The notes beneath the pieces were generated by a model. The model searched no databases. It had not been told where the DNA came from and worked only from the letters and a program-made list of their open reading frames with translations. From NCBI GenBank assembly GCA_029207755.1, contig JARCOQ010000012.1:21377740-21441739 (forward strand): a stretch of DNA of 64,000 bases. The letters are read 5' to 3'. Source of the stretch: Chamaea fasciata (lineage: Eukaryota > Chordata > Aves > Passeriformes > Sylviidae). The position numbers were made by a program, and so were the translations under genes. The first letter of the stretch is position 1, and every line of letters begins with the position of its first letter. Shown in pieces: positions 1-64,000 of this stretch.

Positions 1-867
1 GCTGAGGGTCAGGGTCTGGTTCTGTTAACGAGGGCACGTGACAGTGGGGAAGTGGCTCACAGCAAGAGAGGTGAGGGCAGGATCTTCAGAGGGGAAATCA
101 GTCCTTGATGTGGCAGGTCAGCTCTACTTTTTCCCCTTCTCTCTGCTTCCTGTTTTGAGCTTTGATGTTCTCAGGCTTAAAGCAAAAGTTGTTCTTGCTC
201 CAGCAGAATTCCATCCTGCTGTGCTGCTCTAGGTGTCAGTTTAATGACAAGAGGGATGCAATTCCCTGGTGCTGTTCCCACTCCCAGGCAGAGCCATCTC
301 GTCAGTTCCTGGGCTGCCATGTTTGAAAAGCAAGTGCCATTGGGGACAGTCAGTGTTTGGACCTGTGGAGTGAAGGACCAGGGGAGTTTTAGGAACTGGG
401 AGGGAGTGATCTCCCACTCTGTGGGGCAGGTGATGTCTCATGCCCTCCAAGGTTGGGGCAAACAGCTGAGTTCTCAGGCAGGGTAACAGCACCATGGGAG
501 AGAAGGGAGTCCTTTTTACTGAGACACTAGAGTCGTGTGTTCCTGGAGCCTTACTGAGCACTGATCCCTGTTGGGAAGGCTCCCCCAGAGCTCATGGATC
601 ACTGGGACTGTTCCAGGAGTTCTTGCAAACCTTCTTGGGCGAAGGAGGGGCTGAGGCAGCTGTGGGACCAAGTGCTCTGCCTGGGGCACTTGGCAGCCTC
701 TGGGTGCTGCCTCTCAGGTTTTGCCCCTCCTCGACAAGACATGTTTGAGTGGGAGGACTTTAAAGGCAATTTTTCACCGTAGGCCTGTTAAATGTGTATT
801 TGACAGTGACAAAGGTGTTGTGCTCCATTTCACAATCTTTGGGGGTAAACGTTCTCCATTCTCTCAG
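1..867 (+). other. Intron m11-m12 (also 26364-27570, 53124-54330)
   Basis: Copy 1 shows only the last 867 bp, and the full intron is 1,207 bp. No exon, RNA gene or transposon was recognised. The right end in copy 3 holds scattered substitutions absent from copies 1 and 2. Confidence 0.6.
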
Positions 868-1039
868 TATCTCTGATTCCCTTGGGGTCATCTCTTTGCC
901 CAAATGTTTCATTCCTGAGCTGCAAGTGTACCCCCAAAACCGGGGGTTCCATGAGTGCGACCTGAAGGCCCCGTTCGTGAGGAAGTTCTTCATTTGGAAT
1001 AACACCCACCTTCCTGGCTGCTACGGGCTTATTCCCCAG
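868..1039 (+). CDS. HYDIN: HYDIN exon m12, copy 1
   Basis: The acceptor is the pyrimidine-rich CTCTCAG ending at 867 and the donor is CAG/GTTTGG at 1040. The exon adds one base to the AG carried from m11, giving Ser, and ends in phase 0. It encodes an ASH-like N-terminal half with IPELQVYPQNRGFHECD and NNTHLPGCYGLIPQ. The corresponding mammalian stretch has the same LPG-Y turn. The upstream m11 for this copy is outside the window. Confidence 0.88.
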
Positions 1040-4000
1040 GTTTGGCATCGCATCCACCTCCTCCTCTGAAATATTATTGTGGAGATTATTAGGGGGGAAG
1101 AGGGTTTGGATAAGACCTTGCCGGTTCCTATTCAGTCTTAAAGATCTGCTGAGAACAGGATCCTACCTGAATGTTAGCTTTAGGATGCAGTTTAATCTCT
1201 TGAGGAAAGGGCTTACGTTCTAGTCTTCAGGGTGTTTTCTTGTGGGAGATCTTCGAGGGTTGTGAAAAGCTGCTGCATCCACAGACACCAGTGCTTGTGC
1301 TGGCAGCCTCCTTGCAGAACCCCCTGAGAATGCTAAGCCTACAATTCTTGGATCTTGTTTGTGCCTTTTACCTTTGTCCTGGGGATTTTTAAAAATGTGT
1401 GTAAGTTGCTGTTGGGATGGATGTTAAGGAGTTTGAAGTTTCTTCAGAGGTCCCTCTGAAGCTGGATTTGATTCTGTCCCTTCTAGGAACCCGAGGAGGA
1501 CTCTCCTGTGCTCTACTCCAGCCCCAGACCCTGTGGGATTCTCCAGCCTCGGAGCGCTGCAGAGATTCCAGTTACAGTTGAAATCCAAAGATTGGGCAAG
1601 CGTTGCACCAGTGTTTGTACCGGCGTGTTTGGGGATGCAAGAAACCCACTGGTGAGTGCAAGGGGAGGTGTGTGCCTTCGTGCAACTGGTCCTGGCAGGG
1701 TGCACAGTGTGCGGGGATTCTTCCGGGGAAAAGAGGCACAGGCTGCTGTGGAGAAGGACAGCAGGGGCAGGTGGCATAAACAGCTCGTGCCTTATAGGTG
1801 GCAATGTCAGTGTCTGACCCAGAAGGTAGTTCATCTAAGCTGGAATTGAGGATCATTTTAATTACTCTTTAAAATGCTCTTAACTTTGGAAACATCTTTT
1901 TTAAAATGTTACCTCTCAGCACAAAAGAGGATGTCAGAAGATTTCTGGGAACCTTGGGCTTTCTGTAAAAGAAAGGAAAGCTGGCATCTGAAGAGTAGTT
2001 GCAAGGATTTAAGCTTACATTAAAACATGGAAATGGTGATGCCAAATTCCCTGGATGGCACCAAACATCTGAACCTGGGCCATTGTGGCACTGCATGTAA
2101 ACCAGTCAACAGGGAGGACAGGCAGTGCAGGCTGTGCCAGGGAGCCTGAAGTTTGACTGAGCACTTGCTTTCAACTATCAGATTGCTTACCTAAAGAGAA
2201 GAGTTTCTCCCCACCCGAAGAACCAGTTGTTTAACTGTCAGCCTGATCTTAACTAGAGATTTCTTGCAAAGCTTCTACCTTTGGACCAATAATTTGTAGT
2301 TTGAAAGTTTCTCTTTACTTAATCCTTTTCAATTTGGAGGTGAATACATAAGCTTTATTTTTTTCCCCCCAAAATCCCAGGAATTCAGCTGGAGAATGGT
2401 AGCTGTCCCTAAAGAAATAACTTGAGCTGGGTTGAGCTGTTTAAGCTTTTTTAGGTTTCCCTGTTTGGGTTTGATTTTTTTTTTTTTTAAATCTTTCTTG
2501 CCTGCTTTCTGTAACAGAGAACAGAACTACAGAGCCTTGGACGGCTGTCAGCAGTCTACATAAGTCCAAGGCTGATAGAGTTCGGCAGGATGCCAGTGCT
2601 AAGGCCTAATTCACAAGCTTTTGGCCTCTTCAACGAAGGTCTCGTCGATTTAGACTTCAGGCTAGAGATTGTAAGTATCTGTGGGGCCGTTTTCCAGGGA
2701 AATTGACTGGTTGACATTACAAGCTGCCATGACGTGGTTTTTATATGTATCGGCCTGTGTGAGAGGAAGCAAGATATTCCAAGATTCCATCTGGGTGAGG
2801 CAAAAGGAACCTGGCTCTGGAGTGGTTTTAGCTGGGGCACTCCTCAGTGAAATCAGGTGCAGAGATGTTGGAGCAGAAATTCGTCTGGATTGTGTTGACG
2901 AGTTCTCCCATAATTTTATGGAAGGTCTTTAGCTGTGTGTGTCACGGTTTTTGAGCTCTGAGATCAAGAGAAACCTGTGGTCCTTTGCTCCTCGGAGAGC
3001 ATGGGTTTCCCTGTGCTTTCCCTGTGCCATCTACATTTGCTTTGTGCCAAACTGCTGTTCATGGTAGAGAAGAGGGTGTGAGGTCTGTCCTCAGACTGCT
3101 GGTGGGGAGGCAATTTTCACACCTGCTGTGGGTCAGGCCAGTTGGGCTGTCCACACAAAGACATGTGTGGGGGTTGTGCACCCCCCCAGCCTGTGGTCTC
3201 TGTGCCTTTGAAGAGCATCTTTGGGGACCGGCTGCAGAGAATGGCTGTTTAATATGTGAAGGCTGCATAGGGCAGAGGAGCTGGGGCTGCTCCCCTGGCA
3301 GGGAGAGCAGGGCTGCTGCAGCCAGGAAGGGCTTGTAGGCTGGGCCTGGGGCTGGGTGGGATGTCTGCTGGAGGGGGAGATCTCTGAGGGGCTTGAGGTC
3401 TGTTCTTCTCCATGCTGGGTGTGTTGAACTTGGAGCTGGTTAAAACCTGATCCTGTGGACTTGTTTGTGTCTGTGGATAAAGCATCAGGCCATGTGGGAA
3501 AGTCCAGCCACAGCCTCCTGAGCCAAGGAGGAGGGGCATGATTTTTCCTCTTGCTGCTTTTCCTGCAGTTTGGGGGATAAATGTAACCTTAAAGTGAGGG
3601 ATTTTTCCAGGACAGCTTTCTCGAACTACACAATGAAATTCTGCCTTCCACCTCTTCAGGGAGCAATGCACCTTGGCTGGGTGGGCCTGGTGTGTAAAGG
3701 ATGGGCTTCACGTGCTCGTTCCAGGGCTGGACCTGCAGAGCTGTGTCTGTACAGCTGTGCTGGTGCGGGGCCTTTCCTCCCTCCTTTGGGCAGCTTCCAG
3801 CTCTCTTGGCCAATCTGTGAAGCCCATGAGAAACCAGAGGACACGAGTTCTTAGGAAGAGTGGGCCATGCCCACTGAGCACATGTCATCCAGTTTTCCCT
3901 CTGCTTCCTTCTTTCCTGCTCTGCCATAACCATTTAGAGGTGACTTTTCCAAAGCAGAAGGCCCTGGGGCACCTCTCTACAGCGGATGATCAGTGGGAAG

Positions 4001-6675
4001 TGAGGGCCTCGGTCCTTTAGGGGACGTTGAAAAGCATTGATGGCCTCTTGGGAAAGGATAGTTTGGTGTTGGGGTTTTGCTCAACTGGTTTTGCGGAGAT
4101 ATTCTTCAGGCTCTCAGCAGTGTCCTCCAGCTGTGTGGTTTCTGGAGTGGGATTTGAGCCGTCATGACTTCCTCTGGCCCTGAGCCTTTGTGAGAAGCCA
4201 GGAGAGAGAAAGCAGCTTTCCTTGGCACACACTCCAGAGAAGGACTGGGGAAGGAACACTCTCCTGAGGATAAGCGTCCCTTGGGTTGGGCAAAACTGGG
4301 TTAATTAGGTGAGAGTCTGTTAAAGGAGGGGAAAATACAGGTTGTGTAAGCTCTGCTGTTCCCCAATACTGCAGCTTAAATTTAGGGAAATTAGGCCTTT
4401 AGGATTTTTATCCTCCCCTCTTTAGTCTTCTCCTTTTCTTACACCCCATAAGAGACCAGGGTGTATGGTTTCCATCCTAAATGCACATTATGCGTGTCTT
4501 ACAGGCTTGTAAACCTCACTGCTATGTTATTGAACCCAGGGAAGGAGTGATCCCCGCCAGGGGTGATGTTCATGTGACTGTCACAGCAACCCTGGATGAC
4601 ACTGGGGTTTTTGCTGATGCTCTCCAGCTGTTCATTGGGAACAGACTTTGGACCACCTCCACCCTCCTGGCTTTTGGCACTGGCACCACAATTGTCACAG
4701 ACAAACCATTTGCCCCGGAGCTCAACTTGGGATACCAATTCAGGTAGGAGATCTCCCACTCCCACCTCTCCTTCTGTCTCAACAAGGAGCAGTTTTGCTG
4801 TAGTCCTTCAGGCACGATCTTCTTCAGTGTTCAAAGACCCTGACTCCTTCCCTGAAGGCAGAGATACCTTTAGAGACATGTGATGGCCAGTTGAGCGTTG
4901 CTAGGTACCCTCAAAAACCACTGAAAGAGAAACCCGTTGCTCAATTGCCACTGAATTGCCTTCAGTTCTAACACATCTATGTCCTCACTTGGTCAAGTAA
5001 TGATCTCGCAGGCTCCCCCAGAACAAAAGGTTCCCAAAATGGCGCCTGGATGAGGCGGGCCCTCCGTGTGGCTGCGGGACCAAGGGAAGATGGCATCGCA
5101 CCCTTCCCTTCCAAAATGGCACCTGCCAGGCAAGCAGGGGCCCTGGGAACAAAGAGACGGGAGGGTGACAATCCCCCTGGGAAGGCAGGAGCCCGCAGAG
5201 CAGTTCCAGAGGCAGATGGAAACTTGCTGGTTTGTGTGGGGCCTGCAGTGCCGCTGCCAACGCTTCCTCACGCTGCTCGTGGGCTCTGCTGCTGCCCTGC
5301 CTGCCCAGGACTGATGCTTGTGCGGGAGGCCAGAATGTTAGGGTGCCCTCTCAGGTGCATCACCTCTGGGTTTGACCGGCAGCCTCAGGATGGCCTAAAA
5401 TATTAGCGAGGCAGCATGATCAGAGGTGTTTGAAAAGCAAAACTGTTTTAATTAAGGTGAAAATAAGAAGCCATGCAGAAAAAAAGAGAAAAAGCTGTGC
5501 CGAGTGCAAGGAGGACCTTTGCACTTGCTACAACACCCCAAAAATGCCCTGAGGATCTTCCTCTATTCTCTTAAGCATGTAACAATCCAGGCCGGATTCT
5601 TGGCATCCTGCCCAATAGAAATAGGAACAGGGCTTGAGGCACAGTCTCAAAGATCCAAGGGCTGCGTCCGTCCTGGCACAAGGCCAAAAAAGGTATCAAA
5701 ACCTCTGGTTTTTACCTCATGAGTGAAACAAAGAATGGAACCCAAATCCTTCCCTTAAATGGAAGCCTCCTTGCCACTGTGGGGCTGCAAACCCTACCAG
5801 GTGAGGTACACTTCTACACAGGACCTTGCTCATTTTTCCGTTGCCAGCAGAGTTTGCAAAGTTCACTTCAAAACAGTTTCTGATTGCGAAATGAAGTTTC
5901 TACAAATGACCACCAGTGCAAAACCAAAGCTTCTATGAACGAGAGAGCCCCTGCTCCCCTGGTTTCCTCTCCTAGAGCAGACAGATGATTTCTAGCAGCT
6001 TGCTGGGATTGTCCAGAAACTTCCTCCGCGCTGGCTTTTAAAAATGCCTGCAATCATACCCCCGCACACAAGGGCCTCAGGTGCAGGATCTCAAAGATTC
6101 AATAACAGTTTCGGGTGCAGATTAATGCAAAATACAGTAACAGTATGAATCACCCCAGAACACACATTTTGGAGGAAAACACCAGATCCTGTTAGCCTGG
6201 CCTGGAAAATGCTACATTACCATTAGAAACATATTCCTCCTTGCAATAACGACATCAGAAGGGCAGCTTATCAGACACTGTTCCCGGTCCACATTAAGAG
6301 CTGCAAATGAAGACGGTCTCCAAGCTATTAACAGCTCAGAATCCTCATTGGGAGCAATCTGATGACCAGGACAATAGCTTCTCCCATACTATTTTCCATT
6401 CTGGTTTCTCTTCTAGCCTCCTTCCCTGTGCTCATCAGTTCAGACTAACAGATGGGGGCCACCACTTCCATCAGCTCTTCTGGAAGGTGGAATGTAACAG
6501 GCCAGCTGGGAAGGAGGGCCAGAGCACCTCAGCCCACAGTAGCCCCAAGGCCAAACGTGATTCCCAGAGGCCCAAACGTACGGCCCCCGTGTTTGGGCTG
6601 GAGCCGCTGTCAATGGACCTGAAGCCAGGAGAGTCTGTGGACTTGGTGCTGCCAGGCTTCTCCCGCAAGGCGCAG
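868..6675 (+). CDS. HYDIN: HYDIN coding module, copy 1 (exons m12-m16)
   Basis: Five exons (868-1039, 1487-1651, 2518-2670, 4505-4743, 6417-6675) encode the last 330 or so residues of the 888-residue module. HYDIN is a giant protein, about 5,100 residues in mammals, of the C2 microtubule projection in motile cilia. Its loss causes hydrocephalus in mice and primary ciliary dyskinesia in humans (established). The products show the ASH pattern of a buried acidic/FG strand, then an Asn-rich strand, then a Pro-Gly turn, as in the m15 stretch around VIEPREGVIP. The DKPFAPELNLG motif in m15 matches mammalian HYDIN exactly as I recall it. Phases chain without a break: m12 enters with two bases carried over and m16 leaves in phase 0. 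m16 would next splice either to m1 of copy 2 in frame, or skip the intervening copies to d1, also in frame. No stop or frameshift is seen. Confidence 0.9.
1040..1486 (+). other. Intron m12-m13 (also 27743-28189, 54503-54949)
   Basis: This is a short intron of 447 bp in all three copies, and no embedded element was recognised. In copy 3 the substitution cluster of m12 spills into its first 40 bp (54531, 54540). Confidence 0.6.
1487..1651 (+). CDS. HYDIN: HYDIN exon m13, copy 1
   Basis: This is a 55-codon exon in phase 0 at both ends, with acceptor CCCTTCTAG and donor CTG/GTGAGT. It encodes VLYSSPRPCGILQPRSAAEI and then a hydrophobic strand, the second half of the ASH-like domain begun in m12. 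The Pro-Cys-Gly-Ile-Leu-Gln-Pro turn is typical of HYDIN repeats. Confidence 0.9.
1652..2517 (+). other. Intron m13-m14 (also 28355-29221, 55115-55983)
   Basis: It contains a poly-T run before the acceptor: 14 T in copy 1 (2475-2488), 16 T in copy 2, and TTTC plus 13 T in copy 3. Nothing else was recognised. Confidence 0.6.
2518..2670 (+). CDS. HYDIN: HYDIN exon m14, copy 1
   Basis: This is a 51-codon exon in phase 0 at both ends, with acceptor CTGTAACAG after a poly-T tract and donor ATT/GTAAGT. It encodes VYISPRLIEFGRMPVLRP, the start of a new ASH-like domain. Its EFG takes the place of DFG in mammalian HYDIN. It is not visible as an open frame with an ATG; the frame was chosen by homology and by phase with m13 and m15. 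Confidence 0.87.
2671..4504 (+). other. Intron m14-m15 (also 29375-31208, 56137-57968)
   Basis: This is about 1.83 kb of unique-looking sequence. Several frames of 60-140 codons exist on both strands, but none has recognisable motifs or splice support. No transposon was identified. Confidence 0.55.
4505..4743 (+). CDS. HYDIN: HYDIN exon m15, copy 1
   Basis: The acceptor is TGTCTTACAG and the donor is AG/GTAGGA. It enters in phase 0 and leaves with two bases. It encodes VIEPREGVIPARGDVHV, an ASH second half, and then GTGTTIVTDKPFAPELNLG, the best conserved stretch in the module. This copy has Phe in DKPFAP, as in human. Copies 2 and 3 have Leu. Confidence 0.93.
4744..6416 (+). other. Intron m15-m16 (also 31448-33119, 58208-59879)
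   Basis: A moderately CpG-rich stretch lies at about 5030-5290, and A/T-richer sequence follows. It might be an old LTR or other repeat, but I cannot place it. Copy 2 carries a tight substitution patch in this stretch (31853-31878). Confidence 0.5.
6417..6675 (+). CDS. HYDIN: HYDIN exon m16, copy 1
   Basis: The acceptor is TCTCTTCTAG and the donor is CAG/GTGAGG. One base completes a Ser codon from m15, and the exon ends in phase 0. It encodes FHQLFWK, a basic low-complexity linker (KAKRDSQRPKRT) and then a further ASH-like strand pair (VFGLEPLSMDLKPGESVDLV). The linker reads RPKR here and in copy 3, and RRKR in copy 2. This is the last exon before the duplication junction at 6770/6771. Confidence 0.9.
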
Positions 6676-8464
6676 GTGAGGTCCCCACCACGGGCTGAGC
6701 TGGGGAAGCATCAGATCCCCTCCCCTGGGCTCGTTCCACAGTCCCTTGACATTTGCCTGGGGAAATGAGCCTGTTTGGCTCCCTTTGTGCAGCTCACAGT
6801 CAAAGCTCAGGGGCTGAGTCGTCTACGCTTTCTGCTGGAATCACTATCATTAGTGGCACTGGCACGGCAGGAAATGTTCTGAAACAGCCCTGGAATCAGA
6901 TTGATGTAGCAGAAGCAGTAGGAGGCCTTTAGGTGCCACTTCAGGCTCCTGCTAAGATTCATCCAGCTCTGCTCAGATTTTCCAAAAGCAGCATGGTGCT
7001 CTGCTTTCCCTTTGGAGAACCACAGAACATCCAAAGCCATGTGCTCCTGTTTTGCAGTTTCCCAAGAGAGCTGAGAGGGAAAAAGTTGAAAAACGTCAGC
7101 AGTCGTGTTGGACTCTAAAGGGGAAAACTGAGACCATTTGAATTTCAGTCAGGGAAACATTTTCTTAAATGAGGCTTGTGCCAAGAGTGGGCTGGTGGGA
7201 AGAGACAGGAAGGACTCAAAATCATCTGGTTTAGACTTTTTGAGAGCATTTTGGTGCTCAGGGGTTGATATCTATGTGTTGAAAATGCATGTTTGCTGTG
7301 TCTGTGTATCCCAGAGAGCAGAACTTGGCCTGCTGGCTGCAAGCGGGAATGCCCAGCAGCCCAGCTTGCCTGCACAGGCAGCAAGAACCCCTGGAGAGCC
7401 AAGGTTGGCTTTTAATACTGAAACCACACTGTGAGTCAGTGCTGGTCATGTTTTGAAATATTCCCCCCGCAGGCCCGGCCCCCCTCCCCAGGGCTAGCTC
7501 TGGAGAGGCTTTGGAGGAATATCTCCGAAGGGACAGGACAAAAGATTTCAAAAGAGGCTCTTACCCCCAGATTATTCCAAGTCGTTTATTCCTCAAAGGG
7601 GTCCAGGGGCCGAAAGAGAGAGAACAAAGAAATCCAGGGGTCTTATCTAGTCTCCTATTTTGGGAGGGTCCTGGCATTCAGGCAATTAGGTGTGGACATG
7701 TAGGGAGGAAATTCCAGAAGGGTCAAAAGGCGAGAGACCATTCCCCTAAAGAATTGCAAGGTTTCTCCAGGAGGAAAATGCCTTTGAAGCCCACAGTCAA
7801 CAGGCACAACCTGTCTGTGTTTCCATCACTTTCGGGGAGGTGATTGCTGTAATCAGTTGATGATTCTTCCTTGCTGCTTTACTGGCGCTTTAAATTCTCT
7901 TTGTCATCTCCCTTTTTTAGGGATTGCTGTGTTCCTTCTTTTGCTTTTCAGGTTTGCTTTTGTTCCCAGTAAGGCCACAGTGTTTGGTCTCCTCTCTTGC
8001 TGCTCTGCCTGCATGACTGTATCCCCCAGAACTGCCCTATCCAAAGCTGACCTGCTAGAAAGGAATTTCTTCTTCCCCGCAGGAGAATGTGCTGTTATGC
8101 TTTCAGGTAGCCCATTCCCTCCGTGGAACACGACTGCATAGCTGTGTGCAGGCAGAAATCAGCAGGTTTTTGGCCCTGTTGAATATGCAGATGATTTGGT
8201 TCAGGTGCTCTTGTCTCCATCCTGCCGGTGCTGACCTGCTCGGCCCTTCCTTCCCACCAGGCACTGCCCTACTGCCCCTGGCCAAAATGCTGGAGCCAGA
8301 CAGAAGGGATTCAAGTTCACCCTTGGGAATTCTGTGCCTGTACCTCCACAGCAGAAAGGGCTTTGGAAAAGGGGTCAAGGAAGGACGTCACCAGGGCATG
8401 GACAGGTCTCCTCTTGTCCTGTTTCCTCAAGTGGCAAAATCATGGTTCCATGTCTTTCCTGCAG
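6676..8464 (+). other. Chimeric junction intron m16-m1 (also 33379-35167)
   Basis: The first 95 bp are the 5' end of the native m16-d1 intron. From 6771 on, the sequence is the 3' part of the intron that precedes m1 in the ancestral gene. The two halves were joined by the duplication. It keeps a good donor (GTGAGG) and acceptor (TTTCCTGCAG), so it can be spliced. It holds a minus-strand LTR candidate at about 7495-7835. Confidence 0.85.
7495..7835 (-). mobile_element. Endogenous retrovirus LTR candidate, minus strand, copy 2
   Basis: Read on the minus strand, it has a GATAAGACCCC-type U3/R stretch, a TTTGTTCTCTCTCTTTCGGCC segment and then an AATAAA signal followed by CGACTTGG. This is typical avian LTR architecture. 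No internal retroviral region is present, so it would be a solo LTR or fragment. The boundaries are not defined. Confidence 0.5.
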
Positions 8465-8599
8465 AATCTTCAGGGGGTGCAGGTCTCCATGGAGAGCTCA
8501 CCTTACTTCCAGCTGGCGGGCCCCAGTGATGCATGCCGTGCCGTGCCAGGAGGCGCCATTACCGATGTGCACGTCCACTTCACTCCTGACGAGAACAAG
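8465..8599 (+). CDS. HYDIN: HYDIN exon m1, copy 2
   Basis: This is a 45-codon exon in phase 0 at both ends, with acceptor TTTCCTGCAG and donor AAG/GTGAGA. It encodes VSMESSPYFQLAGP and FTPDENK, matching the ESSPYF and FTPEENK motifs I recall from the human N-terminal region. The preceding human exon has no counterpart in the unit, so the duplication begins in the intron just before this exon. Confidence 0.9.
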
Positions 8600-11500
8600 G
8601 TGAGACTGGAGGAGCCAAAACACAGAATTATCTCCAAAGCCATTGTTGTCCCTGCACTCTGGGTACAGCCCATGCTGTGAGCTTGGCTCCAGGCCGTGGG
8701 CAGGCAGCCTGCAGCCAGTCCCAGCTTGGCATGTGCTGTCAGGCCCTGCACCCAGGCCTGACAGGCCCTGCTTCCCCTCGCTGCACATTCCTCTGAGCAT
8801 TCCCAAGGGAAGAAAGATGCCCAGGGAACAGTAGGCAAACGGTAGAGGGGTGTTGATAGATGTCTGGCCATCTCTAGGTATAGTGGAAGGGGTTTCGTTA
8901 TTCTGCAAAGTACTAGAGGAACAAAGAGGTCAGAGAGCTTTCCGCCTTCCTGACGGGCAACAGCTTCCCTGCCTCACCCGGGGCTGGAGCAAGGACGGTG
9001 CTTTTTCACACCCTCTGTTCTCCAGCCTTGGGCTGTGCTGTCCCAGAGCACAGCTGACCATGATACGGCTGCAAGGCCAGGGCAGAGGATGTGCTGTGCC
9101 CGTGGGCCCAGCCTGGCACAGGCACACTGAGCTCTAGGTGCCCTTAGTCAGCAGGAGCTTGGTGAGCTGCAGGGGACTTGGACACCTGCCTGAAAGAGCT
9201 CGTGTAGGGCAGGTACAGCCTGCAGGCAGGCAGACCTGTGGGCCCAGAGCCGGTGGCAGCGACACTGCTGCGGCTCTGTCTTCATGCCTGTCACTGTGGC
9301 TGCTCTGTCAGCTGGCGCCCATTCCATGCCAATTGTGCTTTTGCGTGCAAGTTTGAACACCAGTGCCGAGGCCCTGGCAAGTCTGCTCTCAGCGCTGTGA
9401 TCTGGAGGCTCGTTCATACAGAGGGGTTTAGGACATGGCATGGAAGGGAGGAGGCCTTGCAGGGAAACAAAGAGAGGCTCTTTGCAACAGCATCCTGCTA
9501 CCTCTTAGCACTGTTCTTCTCGTGACTTGGTTGGAGAGGCAAAATTAGAGGGGAGTTCTGAGCAAACAGATATTTCTACACCAGGCCAGAGGTCCAGGAT
9601 CTCTTTGGGTGCAGCTGTTCTCTCAGTTTCCTTTTGCTGCTTAGATTCAGTTTAACACTTTGTCCTATTCTCAATCCGTGGGAATATAGTAACCTAAGGA
9701 GGAATGTCCTGTGTTCCCTAGCTCCATGTTCCTTAGAAGGGACTTAGGAATTATTTAACATCATTAAAATTGAGAGTAAAAATTATGGTGGCCCTGGGCA
9801 CTTGTCTGTATGACCCAAGTGACACAAGAGCTTAATGCCACTGAGATAGGTTTTGCAAAGTGCACTGCTGCCTTTAAAATGTGAGATATTAGTAGAACTT
9901 ATTGTTCATTTGGGGGTGGAATAGGTAAATTGATACCCTTGAAGGGATATAGGAAATGGCTTTTCTTCTGCCATGGAGATGGCACCAAATGACCTGTGCT
10001 GAGACAGTTTCTTTTCCTGCAGGTTTATTCCCATGAGCTCGTCTGCGTCAGTGGAGAGGAAAGGATAGTTGTGCCAATTCGGGCCATCCCTGCCCGAGCT
10101 ATCCTGGACTTCCCTGACGAGCTGGACTTCTCAAAGTGTCCGGTCAAGGGCAGCACCCGCAAGAGTCTGCTGATTCAGAATTGTGGTAGTGTGGCAGCTC
10201 ATTACCAGCTGGGCACCGAGAGGTGAGGCAGCTCATCTGTCCTTGTGCAAAACACCTTTGGGGGATAACAGAGTTGGGAAAGAACAACAAAAGGAACCAG
10301 AGCATGGGAGCTGCTGCCCTGCGTCGCCGGCTGGAAATGGGCAGGATGGATGGCATCTGCTCTTGCTTTCAGTGTTCTTAGCAGGATGCAGCCTTTGAGC
10401 TTTCTCTGCCCCAGATTTCCTGGGGGGTGCTGGAACATGTTAGTTGCTGGCTTGCGCCCTCCTGAGCACAAGCAGCTTCTGAAATGGGTACTCACCACTG
10501 TCAGCCAAACAGACCCATTCTCTGGGAGGACACAGGCACATGGCTTTCCAGTGGTGCCTGCATCAGATGCCCAACATGAGCTGTGTTGCAGGCAGCCGGT
10601 GCAGTTCCTGTTACTTAAAGCTGATCTGATTTCCCTTGTCAGCTGAGGGCATCAGTCCCCTCTTCTGTTCCACGATGAACCTTTGAAAGCCGGTTTAAAA
10701 TTTCAAACACGTGCTTTAAATCTCTGAATAAGGTCGTCCCCCCTTTCATTGAGATCTCATTTTACATATTCTGAAGTTCCTGTGTTTCTGCTGTTTTTTC
10801 ATTTTGGTTTGTGTTAAATGTTTGCCAAAAGATCATGAATTCTTCATTGGGAACTTTCATAAATGTCAAGCTCCTCCAAGGCCTATCAATACACCACATG
10901 CCCATAGGCATAGGCACAGGTGTATTAGAAACATGAGACATTTAGTGACTATGTGAAAAGCAATTGGGCTGATTTAGAAGATAAAAGTATAGAATAACTT
11001 TCTCTAGAGGGGACCTCTGGAAATTGTCCGAGCAAATACGCTGCTCAAAGCAAGACCAGTGTCCGGGGATTGCAAGGGGCCATTGGGAGATCTGGAGTTG
11101 TCTTTAGATGCCATACAAGGAAACAAACATACAAATGGACTAGTTAAAAAGCCGAAGAAGACCTATTAAAACCCCTCCATGACCTTATCTTTTCTGCCTG
11201 TCGGGTGCAGTAGTGATTCATTGAAAGGGTAGATCTAACAGGATGAGAACTATCTTAAGGAACAGCTGACAATTAACTCACTATATTGCTCTAATCAAGC
11301 CATAAAAGGCCAAAATTTATCCTGCCAGCCCCATCTCTTGGCAGTGGTTTTCATTTGGTTATTATAGCGTCAGGGATGTCTCCTTCACAGTCCTTCTTAT
11401 CTGTGGGCTCAGGGAACAGCTTAGTGATGTTGACTGAAATTCAGAGGAGTTAAGTTTAACTGTAGAGCTTGTGTCCTTGGGTCTTGGGGAGCCAGGTCTA

Positions 11501-14500
11501 TATGAGAGATGACTGCTCCAGCAGGAACAGGGGAGTCTGGTGGGTACAGCCTGGGGTGGGATGTAGGAGATGCAAGGGCTGATTTGCACTCAGTTTTTCA
11601 GCCCTGACAACTGAAACTTGGCTGGATCCTCTTCTCCTGGTAATTTGAAAATAAGAAGATATCTTCTTTCTCACGCAACCCCTGAGGTCACTCCCAGGAG
11701 TGTTATTCGCATCCTGCCATCTGAGGGCAGGAGTATGTAACATGGGGCAGGAGTGGGAAGGGAAGGGAAGGGAAGGGAAGGGAAGGGAAGGGAAGGGAAG
11801 GGAAGGGAAGGGAAGGGAAGGGAAGGGAAGGGAAGGGAAGGGAAGGGAAGGGAAGGGAAGGGAAGGGAAGGGAAGGGAAGGGAAGGGAAGGGAAGGGAAG
11901 GGAAGGGAAGGGAAGGGAAGGGAAGGGAAGGGAAGGGAAGGGAAGGGAAGGGAAGGGAAGGGAAGGGAAGGGAAGGGAAGGGAAGGGAAGGGAAGGGAAG
12001 GGAAGGGAAGGGAAGGGAAGGGAAGGGAAGGGAAGGGAAGGGGAGTGCTGAAGTGTGGCCAGGGACTCCCTTAAGTGGCAGCTTCTCTTTCTGGCAAAAT
12101 TCCTGACAAAACAATAAGAAAAAAATCCTGTGCCTTGCCCACACCAGGCACCGATCCCCCAAGCCCCAGCAGAGACCTGCAGCAGTGCTGGCTCACCCTC
12201 GGGGCAGATGTGGGAGCTCGTACAGTAATCGGGCTCCGGGGCTGCTGGGGCCTTGTCTTTCCTCCTCTCTCCCCAAAGTCTCACATCCAGCACATAAACA
12301 TTGCTGGCCCAAGGCTTCTCCATCAGCCACTAGTGATGTTCTCACTAGTGGTAATGGAGCAGGTCAGGCCCATAACTGCAGCAATAGGTCCTTAGTGAGC
12401 AGAACCTGAAGCAAGTTCATCAGCTGTCACTACTGACATGAATGAAATTCAGCTTGCCAGATGTTCTCTATATTTTTGTGTGTGATAAGTTCATCACCAA
12501 ACTCCCCAGAACACCCTTTCTGTGCACAGATTGACCACCAGCAAAGCACTGAGGAACTTTTGTTTCCTCAGTGGGGCTGTGGAAGAGCACAAAGCCCAGC
12601 AACTTCTGGGAAGAAGCACATTTCACCTGAGCTGTCCCTGAGCATCAAAGCACGGAGTCTTGTGTTTGTCAGGCAAGAACTGTTCACCTGGTGACCAATC
12701 CTAATTGCTCCTGTTACATCCAAAGTGCACCAAGACATTTGCGTAATTATTTCCAACACATTGCGCAGAGTTTGTCTGGTGAGCCAAGCAAACAGTTACC
12801 AGCCTGGATGACAACCCAGGGCCCCAGACTGCACTGCTGGTAAATACACAAAACCCTCCTGTTCTGCCTCCTCGATGTGCTCCTGCTAATGGTGCTTCAT
12901 ATGGCTGGGATTGGATCCTTCAGATTGTAAATGGCATCCTCCTTTTGGGTCTTGTTTCCATGTCACTGTATTGCTCTAATCTGCATTTGCACTCTTTCAG
13001 AGTTTTGATTGCTCCTTTTTGTAGAGCAGCTTTCATTGAAATGCTGACAAAATGTGCTAATTCAGGATCTTTTCAAGGTAAAATAAACCAAAGAGCCACG
13101 CTGCAAATTCAACAGTAGTTATTCCGTGGTCTTCAAGAGAAAGTTCCTTCTCCCTGTCTGATTCCTAGGCTGTAATCTCACAAGAGAGATAGTGCCCTAA
13201 CATTTGCATCTCTTGAGAGGAAGTTTATAGGTAGCAGGAAATGAGAAATTCCTGAGGCAGTCAGCGTCAAGTTATGCATGCAGATAGCTCTTAACTCTCT
13301 CTGTGCTTTTCACAAACCATTCTCTGATGGGATTGCTGGCAGTCAGAAGGCTGGATGCAGAGTATGGGGGAGATTAGGTCGTTTTATCCCACAGGATCTT
13401 CTGAGGGCTGGATCTCCTCAGAAGTGGGTCAGTAGCTGTTTCTGATCCTGGCTGTTCTGTCTGTCTTGGCCGTAGTTTGTTTGCTCCCTGCTTGCCCAAG
13501 TGAGCTGAAGTGACCTGCACTGCAGAAAGAATGTCATGGCCAGAATTCCCCCCAAGTCCTGATCCTCTCTTTGTGTTGCAGTCCTTTCTCCGTGGTTCCA
13601 GCCGAAGGAATTCTGGGCCCTGGTCACACCATGCAGGTGACAGTGGGATTTCACCCGCTGACGTGCGGTGACCATTTCGGGTCCCTGGTGGCGCGCTGCA
13701 TAGGTGAGTGCTGGGCAACGCATGGGACACAGGACAGTTCTCCACCATCACTCCCTGTTCATCCCCCTCAATTCCCTCTAGATGTACCTCCTCTGTTCCA
13801 GCTCTGCCCCAAAGAAAACTGAAATAGCTGGTGTTTAAATGGTTGAAAAAGTGGATCCCCTCTAACAGGGCTGAGATTTTTGGAATTCTGTTTTGCTGGG
13901 TGTTGCAGAGTGGAGGAAGGAGGAACCCTGATTCTCCACTACTGTGTGGCTACGCCTGGGTGAAGTTTTATTTTACTCCTGGGCAGTGCTGTATGTGAGC
14001 TGCGAGGTCTCCATCAGACTCTCTCCAATGCAGTGTATTTCTTGCACACCTCTGTCCTGTATGCCGCTTCTCCACTGGCTTGTCACAGACCCTTTTACTA
14101 TGTTGCCCTCTACACATCCATGCAGTTTTTGCCTAATAACATCTTCAGGCCCTCAAGTTCCTGTATGGTGACAAATCAAGACAAATTTTTCCTCGTCCCC
14201 ATTTCCCAGGCCGTTCATGCTGTTGCAAACCTCTCACATCTCCCATTTGATTTCTAGACTGAGGAATCCCATTCAGACTTCATATAGAAGCTGCTCTGTA
14301 CTTATTAATCTTTCCTTGTCCTTTTGTATTTAACCTGAAGTGCTCCATCTTGGTTTTTGAGATCAGGACAATATGAAATATTTCAAGACTGATGGGGCTG
14401 TGGGTTTGGACAGGAAGATGACGATGATGATGATTTTTATGGTGTTCATTTTGTAGTGGTTTGTCATATTGCAAAGCCAGGCTGGTTGTGTTTCCTCTCC

Positions 14501-17252
14501 TGTGTCCCCTCCTGCTGTGGGCTGTCACTTCACCTGTTCCTCTGGGTCTCCTTTTTCTGCCCACATGCCCCCAGGCGTATTTGCTTGTCAGCAACAAGGG
14601 ATCCAAGGGATCAGGAGGGGCAGGAGTCTCGTGGGATGCGCAGGGGAGACCTCGGCAAGCCAGGATTGACCAGGGCTCCTCAGTGTCACCTGAAGGACTT
14701 TGATGCAGAAATCCCAGTGGTCTGAGTGGGTCACCTGAGCACATCTGACAAATCCCACTGTACATACTGTCACCTTGGGGCCAAATCTCTACAAACACCT
14801 TGGAAATAAGGTGGTTAAGGAGGTGCCCAGGACATCCTCACGCAGTACACACAGAGCTGTCAGGACGTGATAAATGTACTGATCCATGGAACTGCTAATA
14901 CATTTAAAAGCTATGACACTTTCTTCCGTGACCTGTGGTTTGCTTTGTTCCTTGTGCTTCCATCAGCAACTGAGCTAGCTGAGCAAAGACTCTGCTTTGT
15001 TCCAGGTGAAGAAAGTTTCTTCACATTCCTTCGCGCAGAAGCTGCAGATGTCAACATTGGATTGAGCACATATTCCATGAAGGTTGAGAAGACTTTCATC
15101 ACCACATCAAGCCACACAAGCATGTTCATCAGAAACAGGAGTAACATCACAGCCCACTTCCAGTGGAAGATGTTTCCTACTGAGGAAGCCGACAATGAAG
15201 AGAAGAGGAGGTTGGTTTGAAAGATACGTTTCAGTGAGATACATGGCCCAAGACTGAAACTAATGCATGGCCTCAGGGGGGTGTTGGTGATTTTGAATGG
15301 TTTAGGCCAAGTAAACCATCCCTGGCATTAGGGTGTGTGTCCCTGGGCTGCAGGAGCTCAGCACAGCATTCCAGTTCCATTTATACTCCAACCAAGGATG
15401 GCATTTTGGGAAGGAAAGGTTGATTGCAATGACTGGATTTCCTCAAGTTCTAATTGGGCTTTTGCCTCCCTAATCTTCTTCCTACATGACCTGGCAACAT
15501 CCTTAAACGTTTCCTGAGTTGCCAGCCCCTCTTTGCAAAGGCAATACGCCCTCTTTTTTCCCCTTAGTTCCTTCCAAATCTCCTTGCCCATCCAGGCTCG
15601 TTGTCTTCCCTGTCAGCTCATCTTTCAGCACACAGGGACAGTCTGTTCCTGTGCCTTCAAGACTTCTTTCTTGAAGTATGTCCATCCTTCCTGGACCCCT
15701 TTGTTTGTAAAGGCTGCTCCCCAAGGTCCTCTCCAAAACAATCTCTTGAACAGGCCGAAGGCTGCCTTCCAGAAGACCAGAGTGGAAGTTTTGTTGATGC
15801 CCCTCCTTGTTTCACTGAATGTTGAAAACTCTGTTATTTCACAGTCACTGTACCCCCAGACAGTGGTGAACAGATGAAGTTCTTTTAGTTCTTAGGGAAT
15901 CTCCTGGTGATATCCAGTACCTGGATCCCAGGGAGGCAGCAGGCTTCCCTGTGGAACGGATCCGCTCGATATACAGGGCCCTCATTTCCCCTTAGAAGGG
16001 ATTCACTTACTACCACTACCCTTCTTTTCTTCGTAATACTTTTTTCCAATTACATTTATTTTCATGCCAGTTTGTGTCCTAGCCTGTCACCAGGACATTT
16101 TGTTTTTCCTTACTTCCAGTCTTAGGGATGGTGTTAGCTCTAAGGCCTACTCTCCTGCTGTCAGAGATGCTTTTGAGATCTCAGAGCAGAGAGGACTTTT
16201 TTTTATGAGAGGAGCTAGTGCAGGATCCTTTCCCTCTCTGGCCATTCTACTACCATGCACTGGGATGGGACCCAAAAAGCTCTGGATCCTGAAAAGATGA
16301 TCTCTCCAGGAGTTTGCTGTCTGTCTCCTGCACCAAGAAGTCCCTTCCCCTCTCACAGCCTCTGTTTTCATGCATATAAAACCTTGGATGTCACTGAAGG
16401 GATGCGGTGCCTGAATTCATCAATTTCCTTTGGAAGTGCTCTGGGATGCTCTTGTGAAAGGCAGAGTAGGGAACAGGGCAGGTCCAAAATGGAAGAAACA
16501 AAGAGCGATGCTGGTAACACGTAACCACAACCCAGCTTCGTCTCCCTTTCCCAGGGAAGTCCTGCAGTGGGTGCTCCGTGATCTTTATCTGCTTCCCCCG
16601 AGCAGCTCAGTGGTAGGAAAAGCCAGCTGAGGTGGCTGGTGGATTCTCCCTCAGTTTTGGCAGAGGCTTTGAGGCAGGAGATTCTCTTGAGGGATGCTGG
16701 CTTTCCAAAGCTCTCCTGAGCTTGCAAGTGTGGAGTAAAGCTACCTGCTGAGCTTGTGCACAACAAGTTATCTTCTGATCCGATTGGGACCCTCGTGGCT
16801 TGGGGTCAGCCCTTGCTGGGGAGCTGCCGCTCCTCCCCAAGTGCTTTGCTCTCCCGCACTTCCGCTTCTCTCTGCAAATATATTAAATGACCTGCTGGCT
16901 TTGTCTCTCCCTGCGGCTGCAGGCAGTGTGATTTGCTGGAGCCACCACCAAAGGTCTGGATGGAAGACTTCATGGAGGAGAAAAAAATAAAGAAGGTGAA
17001 GGGCTTTTGTGAAAATCGCACCTCCCTCCTGAGCCAAAAGGTCCAGGAGGAGAAGGCAAAGGTGCAAGAAGACCCCCTGCTGTTCTCCAATGACTTTTTT
17101 TTCATTGAGCCAATGGTAAGTGATAGCTGAGAACCTCATTTTCCTCCTCTTCCTTCTCTTCCTTCTCTTTCTCCTCGTCCTCCTCCTCTTCCTTCTCCTC
17201 CTTCTCTTTCTCCTCGTCCTCCTCCTCTTCCTTCTCCTCCTTCTCCTCCTTC

Positions 17253-17283
<31 letters not shown>

Positions 17284-20200
17284 TCTCCTCCTCCTCCTCC
17301 TCTTCCTCCTCCCGCCCACCCTACCCCCGCCCCTTTCCCCGGGTGCGGTCACTCAGCAGGTCCTCAGCTGGCTCGGTGTGCTCAGAGGGAGGGCATGGAG
17401 TTTCTGGTGCGGCTGCAGAGCTCACTGCTGAAAGTATTTCTGCCCTGCAGGCTCAAGGCAGGGCTGGGAGCCTGACAAAGCTGAGCTCTGCTGCCAGGGC
17501 TCGAGCTCAGGGCACTCCGTGTCCTTGAAGTGTCCACAGGGAGCAGTTTTTGTAGGTAGGGGCTCCCCCGACACGTGCTGCTGCGTGGGGTTCAGCGGAG
17601 GGTGTTGGAGCAGTGCCAGTTCACGGATTGACCTGAAGCATGCAAGGGTTCGCTGGGAAAAGGAGGCCAAATTCAGCCCAAGGTTAATCGTAGAAATGCC
17701 TGTCCCTTCCTCTAACCACGACTCGCACTGTTTGTGAGTCTCCCAGTGTCATCTGTGAGCCTGGACACAAGGGTGGGAGGTTATAATGGGCATTTTGAGT
17801 TCTCTTGCACACGGGGACAGTAAACCTTTTCTTTTTCTGTTTATGCAAGCAAACGCCCACGTCCTCCCATCAGCCAGAGCCCTGATTCTGAGTATTGGCA
17901 TTGTGAGAGATGATGAATGCCTGGTGTCTGCACAGTGCAAAATCCCTTCTCATCCTGGAGTAAATCCTAGAACAATCCCAACCTCTGCTTTCTTTGAAAA
18001 AAGGTTAAACTAATATTTTTCTTTCCAAGGAAGGGGATCGTGTTCTTGGTTACTCCTATGGCCCGTCTAAGGCCAAGAGCCACCAGTGCACAATGGCAGT
18101 TAGGTACCACTGTAGCTGACTGCAGCATGATGTGACCAGGAGCTTGTGTCAGAGCAGCAGGAACATTGTGGAGAGTGGGGGCTGATCAGCTGAGCATTGA
18201 GAGCGCCCAGTGGTGTGTTGAGCTGGGTTTAGAGTGTTTCCTTGGGCTCCTTATGTTGTTCGCTCATCACTGATGCTCTGAAGAAAGGCTTAGAGGAGTG
18301 GTTGAAAACAAGAAGTGTGAAGTTTGAAGATAAATCTTTTTCTGTCTCTTTCTGTTTCAGGAGGGAGAGATTGGGCCACGTTGTTCGGCTGAAATCAAGG
18401 TGACCTTTAAACCCCTGGAAGCACTGGAGTATCAGAGTGTGGCCTACTGTGACATCTCAGGTACAGCTCCTTTCCCCTGCTTCTCTCACCCACAGTGAAG
18501 CCATGGAGCAAGCCTGAGCCCACTGGGCTCCCATGTAACTGCTGGGAAGAGTTCCTGGTCAGCAGGGCAGTGCTGGCACATCCCCAGTTGTCCCTGCAGC
18601 TTCCAGGGAGTTTCCCATGCAAGGCCAGGGCTCGGAACACCTGTGTCTGGATTGCTGATCCCAGAACAACCCAGGCAGTGCAGGGAGATGTTTTCATGGC
18701 ACGGCTTTGCCAGCATTTCCTCAAAGGCCAAGCAGCTACAGAGCAGAACAGCTTTAGTGAACAAGCACTAAGCCCCTCTAGACCACTGGCCTCCAGGATG
18801 GGTCCATTTGACATGGATCCACCATCAGGCAGTCGCAGCTGAGTTAGAAATGTGCTCCCTGAGCCTGGATCACCTCCAGACACCACCAGGCCAGCGGAGG
18901 CGGAGCCCCGCTGAGCCCAGGGTGTTGGTAGAAGGACCACCCTTGGCCAGCACCTGCTTCTCTCCCTGTGTGGGAATTGTCACCTTGCAGCTCTCAGTCT
19001 GTGCAAACAGAACACAGTGCCGAGTGTCAGAAGTGGAGGACAGCAGTCCTGTGCTGCTGGGCCAGGTGGTTTGGCAGTTGTTGCCTGGCAGTTTGCCAGG
19101 TAGCAATTGCCAAAGTCTTCGTGAGCTTTGTGCCTTCAATGAATGGATTTCAAAGCTCCTCTAAGTGCATGGGGAGGAAACCCTAGAGTCATAGTATGTT
19201 AAGGATGGAACGGACCTCAAAGACTGTCTAGTGCCAAGGCCCCTGCCATGGGCAGGGACACCTCCCACTAGACCAGGTAGCTCCAAGCCCCATCCAGCCT
19301 GGCTTTGAACACTTTCAGGGCTGGAACCTCCACAACTCCCCTGGGGAACCTACTCCAGCGTCTCACCACCTCACAGTAAAAAAATTCTTCTCAATATCTA
19401 ACCTAAATTTCCTTTCTTTCAATTTATACCTGTCACTCCTTGGCCTGTCGCTACAGGACACCAGAGATGTTTTAAACTCAGCAAACTGGTGGCTAAAATT
19501 GGAAACCAGCCCAAGGAATGGGTTAGAAATTGCAAGTCAGCCCCAGGGGATATCTCCTGAGGGAAGAGAAGGGTCCATATCTTCTGCTGCAGCATCAAGA
19601 GCTGGTTGCATGCAGCTCAGAATCAGGGTCTAGCATTGAGGCAGCCTGGAAAATCCAGTAGAACAGAGGGAATTATTGTACTGAAATGGACATCTCTCCC
19701 CAGGCCGTGAGAGCAGGCTGGCCCTGCACCTCAGAGGGGAAGGCCGCAGACCCTTGGTTGAACTCAGCTGTGATACCCTGAACCTTGGGGAAGTTTTTGT
19801 CAAAACCGCCCACACCCATGAGGTGAGCACCAGGGGTTGGGATGGATCCTGATGGCTCCTGAGGCAGCAGCAAGCCTGGTGGACCTGTGGAATTCCTGGC
19901 AACCTGGGCAGTTGTGAGCAGGGAATAGCTGATGTACCGGTCAAATCTGGGCGGGGGGGGGGAAGGGGGGGGGTCCAGAAAAATGTGTCTGTTGTTCATG
20001 AAGCCCCAGTCCCTTCTTTTGGGCAGCCTTCCATAGGGATCAGCTGGGAGGCTTCCTGCAAAACAACCCCTTTTGACCCAACGCTGGGTCAAAAAGCTGT
20101 TCAGAGGCTTTTGTGGCAGCACCAGACACAAGGCACCTTTGTACTGGGCTGTTCAGAAGCAGCTGGGACAAGCTGGCTACATTTGAGCTTCAGTCCACCG

Positions 20201-23200
20201 CAAACAATTTTTAGTCAAGTGTCTCCTGCTCATTCCTGGAAGTCACAGGAAAGCCATCCAGCCTCCTGGCTCAGTGCAGGCCCTTGCAAAGGGCTTGAGG
20301 ATTCTTTCCCTTGCTGTCCAATCCCTCACCACACTTCAGGCTTGGTGCATCTCTGGCTCTACAAAGAGAAAAGTGTTCCTGGGAATAAAGCAAAAGATTT
20401 TTCTACCTATTTGCCTCCCCCCTGTTGGGGGTCAAGTTTGCAAAAAAAAAAGAGAGAGCAACTGAAAGAGGCAGAAAACGAGGCACTACATCATGCCAGA
20501 CACTTTCAGAAGTTTGGTTGTGGAAGGGAAAGACACGTTGAGTTTTCTTACCAAAAGATGGCGCTGTCTGTACATTTTGATGTTGATGCCTCCTTCTCAG
20601 TGTATTGTTTTCACGGTATGGGAAAAGGTAAATGCGTAGATACGGTACTGCTGGAGCTGCGCTGACTGGGGCAGCAGCAGCTCTGTGGTGATTCACTACG
20701 CAGCTGCAATCACCCCACGTTGCTCTCAGGGCCAGGTCTGAATGAGCTTGGTGCTACTGACCAGAGGTGGACTGCTCTGTGTCCGTGGGATAACCCCAGG
20801 GTGACTCCAGTTATGTGGAGTTATGTGAGCTTCGCATGAAAACCCAAAGGCAGAACTTGTCCTGTTGTATTTTTTTGACTTCTGCCGTCCAGCAGCACAA
20901 AGCATCTTCTGCCTTTTCTGGGTGTTAATTGCGCCATTAGAAAATGACTCCCAAGAAGGGAAGATTTCACGTGTACTTGCATTTTGTTTTCTTGCTGCTG
21001 CAGGTGAAACTGATGAACAAAGGAGTTCTTGATGCTCCCTTCACCTATATCCCTTCAAACACGGAAGTGGGCTGCTGCTTCAAGTTTGTACCCGAGGAGG
21101 GCCTCATTGCACCAGGTGGGATCCAGACTATTCAGATCTCCTTGGATGCCGCCGTGTTGGGGCGGTTTGAGGAACCATTCCAGTTCCGTGTGGCTGGATC
21201 TCCTACGCCTGTGATCCTGACCATCGAGTAAGGACTCTGGGAGCTTACTCTGGGTGGGCACATCTGTAGCTGTCTCTGGGACATCCCCCACCTACCTCAT
21301 TTTGGGGTCGGGCAGAGAAAAAAGATGTTTCCTGAGGTCTTAATCTCTGCTCTGATCCTGGCATTGCCTTAGTGTGGGGGTGCCTGCTGCCCCGTGTGGT
21401 ACCCGGGAGCTGGAATGACTCCTCCCTGCAGGGATGTCCCTCTGCCTTGGGCCATGGCAGGCAGTGGCATGGATCAGCTTTGGGCAGTAGCTGCTCTGGG
21501 ATGTCCCCCCTGAGCACCCAGCAAGGCCCCCAGGGCTTTGGAGATGGGCCAGCCTGGGTGATTCTCCACCAGCAGCAGTGTTTTGAAAAACTTCTGTTAA
21601 TAATCCATCCCAAACGGGCAGCAGCAGCCTCAGCTCACCTCTCATGGCCATGCATGGAGGCAGGCTGTGCTCCGAGCTCCTGTGCAGAGTGCTCTGCTAC
21701 CTCCTTTCCACAGCCAGGAAAAGGCTGATGTGGGAGACAGGGAACTGTGCAGCAGGAACCGTCCCATAATCCTGGCCCTGCAGAAGGGAGAAGGGGTGAT
21801 GATGGGGGAGGCAGAGCTCAGTCCTCAGGACCACAGCAGCATGAGGGCTTGTCCCTGCTAGCCTGAGGCGTGTGCTGGTAGGATAACGTAGTGTAAGCAG
21901 GAAAGCTGATGCTGGCTGCTCTGGAGCTTTGGAGCTAGGCTGCTGCTGTTGGGAGGCACTGGATCAGGGCAATAAAGAAATGAAAGCAATCTGCAGTTGA
22001 TTATACCAATAAGATAAGGGAGATGGATTAAAAAGAACATGAAACTTATTACTTAGCAGGAGAACAGTGTTGACTAGGTCTGCCCATAGTAGAGAAACAA
22101 CTACACTGGCTTTGCTTTTGGAGAAAAAGTGCTGCTATTTTTATTTTGGAAATCAAGAGGGAACCTTTCACCATCAAATAATTGATTCTCCTCTGTCCTT
22201 CCCCAAACTGGTCATGCGTGGGATGTTATTCCATAAGCAGCTTTCTCCTTGAGCAAGAGAAGGTGTCTCTTGTTGAGATGTGTAGAGCAGAGCCAGGGAC
22301 AATCCTGTGAACACAGTAGAAGACACAGTTCACTGGTCCTTGACTTTTAACCAAAAGGCAGGGTGCGCATTAATTGGCGTCAACCATGAAATAAACTCGT
22401 GTTGGGCAGCTTCAAGTGCTGCCTTCAGTGGATGTTGGTGACTTTTAGTGCCTGTCTGCTGAGTTCAAGGCCAGGGGAGGAGGTGTGGTAGATTCAGGAC
22501 ACCCATGTTTGGTTGTTTAAGCTATTGCTCCTGGCTGTGCCAGCTGGTGCACTAGTGACAAGCTGGTCCTTTCCTCTAGGATTCATCTGTCCACTGTGTA
22601 GAACTGTTAATGCTCTTTTTGGAGGATGTTTGGGGCTCCCCTGGCTTCATGTCTCAAAACTCTGTCTGTAATGATTGTGTGGGTCAAAATCTCCTGAGAA
22701 AGCTCCTCCATTGGAAGACCAGTTACAGCCAAGTAGCAAAGCAGGGAACCTGTGGCTGGAAAGGCTGGTTACAGAAGTTTGTGGGGACACCTTTATGTCC
22801 ATCCCATTACAGATGGGGAAACTGAGGCACGGAGACAGGTCTGGGTGGGTGTTCAGGGTCCCTCATGGGACCACCGGCAACTTGGGGGCTTTTCCTGCCT
22901 GCCCTGCGTCCAAAGCCCCATCAGTGGCTGTGGGCTGCTGGCCTCTTGGCTTTAGCTGCCTCCTGTGCACATGGACACTGTGCTGAGCACATGGTGGTGT
23001 GTTGATTTGAAACCCACGATGCCCCTGACACCAGGTTTTGTGCCCCCAAGCCACGACAGCCGGAGGCTTTGCAATTCCCTTTAACGCAGCCATTTCCTCC
23101 TGTGTCCCTGTCATCGCAGGGGGTGTGTCGTCGGGCCGACTTTACACTTCGACACCGATGAGCTCGACTTCGGTGACATCTCCTTTGGTGAGTGTTCCCT

Positions 23201-26200
23201 GCGCTGGGACACAGCGGGAGGGATCTGTGTGCTCCAAAATGGAGCACTTGAACGTAAAAGCATCCAGCACTGCTCATGTTCTGCCACAACAGCCTCTTCA
23301 GGGTGTGAACTGCAGGTGCCTCAGGTAGCATTTTGCCATTGTGGGATCAAATAGGAGCAAGTATTTTCTGGTGTCTCTGTCCTGGTTTAAAAGACAGATT
23401 CTGCCAAGGAAGGTGGCAATCTTCACGGAATGGAATGATGACCCTCCTCTCTCCAAATTACTGTACCTTTGAAATTACAGGGCTTCCAGGCAAAAATATG
23501 GAAAAGGAATAGCAGTTCGTTACTAGAGTATATCCGGACAGCACAGACAACAACGCAATGCCAGAAGTTTCCAACCCGCCGAGTCCTGTTTTCCCCTTTG
23601 GTGTGGTTATGATCACAGGCTGGAGGAGCGGTGGGCTCTGGCAGGGCAGTGATTTCCCTCCCAGCCGGCACGGGCAGGGAGGGAAGGAGGAAATCGCTGC
23701 TTTTGCAAACTACGGGCAGCAGGAGATCTGGGCACTGGCAATCGGGAGCAGGCAGAAGCGGGGACGGCGGGCAGGTTCGATCACGGTGCTGAGCCCGGCG
23801 TCAAGCGCACGACGTCCCGCAGCAGCACGCTGCCGACCTTCCCGAGCCCCGGCGGAAGGACGGAAAGGTCTGCCCCCTGCAAACCTCGGCTCCGACTTCA
23901 CAACCGCCCGCGGCATCACGGCACAGCTCCCAAAGAGCCCCGGATGGAAAAGCCCACCCGCACAGCCGAGACCACCCCAAACCCCCTGTATTTCCCTTCC
24001 CAGACTGAGGCCAAAATTCACTACGAAACCTAAACTCATAACAATGAAGTTGTTGAACGTTTTAAGAAAACTAATTGCCTCTCCTGATCTGCTTCTTCGC
24101 CACCCTGCATCACCACTGAGGCACTTGTTAAGTTGCCTTTTGAATAAATGAAACAAGAAAGGCAACAGGTAGAAACGCATTCCTAAGGTCTCTTCAGCTG
24201 AAGGCAGCTGTTGTATCTTTGCTTCTTTTTAACTGTTGTTGACTGTTGTCTGCATGTGGTGACCTCAGTCTCATTTGAGGTTTTGACATCTGTGTTTGTC
24301 CCTTTTGTGCTTCTCTTGCCTCCCTGCTGGAGTCCCTGCTGGAGCCGGCAGTGATTACTGTTGATGGGCACAGAGAAGCTCTGGGCTGCGCCTGCAGTTG
24401 TTTTTTTCCCCCACCTGTGTTCAAATGACTCTTGGTGAGCAGGCCTGGGGAGAAGTCTCCTCCCCACAGAGCTGGCCAGCCAGTCCACTGCAGAGCGGGT
24501 TGTGGCTGGTGTCCGGGCTCTGCAGGACATCCCCACCATGCGTGGCACTATCTCTGGCTTTCCAATATGGAAAGCAAATCTCAGAGTTAAGGTGGGGTAA
24601 ACCCTTGCAGGCAGCAATCACAGTGAGTAGTATGGGTGCGATGTCCCCGCTTGTTGGGTCAAGGCTCGGGTTTGCCTCCAGCTGAGTGGGCTCTGAGCTG
24701 TCACATGCCCAGTCTGTTTGGCCCAAACCAAAAGACGCCTTAAGAATTCTGCAGAGAGAAACTGCATTAGGGTGCTTTGCATCACGTTCTAGTTCCTGAT
24801 TCCATCCTCACTTTCTTCTGCTGTAGCTTCTTCTCAATGGCGACTCACTCTTTATGTATCTTGAAAAGGGTAGGAGTGTTGGCAGACTTAACAGGGAATT
24901 TTACAGTTTGAATTTTCAGAGGAAATGCTTGGTCTGGGTGCACAGTCATCAGGGAGAAATAACTGGTGCTGGTTTGGGGCAGGTGAGGGAGCTTCTCCCC
25001 ATCAGAAAGAGAGAAGCTTGCAGTGTTGAGCAGGGCTAAGAGCAGGCATTTTCAAGGCTACAGTCTGGAATCAGTGTTAAAGGGAACTAAGTGACGACTA
25101 ATTCCTCTTGCAGCTTCTCAGTAATCTGTAGTTCAGATAATAAAGAGCTAAACTCCAATCACGCTTTCATGCTACCAGGGTATTCCCACCGGGAGTCACG
25201 ACATAACTGGTGCCTAAATGGATATTTGTGTCCTTTTCCTAGGCTTTCCCTACACCAAGACCTGTCGCCTCACTAACACCTCGCGGGTGTCGGACGATGG
25301 CACTCAGCCTGCTGTTAGCAGCTTTGAGCAAATACTCAGCGACAGTGAGCCCTCCTGGAGGGAGGGAATTCATTTTTCTGTGAAGCCAAGGGAGTTTACA
25401 CTGAACCCCAGCGAAAGGACCCTCCAATCCCAGGAACACCAGGATATCGAGGTATGGGAAGAGTCCAGCCACACACACTTCAGCAGCGGGTCTGAAGCTT
25501 CACGGGAGTGTGGGAGGGCTTTAGCTCTGATGCCAGCTCTGATCATCGTGTGAGCGAGGATCTGCACTGGCGTGGGGCCTCTGTGAGCTGGGTTACTCGG
25601 GACGTTCCTGAAGGAGCACTGATTTGTTTCCAAAATCACAAGCTGAAATCATGTCCCATAATGGTCAAGTACTGAAGGCATTTTGGTGTTTTTGAGAGCA
25701 ATGTCTTTGATTGCAAGTGGGCAGAGGACGGACGAGGACCAAAGGTGGCTGTTAGAGAGATGTCATTATATAAAGCAGTTTGCTTTTCTTCTTGGTCTCA
25801 TTTCTCCTGTCCTGGGGAGTAGAATGATTTGTGTTCACTGCAGGGATCTCCAGTGAAGGCAAAAAACTCTGCGGCCATGAACTGCCCAGCACCTGCTGGC
25901 CCACGCTTTGTCTTCAGCTTCCTGCTGTAAAGCTGAACTCATTCTGTTCAAGTCAGCAGATTTCCACTGCATTTATGTCATTGTAGTCAGATGAAAATTT
26001 GCCCCTTAATTTGAACACAGTGCTGCACAGAGCTTTAGTCTAATGTTTTAATTTAGCTGACCTATGCCCTGATAGCAAGGTGTGCTTAACAAATCTGGTA
26101 TTTGCCAGAAGGCTTTTGTCACTCTTAGAGACTGCTCTACACGTGGAGCGGCAGAAGAATTAAGGCAAAATCCTCCCTTTTCTTACCACAAAAACTGGAG

Positions 26201-29200
26201 GACATCACACGTGAGTCATGAGCTTTTGTAAAGAAGAATTTACTGCTCTTCTCTTCCACCAGGTGACCCTGTGTTCCAACACTGTGACGGAATACAACCG
26301 GAAATTGCTGGTGGACCTGGAGTGGTTTGGCAAGGGAGTGGCATCACTGATCATCAAGGCCAGGTACCAGCACTTCCCTGGCCTCCCCCAGCGCACTGCC
26401 TTGCACAGGACGTGCTGGCTGCAGCTCCCAAGGAGACGTGTTGTTTAATGACCTCATGTTCTACCCAGCTGGACATGAGAACAGCAGTGCTTGAAAAGCA
26501 GCCTGTGGTGAAAAGCAGCCCTGCTGACAGCCCAGCGTGGTCCTGGGTCGTTTTCTAAAGGGACCAGGAATGATATCATTTATTGACCTGGTGCTTGAGG
26601 TGAAGCAAATTTCCCAAGGGCCTCCTCGCCTTCTTCCTGCAAGAGGTGGAGTTGTGCTGGGTTGCAACCAGCCCGCGTTGGCTTGGGGCACACCAAGCAG
26701 TCTGCTGAGGGTCAGGGTCTGGTTCTGTTAACGAGGGCACGTGACAGTGGGGAAGTGGCTCACAGCAAGAGAGGTGAGGGCAGGATCTTCAGAGGGGAAA
26801 TCAGTCCTTGATGTGGCAGGTCAGCTCTACTTTTTCCCCTTCTCTCTGCTTCCTGTTTTGAGCTTTGATGTTCTCAGGCTTAAAGCAAAAGTTGTTCTTG
26901 CTCCAGCAGAATTCCATCCTGCTGTGCTGCTCTAGGTGTCAGTTTAATGACAAGAGGGATGCAATTCCCTGGTGGTGTTCCCACTCCCAGGCAGAGCCAT
27001 CTCGTCAGTGCCTGGGCTGCCATGTTTGAAAAGCAAGTGCCATTGGGGACAGTCAGTGTTTGGACCTGTGGAGTGAAGGACCAGGGGAGTTGTAGGAACT
27101 GGGAGGGAGTGATCTCCCACTCTGTGGGGCAGGTGATGTCTCATGCCCTCCAAGGCTGGGGCAAACAGCTGAGTTCTCAGGCAGGGTAACAGCACCATGG
27201 GAGAGAAGGGAGTCCTTTTTACTGAGACACTAGAGTCGTGTGTTCCTGGAGCCTTACTGAGCACTGATCCCTGTTGGGAAGGCTCCCCCAGAGCTCATGG
27301 ATCACTGGGACTGTTCCAGGAGTTCTTGCAAACCTTCTTGGGTGAAGGAGGGGCTGAGGCAGCTGTGGGACCAAGTGCTCTGCCTGGGGCACTTGGCAGC
27401 CTCTGGGTGCTGCCTCTCAGGTTTTGCCCCTCCTCGACAAGACATGTTTGAGTGGGAAGACTTTGAAGGCAATTTTTCACCGTAGGGCTGTTAAATGTGT
27501 ATTTGACAGTGACAAAGGTGTTGTGCTCCATTTCACAATCTTTGGGGGTAAACGTTCTCCATTCTCTCAGTATCTCTGATTCCCTTGGGGTCATCTCTTT
27601 GCCCAAATGTTTCATTCCTGAGCTGCAAGTGTACCCCCAAAACCGGGGGTTCCATGAGTGCGACCTGAAGGCCCCGTTCGTGAGGAAGTTCTTCATTTGG
27701 AATAACACCCACCTTCCTGGCTGCTACGGGCTTATTCCCCAGGTTTGGCATCGCATCCACCTCCTCCTCTGAAATATTATTGTGGAGATTATTAGGGGGG
27801 AAGAGGGTTTGGATAAGACCTTGCCGGTTTCTATTCAGTCTTAAAGATCTGCTGAGAACAGGATCCTACCTGAATGTTAGCTTTAGGATGCAGTTTAATC
27901 TCTTGAGGAAAGGGCTTACGTTCTAGTCTTCAGGGTGTTTTCTTGTGGGAGATCTTCGAGGGTTGTGAAAAGCTGCTGCATCCACAGACACCAGTGCTTG
28001 TGCTGGCAGCCTCCTTGCAGAACCCCCTGAGAATGCTAAGCCTACAATTCTTGGATCTTGTTTGTGCCTTTTACCTTTGTCCTGGGGATTTTTAAAAATG
28101 TGTGTAAGTTGCTGTTGGGATGGATGTTAAGGAGTTTGAAGTTTCTTCAGAGGTCCCTCTGAAGCTGGATTTGATTCTGTCCCTTCTAGGAACCCGAGGA
28201 GGACTCTCCTGTGCTCTACTCCAGCCCCAGACCCTGTGGGATTCTCCAGCCTCGGAGCGCTGCAGAGATTCCAGTTACAGTTGAAATCCAAAGATTGGGC
28301 AAGCGTTGCACCAGTGTTTGTACCGGCGTGTTTGGGGATGCAAGAAACCCACTGGTGAGTGCAAGGGGAGGTGTGTGCCTTCGTGCAACTGGTCCTGGCA
28401 GGGTGCACAGTGTGCGGGGATTCTTCCAGGGAAAAGAGGCACAGGCTGCTGTGGAGAAGGACAGCAGGGGCAGGTGGCATAAACAGCTCGTGCCTTATAG
28501 GTGGCAATGTCAGTGTCTGACCCAGAAGGTAGTTCATCTAAGCTGGAATTGAGGATCATTTTAATTACTCTTTAAAATGCTCTTAACTTTGGAAACATCT
28601 TTTTTAAAATGTTACCTCTCAGCACAAAAGAGGATGTCAGAAGATTTCTGGGAACCTTGGGCTTTCTGTAAAAGAAAGGAAAGCTGGCATCTGAAGAGTA
28701 GTTGCAAGGATTTAAGCTTACATTAAAACATGGAAATGGTGATGCCAAATTCCCTGGATGGCACCAAACATCTGAACCTGGGCCATTGTGGCACTGCATG
28801 TAAACCAGTCAACAGGGAGGACAGGCAGTGCAGGCTGTGCCAGGGAGCCTGAAGTTTGACTGAGCACTTGCTTTCAACTATCAGATTGCTTACCTAAAGA
28901 GAAGAGTTTCTCCCCACCCGAAGAACCAGTTGTTTAACTGTCAGCCTGATCTTAACTAGAGATTTCTTGCAAAGCTTCTACCTTTGGACCAATAATTTGT
29001 AGTTTGAAAGTTTCTCTTTACTTAATCCTTTTCAATTTGGAGGTGAATACATAAGTTTATTTTTTTCCCCCCAAAATCCCAGGAATTCAGCTGGAGAATG
29101 GTAGCTGTCCCTAAAGAAATAACTTGAGCTGGGTTGAGCTGTTTAAGCTTTTTTAGGTTTCCCTGTTCGGGTTTGATTTTTTTTTTTTTTTTAAATCTTT

Positions 29201-32200
29201 CTTGCCTGCTTTCTGTAACAGAGAACAGAACTACAGAGCCTTGGACGGCTGTCAGCAGTCTACATAAGTCCAAGGCTGATAGAGTTCGGCAGGATGCCAG
29301 TGCTAAGGCCTAATTCACAAGCTTTTGGCCTCTTCAACGAAGGTCTCGTCGATTTAGACTTCAGGCTAGAGATTGTAAGTATCTGTGGGGCCGTTTTCCA
29401 GGGAAATTGACTGGTTGACATTACAAGCTGCCATGACGTGGTTTTTATATGCATCGGCCTGTGTGAGAGGAAGCGAGATATTCCAAGATTCCATCTGGGT
29501 GAGGCAAAAGGAACCTGGCTCTGGAGTGGTTTTAGCTGGGGCACTCCTCAGTGAAATCAGGTGCAGAGATGTTGGAGCAGAAATTCGTCTGGATTGTGTT
29601 GACGAGTTCTCCCATAATTTTATGGAAGGTCTTTAGCTGTGTGTGTCACGGTTTTTGAGCTCTGAGATCAAGAGAAACCTGTGGTCCTTTGCTCCTCGGA
29701 GAGCATGGGTTTCCCTGTGCTTTCCCTGTGCCATCTACATTTGCTTTGTGCCAAACTGCTGTTCATGGTAGAGAAGAGGGTGTGAGGTCTGTCCTCAGAC
29801 TGCTGGTGGGGAGGCAATTTTCACACCTGCTGTGGGTCAGGCCAGTTGGGCTGTCCACACAAAGACATGTGTGGGGGTTGTGCACCCCCCCAGCCTGTGG
29901 TCTCTGTGCCTTTGAAGAGCATCTTTGGGGACCGGCTGCAGAGAATGGCTGTTTAATATGTGAAGGCTGCATAGGGCAGAGGAGCTGGGGCTGCTCCCCT
30001 GGCAGGGAGAGCAGGGCTGCTGCAGCCAGGAAGGGCTTGTAGGCTGGGCCTGGGGCTGGGTGGGATGTCTGCTGGAGGGGGAGATCTCTGAGGGGCTTGA
30101 GGTCTGTTCTTCTCCATGCTGGGTGTGTTGAACTTGGAGCTGGTTAAAACCTGATCCTGTGGACTTGTTTGTGTCTGTGGATAAAGCATCAGGCCATGTG
30201 GGAAAGTCCAGCCACAGCCTCCTGAGCCAAGGAGGAGGGGCATGATTTTTCCTCTTGCTGCTTTTCCTGCAGTTTGGGGGATAAATGTAACCTTAAAGTG
30301 AGGGATTTTTCCAGGACAGCTTTCTCGAACTACACAATGAAATTCTGCCTTCCACCTCTTCAGGGAGCAATGCACCTTGGCTGGGTGGGCCTGGTGTGTA
30401 AAGGATGGGCTTCACGTGCTCGTTCCAGGGCTGGACCTGCAGAGCTGTGTCTGTACAGCTGTGCTGGTGCGGGGCCTTTCCTCCCTCCTTTGGGCAGCTT
30501 CCAGCTCTCTTGGCCAATCTGTGAAGCCCATGAGAAACCAGAGGACACGAGTTCTTAGGAAGAGTGGGCCATGCCCACTGAGCACATGTCATCCAGTTTT
30601 CCCTCTGCTTCCTTCTTTCCTGCTCTGCCATAACCATTTAGAGGTGACTTTTCCAAAGCAGAAGGCCCTGGGGCACCTCTCTACAGCGGATGATCAGTGG
30701 GAAGTGAGGGCCTCGGTCCTTTAGGGGACGTTGAAAAGCATTGATGGCCTCTTGGGAAAGGATAGTTTGGTGTTGGGGTTTTGCTCAACTGGTTTTGCGG
30801 AGATATTCTTCAGGCTCTCAGCAGTGTCCTCCAGCTGTGTGGTTTCTGGAGTGGGATTTGAGCCGTCATGACTTCCTCTGGCCCTGAGCCTTTGTGAGAA
30901 GCCAGGAGAGAGAAAGCAGCTTTCCTTGGCACACACTCCAGAGAAGGACTGGGGAAGGAACACTCTCCTGAGGATAAGCGTCCCTTGGGTTGGGCAAAAC
31001 TGGGTTAATTAGGTGAGAGTCTGTTAAAGGAGGGGAAAGTACAGGTTGTGTAAGCTCTGCTGTTCCCCAATACTGCAGCTTAAATTTAGGGAAATTAGGC
31101 CTTTAGGATTTTTATCCTCCCCTCTTTAGTCTTCTCCTTTTCTTACACCCCATAAGAGACCAGGGTGTATGGTTTCCATCCTAAATGCACATTATGCGTG
31201 TCTTACAGGCTTGTAAACCTCACTGCTATGTTATTGAACCCAGGGAAGGAGTGATCCCCGCCAGGGGTGATGTTCATGTGACTGTCACAGCAACCCTGGA
31301 TGACACTGGGGTTTTTGCTGATGCTCTCCAGCTGTTCATTGGGAACAGACTTTGGACCACCTCCACCCTCCTGGCTTTTGGCACTGGCACCACAATTGTC
31401 ACAGACAAACCACTTGCCCCGGAGCTCAACTTGGGATACCAATTCAGGTAGGAGATCTCCCACTCCCACCTCTCCTTCTGTCTCAACAAGGAGCAGTTTT
31501 GCTGTAGTCCTTCAGGCACGATCTTCTTCAGTGTTCAAAGACCCTGACTCCTTCCCTGAAGGCAGAGATACCTTTAGAGACATGTGATGGCCAGTTGAGC
31601 GTTGCTAGGTACCCTCAAAAACCACTGAAAGAGAAACCAGTTGCTCAATTGCCACTGAATTGCCTTCAGTTCTAACACATCTATGTCCTCACTTGGTCAA
31701 GTAATGATCTCGCAGGCTCCCCCAGAACAAAAGGTTCCCAAAATGGCGCCTGGATGAGGCGGGCCCTCCGTGTGGCTGCGGGACCAAGGGAAGATGGCAT
31801 CGCACCCTTCCCTTCCAAAATGGCACCTGCCAGGCAAGCAGGGGCCCTGGGAGCAAATGGACAGGAGGGTGATGACCCCCCTGGGAAGGCAGGAGCCCGC
31901 AGAGCAGTTCCAGAGGCAGATGGAAACTTGCTGGTTTGTGTGGGGCCTGCAGTGCCGCTGCCAACGCTTCCTCACGCTGCTCGTGGGCTCTGCTGCTGCC
32001 CTGCCTGCCCAGGACTGATGCTTGTGCGGGAGGCCAGAATGTTAGGGTGCCCTCTCAGGTGCATCACCTCTGGGTTTGACCGGCAGCCTCAGGATGGCCT
32101 AAAATATTAGCGAGGCAGCATGATCAGAGGTGTTTGAAAAGCAAAACTGTTTTAATTAAGGTGAAAATAAGAAGCCATGCAGAAAAAAGAGAAAAAGCTG

Positions 32201-33378
32201 TGCCGAGTGCAAGGAGGACCTTTGCACTTGCTACAACACCCCAAAAATGCCCTGAGGATCTTCCTCTATTCTCTTAAGCATGTAACAATCCAGGCCGGAT
32301 TCTTGGCATCCTGCCCAATAGAAATAGGAACAGGGCTTGAGGCACAGTCTCAAAGATCCAAGGGCTGCGTCCGTCCTGGCACAAGGCCAAAAAAGGTATC
32401 AAAACCTCTGGTTTTTACCTCATGAGTGAAACAAAGAATGGAACCCAAATCCTTCCCTTAAATGGAAGCCTCCTTGCCACTGTGGGGCTGCAAACCCTAC
32501 CAGGTGAGGTACACTTCTACACAGGACCTTGCTCATTTTTCCGTTGCCAGCAGAGTTTGCAAAGTTCACTTCAAAACAGTTTCTGATTGCGAAATGAAGT
32601 TTCTACAAATGACCACCAGTGCAAAACCAAAGCTTCTATGAACGAGAGAGCCCCTGCTCCCCTGGTTTCCTCTCCTAGAGCAGACAGATGATTTCTAGCA
32701 GCTTGCTGGGATCGTCCAGAAACTTCCTCCGCGCTGGCTTTTAAAAATGCCTGCAATCATACCCCCGCACACAAGGGCCTCAGGTGCAGGATCTCAAAGA
32801 TTCAATAACAGTTTCGGGTGCAGATTAATGCAAAATACAGTAACAGTATGAATCACCCCAGCACACACATTTTGGAGGAAAACACCAGATCCTGTTAGCC
32901 TGGCCTGGAAAATGCTACATTACCATTAGAAACATATTCCTCCTTGCAATAACGACATCAGAAGGGCAGCTTATCAGACACTGTTCCCGGTCCACGTTAA
33001 GAGCTGCAAATGAAGACGGTCTCCAAGCTATTAACAGCTCAGAATCCTCATTGGGAGCAATCTGATGACCAGGACAATAGCTTCTCCCATACTATTTTCC
33101 ATTCTGGTTTCTCTTCTAGCCTCCTTCCCTGTGCTCATCAGTTCAGACTAACAGATGGGGGCCACCACTTCCATCAGCTCTTCTGGAAGGTGGAATGTAA
33201 CAGGCCAGCTGGGAAGGAGGGCCAGAGCACCTCAGCCCACAGTAGCCCCAAGGCCAAACGTGATTCCCAGAGGCGCAAACGTACGGCCCCCGTGTTTGGG
33301 CTGGAGCCGCTGTCAATGGACCTGAAGCCAGGAGAGTCTGTGGACTTGGTGCTGCCAGGCTTCTCCCGCAAGGCGCAG
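8465..33378 (+). CDS. HYDIN: HYDIN coding module, copy 2 (exons m1-m16, 888 codons)
   Basis: Sixteen exons total 2,664 bp. Exon lengths are 135, 200, 122, 205, 193, 100, 119, 224, 68, 209, 101, 172, 165, 153, 239 and 259. They correspond in order to the N-terminal fifth of mammalian HYDIN after its first exons. About seven ASH/PapD-like domains can be traced: m2-m3 (residues 60-152), m4-m6 (165-318), m7-m8 (325-432), m9-m11 (436-558), m12-m13 (565-671), m14-m15 (685-790) and m15-m16 (790-888). m5 is an acidic/basic linker. The role expected from the family is microtubule-associated scaffolding in the axonemal central pair. The module has no start codon, stop codon or recognisable promoter, so it is unlikely to be a stand-alone gene. 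It looks like an internal block of a longer transcript. A fragmented pseudogene array is the main alternative, although every exon is intact. Confidence 0.88.
8600..10022 (+). other. Intron m1-m2 (also 35303-36726)
   Basis: This is 1.42 kb with no recognised exon or transposon. Copies 2 and 3 differ by a one-base indel near 9025/35733 that shifts an irrelevant frame. Confidence 0.55.
10023..10222 (+). CDS. HYDIN: HYDIN exon m2, copy 2
   Basis: The acceptor is TTTTCCTGCAG and the donor is AG/GTGAGG. It enters in phase 0 and leaves with two bases. It encodes RAILDFPDELDFSKCPVKGS, close to human ARAILDFPDKLNFSTCPVK, which is the first ASH domain's N-terminal strands. The recognition of HYDIN is very strong here. 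Confidence 0.95.
11006..11063 (-). mobile_element. Degraded CR1-like fragment, copy 2
   Basis: A 58-bp stretch with GGGGACCTCTGGAAATTGTC and CTGCTCAAAGCAAGACCAGT resembles the 3' region of another CR1 subfamily. It is short and diverged, so the call is tentative. The copy 3 counterpart is at about 37710-37767. Confidence 0.45.
11755..12044 (+). repeat. (GGGAA)n array, about 58 units, copy 2
   Basis: It is a perfect pentanucleotide array inside intron m2-m3, with GGG every five bases on the transcript strand. It produces long false frames on both strands (Gly-Arg-Glu-Gly-Lys or Leu-Pro-Phe-Pro-Ser repeats). The spacing satisfies the usual G-quadruplex pattern. Confidence 0.98.
13582..13703 (+). 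CDS. HYDIN: HYDIN exon m3, copy 2
   Basis: The acceptor is TGTGTTGCAG and the donor is AG/GTGAGT. The first T completes a Ser codon, and one base (G) is carried to m4. It encodes PFSVVPAEGILGPGHTMQV and GDHFGSLVARC, the C-terminal strands of the first ASH domain. The penultimate codon is ATA (Ile) here and ACA (Thr) in copy 3. Confidence 0.92.
13704..15005 (+). other. Intron m3-m4 (also 40422-41723)
   Basis: This is 1.30 kb. A short GATGATGATGA-type stretch is near 14420. No gene or transposon was recognised. Confidence 0.55.
15006..15210 (+). CDS. HYDIN: HYDIN exon m4, copy 2
   Basis: The acceptor is TTTGTTCCAG and the donor is AG/GTTGGT. Two bases complete a Gly codon and two are carried on. 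It encodes STYSMKVEKTFITTSSHTS and IRNRSNITAHFQWKMF, matching human IHNRSNIIAHFLWKVF. This is the start of the second ASH domain. The donor GTTGGT is weaker than the others and is identical in both copies. Confidence 0.93.
15211..16922 (+). other. Intron m4-m5 (also 41929-43640)
   Basis: This is 1.71 kb. The left half is occupied by an antisense CR1 remnant (about 15400-16020). The right half (about 16020-16920) was not assigned and may include more of the same old element. Confidence 0.6.
15400..16020 (-). mobile_element. Old CR1 remnant with ORF1 and ORF2 pieces, antisense, copy 2
   Basis: The minus strand from about 15750 to 15420 reads as a decayed CR1 ORF2 linker between endonuclease and reverse transcriptase (GVQEGWTYFKKEVLKAQEQ, then GKEIWKELRGKKRAYCL and REAKAQLELE), with stops in between. 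The minus strand at about 16010-15900 resembles the CR1 ORF1 esterase region. It is non-functional. The exact ends are uncertain. Confidence 0.75.
16923..17115 (+). CDS. HYDIN: HYDIN exon m5, copy 2
   Basis: The acceptor is GCGGCTGCAG and the donor is ATG/GTAAGT. One base completes Arg, and the exon ends in phase 0. It encodes a charged, Lys/Glu-rich and probably helical linker followed by LLFSNDFFFIEPM, matching human LFFNNVFTVEPL. The Phe codons form a run of eight T residues. A long pyrimidine tract starts 23 bp after the exon. Confidence 0.9.
17116..18360 (+). other. Intron m5-m6 (also 43834-45102)
   Basis: It starts with the pyrimidine tract described separately. The remainder, about 1 kb, has no recognised element. 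Confidence 0.6.
17139..17313 (+). repeat. TTC/TCC pyrimidine tract after m5 donor, copy 2
   Basis: It is an imperfect array of CTT, CTC and CCT triplets, almost purely pyrimidine for 175 bp and beginning 23 bp after the m5 donor. It creates false Leu-rich (+) and Arg-rich (-) frames. Confidence 0.95.
18361..18460 (+). CDS. HYDIN: HYDIN exon m6, copy 2
   Basis: The acceptor is TTTCTGTTTCAG and the donor is CAG/GTACAG. It enters in phase 0 and leaves with one base. It encodes EGEIGPRCSAEIKVTFKPLE and YQSVAYCDIS, closing the second ASH domain. Human has EGDVWPNSSAEITVYFNPLE. Confidence 0.92.
18461..19703 (+). other. Intron m6-m7 (also 45203-46444)
   Basis: It contains an antisense CR1 3' fragment near its right end. 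The first 700 bp hold nothing recognisable. Confidence 0.6.
19186..19456 (-). mobile_element. CR1 LINE 3' end, antisense, copy 2
   Basis: It closely follows the reverse complement of the avian CR1 3' region. The recognisable run includes GCCATGGGCAGGGACACCT, CACTAGACCAGGT, GCTCCAAGCCCC and CTCACAGTAAAAAAATTCTT. It begins with a CATAGTATG-like relic of the terminal octamer repeats. It is 5'-truncated, as is usual for CR1. Confidence 0.92.
19704..19822 (+). CDS. HYDIN: HYDIN exon m7, copy 2
   Basis: The acceptor is CTCTCCCCAG and the donor is GAG/GTGAGC. Two bases complete Gly, and the exon ends in phase 0. It encodes GRESRLALHLRGEGRRPLVE and LNLGEVFVKTAHTHE, the opening of the third ASH domain. 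Human has GREIRLPLRIKGEG. It lies about 250 bp downstream of a CR1 3' fragment. Confidence 0.92.
19823..21003 (+). other. Intron m7-m8 (also 46564-47742)
   Basis: It has a G-rich tract at 19949-19974 in copy 2, which is interrupted and shorter in copy 3 (about 46690-46710). A 226-codon frame (19985-20665) lacks motifs and is probably chance. Confidence 0.55.
21004..21227 (+). CDS. HYDIN: HYDIN exon m8, copy 2
   Basis: The acceptor is TTGCTGCTGCAG and the donor is GA/GTAAGG. It enters in phase 0 and leaves with two bases. It encodes FKFVPEEGLIAPGGIQTIQI and GSPTPVILTIE, the rest of the third ASH domain. It is identical in copies 2 and 3. Confidence 0.94.
21228..23119 (+). other. Intron m8-m9 (also 47967-49879)
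   Basis: This is 1.89 kb. A 20-bp length difference between the copies lies at 21762-21766 / 48501-48525. No gene or transposon was recognised. Confidence 0.55.
23120..23187 (+). CDS. HYDIN: HYDIN exon m9, copy 2
   Basis: This 68-bp exon has acceptor GTCATCGCAG and donor TTG/GTGAGT. One base completes Glu from m8, and one G is carried on. It encodes GCVVGPTLHFDTDELDFGD, against human GCVIGPTFHFNVPALHFGD. It is too short to stand out as an open frame; it was found from the missing segment between m8 and m10. It opens the fourth ASH domain. Confidence 0.92.
23188..25242 (+). other. Intron m9-m10 (also 49948-52002)
   Basis: It holds the CpG-rich LTR candidate described separately (from 23378). 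The remaining right-hand 1.1 kb has no recognised element. Confidence 0.55.
23378..24050. mobile_element. CpG-rich LTR candidate, copy 2
   Basis: It begins TGTCCTGGTTTAAAAGACAG, which I recognise as the terminus of a passerine ERV LTR family. A continuing resemblance (TTGAAATTACAGGGCTTCCA, AATAGCAGTT) follows. The interior (about 23640-24000) is strongly CpG-rich. The right end could not be fixed and no target-site duplication was found. No viral coding sequence is present. Confidence 0.5.
25243..25451 (+). CDS. HYDIN: HYDIN exon m10, copy 2
   Basis: The acceptor is CCTTTTCCTAG and the donor is GAG/GTATGG. Two bases complete Gly, and the exon ends in phase 0. It encodes GFPYTKTCRLTNTS, then a segment shorter than and unlike human, then EPSWREGIHFSVKPREFTL. 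Copy 3 has Pro for Ser in RVSDDG and a silent Arg codon change. Confidence 0.88.
25452..26262 (+). other. Intron m10-m11 (also 52212-53022)
   Basis: This is 811 bp with no recognised element. By hand, copies 2 and 3 differ at 4 positions here. I use that as a neutral yardstick for the exon comparison. Confidence 0.6.
26263..26363 (+). CDS. HYDIN: HYDIN exon m11, copy 2
   Basis: The acceptor is CTTCCACCAG and the donor is AG/GTACCA. It enters in phase 0 and leaves with two bases. It encodes VTLCSNTVTEYNRKLLVDLE, against human VTLCSNTVQKYELALVVDVE, closing the fourth ASH domain. It is identical in copies 2 and 3. Confidence 0.95.
27571..27742 (+). CDS. HYDIN: HYDIN exon m12, copy 2
   Basis: It is identical in sequence to copy 1 m12. 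The T at 27571 completes the Ser codon begun by the AG of m11. Copy 3 differs at five positions here. Confidence 0.88.
28190..28354 (+). CDS. HYDIN: HYDIN exon m13, copy 2
   Basis: It is identical to m13 of copies 1 and 3. It is in phase 0 at both ends and is the only exon of m12-m16 without any change among the three copies. Confidence 0.9.
29222..29374 (+). CDS. HYDIN: HYDIN exon m14, copy 2
   Basis: The coding sequence is the same as copy 1 (EFGRMP and FNEGLVD). The upstream poly-T is 16 T, against 14 in copy 1. This accounts for part of the offset between units. Confidence 0.87.
31209..31447 (+). CDS. HYDIN: HYDIN exon m15, copy 2
   Basis: It has the same structure as copy 1, but DKPFAP reads DKPLAP through a TTT to CTT change. 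Leu is shared with copy 3, which suggests copies 2 and 3 share a more recent ancestor here or were homogenised. Confidence 0.92.
33120..33378 (+). CDS. HYDIN: HYDIN exon m16, copy 2
   Basis: It has the same borders as copy 1. A CCC to CGC change gives RRKR in the basic linker, where copies 1 and 3 have RPKR. It is followed by 95 bp of native intron and then the internal duplication junction at 33473/33474. Confidence 0.9.
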
Positions 33379-34197
33379 GTGAGGTCCCCACCACGGGCTG
33401 AGCTGGGGAAGCATCAGATCCCCTCCCCTGGGCTCGTTCCACAGTCCCTTGACATTTGCCTGGGGAAATGAGCCTGTTTGGCTCCCTTTGTGCAGCTCAC
33501 AGTCAAAGCTCAGGGGCTGAGTCGTCTACGCTTTCTGCTGGAATCACTATCATTAGTGGCACTGGCACGGCAGGAAATGTTCTGAAACAGCCCTGGAATC
33601 AGATTGATGTAGCAGAAGCAGTAGGAGGCCTTTAGGTGCCACTTCAGGCTCCTGCTAAGCTTCATCCCGCTCTGCTCAGGTTTTCCAAAAGCAGCATGGT
33701 GCTCTGCTTTCCCTTTGGAGAACCACAGCACATCCAAAGCCATGTGCTCCTGTTTTGCAGTTTCCCAAGAGAGCTGAGAGGGAAAAAGTTGAAAAACGTC
33801 AGCAGTCGTGTTGGACTCTAAAGGGGAAAACTGAGACCATTTGAATTTCAGTCAGGGAAACATTTTCTTAAATGAGGCTTGTGCCAAGAGTGGGCTGGTG
33901 GGAAGAGACAGGAAGGACTCAAAATCATCTGGTTTAGACTTTTTGAGAGCATTTTGGTGCTCAGGGGTTGATATCTATGTGTTGAAAATGCATGTTTGCT
34001 GTGTCTGTGTATCCCAGAGAGCAGAACTTGGCCTGCTGGCTGCAAGCGGGAATGCCCAGCAGCCCAGCTTGCCTGCACAGGCAGCAAGAACCCCTGGAGA
34101 GCCAAGGTTGGCTTTTAATACTGAAACCACACTGTGAGTCAGTGCTGGTCATGTTTTGAAATATTCCCCCCGCAGGCCCGGCCCCCCTTCCCGGGGC

Positions 34198-34538
34198 TAG
34201 CTCTGGAGAGGCTTTGGAGGAATATCTCCGAAGGGACAGGACAAAAGATTTCAAAAGAGGTTCTTACCCCCAGATTATTCCAAGTCGTTTATTCCTCAAA
34301 GGGGTCCAGGGGCCGAAAGAGAGAGAACAAAGAAATCCAGGGGTCTTATCTAGTCTCCTATTTTGGGAGGGTCCTGGCATTCAGGCAATTAGGTGTGGAC
34401 ATGTAGGGAGGAAATTCCAGAAGGGTCAAAAGGCGAGAGACCATTCCCCTAAAGAATTGCAAGGTTTCTCCAGGAGGAAAATGCCTTTGAAGCCCACAGT
34501 CAACAGGCACAACCTGTCTGTGTTTCCATCACTTTCGG
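34198..34538 (-). mobile_element. Endogenous retrovirus LTR candidate, minus strand, copy 3
   Basis: It is the counterpart of 7495-7835 in the second junction intron, with the same features and a few substitutions. Confidence 0.5.
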
Positions 34539-35167
34539 GGAGGTGATTGCTGTAATCAGTTGATGATTCTTCCTTGCTGCTTTACTGGCGCTTTAAATTC
34601 TCTTTGTCATCTCCCTTTTTTAGGGATTGCTGTGTTCCTTCTTTTGCTTTTCAGGTTTGCATTTGTTCCCAGTAAGGCCACAGTGTTTGGTCTCCTCTCT
34701 TGCTGCTCTGCCTGCATGACTGTATCCCCCAGAACTGCCCTATCCAAAGCTGACCTGCTAGAAAGGAATTTCTTCCTCCCCGCAGGAGAATGTGCTGTTA
34801 TGCTTTCAGGTAGCCCATTCCCTCCGTGGAACACGACTGCATAGCTGTGTGCAGGCAGAAATCAGCAGGTTTTTGGCCCTGTTGAATATGCAGATGATTT
34901 GGTTCAGGTGCTCTTGTCTCCATCCTGCCGGTGCTGACCTGCTCGGCCCTTCCTTCCCACCAGGCACTGCCCTACTGCCCCTGGCCAAAATGCTGGAGCC
35001 AGACAGAAGGGATTCAAGTTCACCCTTGGGAATTCTGTGCCTGTACCTCCACAGCAGAAAGGGCTTTGGAAAAGGGGTCAAGGAAGGACGTCACCAGGGC
35101 ATGGACAGGTCTCCTCTTGTCCTGTTTCCTCAAGTGGCAAAATCATGGTTCCATGTCTTTCCTGCAG

Positions 35168-35302
35168 AATCTTCAGGGGGTGCAGGTCTCCATGGAGAGC
35201 TCACCTTACTTCCAGCTGGCGGGCCCCAGTGATGCATGCCGTGCCGTGCCAGGAGGCGCCATTACCGATGTGCACGTCCACTTCACTCCTGACGAGAACA
35301 AG
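35168..35302 (+). CDS. HYDIN: HYDIN exon m1, copy 3
   Basis: It is identical to m1 of copy 2. It is in phase 0 at both ends, so splicing from m16 of copy 2 (phase 0) keeps the frame. Confidence 0.9.
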
Positions 35303-38300
35303 GTGAGACTGGAGGAGCCAAAACACAGATTTATCTCCAAAGCCATTGTTGTCCCTGCACTCTGGGTACAGCCCATGCTGTGAGCTTGGCTCCAGGCCGT
35401 GGGCAGGCAGCCTGCAGCCAGTCCCAGCTTGGCATGTGCTGTCAGGCCCTGCACCCAGGCCTGACAGGCCCTGCTTCCCCTCGCTGCACATTCCTCTGAG
35501 CATTCCCAAGGGAAGAAAGATGCCCAGGGAACAGTAGGCAAACGGTAGAGGGGTGTTGATAGATGTCTGGCCATCTCTAGGTATAGTGGAAGGGGTTTCG
35601 TTATTCTGCAAAGTACTAGAGGAACAAAGAGGTCAGAGAGCTTTCCGCCTTCCTGACGGGCAACAGCTTCCCTGCCTCACCCGGGGCTGGAGCAAGGACG
35701 GTGCTTTTTCACACCCTCTGTTCTCCAGCCTTGCGGCTGTGCTGTCCCAGAGCACAGCTGACCATGATACGGCTGCAAGGCCAGGGCAGAGGATGTGCTG
35801 TGCCCGTGGGCCCAGCCTGGCACAGGCACACTGAGCTCTAGGTGCCCTTAGTCAGCAGGAGCTTGGTGAGCTGCAGGGGACTTGGACACCTGCCTGAAAG
35901 AGCTCGTGTAGGGCAGGTACAGCCTGCAGGCAGGCAGACCTGTGGGCCCAGAGCCGGTGGCAGCGACACTGCTGCGGCTCTGTCTTCATGCCTGTCACTG
36001 TGGCTGCTCTGTCAGCTGGCGCCCATTCCATGCCAATTGTGCTTTTGCGTGCAAGTTTGAACACCAGTGCCGAGGCCCTGGCAAGTCTGCTCTCAGCGCT
36101 GTGATCTGGAGGCTCGTTCATACAGAGGGGTTTAGGACATGGCATGGAAGGGAGGAGGCCTTGCAGGGAAACAAAGAGAGGCTCTTTGCAACAGCATCCT
36201 GCTACCTCTTAGCACTGTTCTTCTCGTGACTTGGTTGGAGAGGCAAAATTAGAGGGGAGTTCTGAGCAAACAGATATTTCTACACCAGGCCAGAGGTCCA
36301 GGATCTCTTTGGGTGCAGCTGTTCTCTCAGTTTCCTTTTGCTGCTTAGATTCAGTTTAACACTTTGTCCTATTCTCAATCCGTGGGAATATAGTAACCTA
36401 AGGAGGAATGTCCTGTGTTCCCTAGCTCCATGTTCCTTAGAAGGGACTTAGGAATTATTTAACATCATTAAAATTGAGAGTAAAAATTATGGTGGCCCTG
36501 GGCACTTGTCTGTATGACCCAAGTGACACAAGAGCTTAATGCCACTGAGATAGGTTTTGCAAAGTGCACTGCTGCCTTTAAAATGTGAGATATTAGTAGA
36601 ACTTATTGTTCATTTGGGGGTGGAATAGGTAAATTGATACCCTTGAAGGGATATAGGAAATGGCTTTTCTTCTGCCATGGAGATGGCACCAAATGACCTG
36701 TGCTGAGACAGTTTCTTTTCCTGCAGGTTTATTCCCATGAGCTCGTCTGCGTCAGTGGAGAGGAAAGGATAGTTGTGCCAATTCGGGCCATCCCTGCCCG
36801 AGCTATCCTGGACTTCCCAGACGAGCTGGACTTCTCAAAGTGTCCGGTCAAGGGCAGCACCCGCAAGAGTCTGCTGATTCAGAATTGTGGTAGTGTGGCA
36901 GCTCATTACCAGCTGGGCACCGAGAGGTGAGGCAGCTCATCTGTCCTTGTGCAAAACACCTTTGGGGGATAACAGAGTTGGGAAAGAACAACAAAAGGAA
37001 CCAGAGCATGGGAGCTGCTGCCCTGCGTCGCCGGCTGGAAATGGGCAGGATGGATGGCATCTGCTCTTGCTTTCAGTGTTCTTAGCAGGATGCAGCCTTT
37101 GAGCTTTCTCTGCCCCAGATTTCCTGGGGGGTGCTGGAACATGTTAGTTGCTGGCTTGCGCCCTCCTGAGCACAAGCAGCTTCTGAAATGGGTACTCACC
37201 ACTGTCAGCCAAACAGACCCATTCTCTGGGAGGACACAGGCACATGGCTTTCCAGTGGTGCCTGCATCAGATGCCCAACATGAGCTGTGTTGCAGGCAGC
37301 CGGTGCAGTTCCTGTTACTTAAAGCTGATCTGATTTCCCTTGTCAGCTGAGGGCATCAGTCCCCTCTTCTGTTCCACGATGAACCTTTGAAAGCCGGTTT
37401 AAAATTTCAAACACGTGCTTTAAATCTCTGAATAAGGTCGTCCCCCCTTTCATTGAGATCTCATTTTACATATTCTGAAGTTCCTGTGTTTCTGCTGTTT
37501 TTTCATTTTGGTTTGTGTTAAATGTTTGCCAAAAGATCATGAATTCTTCATTGGGAACTTTCATAAATGTCAAGCTCCTCCAAGGCCTATCAATACACCA
37601 CATGCCCATAGGCATAGGCACAGGTGTATTAGAAACATGAGACATTTAGTGACTATGTGAAAAGCAATTGGGCTGATTTAGAAGATAAAAGTATAGAATA
37701 ACTTTCTCTAGAGGGGACCTCTGGAAATTGTCCGAGCAAATACGCTGCTCAAAGCAAGACCAGTGTCCGGGGATTGCAAGGGGCCATTGGGAGATCTGGA
37801 GTTGTCTTTAGATGCCATACAAGGAAACAAACATACAAATGGACTAGTTAAAAAGCCGAAGAAGACCTATTAAAACCCCTCCATGACCTTATCTTTTCTG
37901 CCTGTCGGGTGCAGTAGTGATTCATTGAAAGGGTAGATCTAACAGGATGAGAACTATCTTAAGGAACAGCTGACAATTAACTCACTATATTGCTCTAATC
38001 AAGCCATAAAAGGCCAAAATTTATCCTGCCAGCCCCATCTCTTGGCAGTGGTTTTCATTTGGTTATTATAGCGTCAGGGATGTCTCCTTCACAGTCCTTC
38101 TTATCTGTGGGCTCAGGGAACAGCTTAGTGATGTTGACTGAAATTCAGAGGAGTTAAGTTTAACTGTAGAGCTTGTGTCCTTGGGTCTTGGGGAGCCAGG
38201 TCTATATGAGAGATGACTGCTCCAGCAGGAACAGGGGAGTCTGGTGGGTACAGCCTGGGGTGGGATGTAGGAGATGCAAGGGCTGATTTGCACTCAGTTT

Positions 38301-41300
38301 TTCAGCCCTGACAACTGAAACTTGGCTGGATCCTCTTCTCCTGGTAATTTGAAAATAAGAAGATATCTTCTTTCTCACGCAACCCCTGAGGTCACTCCCA
38401 GGAGTGTTATTCGCATCCTGCCATCTGAGGGCAGGAGTATGTAACATGGGGCAGGAGTGGGAAGGGAAGGGAAGGGAAGGGAAGGGAAGGGAAGGGAAGG
38501 GAAGGGAAGGGAAGGGAAGGGAAGGGAAGGGAAGGGAAGGGAAGGGAAGGGAAGGGAAGGGAAGGGAAGGGAAGGGAAGGGAAGGGAAGGGAAGGGAAGG
38601 GAAGGGAAGGGAAGGGAAGGGAAGGGAAGGGAAGGGAAGGGAAGGGAAGGGAAGGGAAGGGAAGGGAAGGGAAGGGAAGGGAAGGGAAGGGAAGGGAAGG
38701 GAAGGGAAGGGAAGGGAAGGGAAGGGAAGGGAAGGGAAGGGAAGGGAAGGGAAGGGAAGGGAGTGCTGAAGTGTGGCCAGGGACTCCCTTAACTGGCAGC
38801 TTCTCTTTCTGGCAAAATTCCTGACAAAACAATAAGAAAAAAATCCTGTGCCTTGCCCACACCAGGCACCGATCCCCCAAGCCCCAGCAGAGACCTGCAG
38901 CAGTGCTGGCTCACCCTCGGGGCAGATGTGGGAGCTCGTACAGTAATCGGGCTCCGGGGCTGCTGGGGCCTTGTCTTTCCTCCTCTCTCCCCAAAGTCTC
39001 ACATCCAGCACATAAACATTGCTGGCCCAAGGCTTCTCCATCAGCCACTAGTGATGTTCTCACTAGTGGTAATGGAGCAGGTCAGGCCCATAACTGCAGC
39101 AATAGGTCCTTAGTGAGCAGAACCTGAAGCAAGTTCATCAGCTGTCACTACTGACATGAATGAAATTCAGCTTGCCAGATGTTCTCTATATTTTTGTGTG
39201 TGATAAGTTCATCACCAAACTCCCCAGAACACCCTTTCTGTGCACAGATTGACCACCAGCAAAGCACTGAGGAACTTTTGTTTCCTCAGTGGGGCTGTGG
39301 AAGAGCACAAAGCCCAGCAACTTCTGGGCAGAAGCACATTTCACCTGAGCTGTCCCTGAGCATCAAAGCACGGAGTCTTGTGTTTGTCAGGCAAGAACTG
39401 TTCACCTGGTGACCAATCCTAATTGCTCCTGTTACATCCAAAGTGCACCAAGACATTTGCGTAATTATTTCCAACACATTGCGCAGAGTTTGTCTGGTGA
39501 GCCAAGCAAACAGTTACCAGCCTGGATGACAACCCAGGGCCCCAGACTGCACTGCTGGTAAATACACGAAACTCTCCTGTTCTGCCTCCTCGATGTGCTC
39601 CTGCTAATGGTGCTTCATATGGCTGGGATTGGATCCTTCAGATTGTAAATGGCATCCTCCTTTTGGGTCTTGTTTCCATGTCACTGTATTGCTCTAATCT
39701 GCATTTGCACTCTTTCAGAGTTTTGATTGCTCCTTTTTGTAGAGCAGCTTTCATTGAAATGCTGACAAAATGTGCTAATTCAGGATCTTTTCAAGGTAAA
39801 ATAAACCAAAGAGCCACGCTGCAAATTCAACAGTAGTTATTCCGTGGTCTTCAAGAGAAAGTTCCTTCTCCCTGTCTGATTCCTAGGCTGTAATCTCACA
39901 AGAGAGGTAGTGCCCTAACATTTGCATCTCTTGAGAGGAAGTTTATAGGTAGCAGGAAATGAGAAATTCCTGAGGCAGTCAGCGTCAAGTTATGCATGCA
40001 GATAGCTCTTAACTCTCTCTGTGCTTTTCACAAACCATTCTCTGATGGGATTGCTGGCAGTCAGAAGGCTGGATGCAGAGTATGGGGGAGATTAGGTCGT
40101 TTTATCCCACAGGATCTTCTGAGGGCTGGATCTCCTCAGAAGTGGGTCAGTAGCTGTTTCTGATCCTGGCTGTTCTGTCTGTCTTGGCCGTAGTTTGTTT
40201 GCTCCCTGCTTGCCCAAGTGAGCTGAAGTGACCTGCACTGCAGAAAGAATGTCATGGCCAGAATTCCCCCCAAGTCCTGATCCTCTCTTTGTGTTGCAGT
40301 CCTTTCTCCGTGGTTCCAGCCGAAGGAATTCTGGGCCCTGGTCACACCATGCAGGTGACAGTGGGATTTCACCCGCTGACGTGCGGTGACCATTTCGGGT
40401 CCCTGGTGGCGCGCTGCACAGGTGAGTGCTGGGCAACGCATGGGACACAGGACAGTTCTCCACCATCACTCCCTGTTCATCCCCCTCAATTCCCTCTAGA
40501 TGTACCTCCTCTGTTCCAGCTCTGCCCCAAAGAAAACTGAAATAGCTGGTGTTTAAATGGTTGAAAAAGTGGATCCCCTCTAACAGGGCTGAGATTTTTG
40601 GAATTCTGTTTTGCTGGGTGTTGCAGAGTGGAGGAAGGAGGAACCCTGATTCTCCACTACTGTGTGGCTACGCCTGGGTGAAGTTTTATTTTACTCCTGG
40701 GCAGTGCTGTATGTGAGCTGCGAGGTCTCCATCAGACTCTCTCCAATGCAGTGTATTTCTTGCACACCTCTGTCCTGTATGCCGCTTCTCCACTGGCTTG
40801 TCACAGACCCTTTTACTATGTTGCCCTCTACACATCCATGCAGTTTTTGCCTAATAACATCTTCAGGCCCTCAAGTTCCTGTATGGTGACAAATCAAGAC
40901 AAATTTTTCCTCGTCCCCATTTCCCAGGCCGTTCATGCTGTTGCAAACCTCTCACATCTCCCATTTGATTTCTAGACTGAGGAATCCCATTCAGACTTCA
41001 TATAGAAGCTGCTCTGTACTTATTAATCTTTCCTTGTCCTTTTGTATTTAACCTGAAATGCTCCATCTTGGTTTTTGAGATCAGGACAATATGAAATATT
41101 TCAAGACTGATGGGGCTGTGGGTTTGGACAGGAAGATGACGATGATGATGATTTTTATGGTGTTCATTTTGTAGTGGTTTGTCATATTGCAAAGCCAGGC
41201 CGGTTGTGTTTCCTCTCCTGTGTCCCCTCCTGCTGTGGGCTGTCACTTCACCTGTTCCTCTGGGTCTCCTTTTTCTGCCCACATGCCCCCAGGCGTATTT

Positions 41301-44300
41301 GCTTGTCAGCAACAAGGGATCCAAGGGATCAGGAGGGGCAGGAGTCTCGTGGGATGCGCAGGGGAGACCTCGGCAAGCCAGGATTGACCAGGGCTCCTCA
41401 GTGTCACCTGAAGGACTTTGATGCAGAAATCCCAGTGGTCTGAGTGGGTCACCTGAGCACATCTGACAAATCCCACTGTACATACTGTCACCTTGGGGCC
41501 AAATCTCTACAAACACCTTGGAAATAAGGTGGTTAAGGAGGTGCCCAGGACATCCTCACGCAGTACACACAGAGCTGTCAGGACGTGATAAATGTACTGA
41601 TCCATGGAACTGCTAATACATTTAAAAGCTATGACACTTTCTTCCGTGACCTGTGGTTTGCTTTGTTCCTTGTGCTTCCATCAGCAACTGAGCTAGCTGA
41701 GCAAAGACTCTGCTTTGTTCCAGGTGAAGAAAGTTTCTTCACATTCCTTCGCGCAGAAGCTGCAGATGTCAACATTGGATTGAGCACATATTCCATGAAG
41801 GTTGAGAAGACTTTCATCACCACATCAAGCCACACAAGCATGTTCATCAGAAACAGGAGTAACATCACAGCCCACTTCCAGTGGAAGATGTTTCCTACTG
41901 AGGAAGCCAACAATGAAGAGAAGAGGAGGTTGGTTTGAAAGATACGTTTCAGTGAGATACATGGCCCAAGACTGAAACTAATGCATGGCCTCAGGGGCGT
42001 GTTGGTGATTTTGAATGGTTTAGGCCAAGTAAACCATCCCTGGCCTTAGGGTGTGTGTCCCTGGGCTGCAGGAGCTCAGCACAGCATTCCAGTTCCATTT
42101 ATACTCCAACCAAGGATGGCATTTTGGGAAGGAAAGGTTGATTGCAATGACTGGATTTCCTCAAGTTCTAATTGGGCTTTTGCCTCCCTAATCTTCTTCC
42201 TACATGACCTGGCAACATCCTTAAACGTTTCCTGAGTTGCCAGCCCCTCTTTGCAAAGGCAATACGCCCTCTTTTTTCCCCTTAGTTCCTTCCAAATCTC
42301 CTTGCCCATCCAGGCTCGTTGTCTTCCCTGTCAGCTCATCTTTCAGCACACAGGGACAGTCTGTTCCTGTGCCTTCAAGACTTCTTTCTTGAAGTATGTC
42401 CATCCTTCCTGTACCCCTTTGTTTGTAAAGGCTGCTCCCCAAGGTCCTCTCCAAAACAATCTCTTGAACAGGCCGAAGGCTGCCTTCCAGAAGACCAGAG
42501 TGTAAGTTTTGTTGATGCCCCTCCTTGTTTCACTGAATGTTGAAAACTCTGTTATTTCACAGTCACTGTACCCCCAGACAGTGGTGAACAGATGAAGTTC
42601 TTTTAGTTCTTAGGGAATCTCCTGGTGATATCCAGTACCTGGATCCCAGGGAGGCAGCAGGCTTCCCTGTGGAACGGATCCGCTCGATATACAGGGCCCT
42701 CATTTCCCCTTAGAAGGGATTCACTTACTACCACTACCCTTCTTTTCTTCGTAATACTTTTTTCCAATTACATTTATTTTCATGCCAGTTTGTGTCCTAG
42801 CCTGTCACCAGGACATTTTGTTTTTCCTTACCTCCTGTCTTAGGGATGGTGTTAGCTCTAAGGCCTACTCTCCTGCTGTCAGAGATGCTTTTGAGATCTC
42901 AGAGCAGAGAGGACTCTTTTTTATGAGAGGAGCTAGTGCAGGATCCTTTCCCTCTCTGGCCATTCTACTACCATGCACTGGGATGGGACCCAAAAAGCTC
43001 TGGATCCTGAAAAGATGATCTCTCCAGGAGTTTGCTGTCTGTCTCCTGCACCAAGAAGTCCCTTCCCCTCTCACAGCCTCTGTTTTCATGCATATAAAAC
43101 CTTGGATGTCACTGAAGGGATGCGGTGCCTGAATTCATCAATTTCCTTTGGAAGTGCTCTGGGATGCTCTTGTGAAAGGCAGAGTAGGGAACAGGGCAGG
43201 TCCAAAATGGAAGAAACAAAGAGCGATGCTGGTAACACGTAACCACAACCCAGCTTCGTCTCCCTTTCCCAGGGAAGTCCTGCAGTGGGTGCTCCGTGAT
43301 CTTTATCTGCTTCCCCCGAGCAGCTCAGTGGTAGGAAAAGCCAGCTGAGGTGGCTGGTGGATTCTCCCTCAGTTTTGGCAGAGGCTTTGAGGCAGGAGAT
43401 TCTCTTGAGGGATGCTGGCTTTCCAAAGCTCTCCTGAGCTTGCAAGTGTGGAGTAAAGCTACCTGCTGAGCTTGTGCACAACAAGTTATCTTCTGATCCG
43501 ATTGGGACCCTCGTGGCTTGGGGTCAGCCCTTGCTGGGGAGCTGCCGCTCCTCCCCAAGTGCTTTGCTCTCCCGCACTTCCGCTTCTCTCTGCAAATATA
43601 TTAAATGACCTGCTGGCTTTGTCTCTCCCTGCGGCTGCAGGCAGTGTGATTTGCTGGAGCCACCACCAAAGGTCTGGATGGAAGACTTCATGGAGGAGAA
43701 AAAAATAAAGAAGGTGAAGGGCTTTTGTGAAAATCGCACCGCCCTCCTGAGCCAAAAGGTCCAGGAGGAGAAGGCAAAGGTGCAAGAAGACCCCCTGCTG
43801 TTCTCCAATGACTTTTTTTTCATTGAGCCAATGGTAAGTGATAGCTGAGAACCTCATTTTCCTCCTCTTCCTTCTCTTCCTTCTCTTTCTCCTCGTCCTC
43901 CTCCTCTTCCTTCTCCTCCTTCTCTTTCTCCTCGTCCTCCTCCTCTTCCTTCTCCTCCTTCTCCTCCTTCTCCTCCTCCTCCTCTTCCTCCTCCTCTTCT
44001 TCCTCCTCTTCCTCCTCCTCTTCCTTCTCCTCCTCCTCCTCCTCTTCCTCCTCCAGCCCACCCTACCCCCGCCCCTTCCCCCGGGTGCGGTCACTCAGCA
44101 GGTCCTCAGCTGGCTCGGTGTGCTCAGAGGGAGGACATGGAGTTTCTGGTGCGGCTGCAGAGCTAACTGCTGAAAGTATTTCTGCCCTGCAGGCTCAAGG
44201 CAGGGCTGGGAGCCTGACAAAGCTGAGCTCTGCTGCCAGGGCTCGAGCTCAGGGCACTCCGTGTCCTTGAAGTGTCCACAGGGAGCAGTTTTTGTAGGTA

Positions 44301-47300
44301 GGGGCTCCCCCGACACGTGCTGCTGCGTGGGGTTCAGCGGAGGGTGTTGGAGCAGTGCCAGTTCACGGATTGACCTGAAGCATGCAAGGGTTCGCTGGGA
44401 AAAGGAGGCCAAATTCAGCCCAAGGTTAATCGTAGAAATGCCTGTCCCTTCCTCTAACCACGACTCGCACTGTTTGTGAGTCTCCCAGTGTCATCTGTGA
44501 GCCTGGACACAAGGGTGGGAGGTTATAATGGGCATTTTGAGTTCTCTTGCACACGGGGACAGTAAACCTTTTCTTTTTCTGTTTATGCAAGCAAACGCCC
44601 ATGTCCTCCCATCAGCCAGAGCCCTGATTCTGAGTATTGGCATTGTGAGAGATGATGAATGCCTGGTGTCTGCACAGTGCAAAATCCCTTCTCATCCTGG
44701 AGTAAATCCTAGAATAATCCCAACCTCTGCTTTCTTTGAAAAAAGGTTAAACTAATATTTTTCTTTCCAAGGAAGGGGATCGTGTTCTTGGTTACTCCTA
44801 TGGCCCATCTAAGGCCAAGAGCCACCAGTGCACAATGGCAGTTAGGTACCACTGTAGCTGACTGCAGCATGATGTGACCAGGAGCTTGTGTCAGAGCAGC
44901 AGGAACATTGTGGAGAGTGGGGGCTGATCAGCTGAGCATTGAGAGCGCCCAGTGGTGTGTTGAGCTGGGTTTAGAGTGTTTCCTTGGGCTCCTTATGTTG
45001 TTCACTCATCACTGATGCTCTGAAGAAAGGCTTAGAGGAGTGGTTGAAAACAAGAAGTGTGAAGTTTGAAGATAAATCTTTTTCTGTCTCTTTCTGTTTC
45101 AGGAGGGAGAGATTGGGCCACGTTGTTCGGCTGAAATCAAGGTGACCTTTAAACCCCTGGAAGCACTGGAGTATCAGAGTGTGGCCTACTGTGACATCTC
45201 AGGTACAGCTCCTTTCCCCTGCTTCTCTCACCCACAGTGAAGCCATGGAGCAAGCCTGAGCCCACTGGGCTCCCATGTAACTGCTGGGAAGAGTTCCTGG
45301 TCAGCAGGGCAGTGCTGGCACATCCCCAGTGTCCCTGCAGCTTCCAGGGAGTCTCCCATGCAAGGCCACGGCTCGGAACACCTGTGTCTGGATTGCTGAT
45401 CCCAGAACAACCCAGGCAGTGCAGGGAGATGTTTTCATGGCACGGCTTTGCCAGCATTTCCTCAAAGGCCAAGCAGCTGCAGAGCAGAACAGCTTTAGTG
45501 AACAAGCACTAAGCCCCTCTAGACCACTGGCCTCCAGGATGGGTCCATTTGACATGGATCCACCATCAGGCAGTCGCAGCTGAGTTAGAAATGTGCTCCC
45601 TGAGCCTGGATCACCTCCAGACACCACCAGGCCAGCAGGGGCGGAGCCCCGCTGAGCCCAGGGTGTTGGTAGAAGGACCACCCTTGGCCAGCACCTGCTT
45701 CTCTCCCTGTGTGGGAATTGTCACCTTGCAGCTCTCAGTCTGTGCAAACAGAACACAGTGCCGAGTGTCAGAAGTGGAGGACAGCAGTCCTGTGCTGCTG
45801 GGCCAGGTGGTTTGGCAGTTGTTGCCTGGCAGTTTGCCAGGTAGCAATTGCCAAAGTCTTCGTGAGCTTTGTGCCTTCACCGAATGGATTTCAAAGCTCC
45901 TCTAAGTGCATGGGGAGGAAACCCTAGAGTCATAGTATGTTAAGGATGGAACGGACCTCAAAGACTGTCTAGTGCCAAGGCCCCTGCCATGGGCAGGGAC
46001 ACCTCCCACTAGACCAGGTAGCTCCAAGCCCCATCCAGCCTGGCTTTCAACACTTTCAGGGCTGGAACCTCCACAACTCCCCTGGGGAACCTACTCCAGC
46101 GTCTCACCACCTCACAGTAAAAAAATTCTTCTCAATATCTAACCTAAATTTCCTTTCTTTCAATTTATACCTGTCACTCCTTGGCCTGTCGCTACAGGAC
46201 ACCAGAGATGTTTTAAACTCAGCAAACTGGTGGCTAAAATTGGAAACCAGACCAAGGAATGGGTTAGAAATTGCAAGTCAGCCCCAGGGGATATCTCCTG
46301 AGGGAAGAGAAGGGTCCATATCTTCTGCTGCAGCATCAAGAGCTGGTTGCATGCAGCTCAGAATCAGGGTCTAGCATTGAGGCAGCCTGGAAAATCCAGT
46401 AGAACAGAGGGAATTATTGTACTGAAATGGACATCTCTCCCCAGGCCGTGAGAGCAGGCTGGCCCTGCACCTCAGAGGGGAAGGCCGCAGACCCTTGGTT
46501 GAACTCAGCTGTGATACCCTGAACCTTGGGGAAGTTTTTGTCAAAACCGCCCACACCCATGAGGTGAGCACCAGGGGTTGGGATGGATCCTGATGGCTCC
46601 TGAGGCAGCAGCAAGCCTGGTGGACCTGTGGAATTCCTGGCAACCTGGGCAGTTGTGAGCAGGGAATAGCTGATGTACTGGTCAAATCTGGGCGCGGGGG
46701 GGAAGGGGGTGTTCCAGAAAAATGTGTCTGTTGTTCATGAAGCCCCAGTCCCTTCTTTTGGGCAGCCTTCCATAGGGATCAGCTGGGAGGCTTCCTGCAA
46801 AACAACCCCTTTTGACCCAACGCTGGGTCAAAAAGCTGTTCAGAGGCTTTTGTGGCAGCACCAGACACAAGGCACCTTTGTACTGGGCTCTTCAGAAGCA
46901 GCTGGGACAAGCTGGCTACATTTGAGCTTCAGTCCACCGCAAACAATTTTTAGTCAAGTGTCTCCTGCTCATTCCTGGAAGTCACAGGAAAGCCATCCAG
47001 CCTCCTGGCTCAGTGCAGGCCCTTGCAAAGGGCTTGAGGATTCTTTCCCTTGCTGTCCAATCCCTCACCACACTTCAGGCTTGGTGCATCTCTGGCTCTA
47101 CAAAGAGAAAAGTGTTCCTGGGAATAAAGCAAAAGATTTTTCTACCTATTTGCCTCCCCCCTGTTGGCGGTCAAGTTTGCAAAAAAAAAAGAGAGAGCAA
47201 CTGAAAGAGGCAGAAAACGAGGCACTACATCATGCCAGACACTTTCAGAAGTTTGGTTGTGGAAGAGAAAGACACGTTGAGTTTTCTTACCAAAAGATGG

Positions 47301-50300
47301 CGCTGTCTGTACATTTTGATGTTGATGCCTCCTTCTCAGTGTATTGTTTTCACGGTATGGGAAAAGGTAAATGCGTAGATACGGTACTGCTGGAGCTGTG
47401 CTGACTGGGGCAGCAGCAGCTCTGTGGTGATTCACTACGCAGCTGCAATCACCCCACGTTGCTCTCAGGGCCAGGTCTGAATGAGCTTGGTGCTACTGAC
47501 CAGAGGTGGACTGCTCTGTGTCCGTGGGATAACCCCAGGGTGACTCCAGTTATGTGGAGTTATGTGAGCTTCGCATGAAAACCCAAAGGCAGAACTTGTC
47601 CTGTTGTATTTTTTTGACTTCTGCCGTCCAGCAGCACAAAGCATCTTCTGCCTTTTCTGGGTGTTAATTGCGCCATTAGAAAATGACTCCCAAGAAGGGA
47701 AGATTTCACGTGTACTTGCATTTTGTTTTCTTGCTGCTGCAGGTGAAACTGATGAACAAAGGAGTTCTTGATGCTCCCTTCACCTATATCCCTTCAAACA
47801 CGGAAGTGGGCTGCTGCTTCAAGTTTGTACCCGAGGAGGGCCTCATTGCACCAGGTGGGATCCAGACTATTCAGATCTCCTTGGATGCCGCCGTGTTGGG
47901 GCGGTTTGAGGAACCATTCCAGTTCCGTGTGGCTGGATCTCCTACGCCTGTGATCCTGACCATCGAGTAAGGACTCTGGGAGCTTACTCTGGGTGGGCAC
48001 ATCTGTAGCTGTCTCTGGGACATCCCCCACCTACCTCATTTTGGGGTCGGGCAGAGAAAAAAGATGTTTCCTGAGGTCTTAATCTCTGCTCTGATCCTGG
48101 CATTGCCTTAGTGTGGGGGTGCCTGCTGCCCTGTGTGGTACCCGGGAGCTGGAATGACTCCTCCCTGCAGGGATGTCCCTCTGCCTTGGGCCATGGCAGG
48201 CAGTGGCATGGATCAGCTTTGGGCAGTAGCTGCTCTGGGATGTCCCCCCTGAGCACCCAGCAAGGCCCCCAGGGCTTTGGAGATGGGCCAGCCTGGGTGA
48301 TTCTCCACCAGCAGCAGTGTTTTGAAAAACTTCTGTTAATAATCCATCCCAAACGGGCAGCAGCAGCCTCAGCTCACCTCTCATGGCCATGCATGGAGGC
48401 AGGCTGTGCTCCGAGCTCCTGTGCAGAGTGCTCTGCTACCTCCTTTCCACAGCCAGGAAAAGGCTGATGTGGGAGACAGGGAACTGTGCAGCAGGAACCG
48501 TCCCAAGGACATGGGCTTCATCCCATAATCCTGGCCCTGCAGAAGGGAGAAGGGGTGATGATGGGGGAGGCAGAGCTCAGTCCTCAGGACCACAGCAGCA
48601 TGAGGGCTTGTCCCTGCTAGCCTGAGGCGTGTGCTGGTAGGATAACGTAGTGTAAGCAGGAAAGCTGATGCTGGCTGCTCTGGAGCTTTGGAGCTAGGCT
48701 GCTGCTGTTGGGAGGCACTGGATCAGGGCAATAAAGAAATGAAAGCAATCTGCAGTTGATTATACCAATAAGATAAGGGAGATGGATTAAAAAGAACATG
48801 AAACTTATTACTTAGCAGGAGAACAGTGTTGACTAGGTCTGCCCATAGTAGAGAAACAACTACACTGGCTTTGCTTTTGGAGAAAAAGTGCTGCTATTTT
48901 TATTTTGGAAATCAAGAGGGAACCTTTCACCATCAAATAATTGATTCTCCTCTGTCCCTCCCCCAAACTGGTCATGCGTGGGATGTTATTCCATAAGCAG
49001 CTTTCTCCTTGAGCAAGAGAAGGTGTCTCTTGTTGAGATGTGTAGAGCGGAGCCAGGGGCAGTCCTGTGAACACAGTAGAAGACACAGTTCACTGGTCCT
49101 TGACTTTTAACCAAAAGGCAGGGTGCGCATTGATTGGCGTCAACCATGAAATAAACTCGTGTTGGGCAGCTTCAAGTGCTGCCTTCAGTGGATGTTGGTG
49201 ACTTTTAGTGCCTGTCTGCTGAGTTCAAGGCCAGGGGAGGAGGTGTGGTAGATTCAGGACACCCATGTTTGGTTGTTTAAGCTATTGCTCCTGGCTGTGC
49301 CAGCTGGTGCACTAGTGACAAGCTGGTCCTTTCCTCTAGGATTCATCTGTCTACTGTGTAGAACTGTTAATGCTCTTTTTGGAGGATGTTTGGGGCTCCC
49401 CTGGCTTCATGTCTCAAAACTCTGTCTGTAATGATTGTGTGGGTCAAAATCTCCTGAGAAAGCTCCTCCATGGGAAGACCAGTTACAGCCAAGTAGCAAA
49501 GCAGGGAACCTGTGGCTGGAAAGGCTGGTTACAGAAGTTTGTGGGGACACCTTTATGTCCATCCCATTACAGATGGGGAAACTGAGGCACGGAGACACAT
49601 CTGGGTAGGTGTTCAGGGTCCCCCATGGGACCACCGGCAACTTGGGGGCTTTTCCTGCCTGCCCTGCGTCCAAAGCCCCATCAGTGGCTGTGGGCTGCTG
49701 GCCTCTTGGCTTTAGCTGCCTCCTGTGCACATGGACACTGTGCTGAGCACATGGTGGTGTGTTGATTTGAAACCCACGATGCCCCTGACACCAGGTTTTG
49801 TGCCCCCAAGCCACGACAGCCGGAGGCTTTGCAATTCCCTTTAACGCAGCCATTTCCTCCTGTGTCCCTGTCATCGCAGGGGGTGTGTCGTCGGGCCGAC
49901 TTTACACTTCGACACCGATGAGCTCGACTTCGGTGACATCTCCTTTGGTGAGTGTTCCCTGCGCTGGGACACAGCGGGAGGGATCTGTGTGCTCCAAAAT
50001 GGAGCACTTGAACGTAAAAGCATCCAGCACTGCTCATGTTCTGCCACAACAGCCTCTTCAGGGTGTGAACTGCAGGTGCCTCAGGTAGCATTTTGCCATT
50101 GTGGGATCAAATAGGAGCAAGTATTTTCTGGTGTCTCTGTCCTGGTTTAAAAGACAGATTCTGCCAAGGAAGGTGGCAATCTTCACGGAATGGAATGATG
50201 ACCCTCCTCTCTCCAAATTACTATACCTTTGAAATTACAGGGCTTCCAGGCAAAAATATGGAAAAGGAATAGCAGTTCGTTACTAGAGTATATCCGGACA

Positions 50301-53300
50301 GCACAGACAACAACGCAATGCCAGAAGTTTCCAACCCACCGAGTCCTGTTTTCCCCTTTGGTGTGGTTATGATCACAGGCTGGAGGAGCGGTGGGCTCTG
50401 GCAGGGCAGTGATTTCCCTCCCAGCCGGCACGGGCAGGGAGGGAAGGAGGAAATCGCTGCTTTTGCAAACTACGGGCAGCAGGAGATGTGGGCACTGGCA
50501 ATCGGGAGCAGGCAGAAGCGGGGACGGCGGGCAGGTTCGATCACGGTGCTGAGCCCGGCGTCAAGCGCACGACGTCCCGCAGCAGCACGCTGCCGACCTT
50601 CCCGAGCCCCGGCGGAAGGACGGAAAGGTCTGCCCCCTGCAAACCTCGGCTCCGACTTCACAACCGCCCGCGGCATCACGGCACAGCTCCCAAAGAGCCC
50701 CGGATGGAAAAGCCCACCCGCACAGCCGAGACCACCCCAAACCCCCTGTATTTCCCTTCCCAGACTGAGGCCAAAATTCACTACGAAACCTAAACTCATA
50801 ACAATGAAGTTGTTGAACGTTTTAAGAAAACTAATTGCCTCTCCTGATCTGCTTCTTCGCCACCCTGCATCACCACTGAGGCATTTGTTAAGTTGCCTTT
50901 TGAATAAATGAAACAAGAAAGGCAACAGGTAGAAACGCATTCCTAAGGTCTCTTCAGCTGAAGGCAGCTGTTGTATCTTTGCTTCTTTTTAACTGTTGTT
51001 GACTGTTGTCTGCATGTGGTGACCTCAGTCTCATTTGAGGTTTTGACATCTGTGTTTGTCCCTTTTGTGCTTCTCTTGCCTCCCTGCTGGAGTCACTGCT
51101 GGAGCCGGCAGTGATTACTGTTGATGGGCACAGAGAAGCTCTGGGCTGCGCCTGCAGTTGTTTTTTTCCCCCACCTGTGTTCAAATGACTCTTGGTGAGC
51201 AGGCCTGGGGAGAAGTCTCCTCCCCACAGAGCTGGCCAGCCAGTCCACTGCAGAGCGGGTTGTGGCTGGTGTCCGGGCTCTGCAGGACATCCCCACCATG
51301 CGTGGCACTATCTCTGGCTTTCCAATATGGAAAGCAAATCTCAGAGTTAAGGTGGGGTAAACCCTTGCAGGCAGCAATCACAGTGAGTAGTATGGGTGCG
51401 ATGTCCCCGCTTGTTGGGTCAAGGCTCGGGTTTGCCTCCAGCTGAGTGGGCTCTGAGCTGTCACATGCCCAGTCTGTTTGGCCCAAACCAAAAGACGCCT
51501 TAAGAATTCTGCAGAGAGAAACTGCATTAGGGTGCTTTGCATCACGTTCTAGTTCCTGATTTCATCCTCACTTTCTTCTGCTGTAGCTTCTTCTCAATGG
51601 CGACTCACTCTTTATGTATCTTGAAAAGGGTAGGAGTGTTGGCAGACTTAACAGGGAATTTTACAGTTTGAATTTTCAGAGGAAATGCTTGGTCTGGGTG
51701 CACAGTCATCAGGGAGAAATAACTGGTGCTGGTTTGGGGCAGGTGAGGGAGCTTCTCCCCATCAGAAAGAGAGAAGCTTGCAGTGTTGAGCAGGGCTAAG
51801 AGCAGGCATTTTCAAGGCTGCAGTCTGGAATCAGTGTTAAAGGGAACTAAGTGACGACTAATTCCTCTTGCAGCTTCTCAGTAATCTGTAGTTCAGATAA
51901 TAAAGAGCTAAACTCCAATCACGCTTTCATGCTACCAGGGTATTCCCACCAGGAGTCACGACATAACTGGTGCCTAAATGGATATTTGTGTCCTTTTCCT
52001 AGGCTTTCCCTACACCAAGACCTGTCGCCTCACTAACACCTCGCGGGTGCCGGACGATGGCACTCAGCCTGCTGTTAGCAGCTTTGAGCAAATACTCAGC
52101 GACAGTGAGCCCTCCTGGAGGGAGGGAATTCATTTTTCTGTGAAGCCACGGGAGTTTACACTGAACCCCAGCGAAAGGACCCTCCAATCCCAGGAACACC
52201 AGGATATCGAGGTATGGGAAGAGTCCAGCCACACACACTTCAGCAGCGGGTCTGACGCTTCACGGGAGTGTGGGAGGGCTTTAGCTCTGATGCCAGCTCT
52301 GATCATCGTGTGAGCGAGGATCTGCACTGGCGTGGGGCCTCTGTGAGCTGGGTTACTCGGGACGTTCCTGAAGGAGCACTGATTTGTTTCCAAAATCACA
52401 AGCTGAAATCATGTCCCATAATGGTCAAGTACTGAAGGCATTTTGGTGTTTTTGAGAGCAATGTCTTTGATTGCAAGTGGGCAGAGGACGGACGAGGACC
52501 AAAGGTGGCTGTTAGACAGATGTCATTATATAAAGCAATTTGCTTTTCTTCTTGGTCTCATTTCTCCTGTCCTGGGGAGTAGAATGATTTGTGTTCACTG
52601 CAGGGATCTCCAGTGAAGGCAAAAAACTCTGCGGCCATGAACTGCCCAGCACCTGCTGGCCCACGCTTTGTCTTCAGCTTCCTGCTGTAAAGCTGAACTC
52701 ATTCTGTTCAAGTCAGCAGATTTCCACTGCATTTATGTCATTGTAGTCAGATGAAAATTTGCCCCTTAATTTGAACACAGTGCTGCACAGAGCTTTAGTC
52801 TAATGTTTTAATTTAGCTGACCTATGCCCTGATAGCAAGGTGTGCTTAACAAATCTGGTATTTGCCAGAAGGCTTTTGTCACTCTTAGAGACTGCTCTAC
52901 ACGTGGAGCGGCAGAAGAATTAAGGCAAAATCCTCCCTTTACTTACCACAAAAACTGGAGGACATCACACGTGAGTCATGAGCTTTTGTAAAGAAGAATT
53001 TACTGCTCTTCTCTTCCACCAGGTGACCCTGTGTTCCAACACTGTGACGGAATACAACCGGAAATTGCTGGTGGACCTGGAGTGGTTTGGCAAGGGAGTG
53101 GCATCACTGATCATCAAGGCCAGGTACCAGCACTTCCCTGGCCTCCCCCAGCGCGCTGCCTTGCACAGGATGTGCTGGCTGCAGCTCCCAAGGAGACGTG
53201 TTGTTTAATGACCTCATGTTCTGCCCAGCTGGACATGAGAACAGCAGTGCTTGAAAAGCAGCCTGTGGTGAAAAGCAGCCCTGCTGACAGCCCAGCGTGG

Positions 53301-56300
53301 TCCTGGGTCGTTTTCTAAAGGGACCAGGAATGATATCATTTATTGACCTGGTGCTTGAGGTGAAGCAAGTTTCCCAAGGGCCTCCTCGCCGTCTTCCTGC
53401 AAGAGGTGGAGTTGTGCTGGGTTGCAACCAGCCCGCGTTGGCTTGGGGCACACCAAGCAGTCTGCTGAGGGTCAGGGTCTGGTTCTGTTAACGAGGGCAC
53501 GTGACAGTGGGGAAGTGGCTCACAGCAAGAGAGGTGAGGGCAGGATCTTCAGAGGGGAAATCAGTCCTTGATGTGGCAGGTCAGCTCTATTTTTTCCCCT
53601 TCTCTCTGCTTCCTGTTTTGAGCTTTGATGTTCTCAGGCTTAAAGCAAAAGTTGTTCTTGCTCCAGCAGAATTCCATCCTGCTGTGCTGCTCTAGGTGTC
53701 AGTTTAATGACAAGAGGGATGCAGTTCCCTGGTGCTGTTCCCACTCCCAGGCAGAGCCATCTCGTCAGTGCCTGGGCTGCCATGTTTGAAAAGCAAGTGC
53801 AATTGGGGACAGTCAGTATTTGGACCTGTGGAGTGAAGGACCAGGGGAGTTGTAGGAACTGGGAGGGAGTGATCTCCCACTCTGTGGGGCAGGTGATGTC
53901 TCATGCCCTCCAAGGCTGGAGCAAACAGCTGAGTTCTCAGGCAGGGTAACAGCACCATGGGAGAGAAGGGAGTCCTTTTTACTGAGACACTAGAGTCGTG
54001 TGTTCCTGGAGCCTTACTGAGCACTGATCCCTGTTGGGAAGGCTCCCCCAGAGCTCATGGATCACTGGGACTGTTCCAGGAGTTCTTGCAAACCTTCTTG
54101 GGTGAAGGAGGGGCTGAGGCAGCTGTGGGACCAAGTGCTCTGCCTGGGGCACTTGGCAGCCTCTGGGTGCTGCCTCTCAGGTTTTGCCCCTCCTCGACAA
54201 GACATGTTTGAGTGGGAAGACTTTGAAGGCAATTTTTCACCGTAGGGCTGTTAAATGTGTATTTGACAGTGACAAAGGTGTTGTGCTCCATTTCACAATC
54301 TTTGGGGGTAAACGTTCTCCATTCTCTCAGTATCTCTGATTCCCTTGGGGTCATCTCTTTGCCCAGATGTTTCGTTCCTGAGCTGCAAGTGTACCCCCAA
54401 AACCGGGGGATCCATGAGTGCGACCTGAAGGCGCCGTTCGTGAGGAAGTTCTTCATTTGGAATAACACCCACCTTACTGGCTGCTACGGGCTTATTCCCC
54501 AGGTTTGGCATCGCATCCACCTCCTCCTCTCAAATATTACTGTGGAGATTATTAGGGGGGAAGAGGGTTTGGATAAGACCTTGCCGGTTTCTATTCAGTC
54601 TTAAAGATCTGCTGAGAACAGGATCCTACCTGAATGTTAGCTTTAGGATGCAGTTTAATCTCTTGAGGAAAGGGCTTACGTTCTAGTCTTCAGGGTGTTT
54701 TCTTGTGGGAGATCTTCGAGGGTTGTGAAAAGCTGCTGCATCCACAGACACCAGTGCTTGTGCTGGCAGCCTCCTTGCAGAACCCCCTGAGAATGCTAAG
54801 CCTACAATTCTTGGATCTTGTTTGTGCCTTTTACCTTTGTCCTGGGGATTTTTAAAAATGTGTGTAAGTTGCTGTTGGGATGGATGTTGAGGAGTTTAAA
54901 GTTTCTTCAGAGGTCCCTCTGAAGCTGGATTTGATTCTGTCCCTTCTAGGAACCCGAGGAGGACTCTCCTGTGCTCTACTCCAGCCCCAGACCCTGTGGG
55001 ATTCTCCAGCCTCGGAGCGCTGCAGAGATTCCAGTTACAGTTGAAATCCAAAGATTGGGCAAGCGTTGCACCAGTGTTTGTACCGGCGTGTTTGGGGATG
55101 CAAGAAACCCACTGGTGAGTGCAAGGGGAGGTGTGTGCCTTCGTGCAACTGGTCCTGGCAGGGTGCACAGTGTGCGGGGATTCTTCCGGGGAAAAGAGGC
55201 ACAGGCTGCTGTGGAGAAGGACAGCAGGGGCAGGTGGCATAAACAGCTCGTGCCTTATAGGTGGCAATGTCAGTGTCTGACCCAGAAGGTAGTTCATCTA
55301 AGCTGGAATTGAGGATCATTTTAATTACTCTTTAAAATGCTCTTAACTTTGGAAACATCTTTTTTAAAATGTTACCTCACAGCACAAAAGAGGATGTCAG
55401 AAGATTTCTGGGAACCTTGGGCTTTCTGTAAAAGAAAGGAAAGCTGGCATCTGAAGAGTAGTTGCAAGGATTTAAGCTTACATTAAAACATGGAAATGAT
55501 GATGCCAAATTCCCTGGATGGCACCAAACATCTGAACCTGGGCCATTGTGGCACTGCATGTAAACCAGTCAACAGGGAGGACAGGCAGTGCAGGCTGTGC
55601 CAGGGAGCCTGAAGTTTGACTGAGCACTTGCTTTCAACTATCAGATTGCTTACCTAAAGAGAAGAGTTTCTCCCCACCCGAAGAACCAGTTGTTTAACTG
55701 TCAGCCTGATCTTAACTAGAGATTTCTTGCAAAGCTTCTACCTTTGGACCAATAATTTGTAGTTTGAAAGTTTCTCTTTACTTAATCCTTTTCAATTTGG
55801 AGGTGAATACATAAGCTTTATTTTTTTCCCCCCAAAATCCCAGGAATTCAGCTGGAGAATGGTAGCTGTCCCTAAAGAAATAACTTGAGCTGGGTTGAGC
55901 TGTTTAAGCTTTTTTAGGTTTCCCTGTTCGGGTTTGATTTCTTTTTTTTTTTTTAAATCTTTCTTGCCTGCTTTCTGTAACAGAGAACAGAACTACAGAG
56001 CCTTGGACGGCTGTCAGCAGTCTACATAAGTCCAAGGCTGATAGAGTTCGGCAGGATCCCAGTGCTAAGGCCTAATTCACAAGCTTTTGGCCTCTTCAAC
56101 GAAGATCTCGTCGATTTAGACTTCAGGCTAGAGATTGTAAGTATCTGTGGGGCCGTTTTCCAGGGAAATTGACTGGTTGACATTACAAGCTGCCATGACG
56201 TGCTTTATATGCATCGGCCTGTGTGAGAGGAAGCAAGATACTCCAAGATTCCATCTGGGTGAGGCAAAAGGAACCTGGCTCTGGAGTGGTTTTAGCTGGG

Positions 56301-59300
56301 GCACTCCTCAGTGAAATCAGGTGCAGAGATGTTGGAGCAGAAATTCGTCTGGATCGTGTTGACGAGTTCTCCCATAATTTTATGGAAGGTCTTTAGCTGT
56401 GTGTGTCACGGTTTTTGAGCTCTGAGATCAAGAGAAACCTGTGGTCCTTTGCTCCTCGGAGAGCATGGGTTTCCCTGTGCTTTCCCTGTGCCATCTACAT
56501 TTGCTTTGTGCCAAACTGCTGTTCATGGTAGAGAAGAGGGTGTGAGGTCTGTCCTCAGACTGCTGGTGGGGAGGCAATTTTCACACCTGCTGTGGGTCAG
56601 GCCAGTTGGGCTGTCCACACAAAGACATGTGTGGGGGTTGTGCACCCCCCCAGCCTGTGGTCTCTGTGCCTTTGAAGAGCATCTTTGGGGACCGGCTGCA
56701 GAGAATGGCTGTTTAATATGTGAAGGCTGCATAGGGCAGAGGAGCTGGGGCTGCTCCCCTGGCAGGGAGAGCAGGGCTGCTGCAGCCAGGAAGGGCTTGT
56801 AGGCTGGGCCTGGGGCTGGGTGGGATGTCTGCTGGAGGGGGAGATCTCTGAGGGGCTTGAGGTCTGTTCTTCTCCATGCTGGGTGTGTTGAACTTGGAGC
56901 TGGTTAAAACCTGATCCTGTGGACTTGTTTGTGTCTGTGGATAAAGCATCAGGCCATGTGGGAAAGTCCAGCCACAGCCTCCTGAGCCAAGGAGGAGGGG
57001 CATGATTTTTCCTCTTGCTGCTTTTCCTGCAGTTTGGGGGATAAATGTAACCTTAAAGTGAGGGATTTTTCCAGGACAGCTTTCTCGAACTACACAATGA
57101 AATTCTGCCTTCCACCTCTTCAGGGAGCAATGCACCTTGGCTGGGTGGGCCTGGTGTGTAAAGGATGGGCTTCACGTGCTCGTTCCAGGGCTGGACCTGC
57201 AGAGCTGTGTCTGTACAGCTGTGCTGGTGCGGGGCCTTTCCTCCCTCCTTTGGGCAGCTTCCAGCTCTCTTGGCCAATCTGTGAAGCCCATGAGAAACCA
57301 GAGGACACGAGTTCTTAGGAAGAGTGGGCCATGCCCACTGAGCACATGTCATCCAGTTTTCCCTCTGCTTCCTGCTTTCCTGCTCTGCCATAACCATTTA
57401 GAGGTGACTTTTCCAAAGCAGAAGGCCCTGGGGCACCTCTCTACAGCGGATGATCAGTGGGAAGTGAGGGCCTCGGTCCTTTAGGGGACGTTGAAAAGCA
57501 TCGAGGGCCTCTTGGGAAAGGATAGTTTGGTGTTGGGGTTTTGCTCAACTGGTTTTGCGGAGATATTCTTCAGGCTCTCAGCAGTGTCCTCCAGCTGTGT
57601 GGTTTCTGGAGTGGGATTTGAGCCGTCATGACTTCCTCTGGCCCTGAGCCTTTGTGAGAAGCCAGGAGAGAGAAAGCAGCTTTCCTTGGCACACACTCCA
57701 GAGAAGGACTGGGGAAGGAACACTCTCCTGAGGATAAGCGTCCCTTGGGTTGGGCAAAACTGGGTTAATTAGGTGAGAGTCTGTTAAAGGAGGGGAAAGT
57801 ACAGGTTGTGTAAGCTCTGCTGTTCCCCAATACTGCAGCTTAAATTTAGGGAAATTAGGCCTTTAGGATTTTTATCCTCCCCTCTTTAGTCTTCTCCTTT
57901 TCTTACACCCCATAAGAGACCAGGGTGTATGGTTTCCATCCTAAATGCACATTATGCGTGTCTTACAGGCTTGTAAACCTCACTGCTATGTTATTGAACC
58001 CAGGGAAGGAGTGATCCCCGCCAGGGGTGATGTTCATGTGACTGTCACAGCAACCCTGGATGACACTGGGGTTTTTGCTGATGCTCTCCAGCTGTTCATT
58101 GGGAACAGACTTTGGACCACCTCCACCCTCCTGGCTTTTGGCACTGGCACCACAATTGTCACAGACAAACCACTTGCCCCGGAGCTCAACTTGGGATACC
58201 AATTCAGGTAGGAGATCTCCCACTCCCACCTCTCCTTCTGTCTCAACAAGGAGCAGTTTTGCTGTAGTCCTTCAGGCACGATCTTCTTCAGTGTTCAAAG
58301 ACCCTGACTCCTTCCCTGAAGGCAGAGATACCTTTAGAGACATGTGATGGCCAGTTGAGCGTTGCTAGGTACCCTCAAAAACCACTGAAAGAGAAACCAG
58401 TTGCTCAATTGCCACTGAATTGCCTTCAGTTCTAACACATCTATGTCCTCACTTGGTCAAGTAATGATCTCGCAGGCTCCCCCAGAACAAAAGGTTCCCA
58501 AAATGGCGCCTGGATGAGGCGGGCCCTCCGTGTGGCTGCGGGACCAAGGGAAGATGGCATCGCACCCTTCCCTTCCAAAATGGCACCTGCCAGGCAAGCA
58601 GGGGCCCTGGGAACAAAGAGACGGGAGGGTGACAATCCCCCTGGGAAGGCAGGAGCCCGCAGAGCAGTTCCAGAGGCAGATGGAAACTTGCTGGTTTGTG
58701 TGGGGCCTGCAGTGCCGCTGCCAACGCTTCCTCACGCTGCTCGTGGGCTCTGCTGCTGCCCTGCCTGCCCAGGACTGATGCTTGTGCGGGAGGCCAGAAT
58801 GTTAGGGTGCCCTCTCAGGTGCATCACCTCTGGGTTTGACCGGCAGCCTCAGGATGGCCTAAAATATTAGCGAGGCAGCATGATCAGAGGTGTTTGAAAA
58901 GCAAAACTGTTTTCATTAAGGTGAAAATAAGAAGCCATGCAGAAAAAAGAGAAAAAGCTGTGCCGAGTGCAAGGAGGACCTTTGCACTTGCTACAACACC
59001 CCAAAAATGCCCTGAGGATCTTCCTCTATTCTCTTAAGCATGTAACAATCCAGGCCGGATTCTTGGCATCCTGCCCAATAGAAATAGGAACAGGGCTTGA
59101 GGCACAGTCTCAAAGATCCAAGGGCTGCGTCCGTCCTGGCACAAGGCCAAAAAAGGTATCAAAACCTCTGGTTTTTACCTCATGAGTGAAACAAAGAATG
59201 GAACCCAAATCCTTCCCTTAAATGGAAGCCTCCTTGCCACTGTGGGGCTGCAAACCCTACCAGGTGAGGTACACTTCTACACAGGACCTTGCTCATTTTT

Positions 59301-62300
59301 CCGTTGCCAGCAGAGTTTGCAAAGTTCACTTCAAAACAGTTTCTGATTGCGAAATGAAGTTTCTACAAATGACCACCAGTGCAAAACCAAAGCTTCTACG
59401 AACGAGAGAGCCCCTGCTCCCCTGGTTTCCTCTCCTAGAGCAGACAGATGATTTCTAGCAGCTTGCTGGGATTGTCCAGAAACTTCCTCCGCGCTGGCTT
59501 TTAAAAATGCCTGCAATCATACCCCCGCACACAAGGGCCTCAGGTGCAGGATCTCAAAGATTCAATAACAGTTTCGGGTGCAGATTAATGCAAAATACAG
59601 TAACAGTATGAATCACCCCAGAACACACATTTTGGAGGAAAACACCAGATCCTGTTAGCCTGGCCTGGAAAATGCTACATTACCATTAGAAACATATTCC
59701 TCTTTGCAATAACGACATCAGAAGGGCAGCTTATCAGACACTGTTCCCAGTCCACATTAAGAGCTGCAAATGAAGACGGTCTCCAAGCTATTAACAGCTC
59801 AGAATCCTCATTGGGAGCAATCTGATGACCAGGACAATAGCTTCTCCCATACTATTTTCCATTCTGGTTTCTCTTCTAGCCTCCTTCCCTGTGCTCGTCA
59901 GTTCAGACTAACAGATGGGGGCCACCACTTCCATCAGCTCTTCTGGAAGGCGGAATGTAACAGGCCAGCTGGGAAGGAGGGCCAGAGCACCTCAGCCCAC
60001 AGTAGCCCCAAGGCCAAACGTGATTCCCAGAGGCCCAAACGTACGGCCCCCGTGTTTGGGCTGGAGCCGCTGTCAATGGACCTGAAGCCAGGAGAGTCTG
60101 TGGACTTGGTGCTGCCAGGCTTCTCCCGCAAGGCGCAGGTGAGGTCCCCACCACGGGCTGAGCTGGGGAAGCATCAGATCCCCTCCCCTGGGCTCGTTCC
60201 ACAGTCCCTTGACATTTGCCTGGGGAAATGAGCAGGGGCCTTCAAGAAACTGGTTTAAGACCACACGTTTCTGTGGCAGCACCACTTATTTTCCTTGCTG
60301 GTCACCATCAGACCAGCTACAGCTTTATTGTGATTCCACAGCCACCAAAACCTAGTGCTGATCCCGAAGTAAGGGTAGAAGGAAATACTGCTCTTTTGGG
60401 GCAGACAGCGTTGCATGCTTTGTCAGCAAAGAAGGGCAGAGAAATAAGTTAGTACCACTTAGACTAGGAGCCCAAAAAGAAAGTGAATTAAACAAGTGCC
60501 AAGTGGTTTTTCTGGGGTAAGCACAGAGTAAACCAAAAGCCATGTGAAGGGGGGGAGTTTATCACAAGTGCCTTTTGTGGTTATTGGGGTGCAGTGCTAC
60601 AGACAGTTGAGTGCAAAATAAATAAGCTGCATCACTGGAAGAAAAGCGGGCAGTGACCATAACTCTGTGGCAGGAATAGGGCGCGTGGTGGGTGGTGGGT
60701 GCTGAGCCAATGCTGGGCATTTGCTGGATGCCCTGCCACCACCCCCTGGTGACAAGTGACTCTTGCATGCAGGTGGTGCAGAATTACGCCATCTGCGAAG
60801 CTGTCATTGGGACAGGCGGCTCGATGAAGAAGATAACAGAAGCAACCATTACCTGCGAGTTTATTGATCCCACTATAAATTTATCAGCCAGACAATTCTC
60901 TTTCCAGGTGGAGAAGGTAAGTAAGTGTCTGGATTGCATCCTGGCATTGAACAGCATGGCTGAGGGCGGGGTGTGCTTGTGTAAAAGCCCCTCTTTACCC
61001 TTCCTGAGGCACTTTGTAAAGTGAGGGGAGATGCTTTTAGAGATGAGACTGGTATTTAACGTCCCCAAAGTAAAATTGCAATTACAGCTGCACTGCCAAG
61101 GAGGATCGTGGCCACCTCCAGAGAAATGCCAGTTTCTCTGCTCACAGTAAAGGGAGGTTTCTGAGGATCCTCCAGGGCACGGTGATGTCTGTACACCGAT
61201 GCTGTAGGAAAGCAGGGAAAAAATGGAGATTCCTGTGAATTCCTCAGGCTGACAAGGAAAAACCCAGCATCTCCTGTGTCTCTTTGCCTTCTCTGCTGTT
61301 GGCATGAATGCTGTATGGTATAGCTATATGGTATAGCTCTGTGCATTTCCCTAAGCCTCACCTGCTTCAAAGCACCCCCAGACACCCTGCAGCTGCAGTG
61401 ATGATAACACTGAGGCAGAGCAGGTGCCCTTTAATCTCGGGATCCCAAGTCCAGCATCATGCTTCCCTCTCCTGCAAGTTGTCTGAAAAAGAGAAGATGT
61501 TTCATTAGTTGGTTTCTGTAGTTTCAGGCCTCTCCTCTGGTTCCCAGGTTTCCACTCAAGTACAGAATCCCTGGAACAGGCAGTTCCGATGTAATTAGAA
61601 GCTTTTCAGCTCTCCCGGATTCTGCCTGGGTTCTGCTTGACGCCACACACACAAACTGATTTATTGCATGCTATGGCACCTATTTGATACCAGTACATGC
61701 AGAACTAGTTTCCCAAACTCCCTGGTTTCTCTAAACCATGCAGGAAGCCCAGCAGAATGCAGACAAGGAAGGAAGAGCCTAGGCTGATCATAGCTTTGAG
61801 ACCACAGACACCTTGTCCCTGTAGCAGGGACTGCAGGACGCATCCTGCAGACAAGCTGCTTTATGAGCCAATAAGGTTGTAAGAAATGGCTGTATGTGAG
61901 TGAAGATCATCTAGTGCTGCTCTGTGCAATAGAGAGACAAAACTGGAGACAAATGGTCTGGATTCCCTTTCTGGTGTAGATCTTGTTCAAGCAGCTGCCT
62001 CCTCTCAGGGCCCCATTTGCTCATCTGTACCTGGGAGTGTTTCCCTGTCCCCCAGAGGGTGCTGTGGTTTCTAAACATGAAAAGCATCTGCTGTAAAGAA
62101 AAATCTCCTGGAAGTGTAGAAACAAATAAAAAGGGTAAAAAGAAATGCGTGCACTTCTGGGACTGAAAACTGCGAGATGCAGCAGAAGCAGGTCTGTGGC
62201 TAGCTGAGGTTGGGTCTGTGGCTAGCTGAGGTTGTTTTTCCTTGTCTCCTGTTTGTGTAGAAACCCAGTGATGTCCTGACTCTGCAGTACCAGCCTTTGG

Positions 62301-63207
62301 CTATAAAGAACACCTGCCGGCTGCCACTCGACCTTATGCTCTACTTGGAGCAGCCGTTTCAGGTCTGCAGTGAGGACCAGCAGCCACTCCCACATGGCCA
62401 GGTGAGCAGCCCCGGACTCCTGCAGTGGGGTTTGAAGAGGAGGGATGCGGTGATGCACTTCTGTTGGGACGTCCTTAAGTCAAGAAGTTTAATCTGTAGC
62501 GTCAGCAGTGGGATGGCCTGAACTGCATCAGCAGAGCTGCTGAAGGAATCAAAAACTTATCTGAGTTGAGAAGATCCACCCTGGCTTTCAGGCACAGGGA
62601 GAAGGGAGCAGGCAACTAGGTCTGGGCAAGCCATGCCGTGAAGGTGTCTCCTGGAAAGCATCCCAGCTCTCCAGCAGCCACCCCTTGTATTGCTGCTGAG
62701 CACAGAAACGTGAGCCTGAGGGAATCCTGGACTCGAGTGTGGTGCCCGCAGTCAGACCCTTGCTGTAAAGAAATGAACGATGAACTGAGAAGCCCATGCT
62801 GGTGTCACACTTGGAGCATTTACTGGTTCATGCTGTCAGACCTTGGGATGTCATCCCACAGGTGACTAATTATTGTTCATCTGCTTGCAGCCTGTGACAG
62901 TGGACGTAGGGCAGACCTGTCACCTCTACATCGCATTTGACCCAGCTTATGGACTGGATTTTAATAGCTGGAAAACAATGAAGATCCTGAAGATAGAAAT
63001 GGTCAGGGGCCATCCTTATGTGGAGCGTATCACCCTTTGCGGGGAAGCCCACTTCCCAAATCTCCAAATCCAGCCCAGCACCCTGGAATTTGGCGGCATC
63101 GTGGCTGGCACGAAACAGGAGCGTTCTCTGGAGATGACCAACTGCAGCCCACTTCCCGTCAAGTACCACTGGTCATTCCAGATGGACGACCATGTGAAGA
63201 AGTTGAG
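35168..63207 (+). CDS. HYDIN: HYDIN coding module, copy 3 plus single-copy exons d1-d3
   Basis: Sixteen module exons (35168-60138) are followed by d1 (60773-60916), d2 (62261-62401) and d3 (62891-63207). Together they form an unbroken reading frame of 3,266 bp, open at both ends. The m16-d1-d2-d3 order is the native HYDIN order, so this copy holds the ancestral right-hand junction. Against copy 2 there are 13 amino-acid replacements and 3 silent changes: I to T in m3, D to N in m4, S to A in m5, S to P in m10, four in m12, M to I and G to D in m14, and H to R, V to A and R to P in m16. The gene continues to the right of the window, since d3 ends with two bases carried over. Confidence 0.9.
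36727..36926 (+). CDS. HYDIN: HYDIN exon m2, copy 3
   Basis: It differs from copy 2 by one silent change (CCT to CCA) in the Pro of DFPDEL. Confidence 0.95.
38459..38761 (+). repeat. (GGGAA)n array, about 60 units, copy 3
   Basis: It is the same array as in copy 2, longer by about 13 bp, with the same flanks. It is uninterrupted in both copies, as expected of a young or actively changing microsatellite. Assembled lengths may be inaccurate. Confidence 0.98.
40300..40421 (+). CDS. HYDIN: HYDIN exon m3, copy 3
   Basis: It has an Ile to Thr replacement (ATA to ACA) in the last full codon. The splice sites are unchanged. Confidence 0.92.
41724..41928 (+). CDS. HYDIN: HYDIN exon m4, copy 3
   Basis: It has an Asp to Asn replacement (GAC to AAC) in the acidic tail near the donor. 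It is otherwise identical to copy 2. Confidence 0.93.
42118..42738 (-). mobile_element. Old CR1 remnant, antisense, copy 3
   Basis: It is the counterpart of the remnant at 15400-16020, with the same decay. It carries an extra minus-strand change near 42414 (GPGRMD to GTGRMD in one frame). Confidence 0.75.
43641..43833 (+). CDS. HYDIN: HYDIN exon m5, copy 3
   Basis: It has a Ser to Ala replacement (TCC to GCC) in the linker (NRTSLL to NRTALL). The eight-T run is the same length as in copy 2, so the frame is kept. Confidence 0.9.
43857..44054 (+). repeat. TTC/TCC pyrimidine tract after m5 donor, copy 3
   Basis: It is the same tract as in copy 2, with about 24 bp (eight triplets) more in its right half. 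The reading of the flanks is unchanged. Confidence 0.95.
45103..45202 (+). CDS. HYDIN: HYDIN exon m6, copy 3
   Basis: It is identical to m6 of copy 2. It enters in phase 0 and leaves with one base. Confidence 0.92.
45927..46198 (-). mobile_element. CR1 LINE 3' end, antisense, copy 3
   Basis: It is the same insertion as in copy 2 at the same site, so it predates the duplication. It differs by isolated substitutions. Confidence 0.92.
46445..46563 (+). CDS. HYDIN: HYDIN exon m7, copy 3
   Basis: It is identical to m7 of copy 2, with the same CR1 3' fragment upstream. Confidence 0.92.
47743..47966 (+). CDS. HYDIN: HYDIN exon m8, copy 3
   Basis: It is identical to m8 of copy 2. The donor GA/GTAAGG is retained. 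Confidence 0.94.
49880..49947 (+). CDS. HYDIN: HYDIN exon m9, copy 3
   Basis: It is identical to the 68-bp m9 of copy 2 and encodes the GPTLHFDTDELDFGD strand. Confidence 0.92.
50138..50810. mobile_element. CpG-rich LTR candidate, copy 3
   Basis: It is the counterpart of 23378-24050, with the same left terminus and CpG-rich interior and isolated substitutions. Confidence 0.5.
52003..52211 (+). CDS. HYDIN: HYDIN exon m10, copy 3
   Basis: It has one Ser to Pro replacement (TCG to CCG) and one silent Arg change (AGG to CGG) relative to copy 2. Confidence 0.88.
53023..53123 (+). CDS. HYDIN: HYDIN exon m11, copy 3
   Basis: It is identical to m11 of copy 2. It leaves two bases (AG), which m12 completes. 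Confidence 0.95.
54331..54502 (+). CDS. HYDIN: HYDIN exon m12, copy 3
   Basis: This is the most divergent exon copy. It has Lys to Arg (54366), Ile to Val (54374), Phe to Ile (54410), a silent Ala change (54433) and Pro to Thr (54476). The last alters the LPGCY turn, which human HYDIN also has as LPG. The splice sites and frame are intact. Confidence 0.86.
54950..55114 (+). CDS. HYDIN: HYDIN exon m13, copy 3
   Basis: It is identical to m13 of copies 1 and 2, although it lies less than 500 bp from the divergent m12. Confidence 0.9.
55984..56136 (+). CDS. HYDIN: HYDIN exon m14, copy 3
   Basis: It has two replacements: Met to Ile (EFGRMP to EFGRIP) and Gly to Asp (FNEGLVD to FNEDLVD). The upstream T tract is interrupted by a C. 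Confidence 0.86.
57969..58207 (+). CDS. HYDIN: HYDIN exon m15, copy 3
   Basis: It is identical to copy 2, including the DKPLAP variant. Confidence 0.92.
59880..60138 (+). CDS. HYDIN: HYDIN exon m16, copy 3
   Basis: Relative to copy 2 it has His to Arg, Val to Ala (FWKVEC to FWKAEC) and Arg to Pro (RRKR to RPKR). It splices to the single-copy exon d1 in phase 0. Confidence 0.9.
60139..60772 (+). other. Intron m16-d1 (native, single copy from 60234)
   Basis: The first 95 bp are shared with the duplicated units and the rest is single copy. It gives the native sequence to the right of the duplication breakpoint. No element was recognised. Confidence 0.7.
60773..60916 (+). CDS. HYDIN: HYDIN exon d1, single copy
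   Basis: This is a 48-codon exon in phase 0 at both ends, with acceptor TTGCATGCAG and donor AAG/GTAAGT. It encodes QNYAICEAVIGTGGS and ITCEFIDPTINLSARQFSF, matching human VCHAIIGAQKGKS and ITCEFVAPLIQLSTKQLIY. It continues the ASH-like domain begun in m16 and shows that copy 3 holds the native right-hand junction. Confidence 0.92.
60917..62260 (+). other. Intron d1-d2
   Basis: This is 1.34 kb of single-copy sequence. It contains the 22-bp tandem duplication at 62191-62234. No transposon or RNA gene was recognised. Confidence 0.55.
62191..62234 (+). repeat. 22-bp direct tandem duplication
   Basis: The sequence GGTCTGTGGCTAGCTGAGGT plus TG occurs twice in a row, ending 26 bp before the d2 exon. 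It overlaps the likely branch-point region. Confidence 0.95.
62261..62401 (+). CDS. HYDIN: HYDIN exon d2, single copy
   Basis: This is a 47-codon exon in phase 0 at both ends, with acceptor TTTGTGTAG and donor CAG/GTGAGC. It encodes YQPLAIKNTCRLPLDLML, matching human YQPLAIKNISTLPVNLLL. A 22-bp tandem duplication lies just upstream of the acceptor pyrimidine tract. Confidence 0.94.
62402..62890 (+). other. Intron d2-d3
   Basis: This is 489 bp. Nothing was recognised beyond the splice signals. Confidence 0.55.
62891..63207 (+). CDS. HYDIN: HYDIN exon d3, single copy
   Basis: This 317-bp exon has acceptor CTGCTTGCAG and donor AG/GTATGT. It enters in phase 0 and leaves with two bases. It encodes CHLYIAFDPAYGLDFNSW, GEAHFPNLQIQPSTLEFGG and MTNCSPLPVKYHWSFQ. 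Human has RGEVHYPNLSFETKELDFG and TNCSPLVVKFRWFF. It spans the end of one ASH domain and the start of the next. The next exon is beyond the window. Confidence 0.94.
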
Positions 63208-64000
63208 GTATGTGCACCTTTGCCCTGTCCTTGAAGCTCTTCTTCCTGGTGTCCTGTTAGTACTTGGCAAAGAACAAAGCTGTTTGCCTAGGAGCTGACA
63301 AACTGCTTCTGCCTTGTCCTTGTGCAAATAACACTGACCGGCTGCGGTCAGGCTGGATGCTCAGGGAATAGGTTTGCCACCAATTTGGTGCTCATTGTGG
63401 TTTCCCCTGGGAAGGAAAGCTGGGGCAAAGGCTGCTTTCTCAGACCTCCGTGGCCTGAGGCACTGTCCACCCTGATGAAGGGCTCCTAGTCCCAGCTGCC
63501 ACAGTGCTGCTGGAGGCCCTTTTGGCCCCTTTGCTTTGGGATGGGTCCTCTCTGCAGGAGCTGCTCTCTGCTCCTTGCCTTCCTCCCTTGCGCTGTGCTG
63601 GAGGACGCCCAGAAAGTCCCAACACCAGAGAAAGAGCTACTTAGCAACTGGGCTGATGCTGAACCTCTTGTTACCTTCCCTTTCCTTCTTTTCTGAGACA
63701 ACTCCTTTAGTGCCAGGACAAATTCTTTCCCAGGGGTCAGCTTTCAGTGGACACCCTGGATTCCTCACGACCCTCTTTTGTGACACTTGTTACTCACGTT
63801 GACTTTTCCCCACTGCAACATGTCCCTTATAGGTTCTGTACTGCTTGACAGCAGGACTTGTTCATCACATCATCTCCTATCCCTGCCTCTCGCTCCACTG
63901 CTTTAGAGTGAAAAATGTTGTCTGGGCACCATGGTCCTGTGAAGTTGCCTCAAACCATTCATTAAAACTAAAGACAGTGGAACAGATGATTAGGGATCTC
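63208..64000 (+). other. Start of intron after d3
   Basis: It has no recognised HYDIN exon. The next human segment (after the NQIRF-like end) has no visible counterpart before 64000. Confidence 0.5.

Follow-up and report, generated by a model that had tools for sequence, protein, structure and literature searches.

The question raised by this locus of Chamaea fasciata is whether a block of HYDIN-related exons has been multiplied in frame within a single gene, in which gene this has happened, and what the additional copies mean. An earlier note had claimed such an amplification of a 16-exon, 888-codon block inside HYDIN. The window, meaning the whole stretch of DNA that was analysed, is 64,000 bases long, contains no N and has a G+C content of 50.6%.

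Layout of the array and its exons

Comparison of the window with itself matched positions 1-33473 to 26704-60233 at 99.33% identity and positions 1-6770 to 53464-60233 at 99.28%. A self-match of 33.5 kb at more than 99% is not chance, and the claimed tandem array is borne out: about 2.25 head-to-tail units of approximately 26.7 kb lie inside the window, the last of them ending at 60233. The array continues past the left edge, and the figure of 2.25 units is a count within the window only. The units and their borders are as follows.

1..6770, + strand: unit A, the 3' portion of a unit truncated at the left edge of the window, with exons m12-m16
6771..33473, + strand: unit B, complete, with exons m1-m16
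33474..60233, + strand: unit C, complete and last in the array, with exons m1-m16
6676..6920, + strand: junction of A and B (breakpoint 6770/6771), the intron after m16 fused to the intron before m1
33379..33623, + strand: junction of B and C (breakpoint 33473/33474), the same fusion
60139..60383, + strand: end of the array (60233), where single-copy sequence begins, departing sharply from both junctions at the same point

The two junctions have 0 mismatches over the 245 bp compared. The array thus consists of direct repeats with one recurring breakpoint located in introns, the arrangement of an intragenic tandem exon amplification. No similarity was found between the sequence 3' of 60233 and the unit start, and the latter was taken from the units within the window. 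A perfect GGGAA microsatellite (11755-12042, 57.6 copies, in unit B; 38459-38762, 60.8 copies, in unit C) and a CT-rich array (17141-17312 in unit B; 43859-44054 in unit C) differ in length between the units and could serve as markers for counting them. No RNA family reached the gathering score in the window.

The frames were translated and matched to mouse HYDIN (PDB 9ijj, 5154 aa), and exons were placed by tblastn of named passerine proteins together with reading of the splice sites. The exons are listed below, the single-copy exons downstream of the array being called d1-d3.

Unit A, + strand: m12 904..1039 at the site homologous to that of unit C (AA, not AG), or starting at 868 with the upstream AG
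Unit A, + strand: m13 1487-1651, m14 2518-2670, m15 4505-4743, m16 6417-6675; GT-AG, stop-free
Unit B, + strand: m1 8465-8599, m2 10023-10222, m3 13582-13703, m4 15006-15210; GT-AG, stop-free
Unit B, + strand: m5 16923-17115, m6 18361-18460, m7 19704-19822, m8 21004-21227; GT-AG, stop-free
Unit B, + strand: m9 23120-23187, m10 25243-25451, m11 26263-26363; GT-AG, stop-free
Unit B, + strand: m12 27607..27742 at the site homologous to that of unit C (AA, not AG), or starting at 27571 with the upstream AG
Unit B, + strand: m13 28190-28354, m14 29222-29374, m15 31209-31447, m16 33120-33378; m13 and m14 GT-AG and open
Unit C, + strand: m1 35168-35302, m2 36727-36926, m3 40300-40421, m4 41724-41928; from reading of splice sites
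Unit C, + strand: m5 43641-43833, m6 45103-45202, m7 46445-46563, m8 47743-47966; from reading of splice sites
Unit C, + strand: m9 49880-49947, m10 52003-52211, m11 53023-53123, m12 54367-54502 (AG intact); from reading of splice sites
Unit C, + strand: m13 54950-55114, m14 55984-56136, m15 57969-58207, m16 59880-60138; from reading of splice sites, the exons of unit C totalling 2,628 bp
Single copy, + strand: d1 60773-60916, d2 62261-62401, d3 62891-63207; from tblastn and splice sites

A full unit has 16 exons on the + strand, and the introns before m1 and after m16 are of phase 0. The module exons seen number 5, 16 and 16 in units A, B and C and are followed by d1-d3, of which d3 was translated to 63205 only, with the donor GT at 63208. 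No stop codon occurs in any spliced module frame, as had been claimed for the 16-exon block with its phase-0 ends. The module of unit C matches mouse HYDIN residues 178-1058 with an E value of 3e-237, and the repeated block m1-m16 corresponds approximately to residues 175-1060, in the N-terminal part of HYDIN.

The units disagree at the acceptor of m12. It reads CCCAA in A (904) and B (27607) and CCCAG in C (54367), so that intact GT-AG borders cannot be ascribed to all module exons, as had been done before. All three units have a second AG 36 bp upstream; it is in frame and adds 12 residues. On these splice sites, m12 of A and B would be splicable solely via the upstream AG. The acceptor of the C type fits the joint KAR-CF in the proteins of two single-module models, P0002 and P0003, acceptor use in these being judged from their proteins and not from their DNA. 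A module has 2,628 bp (876 codons) with the acceptor of the C type and 2,664 bp (888 codons) with the upstream one. The length given earlier, like the start coordinate of 868, depended on assuming the upstream AG; it holds with that acceptor and fails with the other. With either length, repetition of the block preserves the reading frame, being of phase 0 at both ends and stop-free, although A and B need the upstream acceptor. The array is therefore probably splicable in frame, as judged from its splice sites and phases.

The symmetry of exon phase is not matched by the domains. Exon m1 begins within an Ig-like domain whose start lies in the exon before it; that exon joined to m1-m2 matched residues 1-96 of the 97 in the profile PF24771 with 25.8 bits, which is below the cut-off of 29.2. 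At the joint of m16 to m1 this match was lost and partial matches of at most 16 bits were found; the m16-d1 control had no Pfam match, and one side was judged. The module edges are thus predicted to cut Ig-like domains. Summation from gene models gives predicted lengths of 4,926 residues for a product with three modules (888, 888 and 876), the 61-residue start of P0002 and the tail of P0001, and of 3,150 residues with one module.

The HYDIN-like family and its protein models

A protein search with d3 gave 52 proteins at E <= 0.001 among 55 candidates. All 52 are named hydrocephalus-inducing proteins, from birds that we take to be passerines, and the best matches are from Chamaea fasciata (Sylvioidea). 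The Chamaea models lie on one record of 24,058,687 bases. The clusters of P0002 and P0003 have 12 and 9 member sequences, respectively, some of which may be isoforms. In a search with the suboscine P0049, 172 of 318 candidates passed 1e-20 and the best 120 of the 172 were used; the matches listed also included full-length HYDIN (about 5,110 residues) of birds outside the passerines and of other vertebrates. The exon order of the window is shared with the named passerine HYDIN-like proteins (tblastn), while its module sequence is identical to no named protein found.

A tree was made by a quick method with a midpoint root; it comprised 48 rows, two from the window and 46 from the 163 proteins, the latter selected to span the groups. 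The window rows join Chamaea P0001 and P0002 (SH-aLRT 100) and with them lie in an oscine clade (100) whose stem measures 0.48 changes per site; full-length HYDIN stands apart. Over unit C with d1-d3, identity is 99.0% to P0002, 98.6% to P0001, 93.9% to P0003 and 76.3% to P0006, whereas to full-length HYDIN it is 45.7-47.6% for nine non-passerine birds and 42.3% for quail. The exons d1-d3 agree with P0002 in 200 of 200 residues and with P0001 in 199 of 200. Eight passerine HYDIN-like models (P0001, P0002, P0003, P0012, P0024, P0042, P0049 and P0102) were aligned to stork HYDIN, and all eight stop aligning at residues 3821-3953 of 5121. The loss of the C-terminus is thus seen for the HYDIN-like family, the window itself ending after d3. 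Canonical HYDIN was rejected on the tree placement and on the absence of the C-terminal third from the family models checked. By these comparisons the gene belongs to a passerine HYDIN-like family that evolves fast and is without the HYDIN C-terminus. The earlier placement inside HYDIN is replaced by that in a HYDIN-like paralogue, and the fixed position of HYDIN in the ciliary central pair, which had been invoked for the product, therefore cannot simply be carried over.

Several other features of these models were observed. No passerine model longer than 4,305 aa was present among the 52 d3 matches or the best 120 of 172 P0049 matches. In the tree, Serinus P0101 (2,680 aa) fell to the side of full-length HYDIN, its long branch being flagged as unsure. 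P0001 and P0002 both skip stork HYDIN residues 2321-3005 and P0003 does not, which may reflect a deletion that the two have in common or a gap in the annotation of both. Short HYDIN-related owl models of 2,439-2,710 aa, from Strix uralensis and Bubo scandiacus, make up eight of the 120 proteins listed (P0146, P0148, P0149, P0150, P0157, P0160, P0161 and P0163). The two that were checked cover stork HYDIN 1-2788 and 1-2663, which suggests a separate expansion of an N-terminal half of HYDIN in owls.

A second array was found in P0001, a Chamaea fasciata hydrocephalus-inducing protein homolog of 3923 aa whose NCBI name begins with LOW QUALITY PROTEIN. Its order is m16, an incomplete module, a nearly full module, d1-d3 and the remainder, all joined in frame; a model that places m16 and two modules before d1 agrees with the claimed in-frame amplification of a HYDIN-derived block. 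Both modules start six residues inside m1, and the earlier one does not include m13, m14 and part of m5. The division of P0001 into modules was manual, with cut points that shifted slightly between the comparisons, and 726 residues of its earlier module were comparable. The last module differs from the window in 14 of 870 residues, and P0001 is therefore regarded as another allele or copy. The two arrays are alike in order, in their in-frame joins and in the way exon 12 of the last module differs from that of the earlier one, and unlike in these 14 residues and in the exon sequence missing from the earlier module of P0001. That module carries the insert ISDSLGVISLP ahead of KCF, while the last one reads KARCF. 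At positions 562, 796 and 842 and at the m12 acceptor, unit B pairs with the earlier module of P0001 and unit C with the last. Position 574 is the opposite, C pairing with the earlier module, and at positions 140 and 733 variants are common to both modules within each array. This pattern can be read as one ancestral array, from which both the window and P0001 would derive, with later conversion.

Long internal repeats were sought by shared 6-letter words in 163 proteins and were found in three: P0001, P0002 and the frog protein P0075. The last 70 residues or so of P0002 repeat its own N-terminal sequence, suggesting a gene model that runs into the next head-to-tail gene. P0075 (HYDIN of Anomaloglossus baeobatrachus) resembles the bird array in having a near-identical tandem repeat within one protein model, residues 3781-4762 repeating as 4766-5747 (982 residues, 98.4% identical). 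It differs in being a long HYDIN (5975 aa) with two copies of a C-terminal part, the second copy starting at stork HYDIN residue 3926. This repeat is independent of the bird array and could be real or an assembly error. A search for named proteins that contain d3 and have about 5,500-17,500 residues gave two candidates, neither of which scored.

Origin of the array and competing explanations

The exons of units B and C differ at 15 of 2,628 positions (0.57%) and the other sequence at 112 of 23,501 (0.48%), two low-complexity stretches being left out of the latter count (Fisher p 0.46). The exon changes comprise 12 replacement and 3 silent ones over 2,018 and 610 sites, respectively, which are small counts; there are 8 and 1 between A and C, and 2 and 0 between A and B. 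The module exons of A, B and C have no stop or frameshift, though few would be expected at such divergence. These comparisons give no sign of purifying selection after the separation of the units, although the counts are small and constraint may be blurred or hidden by conversion.

The explanation that we favour, with some reservation, is a recent intragenic amplification in a fast-evolving, birth-and-death HYDIN-like family, the gene being one of several such copies that the genome would carry. The array is read as copy-number turnover, and not as a longer cilium protein that has been selected, because the extra modules are without detectable constraint. An initial break would have fused the introns that follow m16 and precede m1, and more units may have been added by unequal crossing-over between the 26.7-kb repeats, with gene conversion mixing variants among them. 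A through-transcript would then be spliced exon by exon, in frame by virtue of phase 0, using the upstream acceptor for m12 of A and B. Such an origin suggests turnover of the family at two scales, that of whole genes and that of a 16-exon block within a gene.

It is important to compare this explanation with three others. The array could lie in a dying or dead copy, any transcripts being mis-spliced and the open frames reflecting recent duplication only. The exon 12 acceptor lost in two of three units, the neutral appearance of the changes, and the low-quality label of P0001 with m13, m14 and part of m5 missing from its earlier module would agree with this. However, the module exons seen have no stop or frameshift, unit B has open m13 and m14 with GT-AG borders, and d1-d3 are intact and identical to P0002 throughout; we consider a dead copy unlikely. 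Less likely still is expression of the array as an elongated HYDIN-like protein with at least three N-terminal modules, built into the axoneme (for example of the sperm tail) and lengthening the part that spans C1 and C2 in mouse. In mouse, HYDIN is the longest central apparatus protein; in sperm its ASH1-18 promote the C1-C2 connection, with ASH6-7 binding CFAP47 and ASH8 binding C2, and its ASH19-33 support C2 axially (PMC12297659). That the N-terminal half of mouse HYDIN drives this connection (PMC12297659) would favour a functional elongated protein, as would module exons that are all open and in frame, given one upstream acceptor, the in-frame joining of modules in the NCBI model P0001, and the presence of the array in two non-identical sequences. 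Against it, the exons have diverged like the introns, A and B are without one splice acceptor, an Ig-like domain is cut at the module edges, the family is without the C-terminus whose mouse counterpart runs along C2, and P0001 is a low-quality model that skips exons.

Misassembly of haplotypes or adjacent near-identical genes into a tandem array is very improbable. The region does belong to a near-identical multigene family, and gaps and unplaced pieces are described around the zebra finch copies (PMC4377847). However, there is no N in the 64 kb, 127 substitutions and 8 gaps separate units B and C once two low-complexity stretches are set aside, an identical intron-to-intron breakpoint occurs twice, and the non-identical P0001 has the same order and exon-12 difference, though its source may be this assembly or a sister one. 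On the differences between B and C, the repeated breakpoint and P0001, assembly noise was rejected as the only cause. A further conception has the slightest probability of all: a HYDIN-like protein with at least three tandem C1-C2-span segments, whose copy number would vary between individuals by unequal crossing-over, giving songbird sperm or cilia a central-apparatus arm of variable length.

Relation to known systems and significance

HYDIN-related duplicates of songbirds, HYDINL1-5, were reported by Wirthlin et al. 2014 (PMC4377847), who located the copies on one zebra finch chromosome, chr11. From the available text of that report, the gene in the window is of the kind called HYDINL (PMC4377847). 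Like it, HYDINL1-5 are partial passerine duplicates of the 5' part of HYDIN, considerably diverged from chicken HYDIN. Unlike it, they are separate partial loci, some possibly incomplete from assembly gaps, and the available text mentions no internal exon array (PMC4377847). Human HYDIN2 is likewise a partial internal duplication of HYDIN, comprising 79 internal exons, but the copy has moved to another chromosome and does not form an internal array (PMC5345166). The HYDIN homologues of nightingales are songbird copies in variable number; they differ in lying on the germline-restricted chromosome (GRC), and no internal array is described in the portion available (PMC10387091). A literature search, to which most subscription papers were outside reach, found no report of an internal in-frame HYDIN array. 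The HYDIN-like family and partial HYDIN duplicates are already known, and P0001 and the frog model are such structures already in public protein sets.

The gene structure is real and unusual, and the paralogue that has it turns over fast and shows no signs of constraint. If the N-terminal part of a HYDIN paralogue can be multiplied in frame, this would offer a natural test of whether the length of that part is fixed. Proteins of this kind, if made in the testis, would be candidates for a part in the evolution of songbird sperm. If they are not made, the locus is a clear case of exon-block copy-number change that automatic annotation renders as chimeric protein models.
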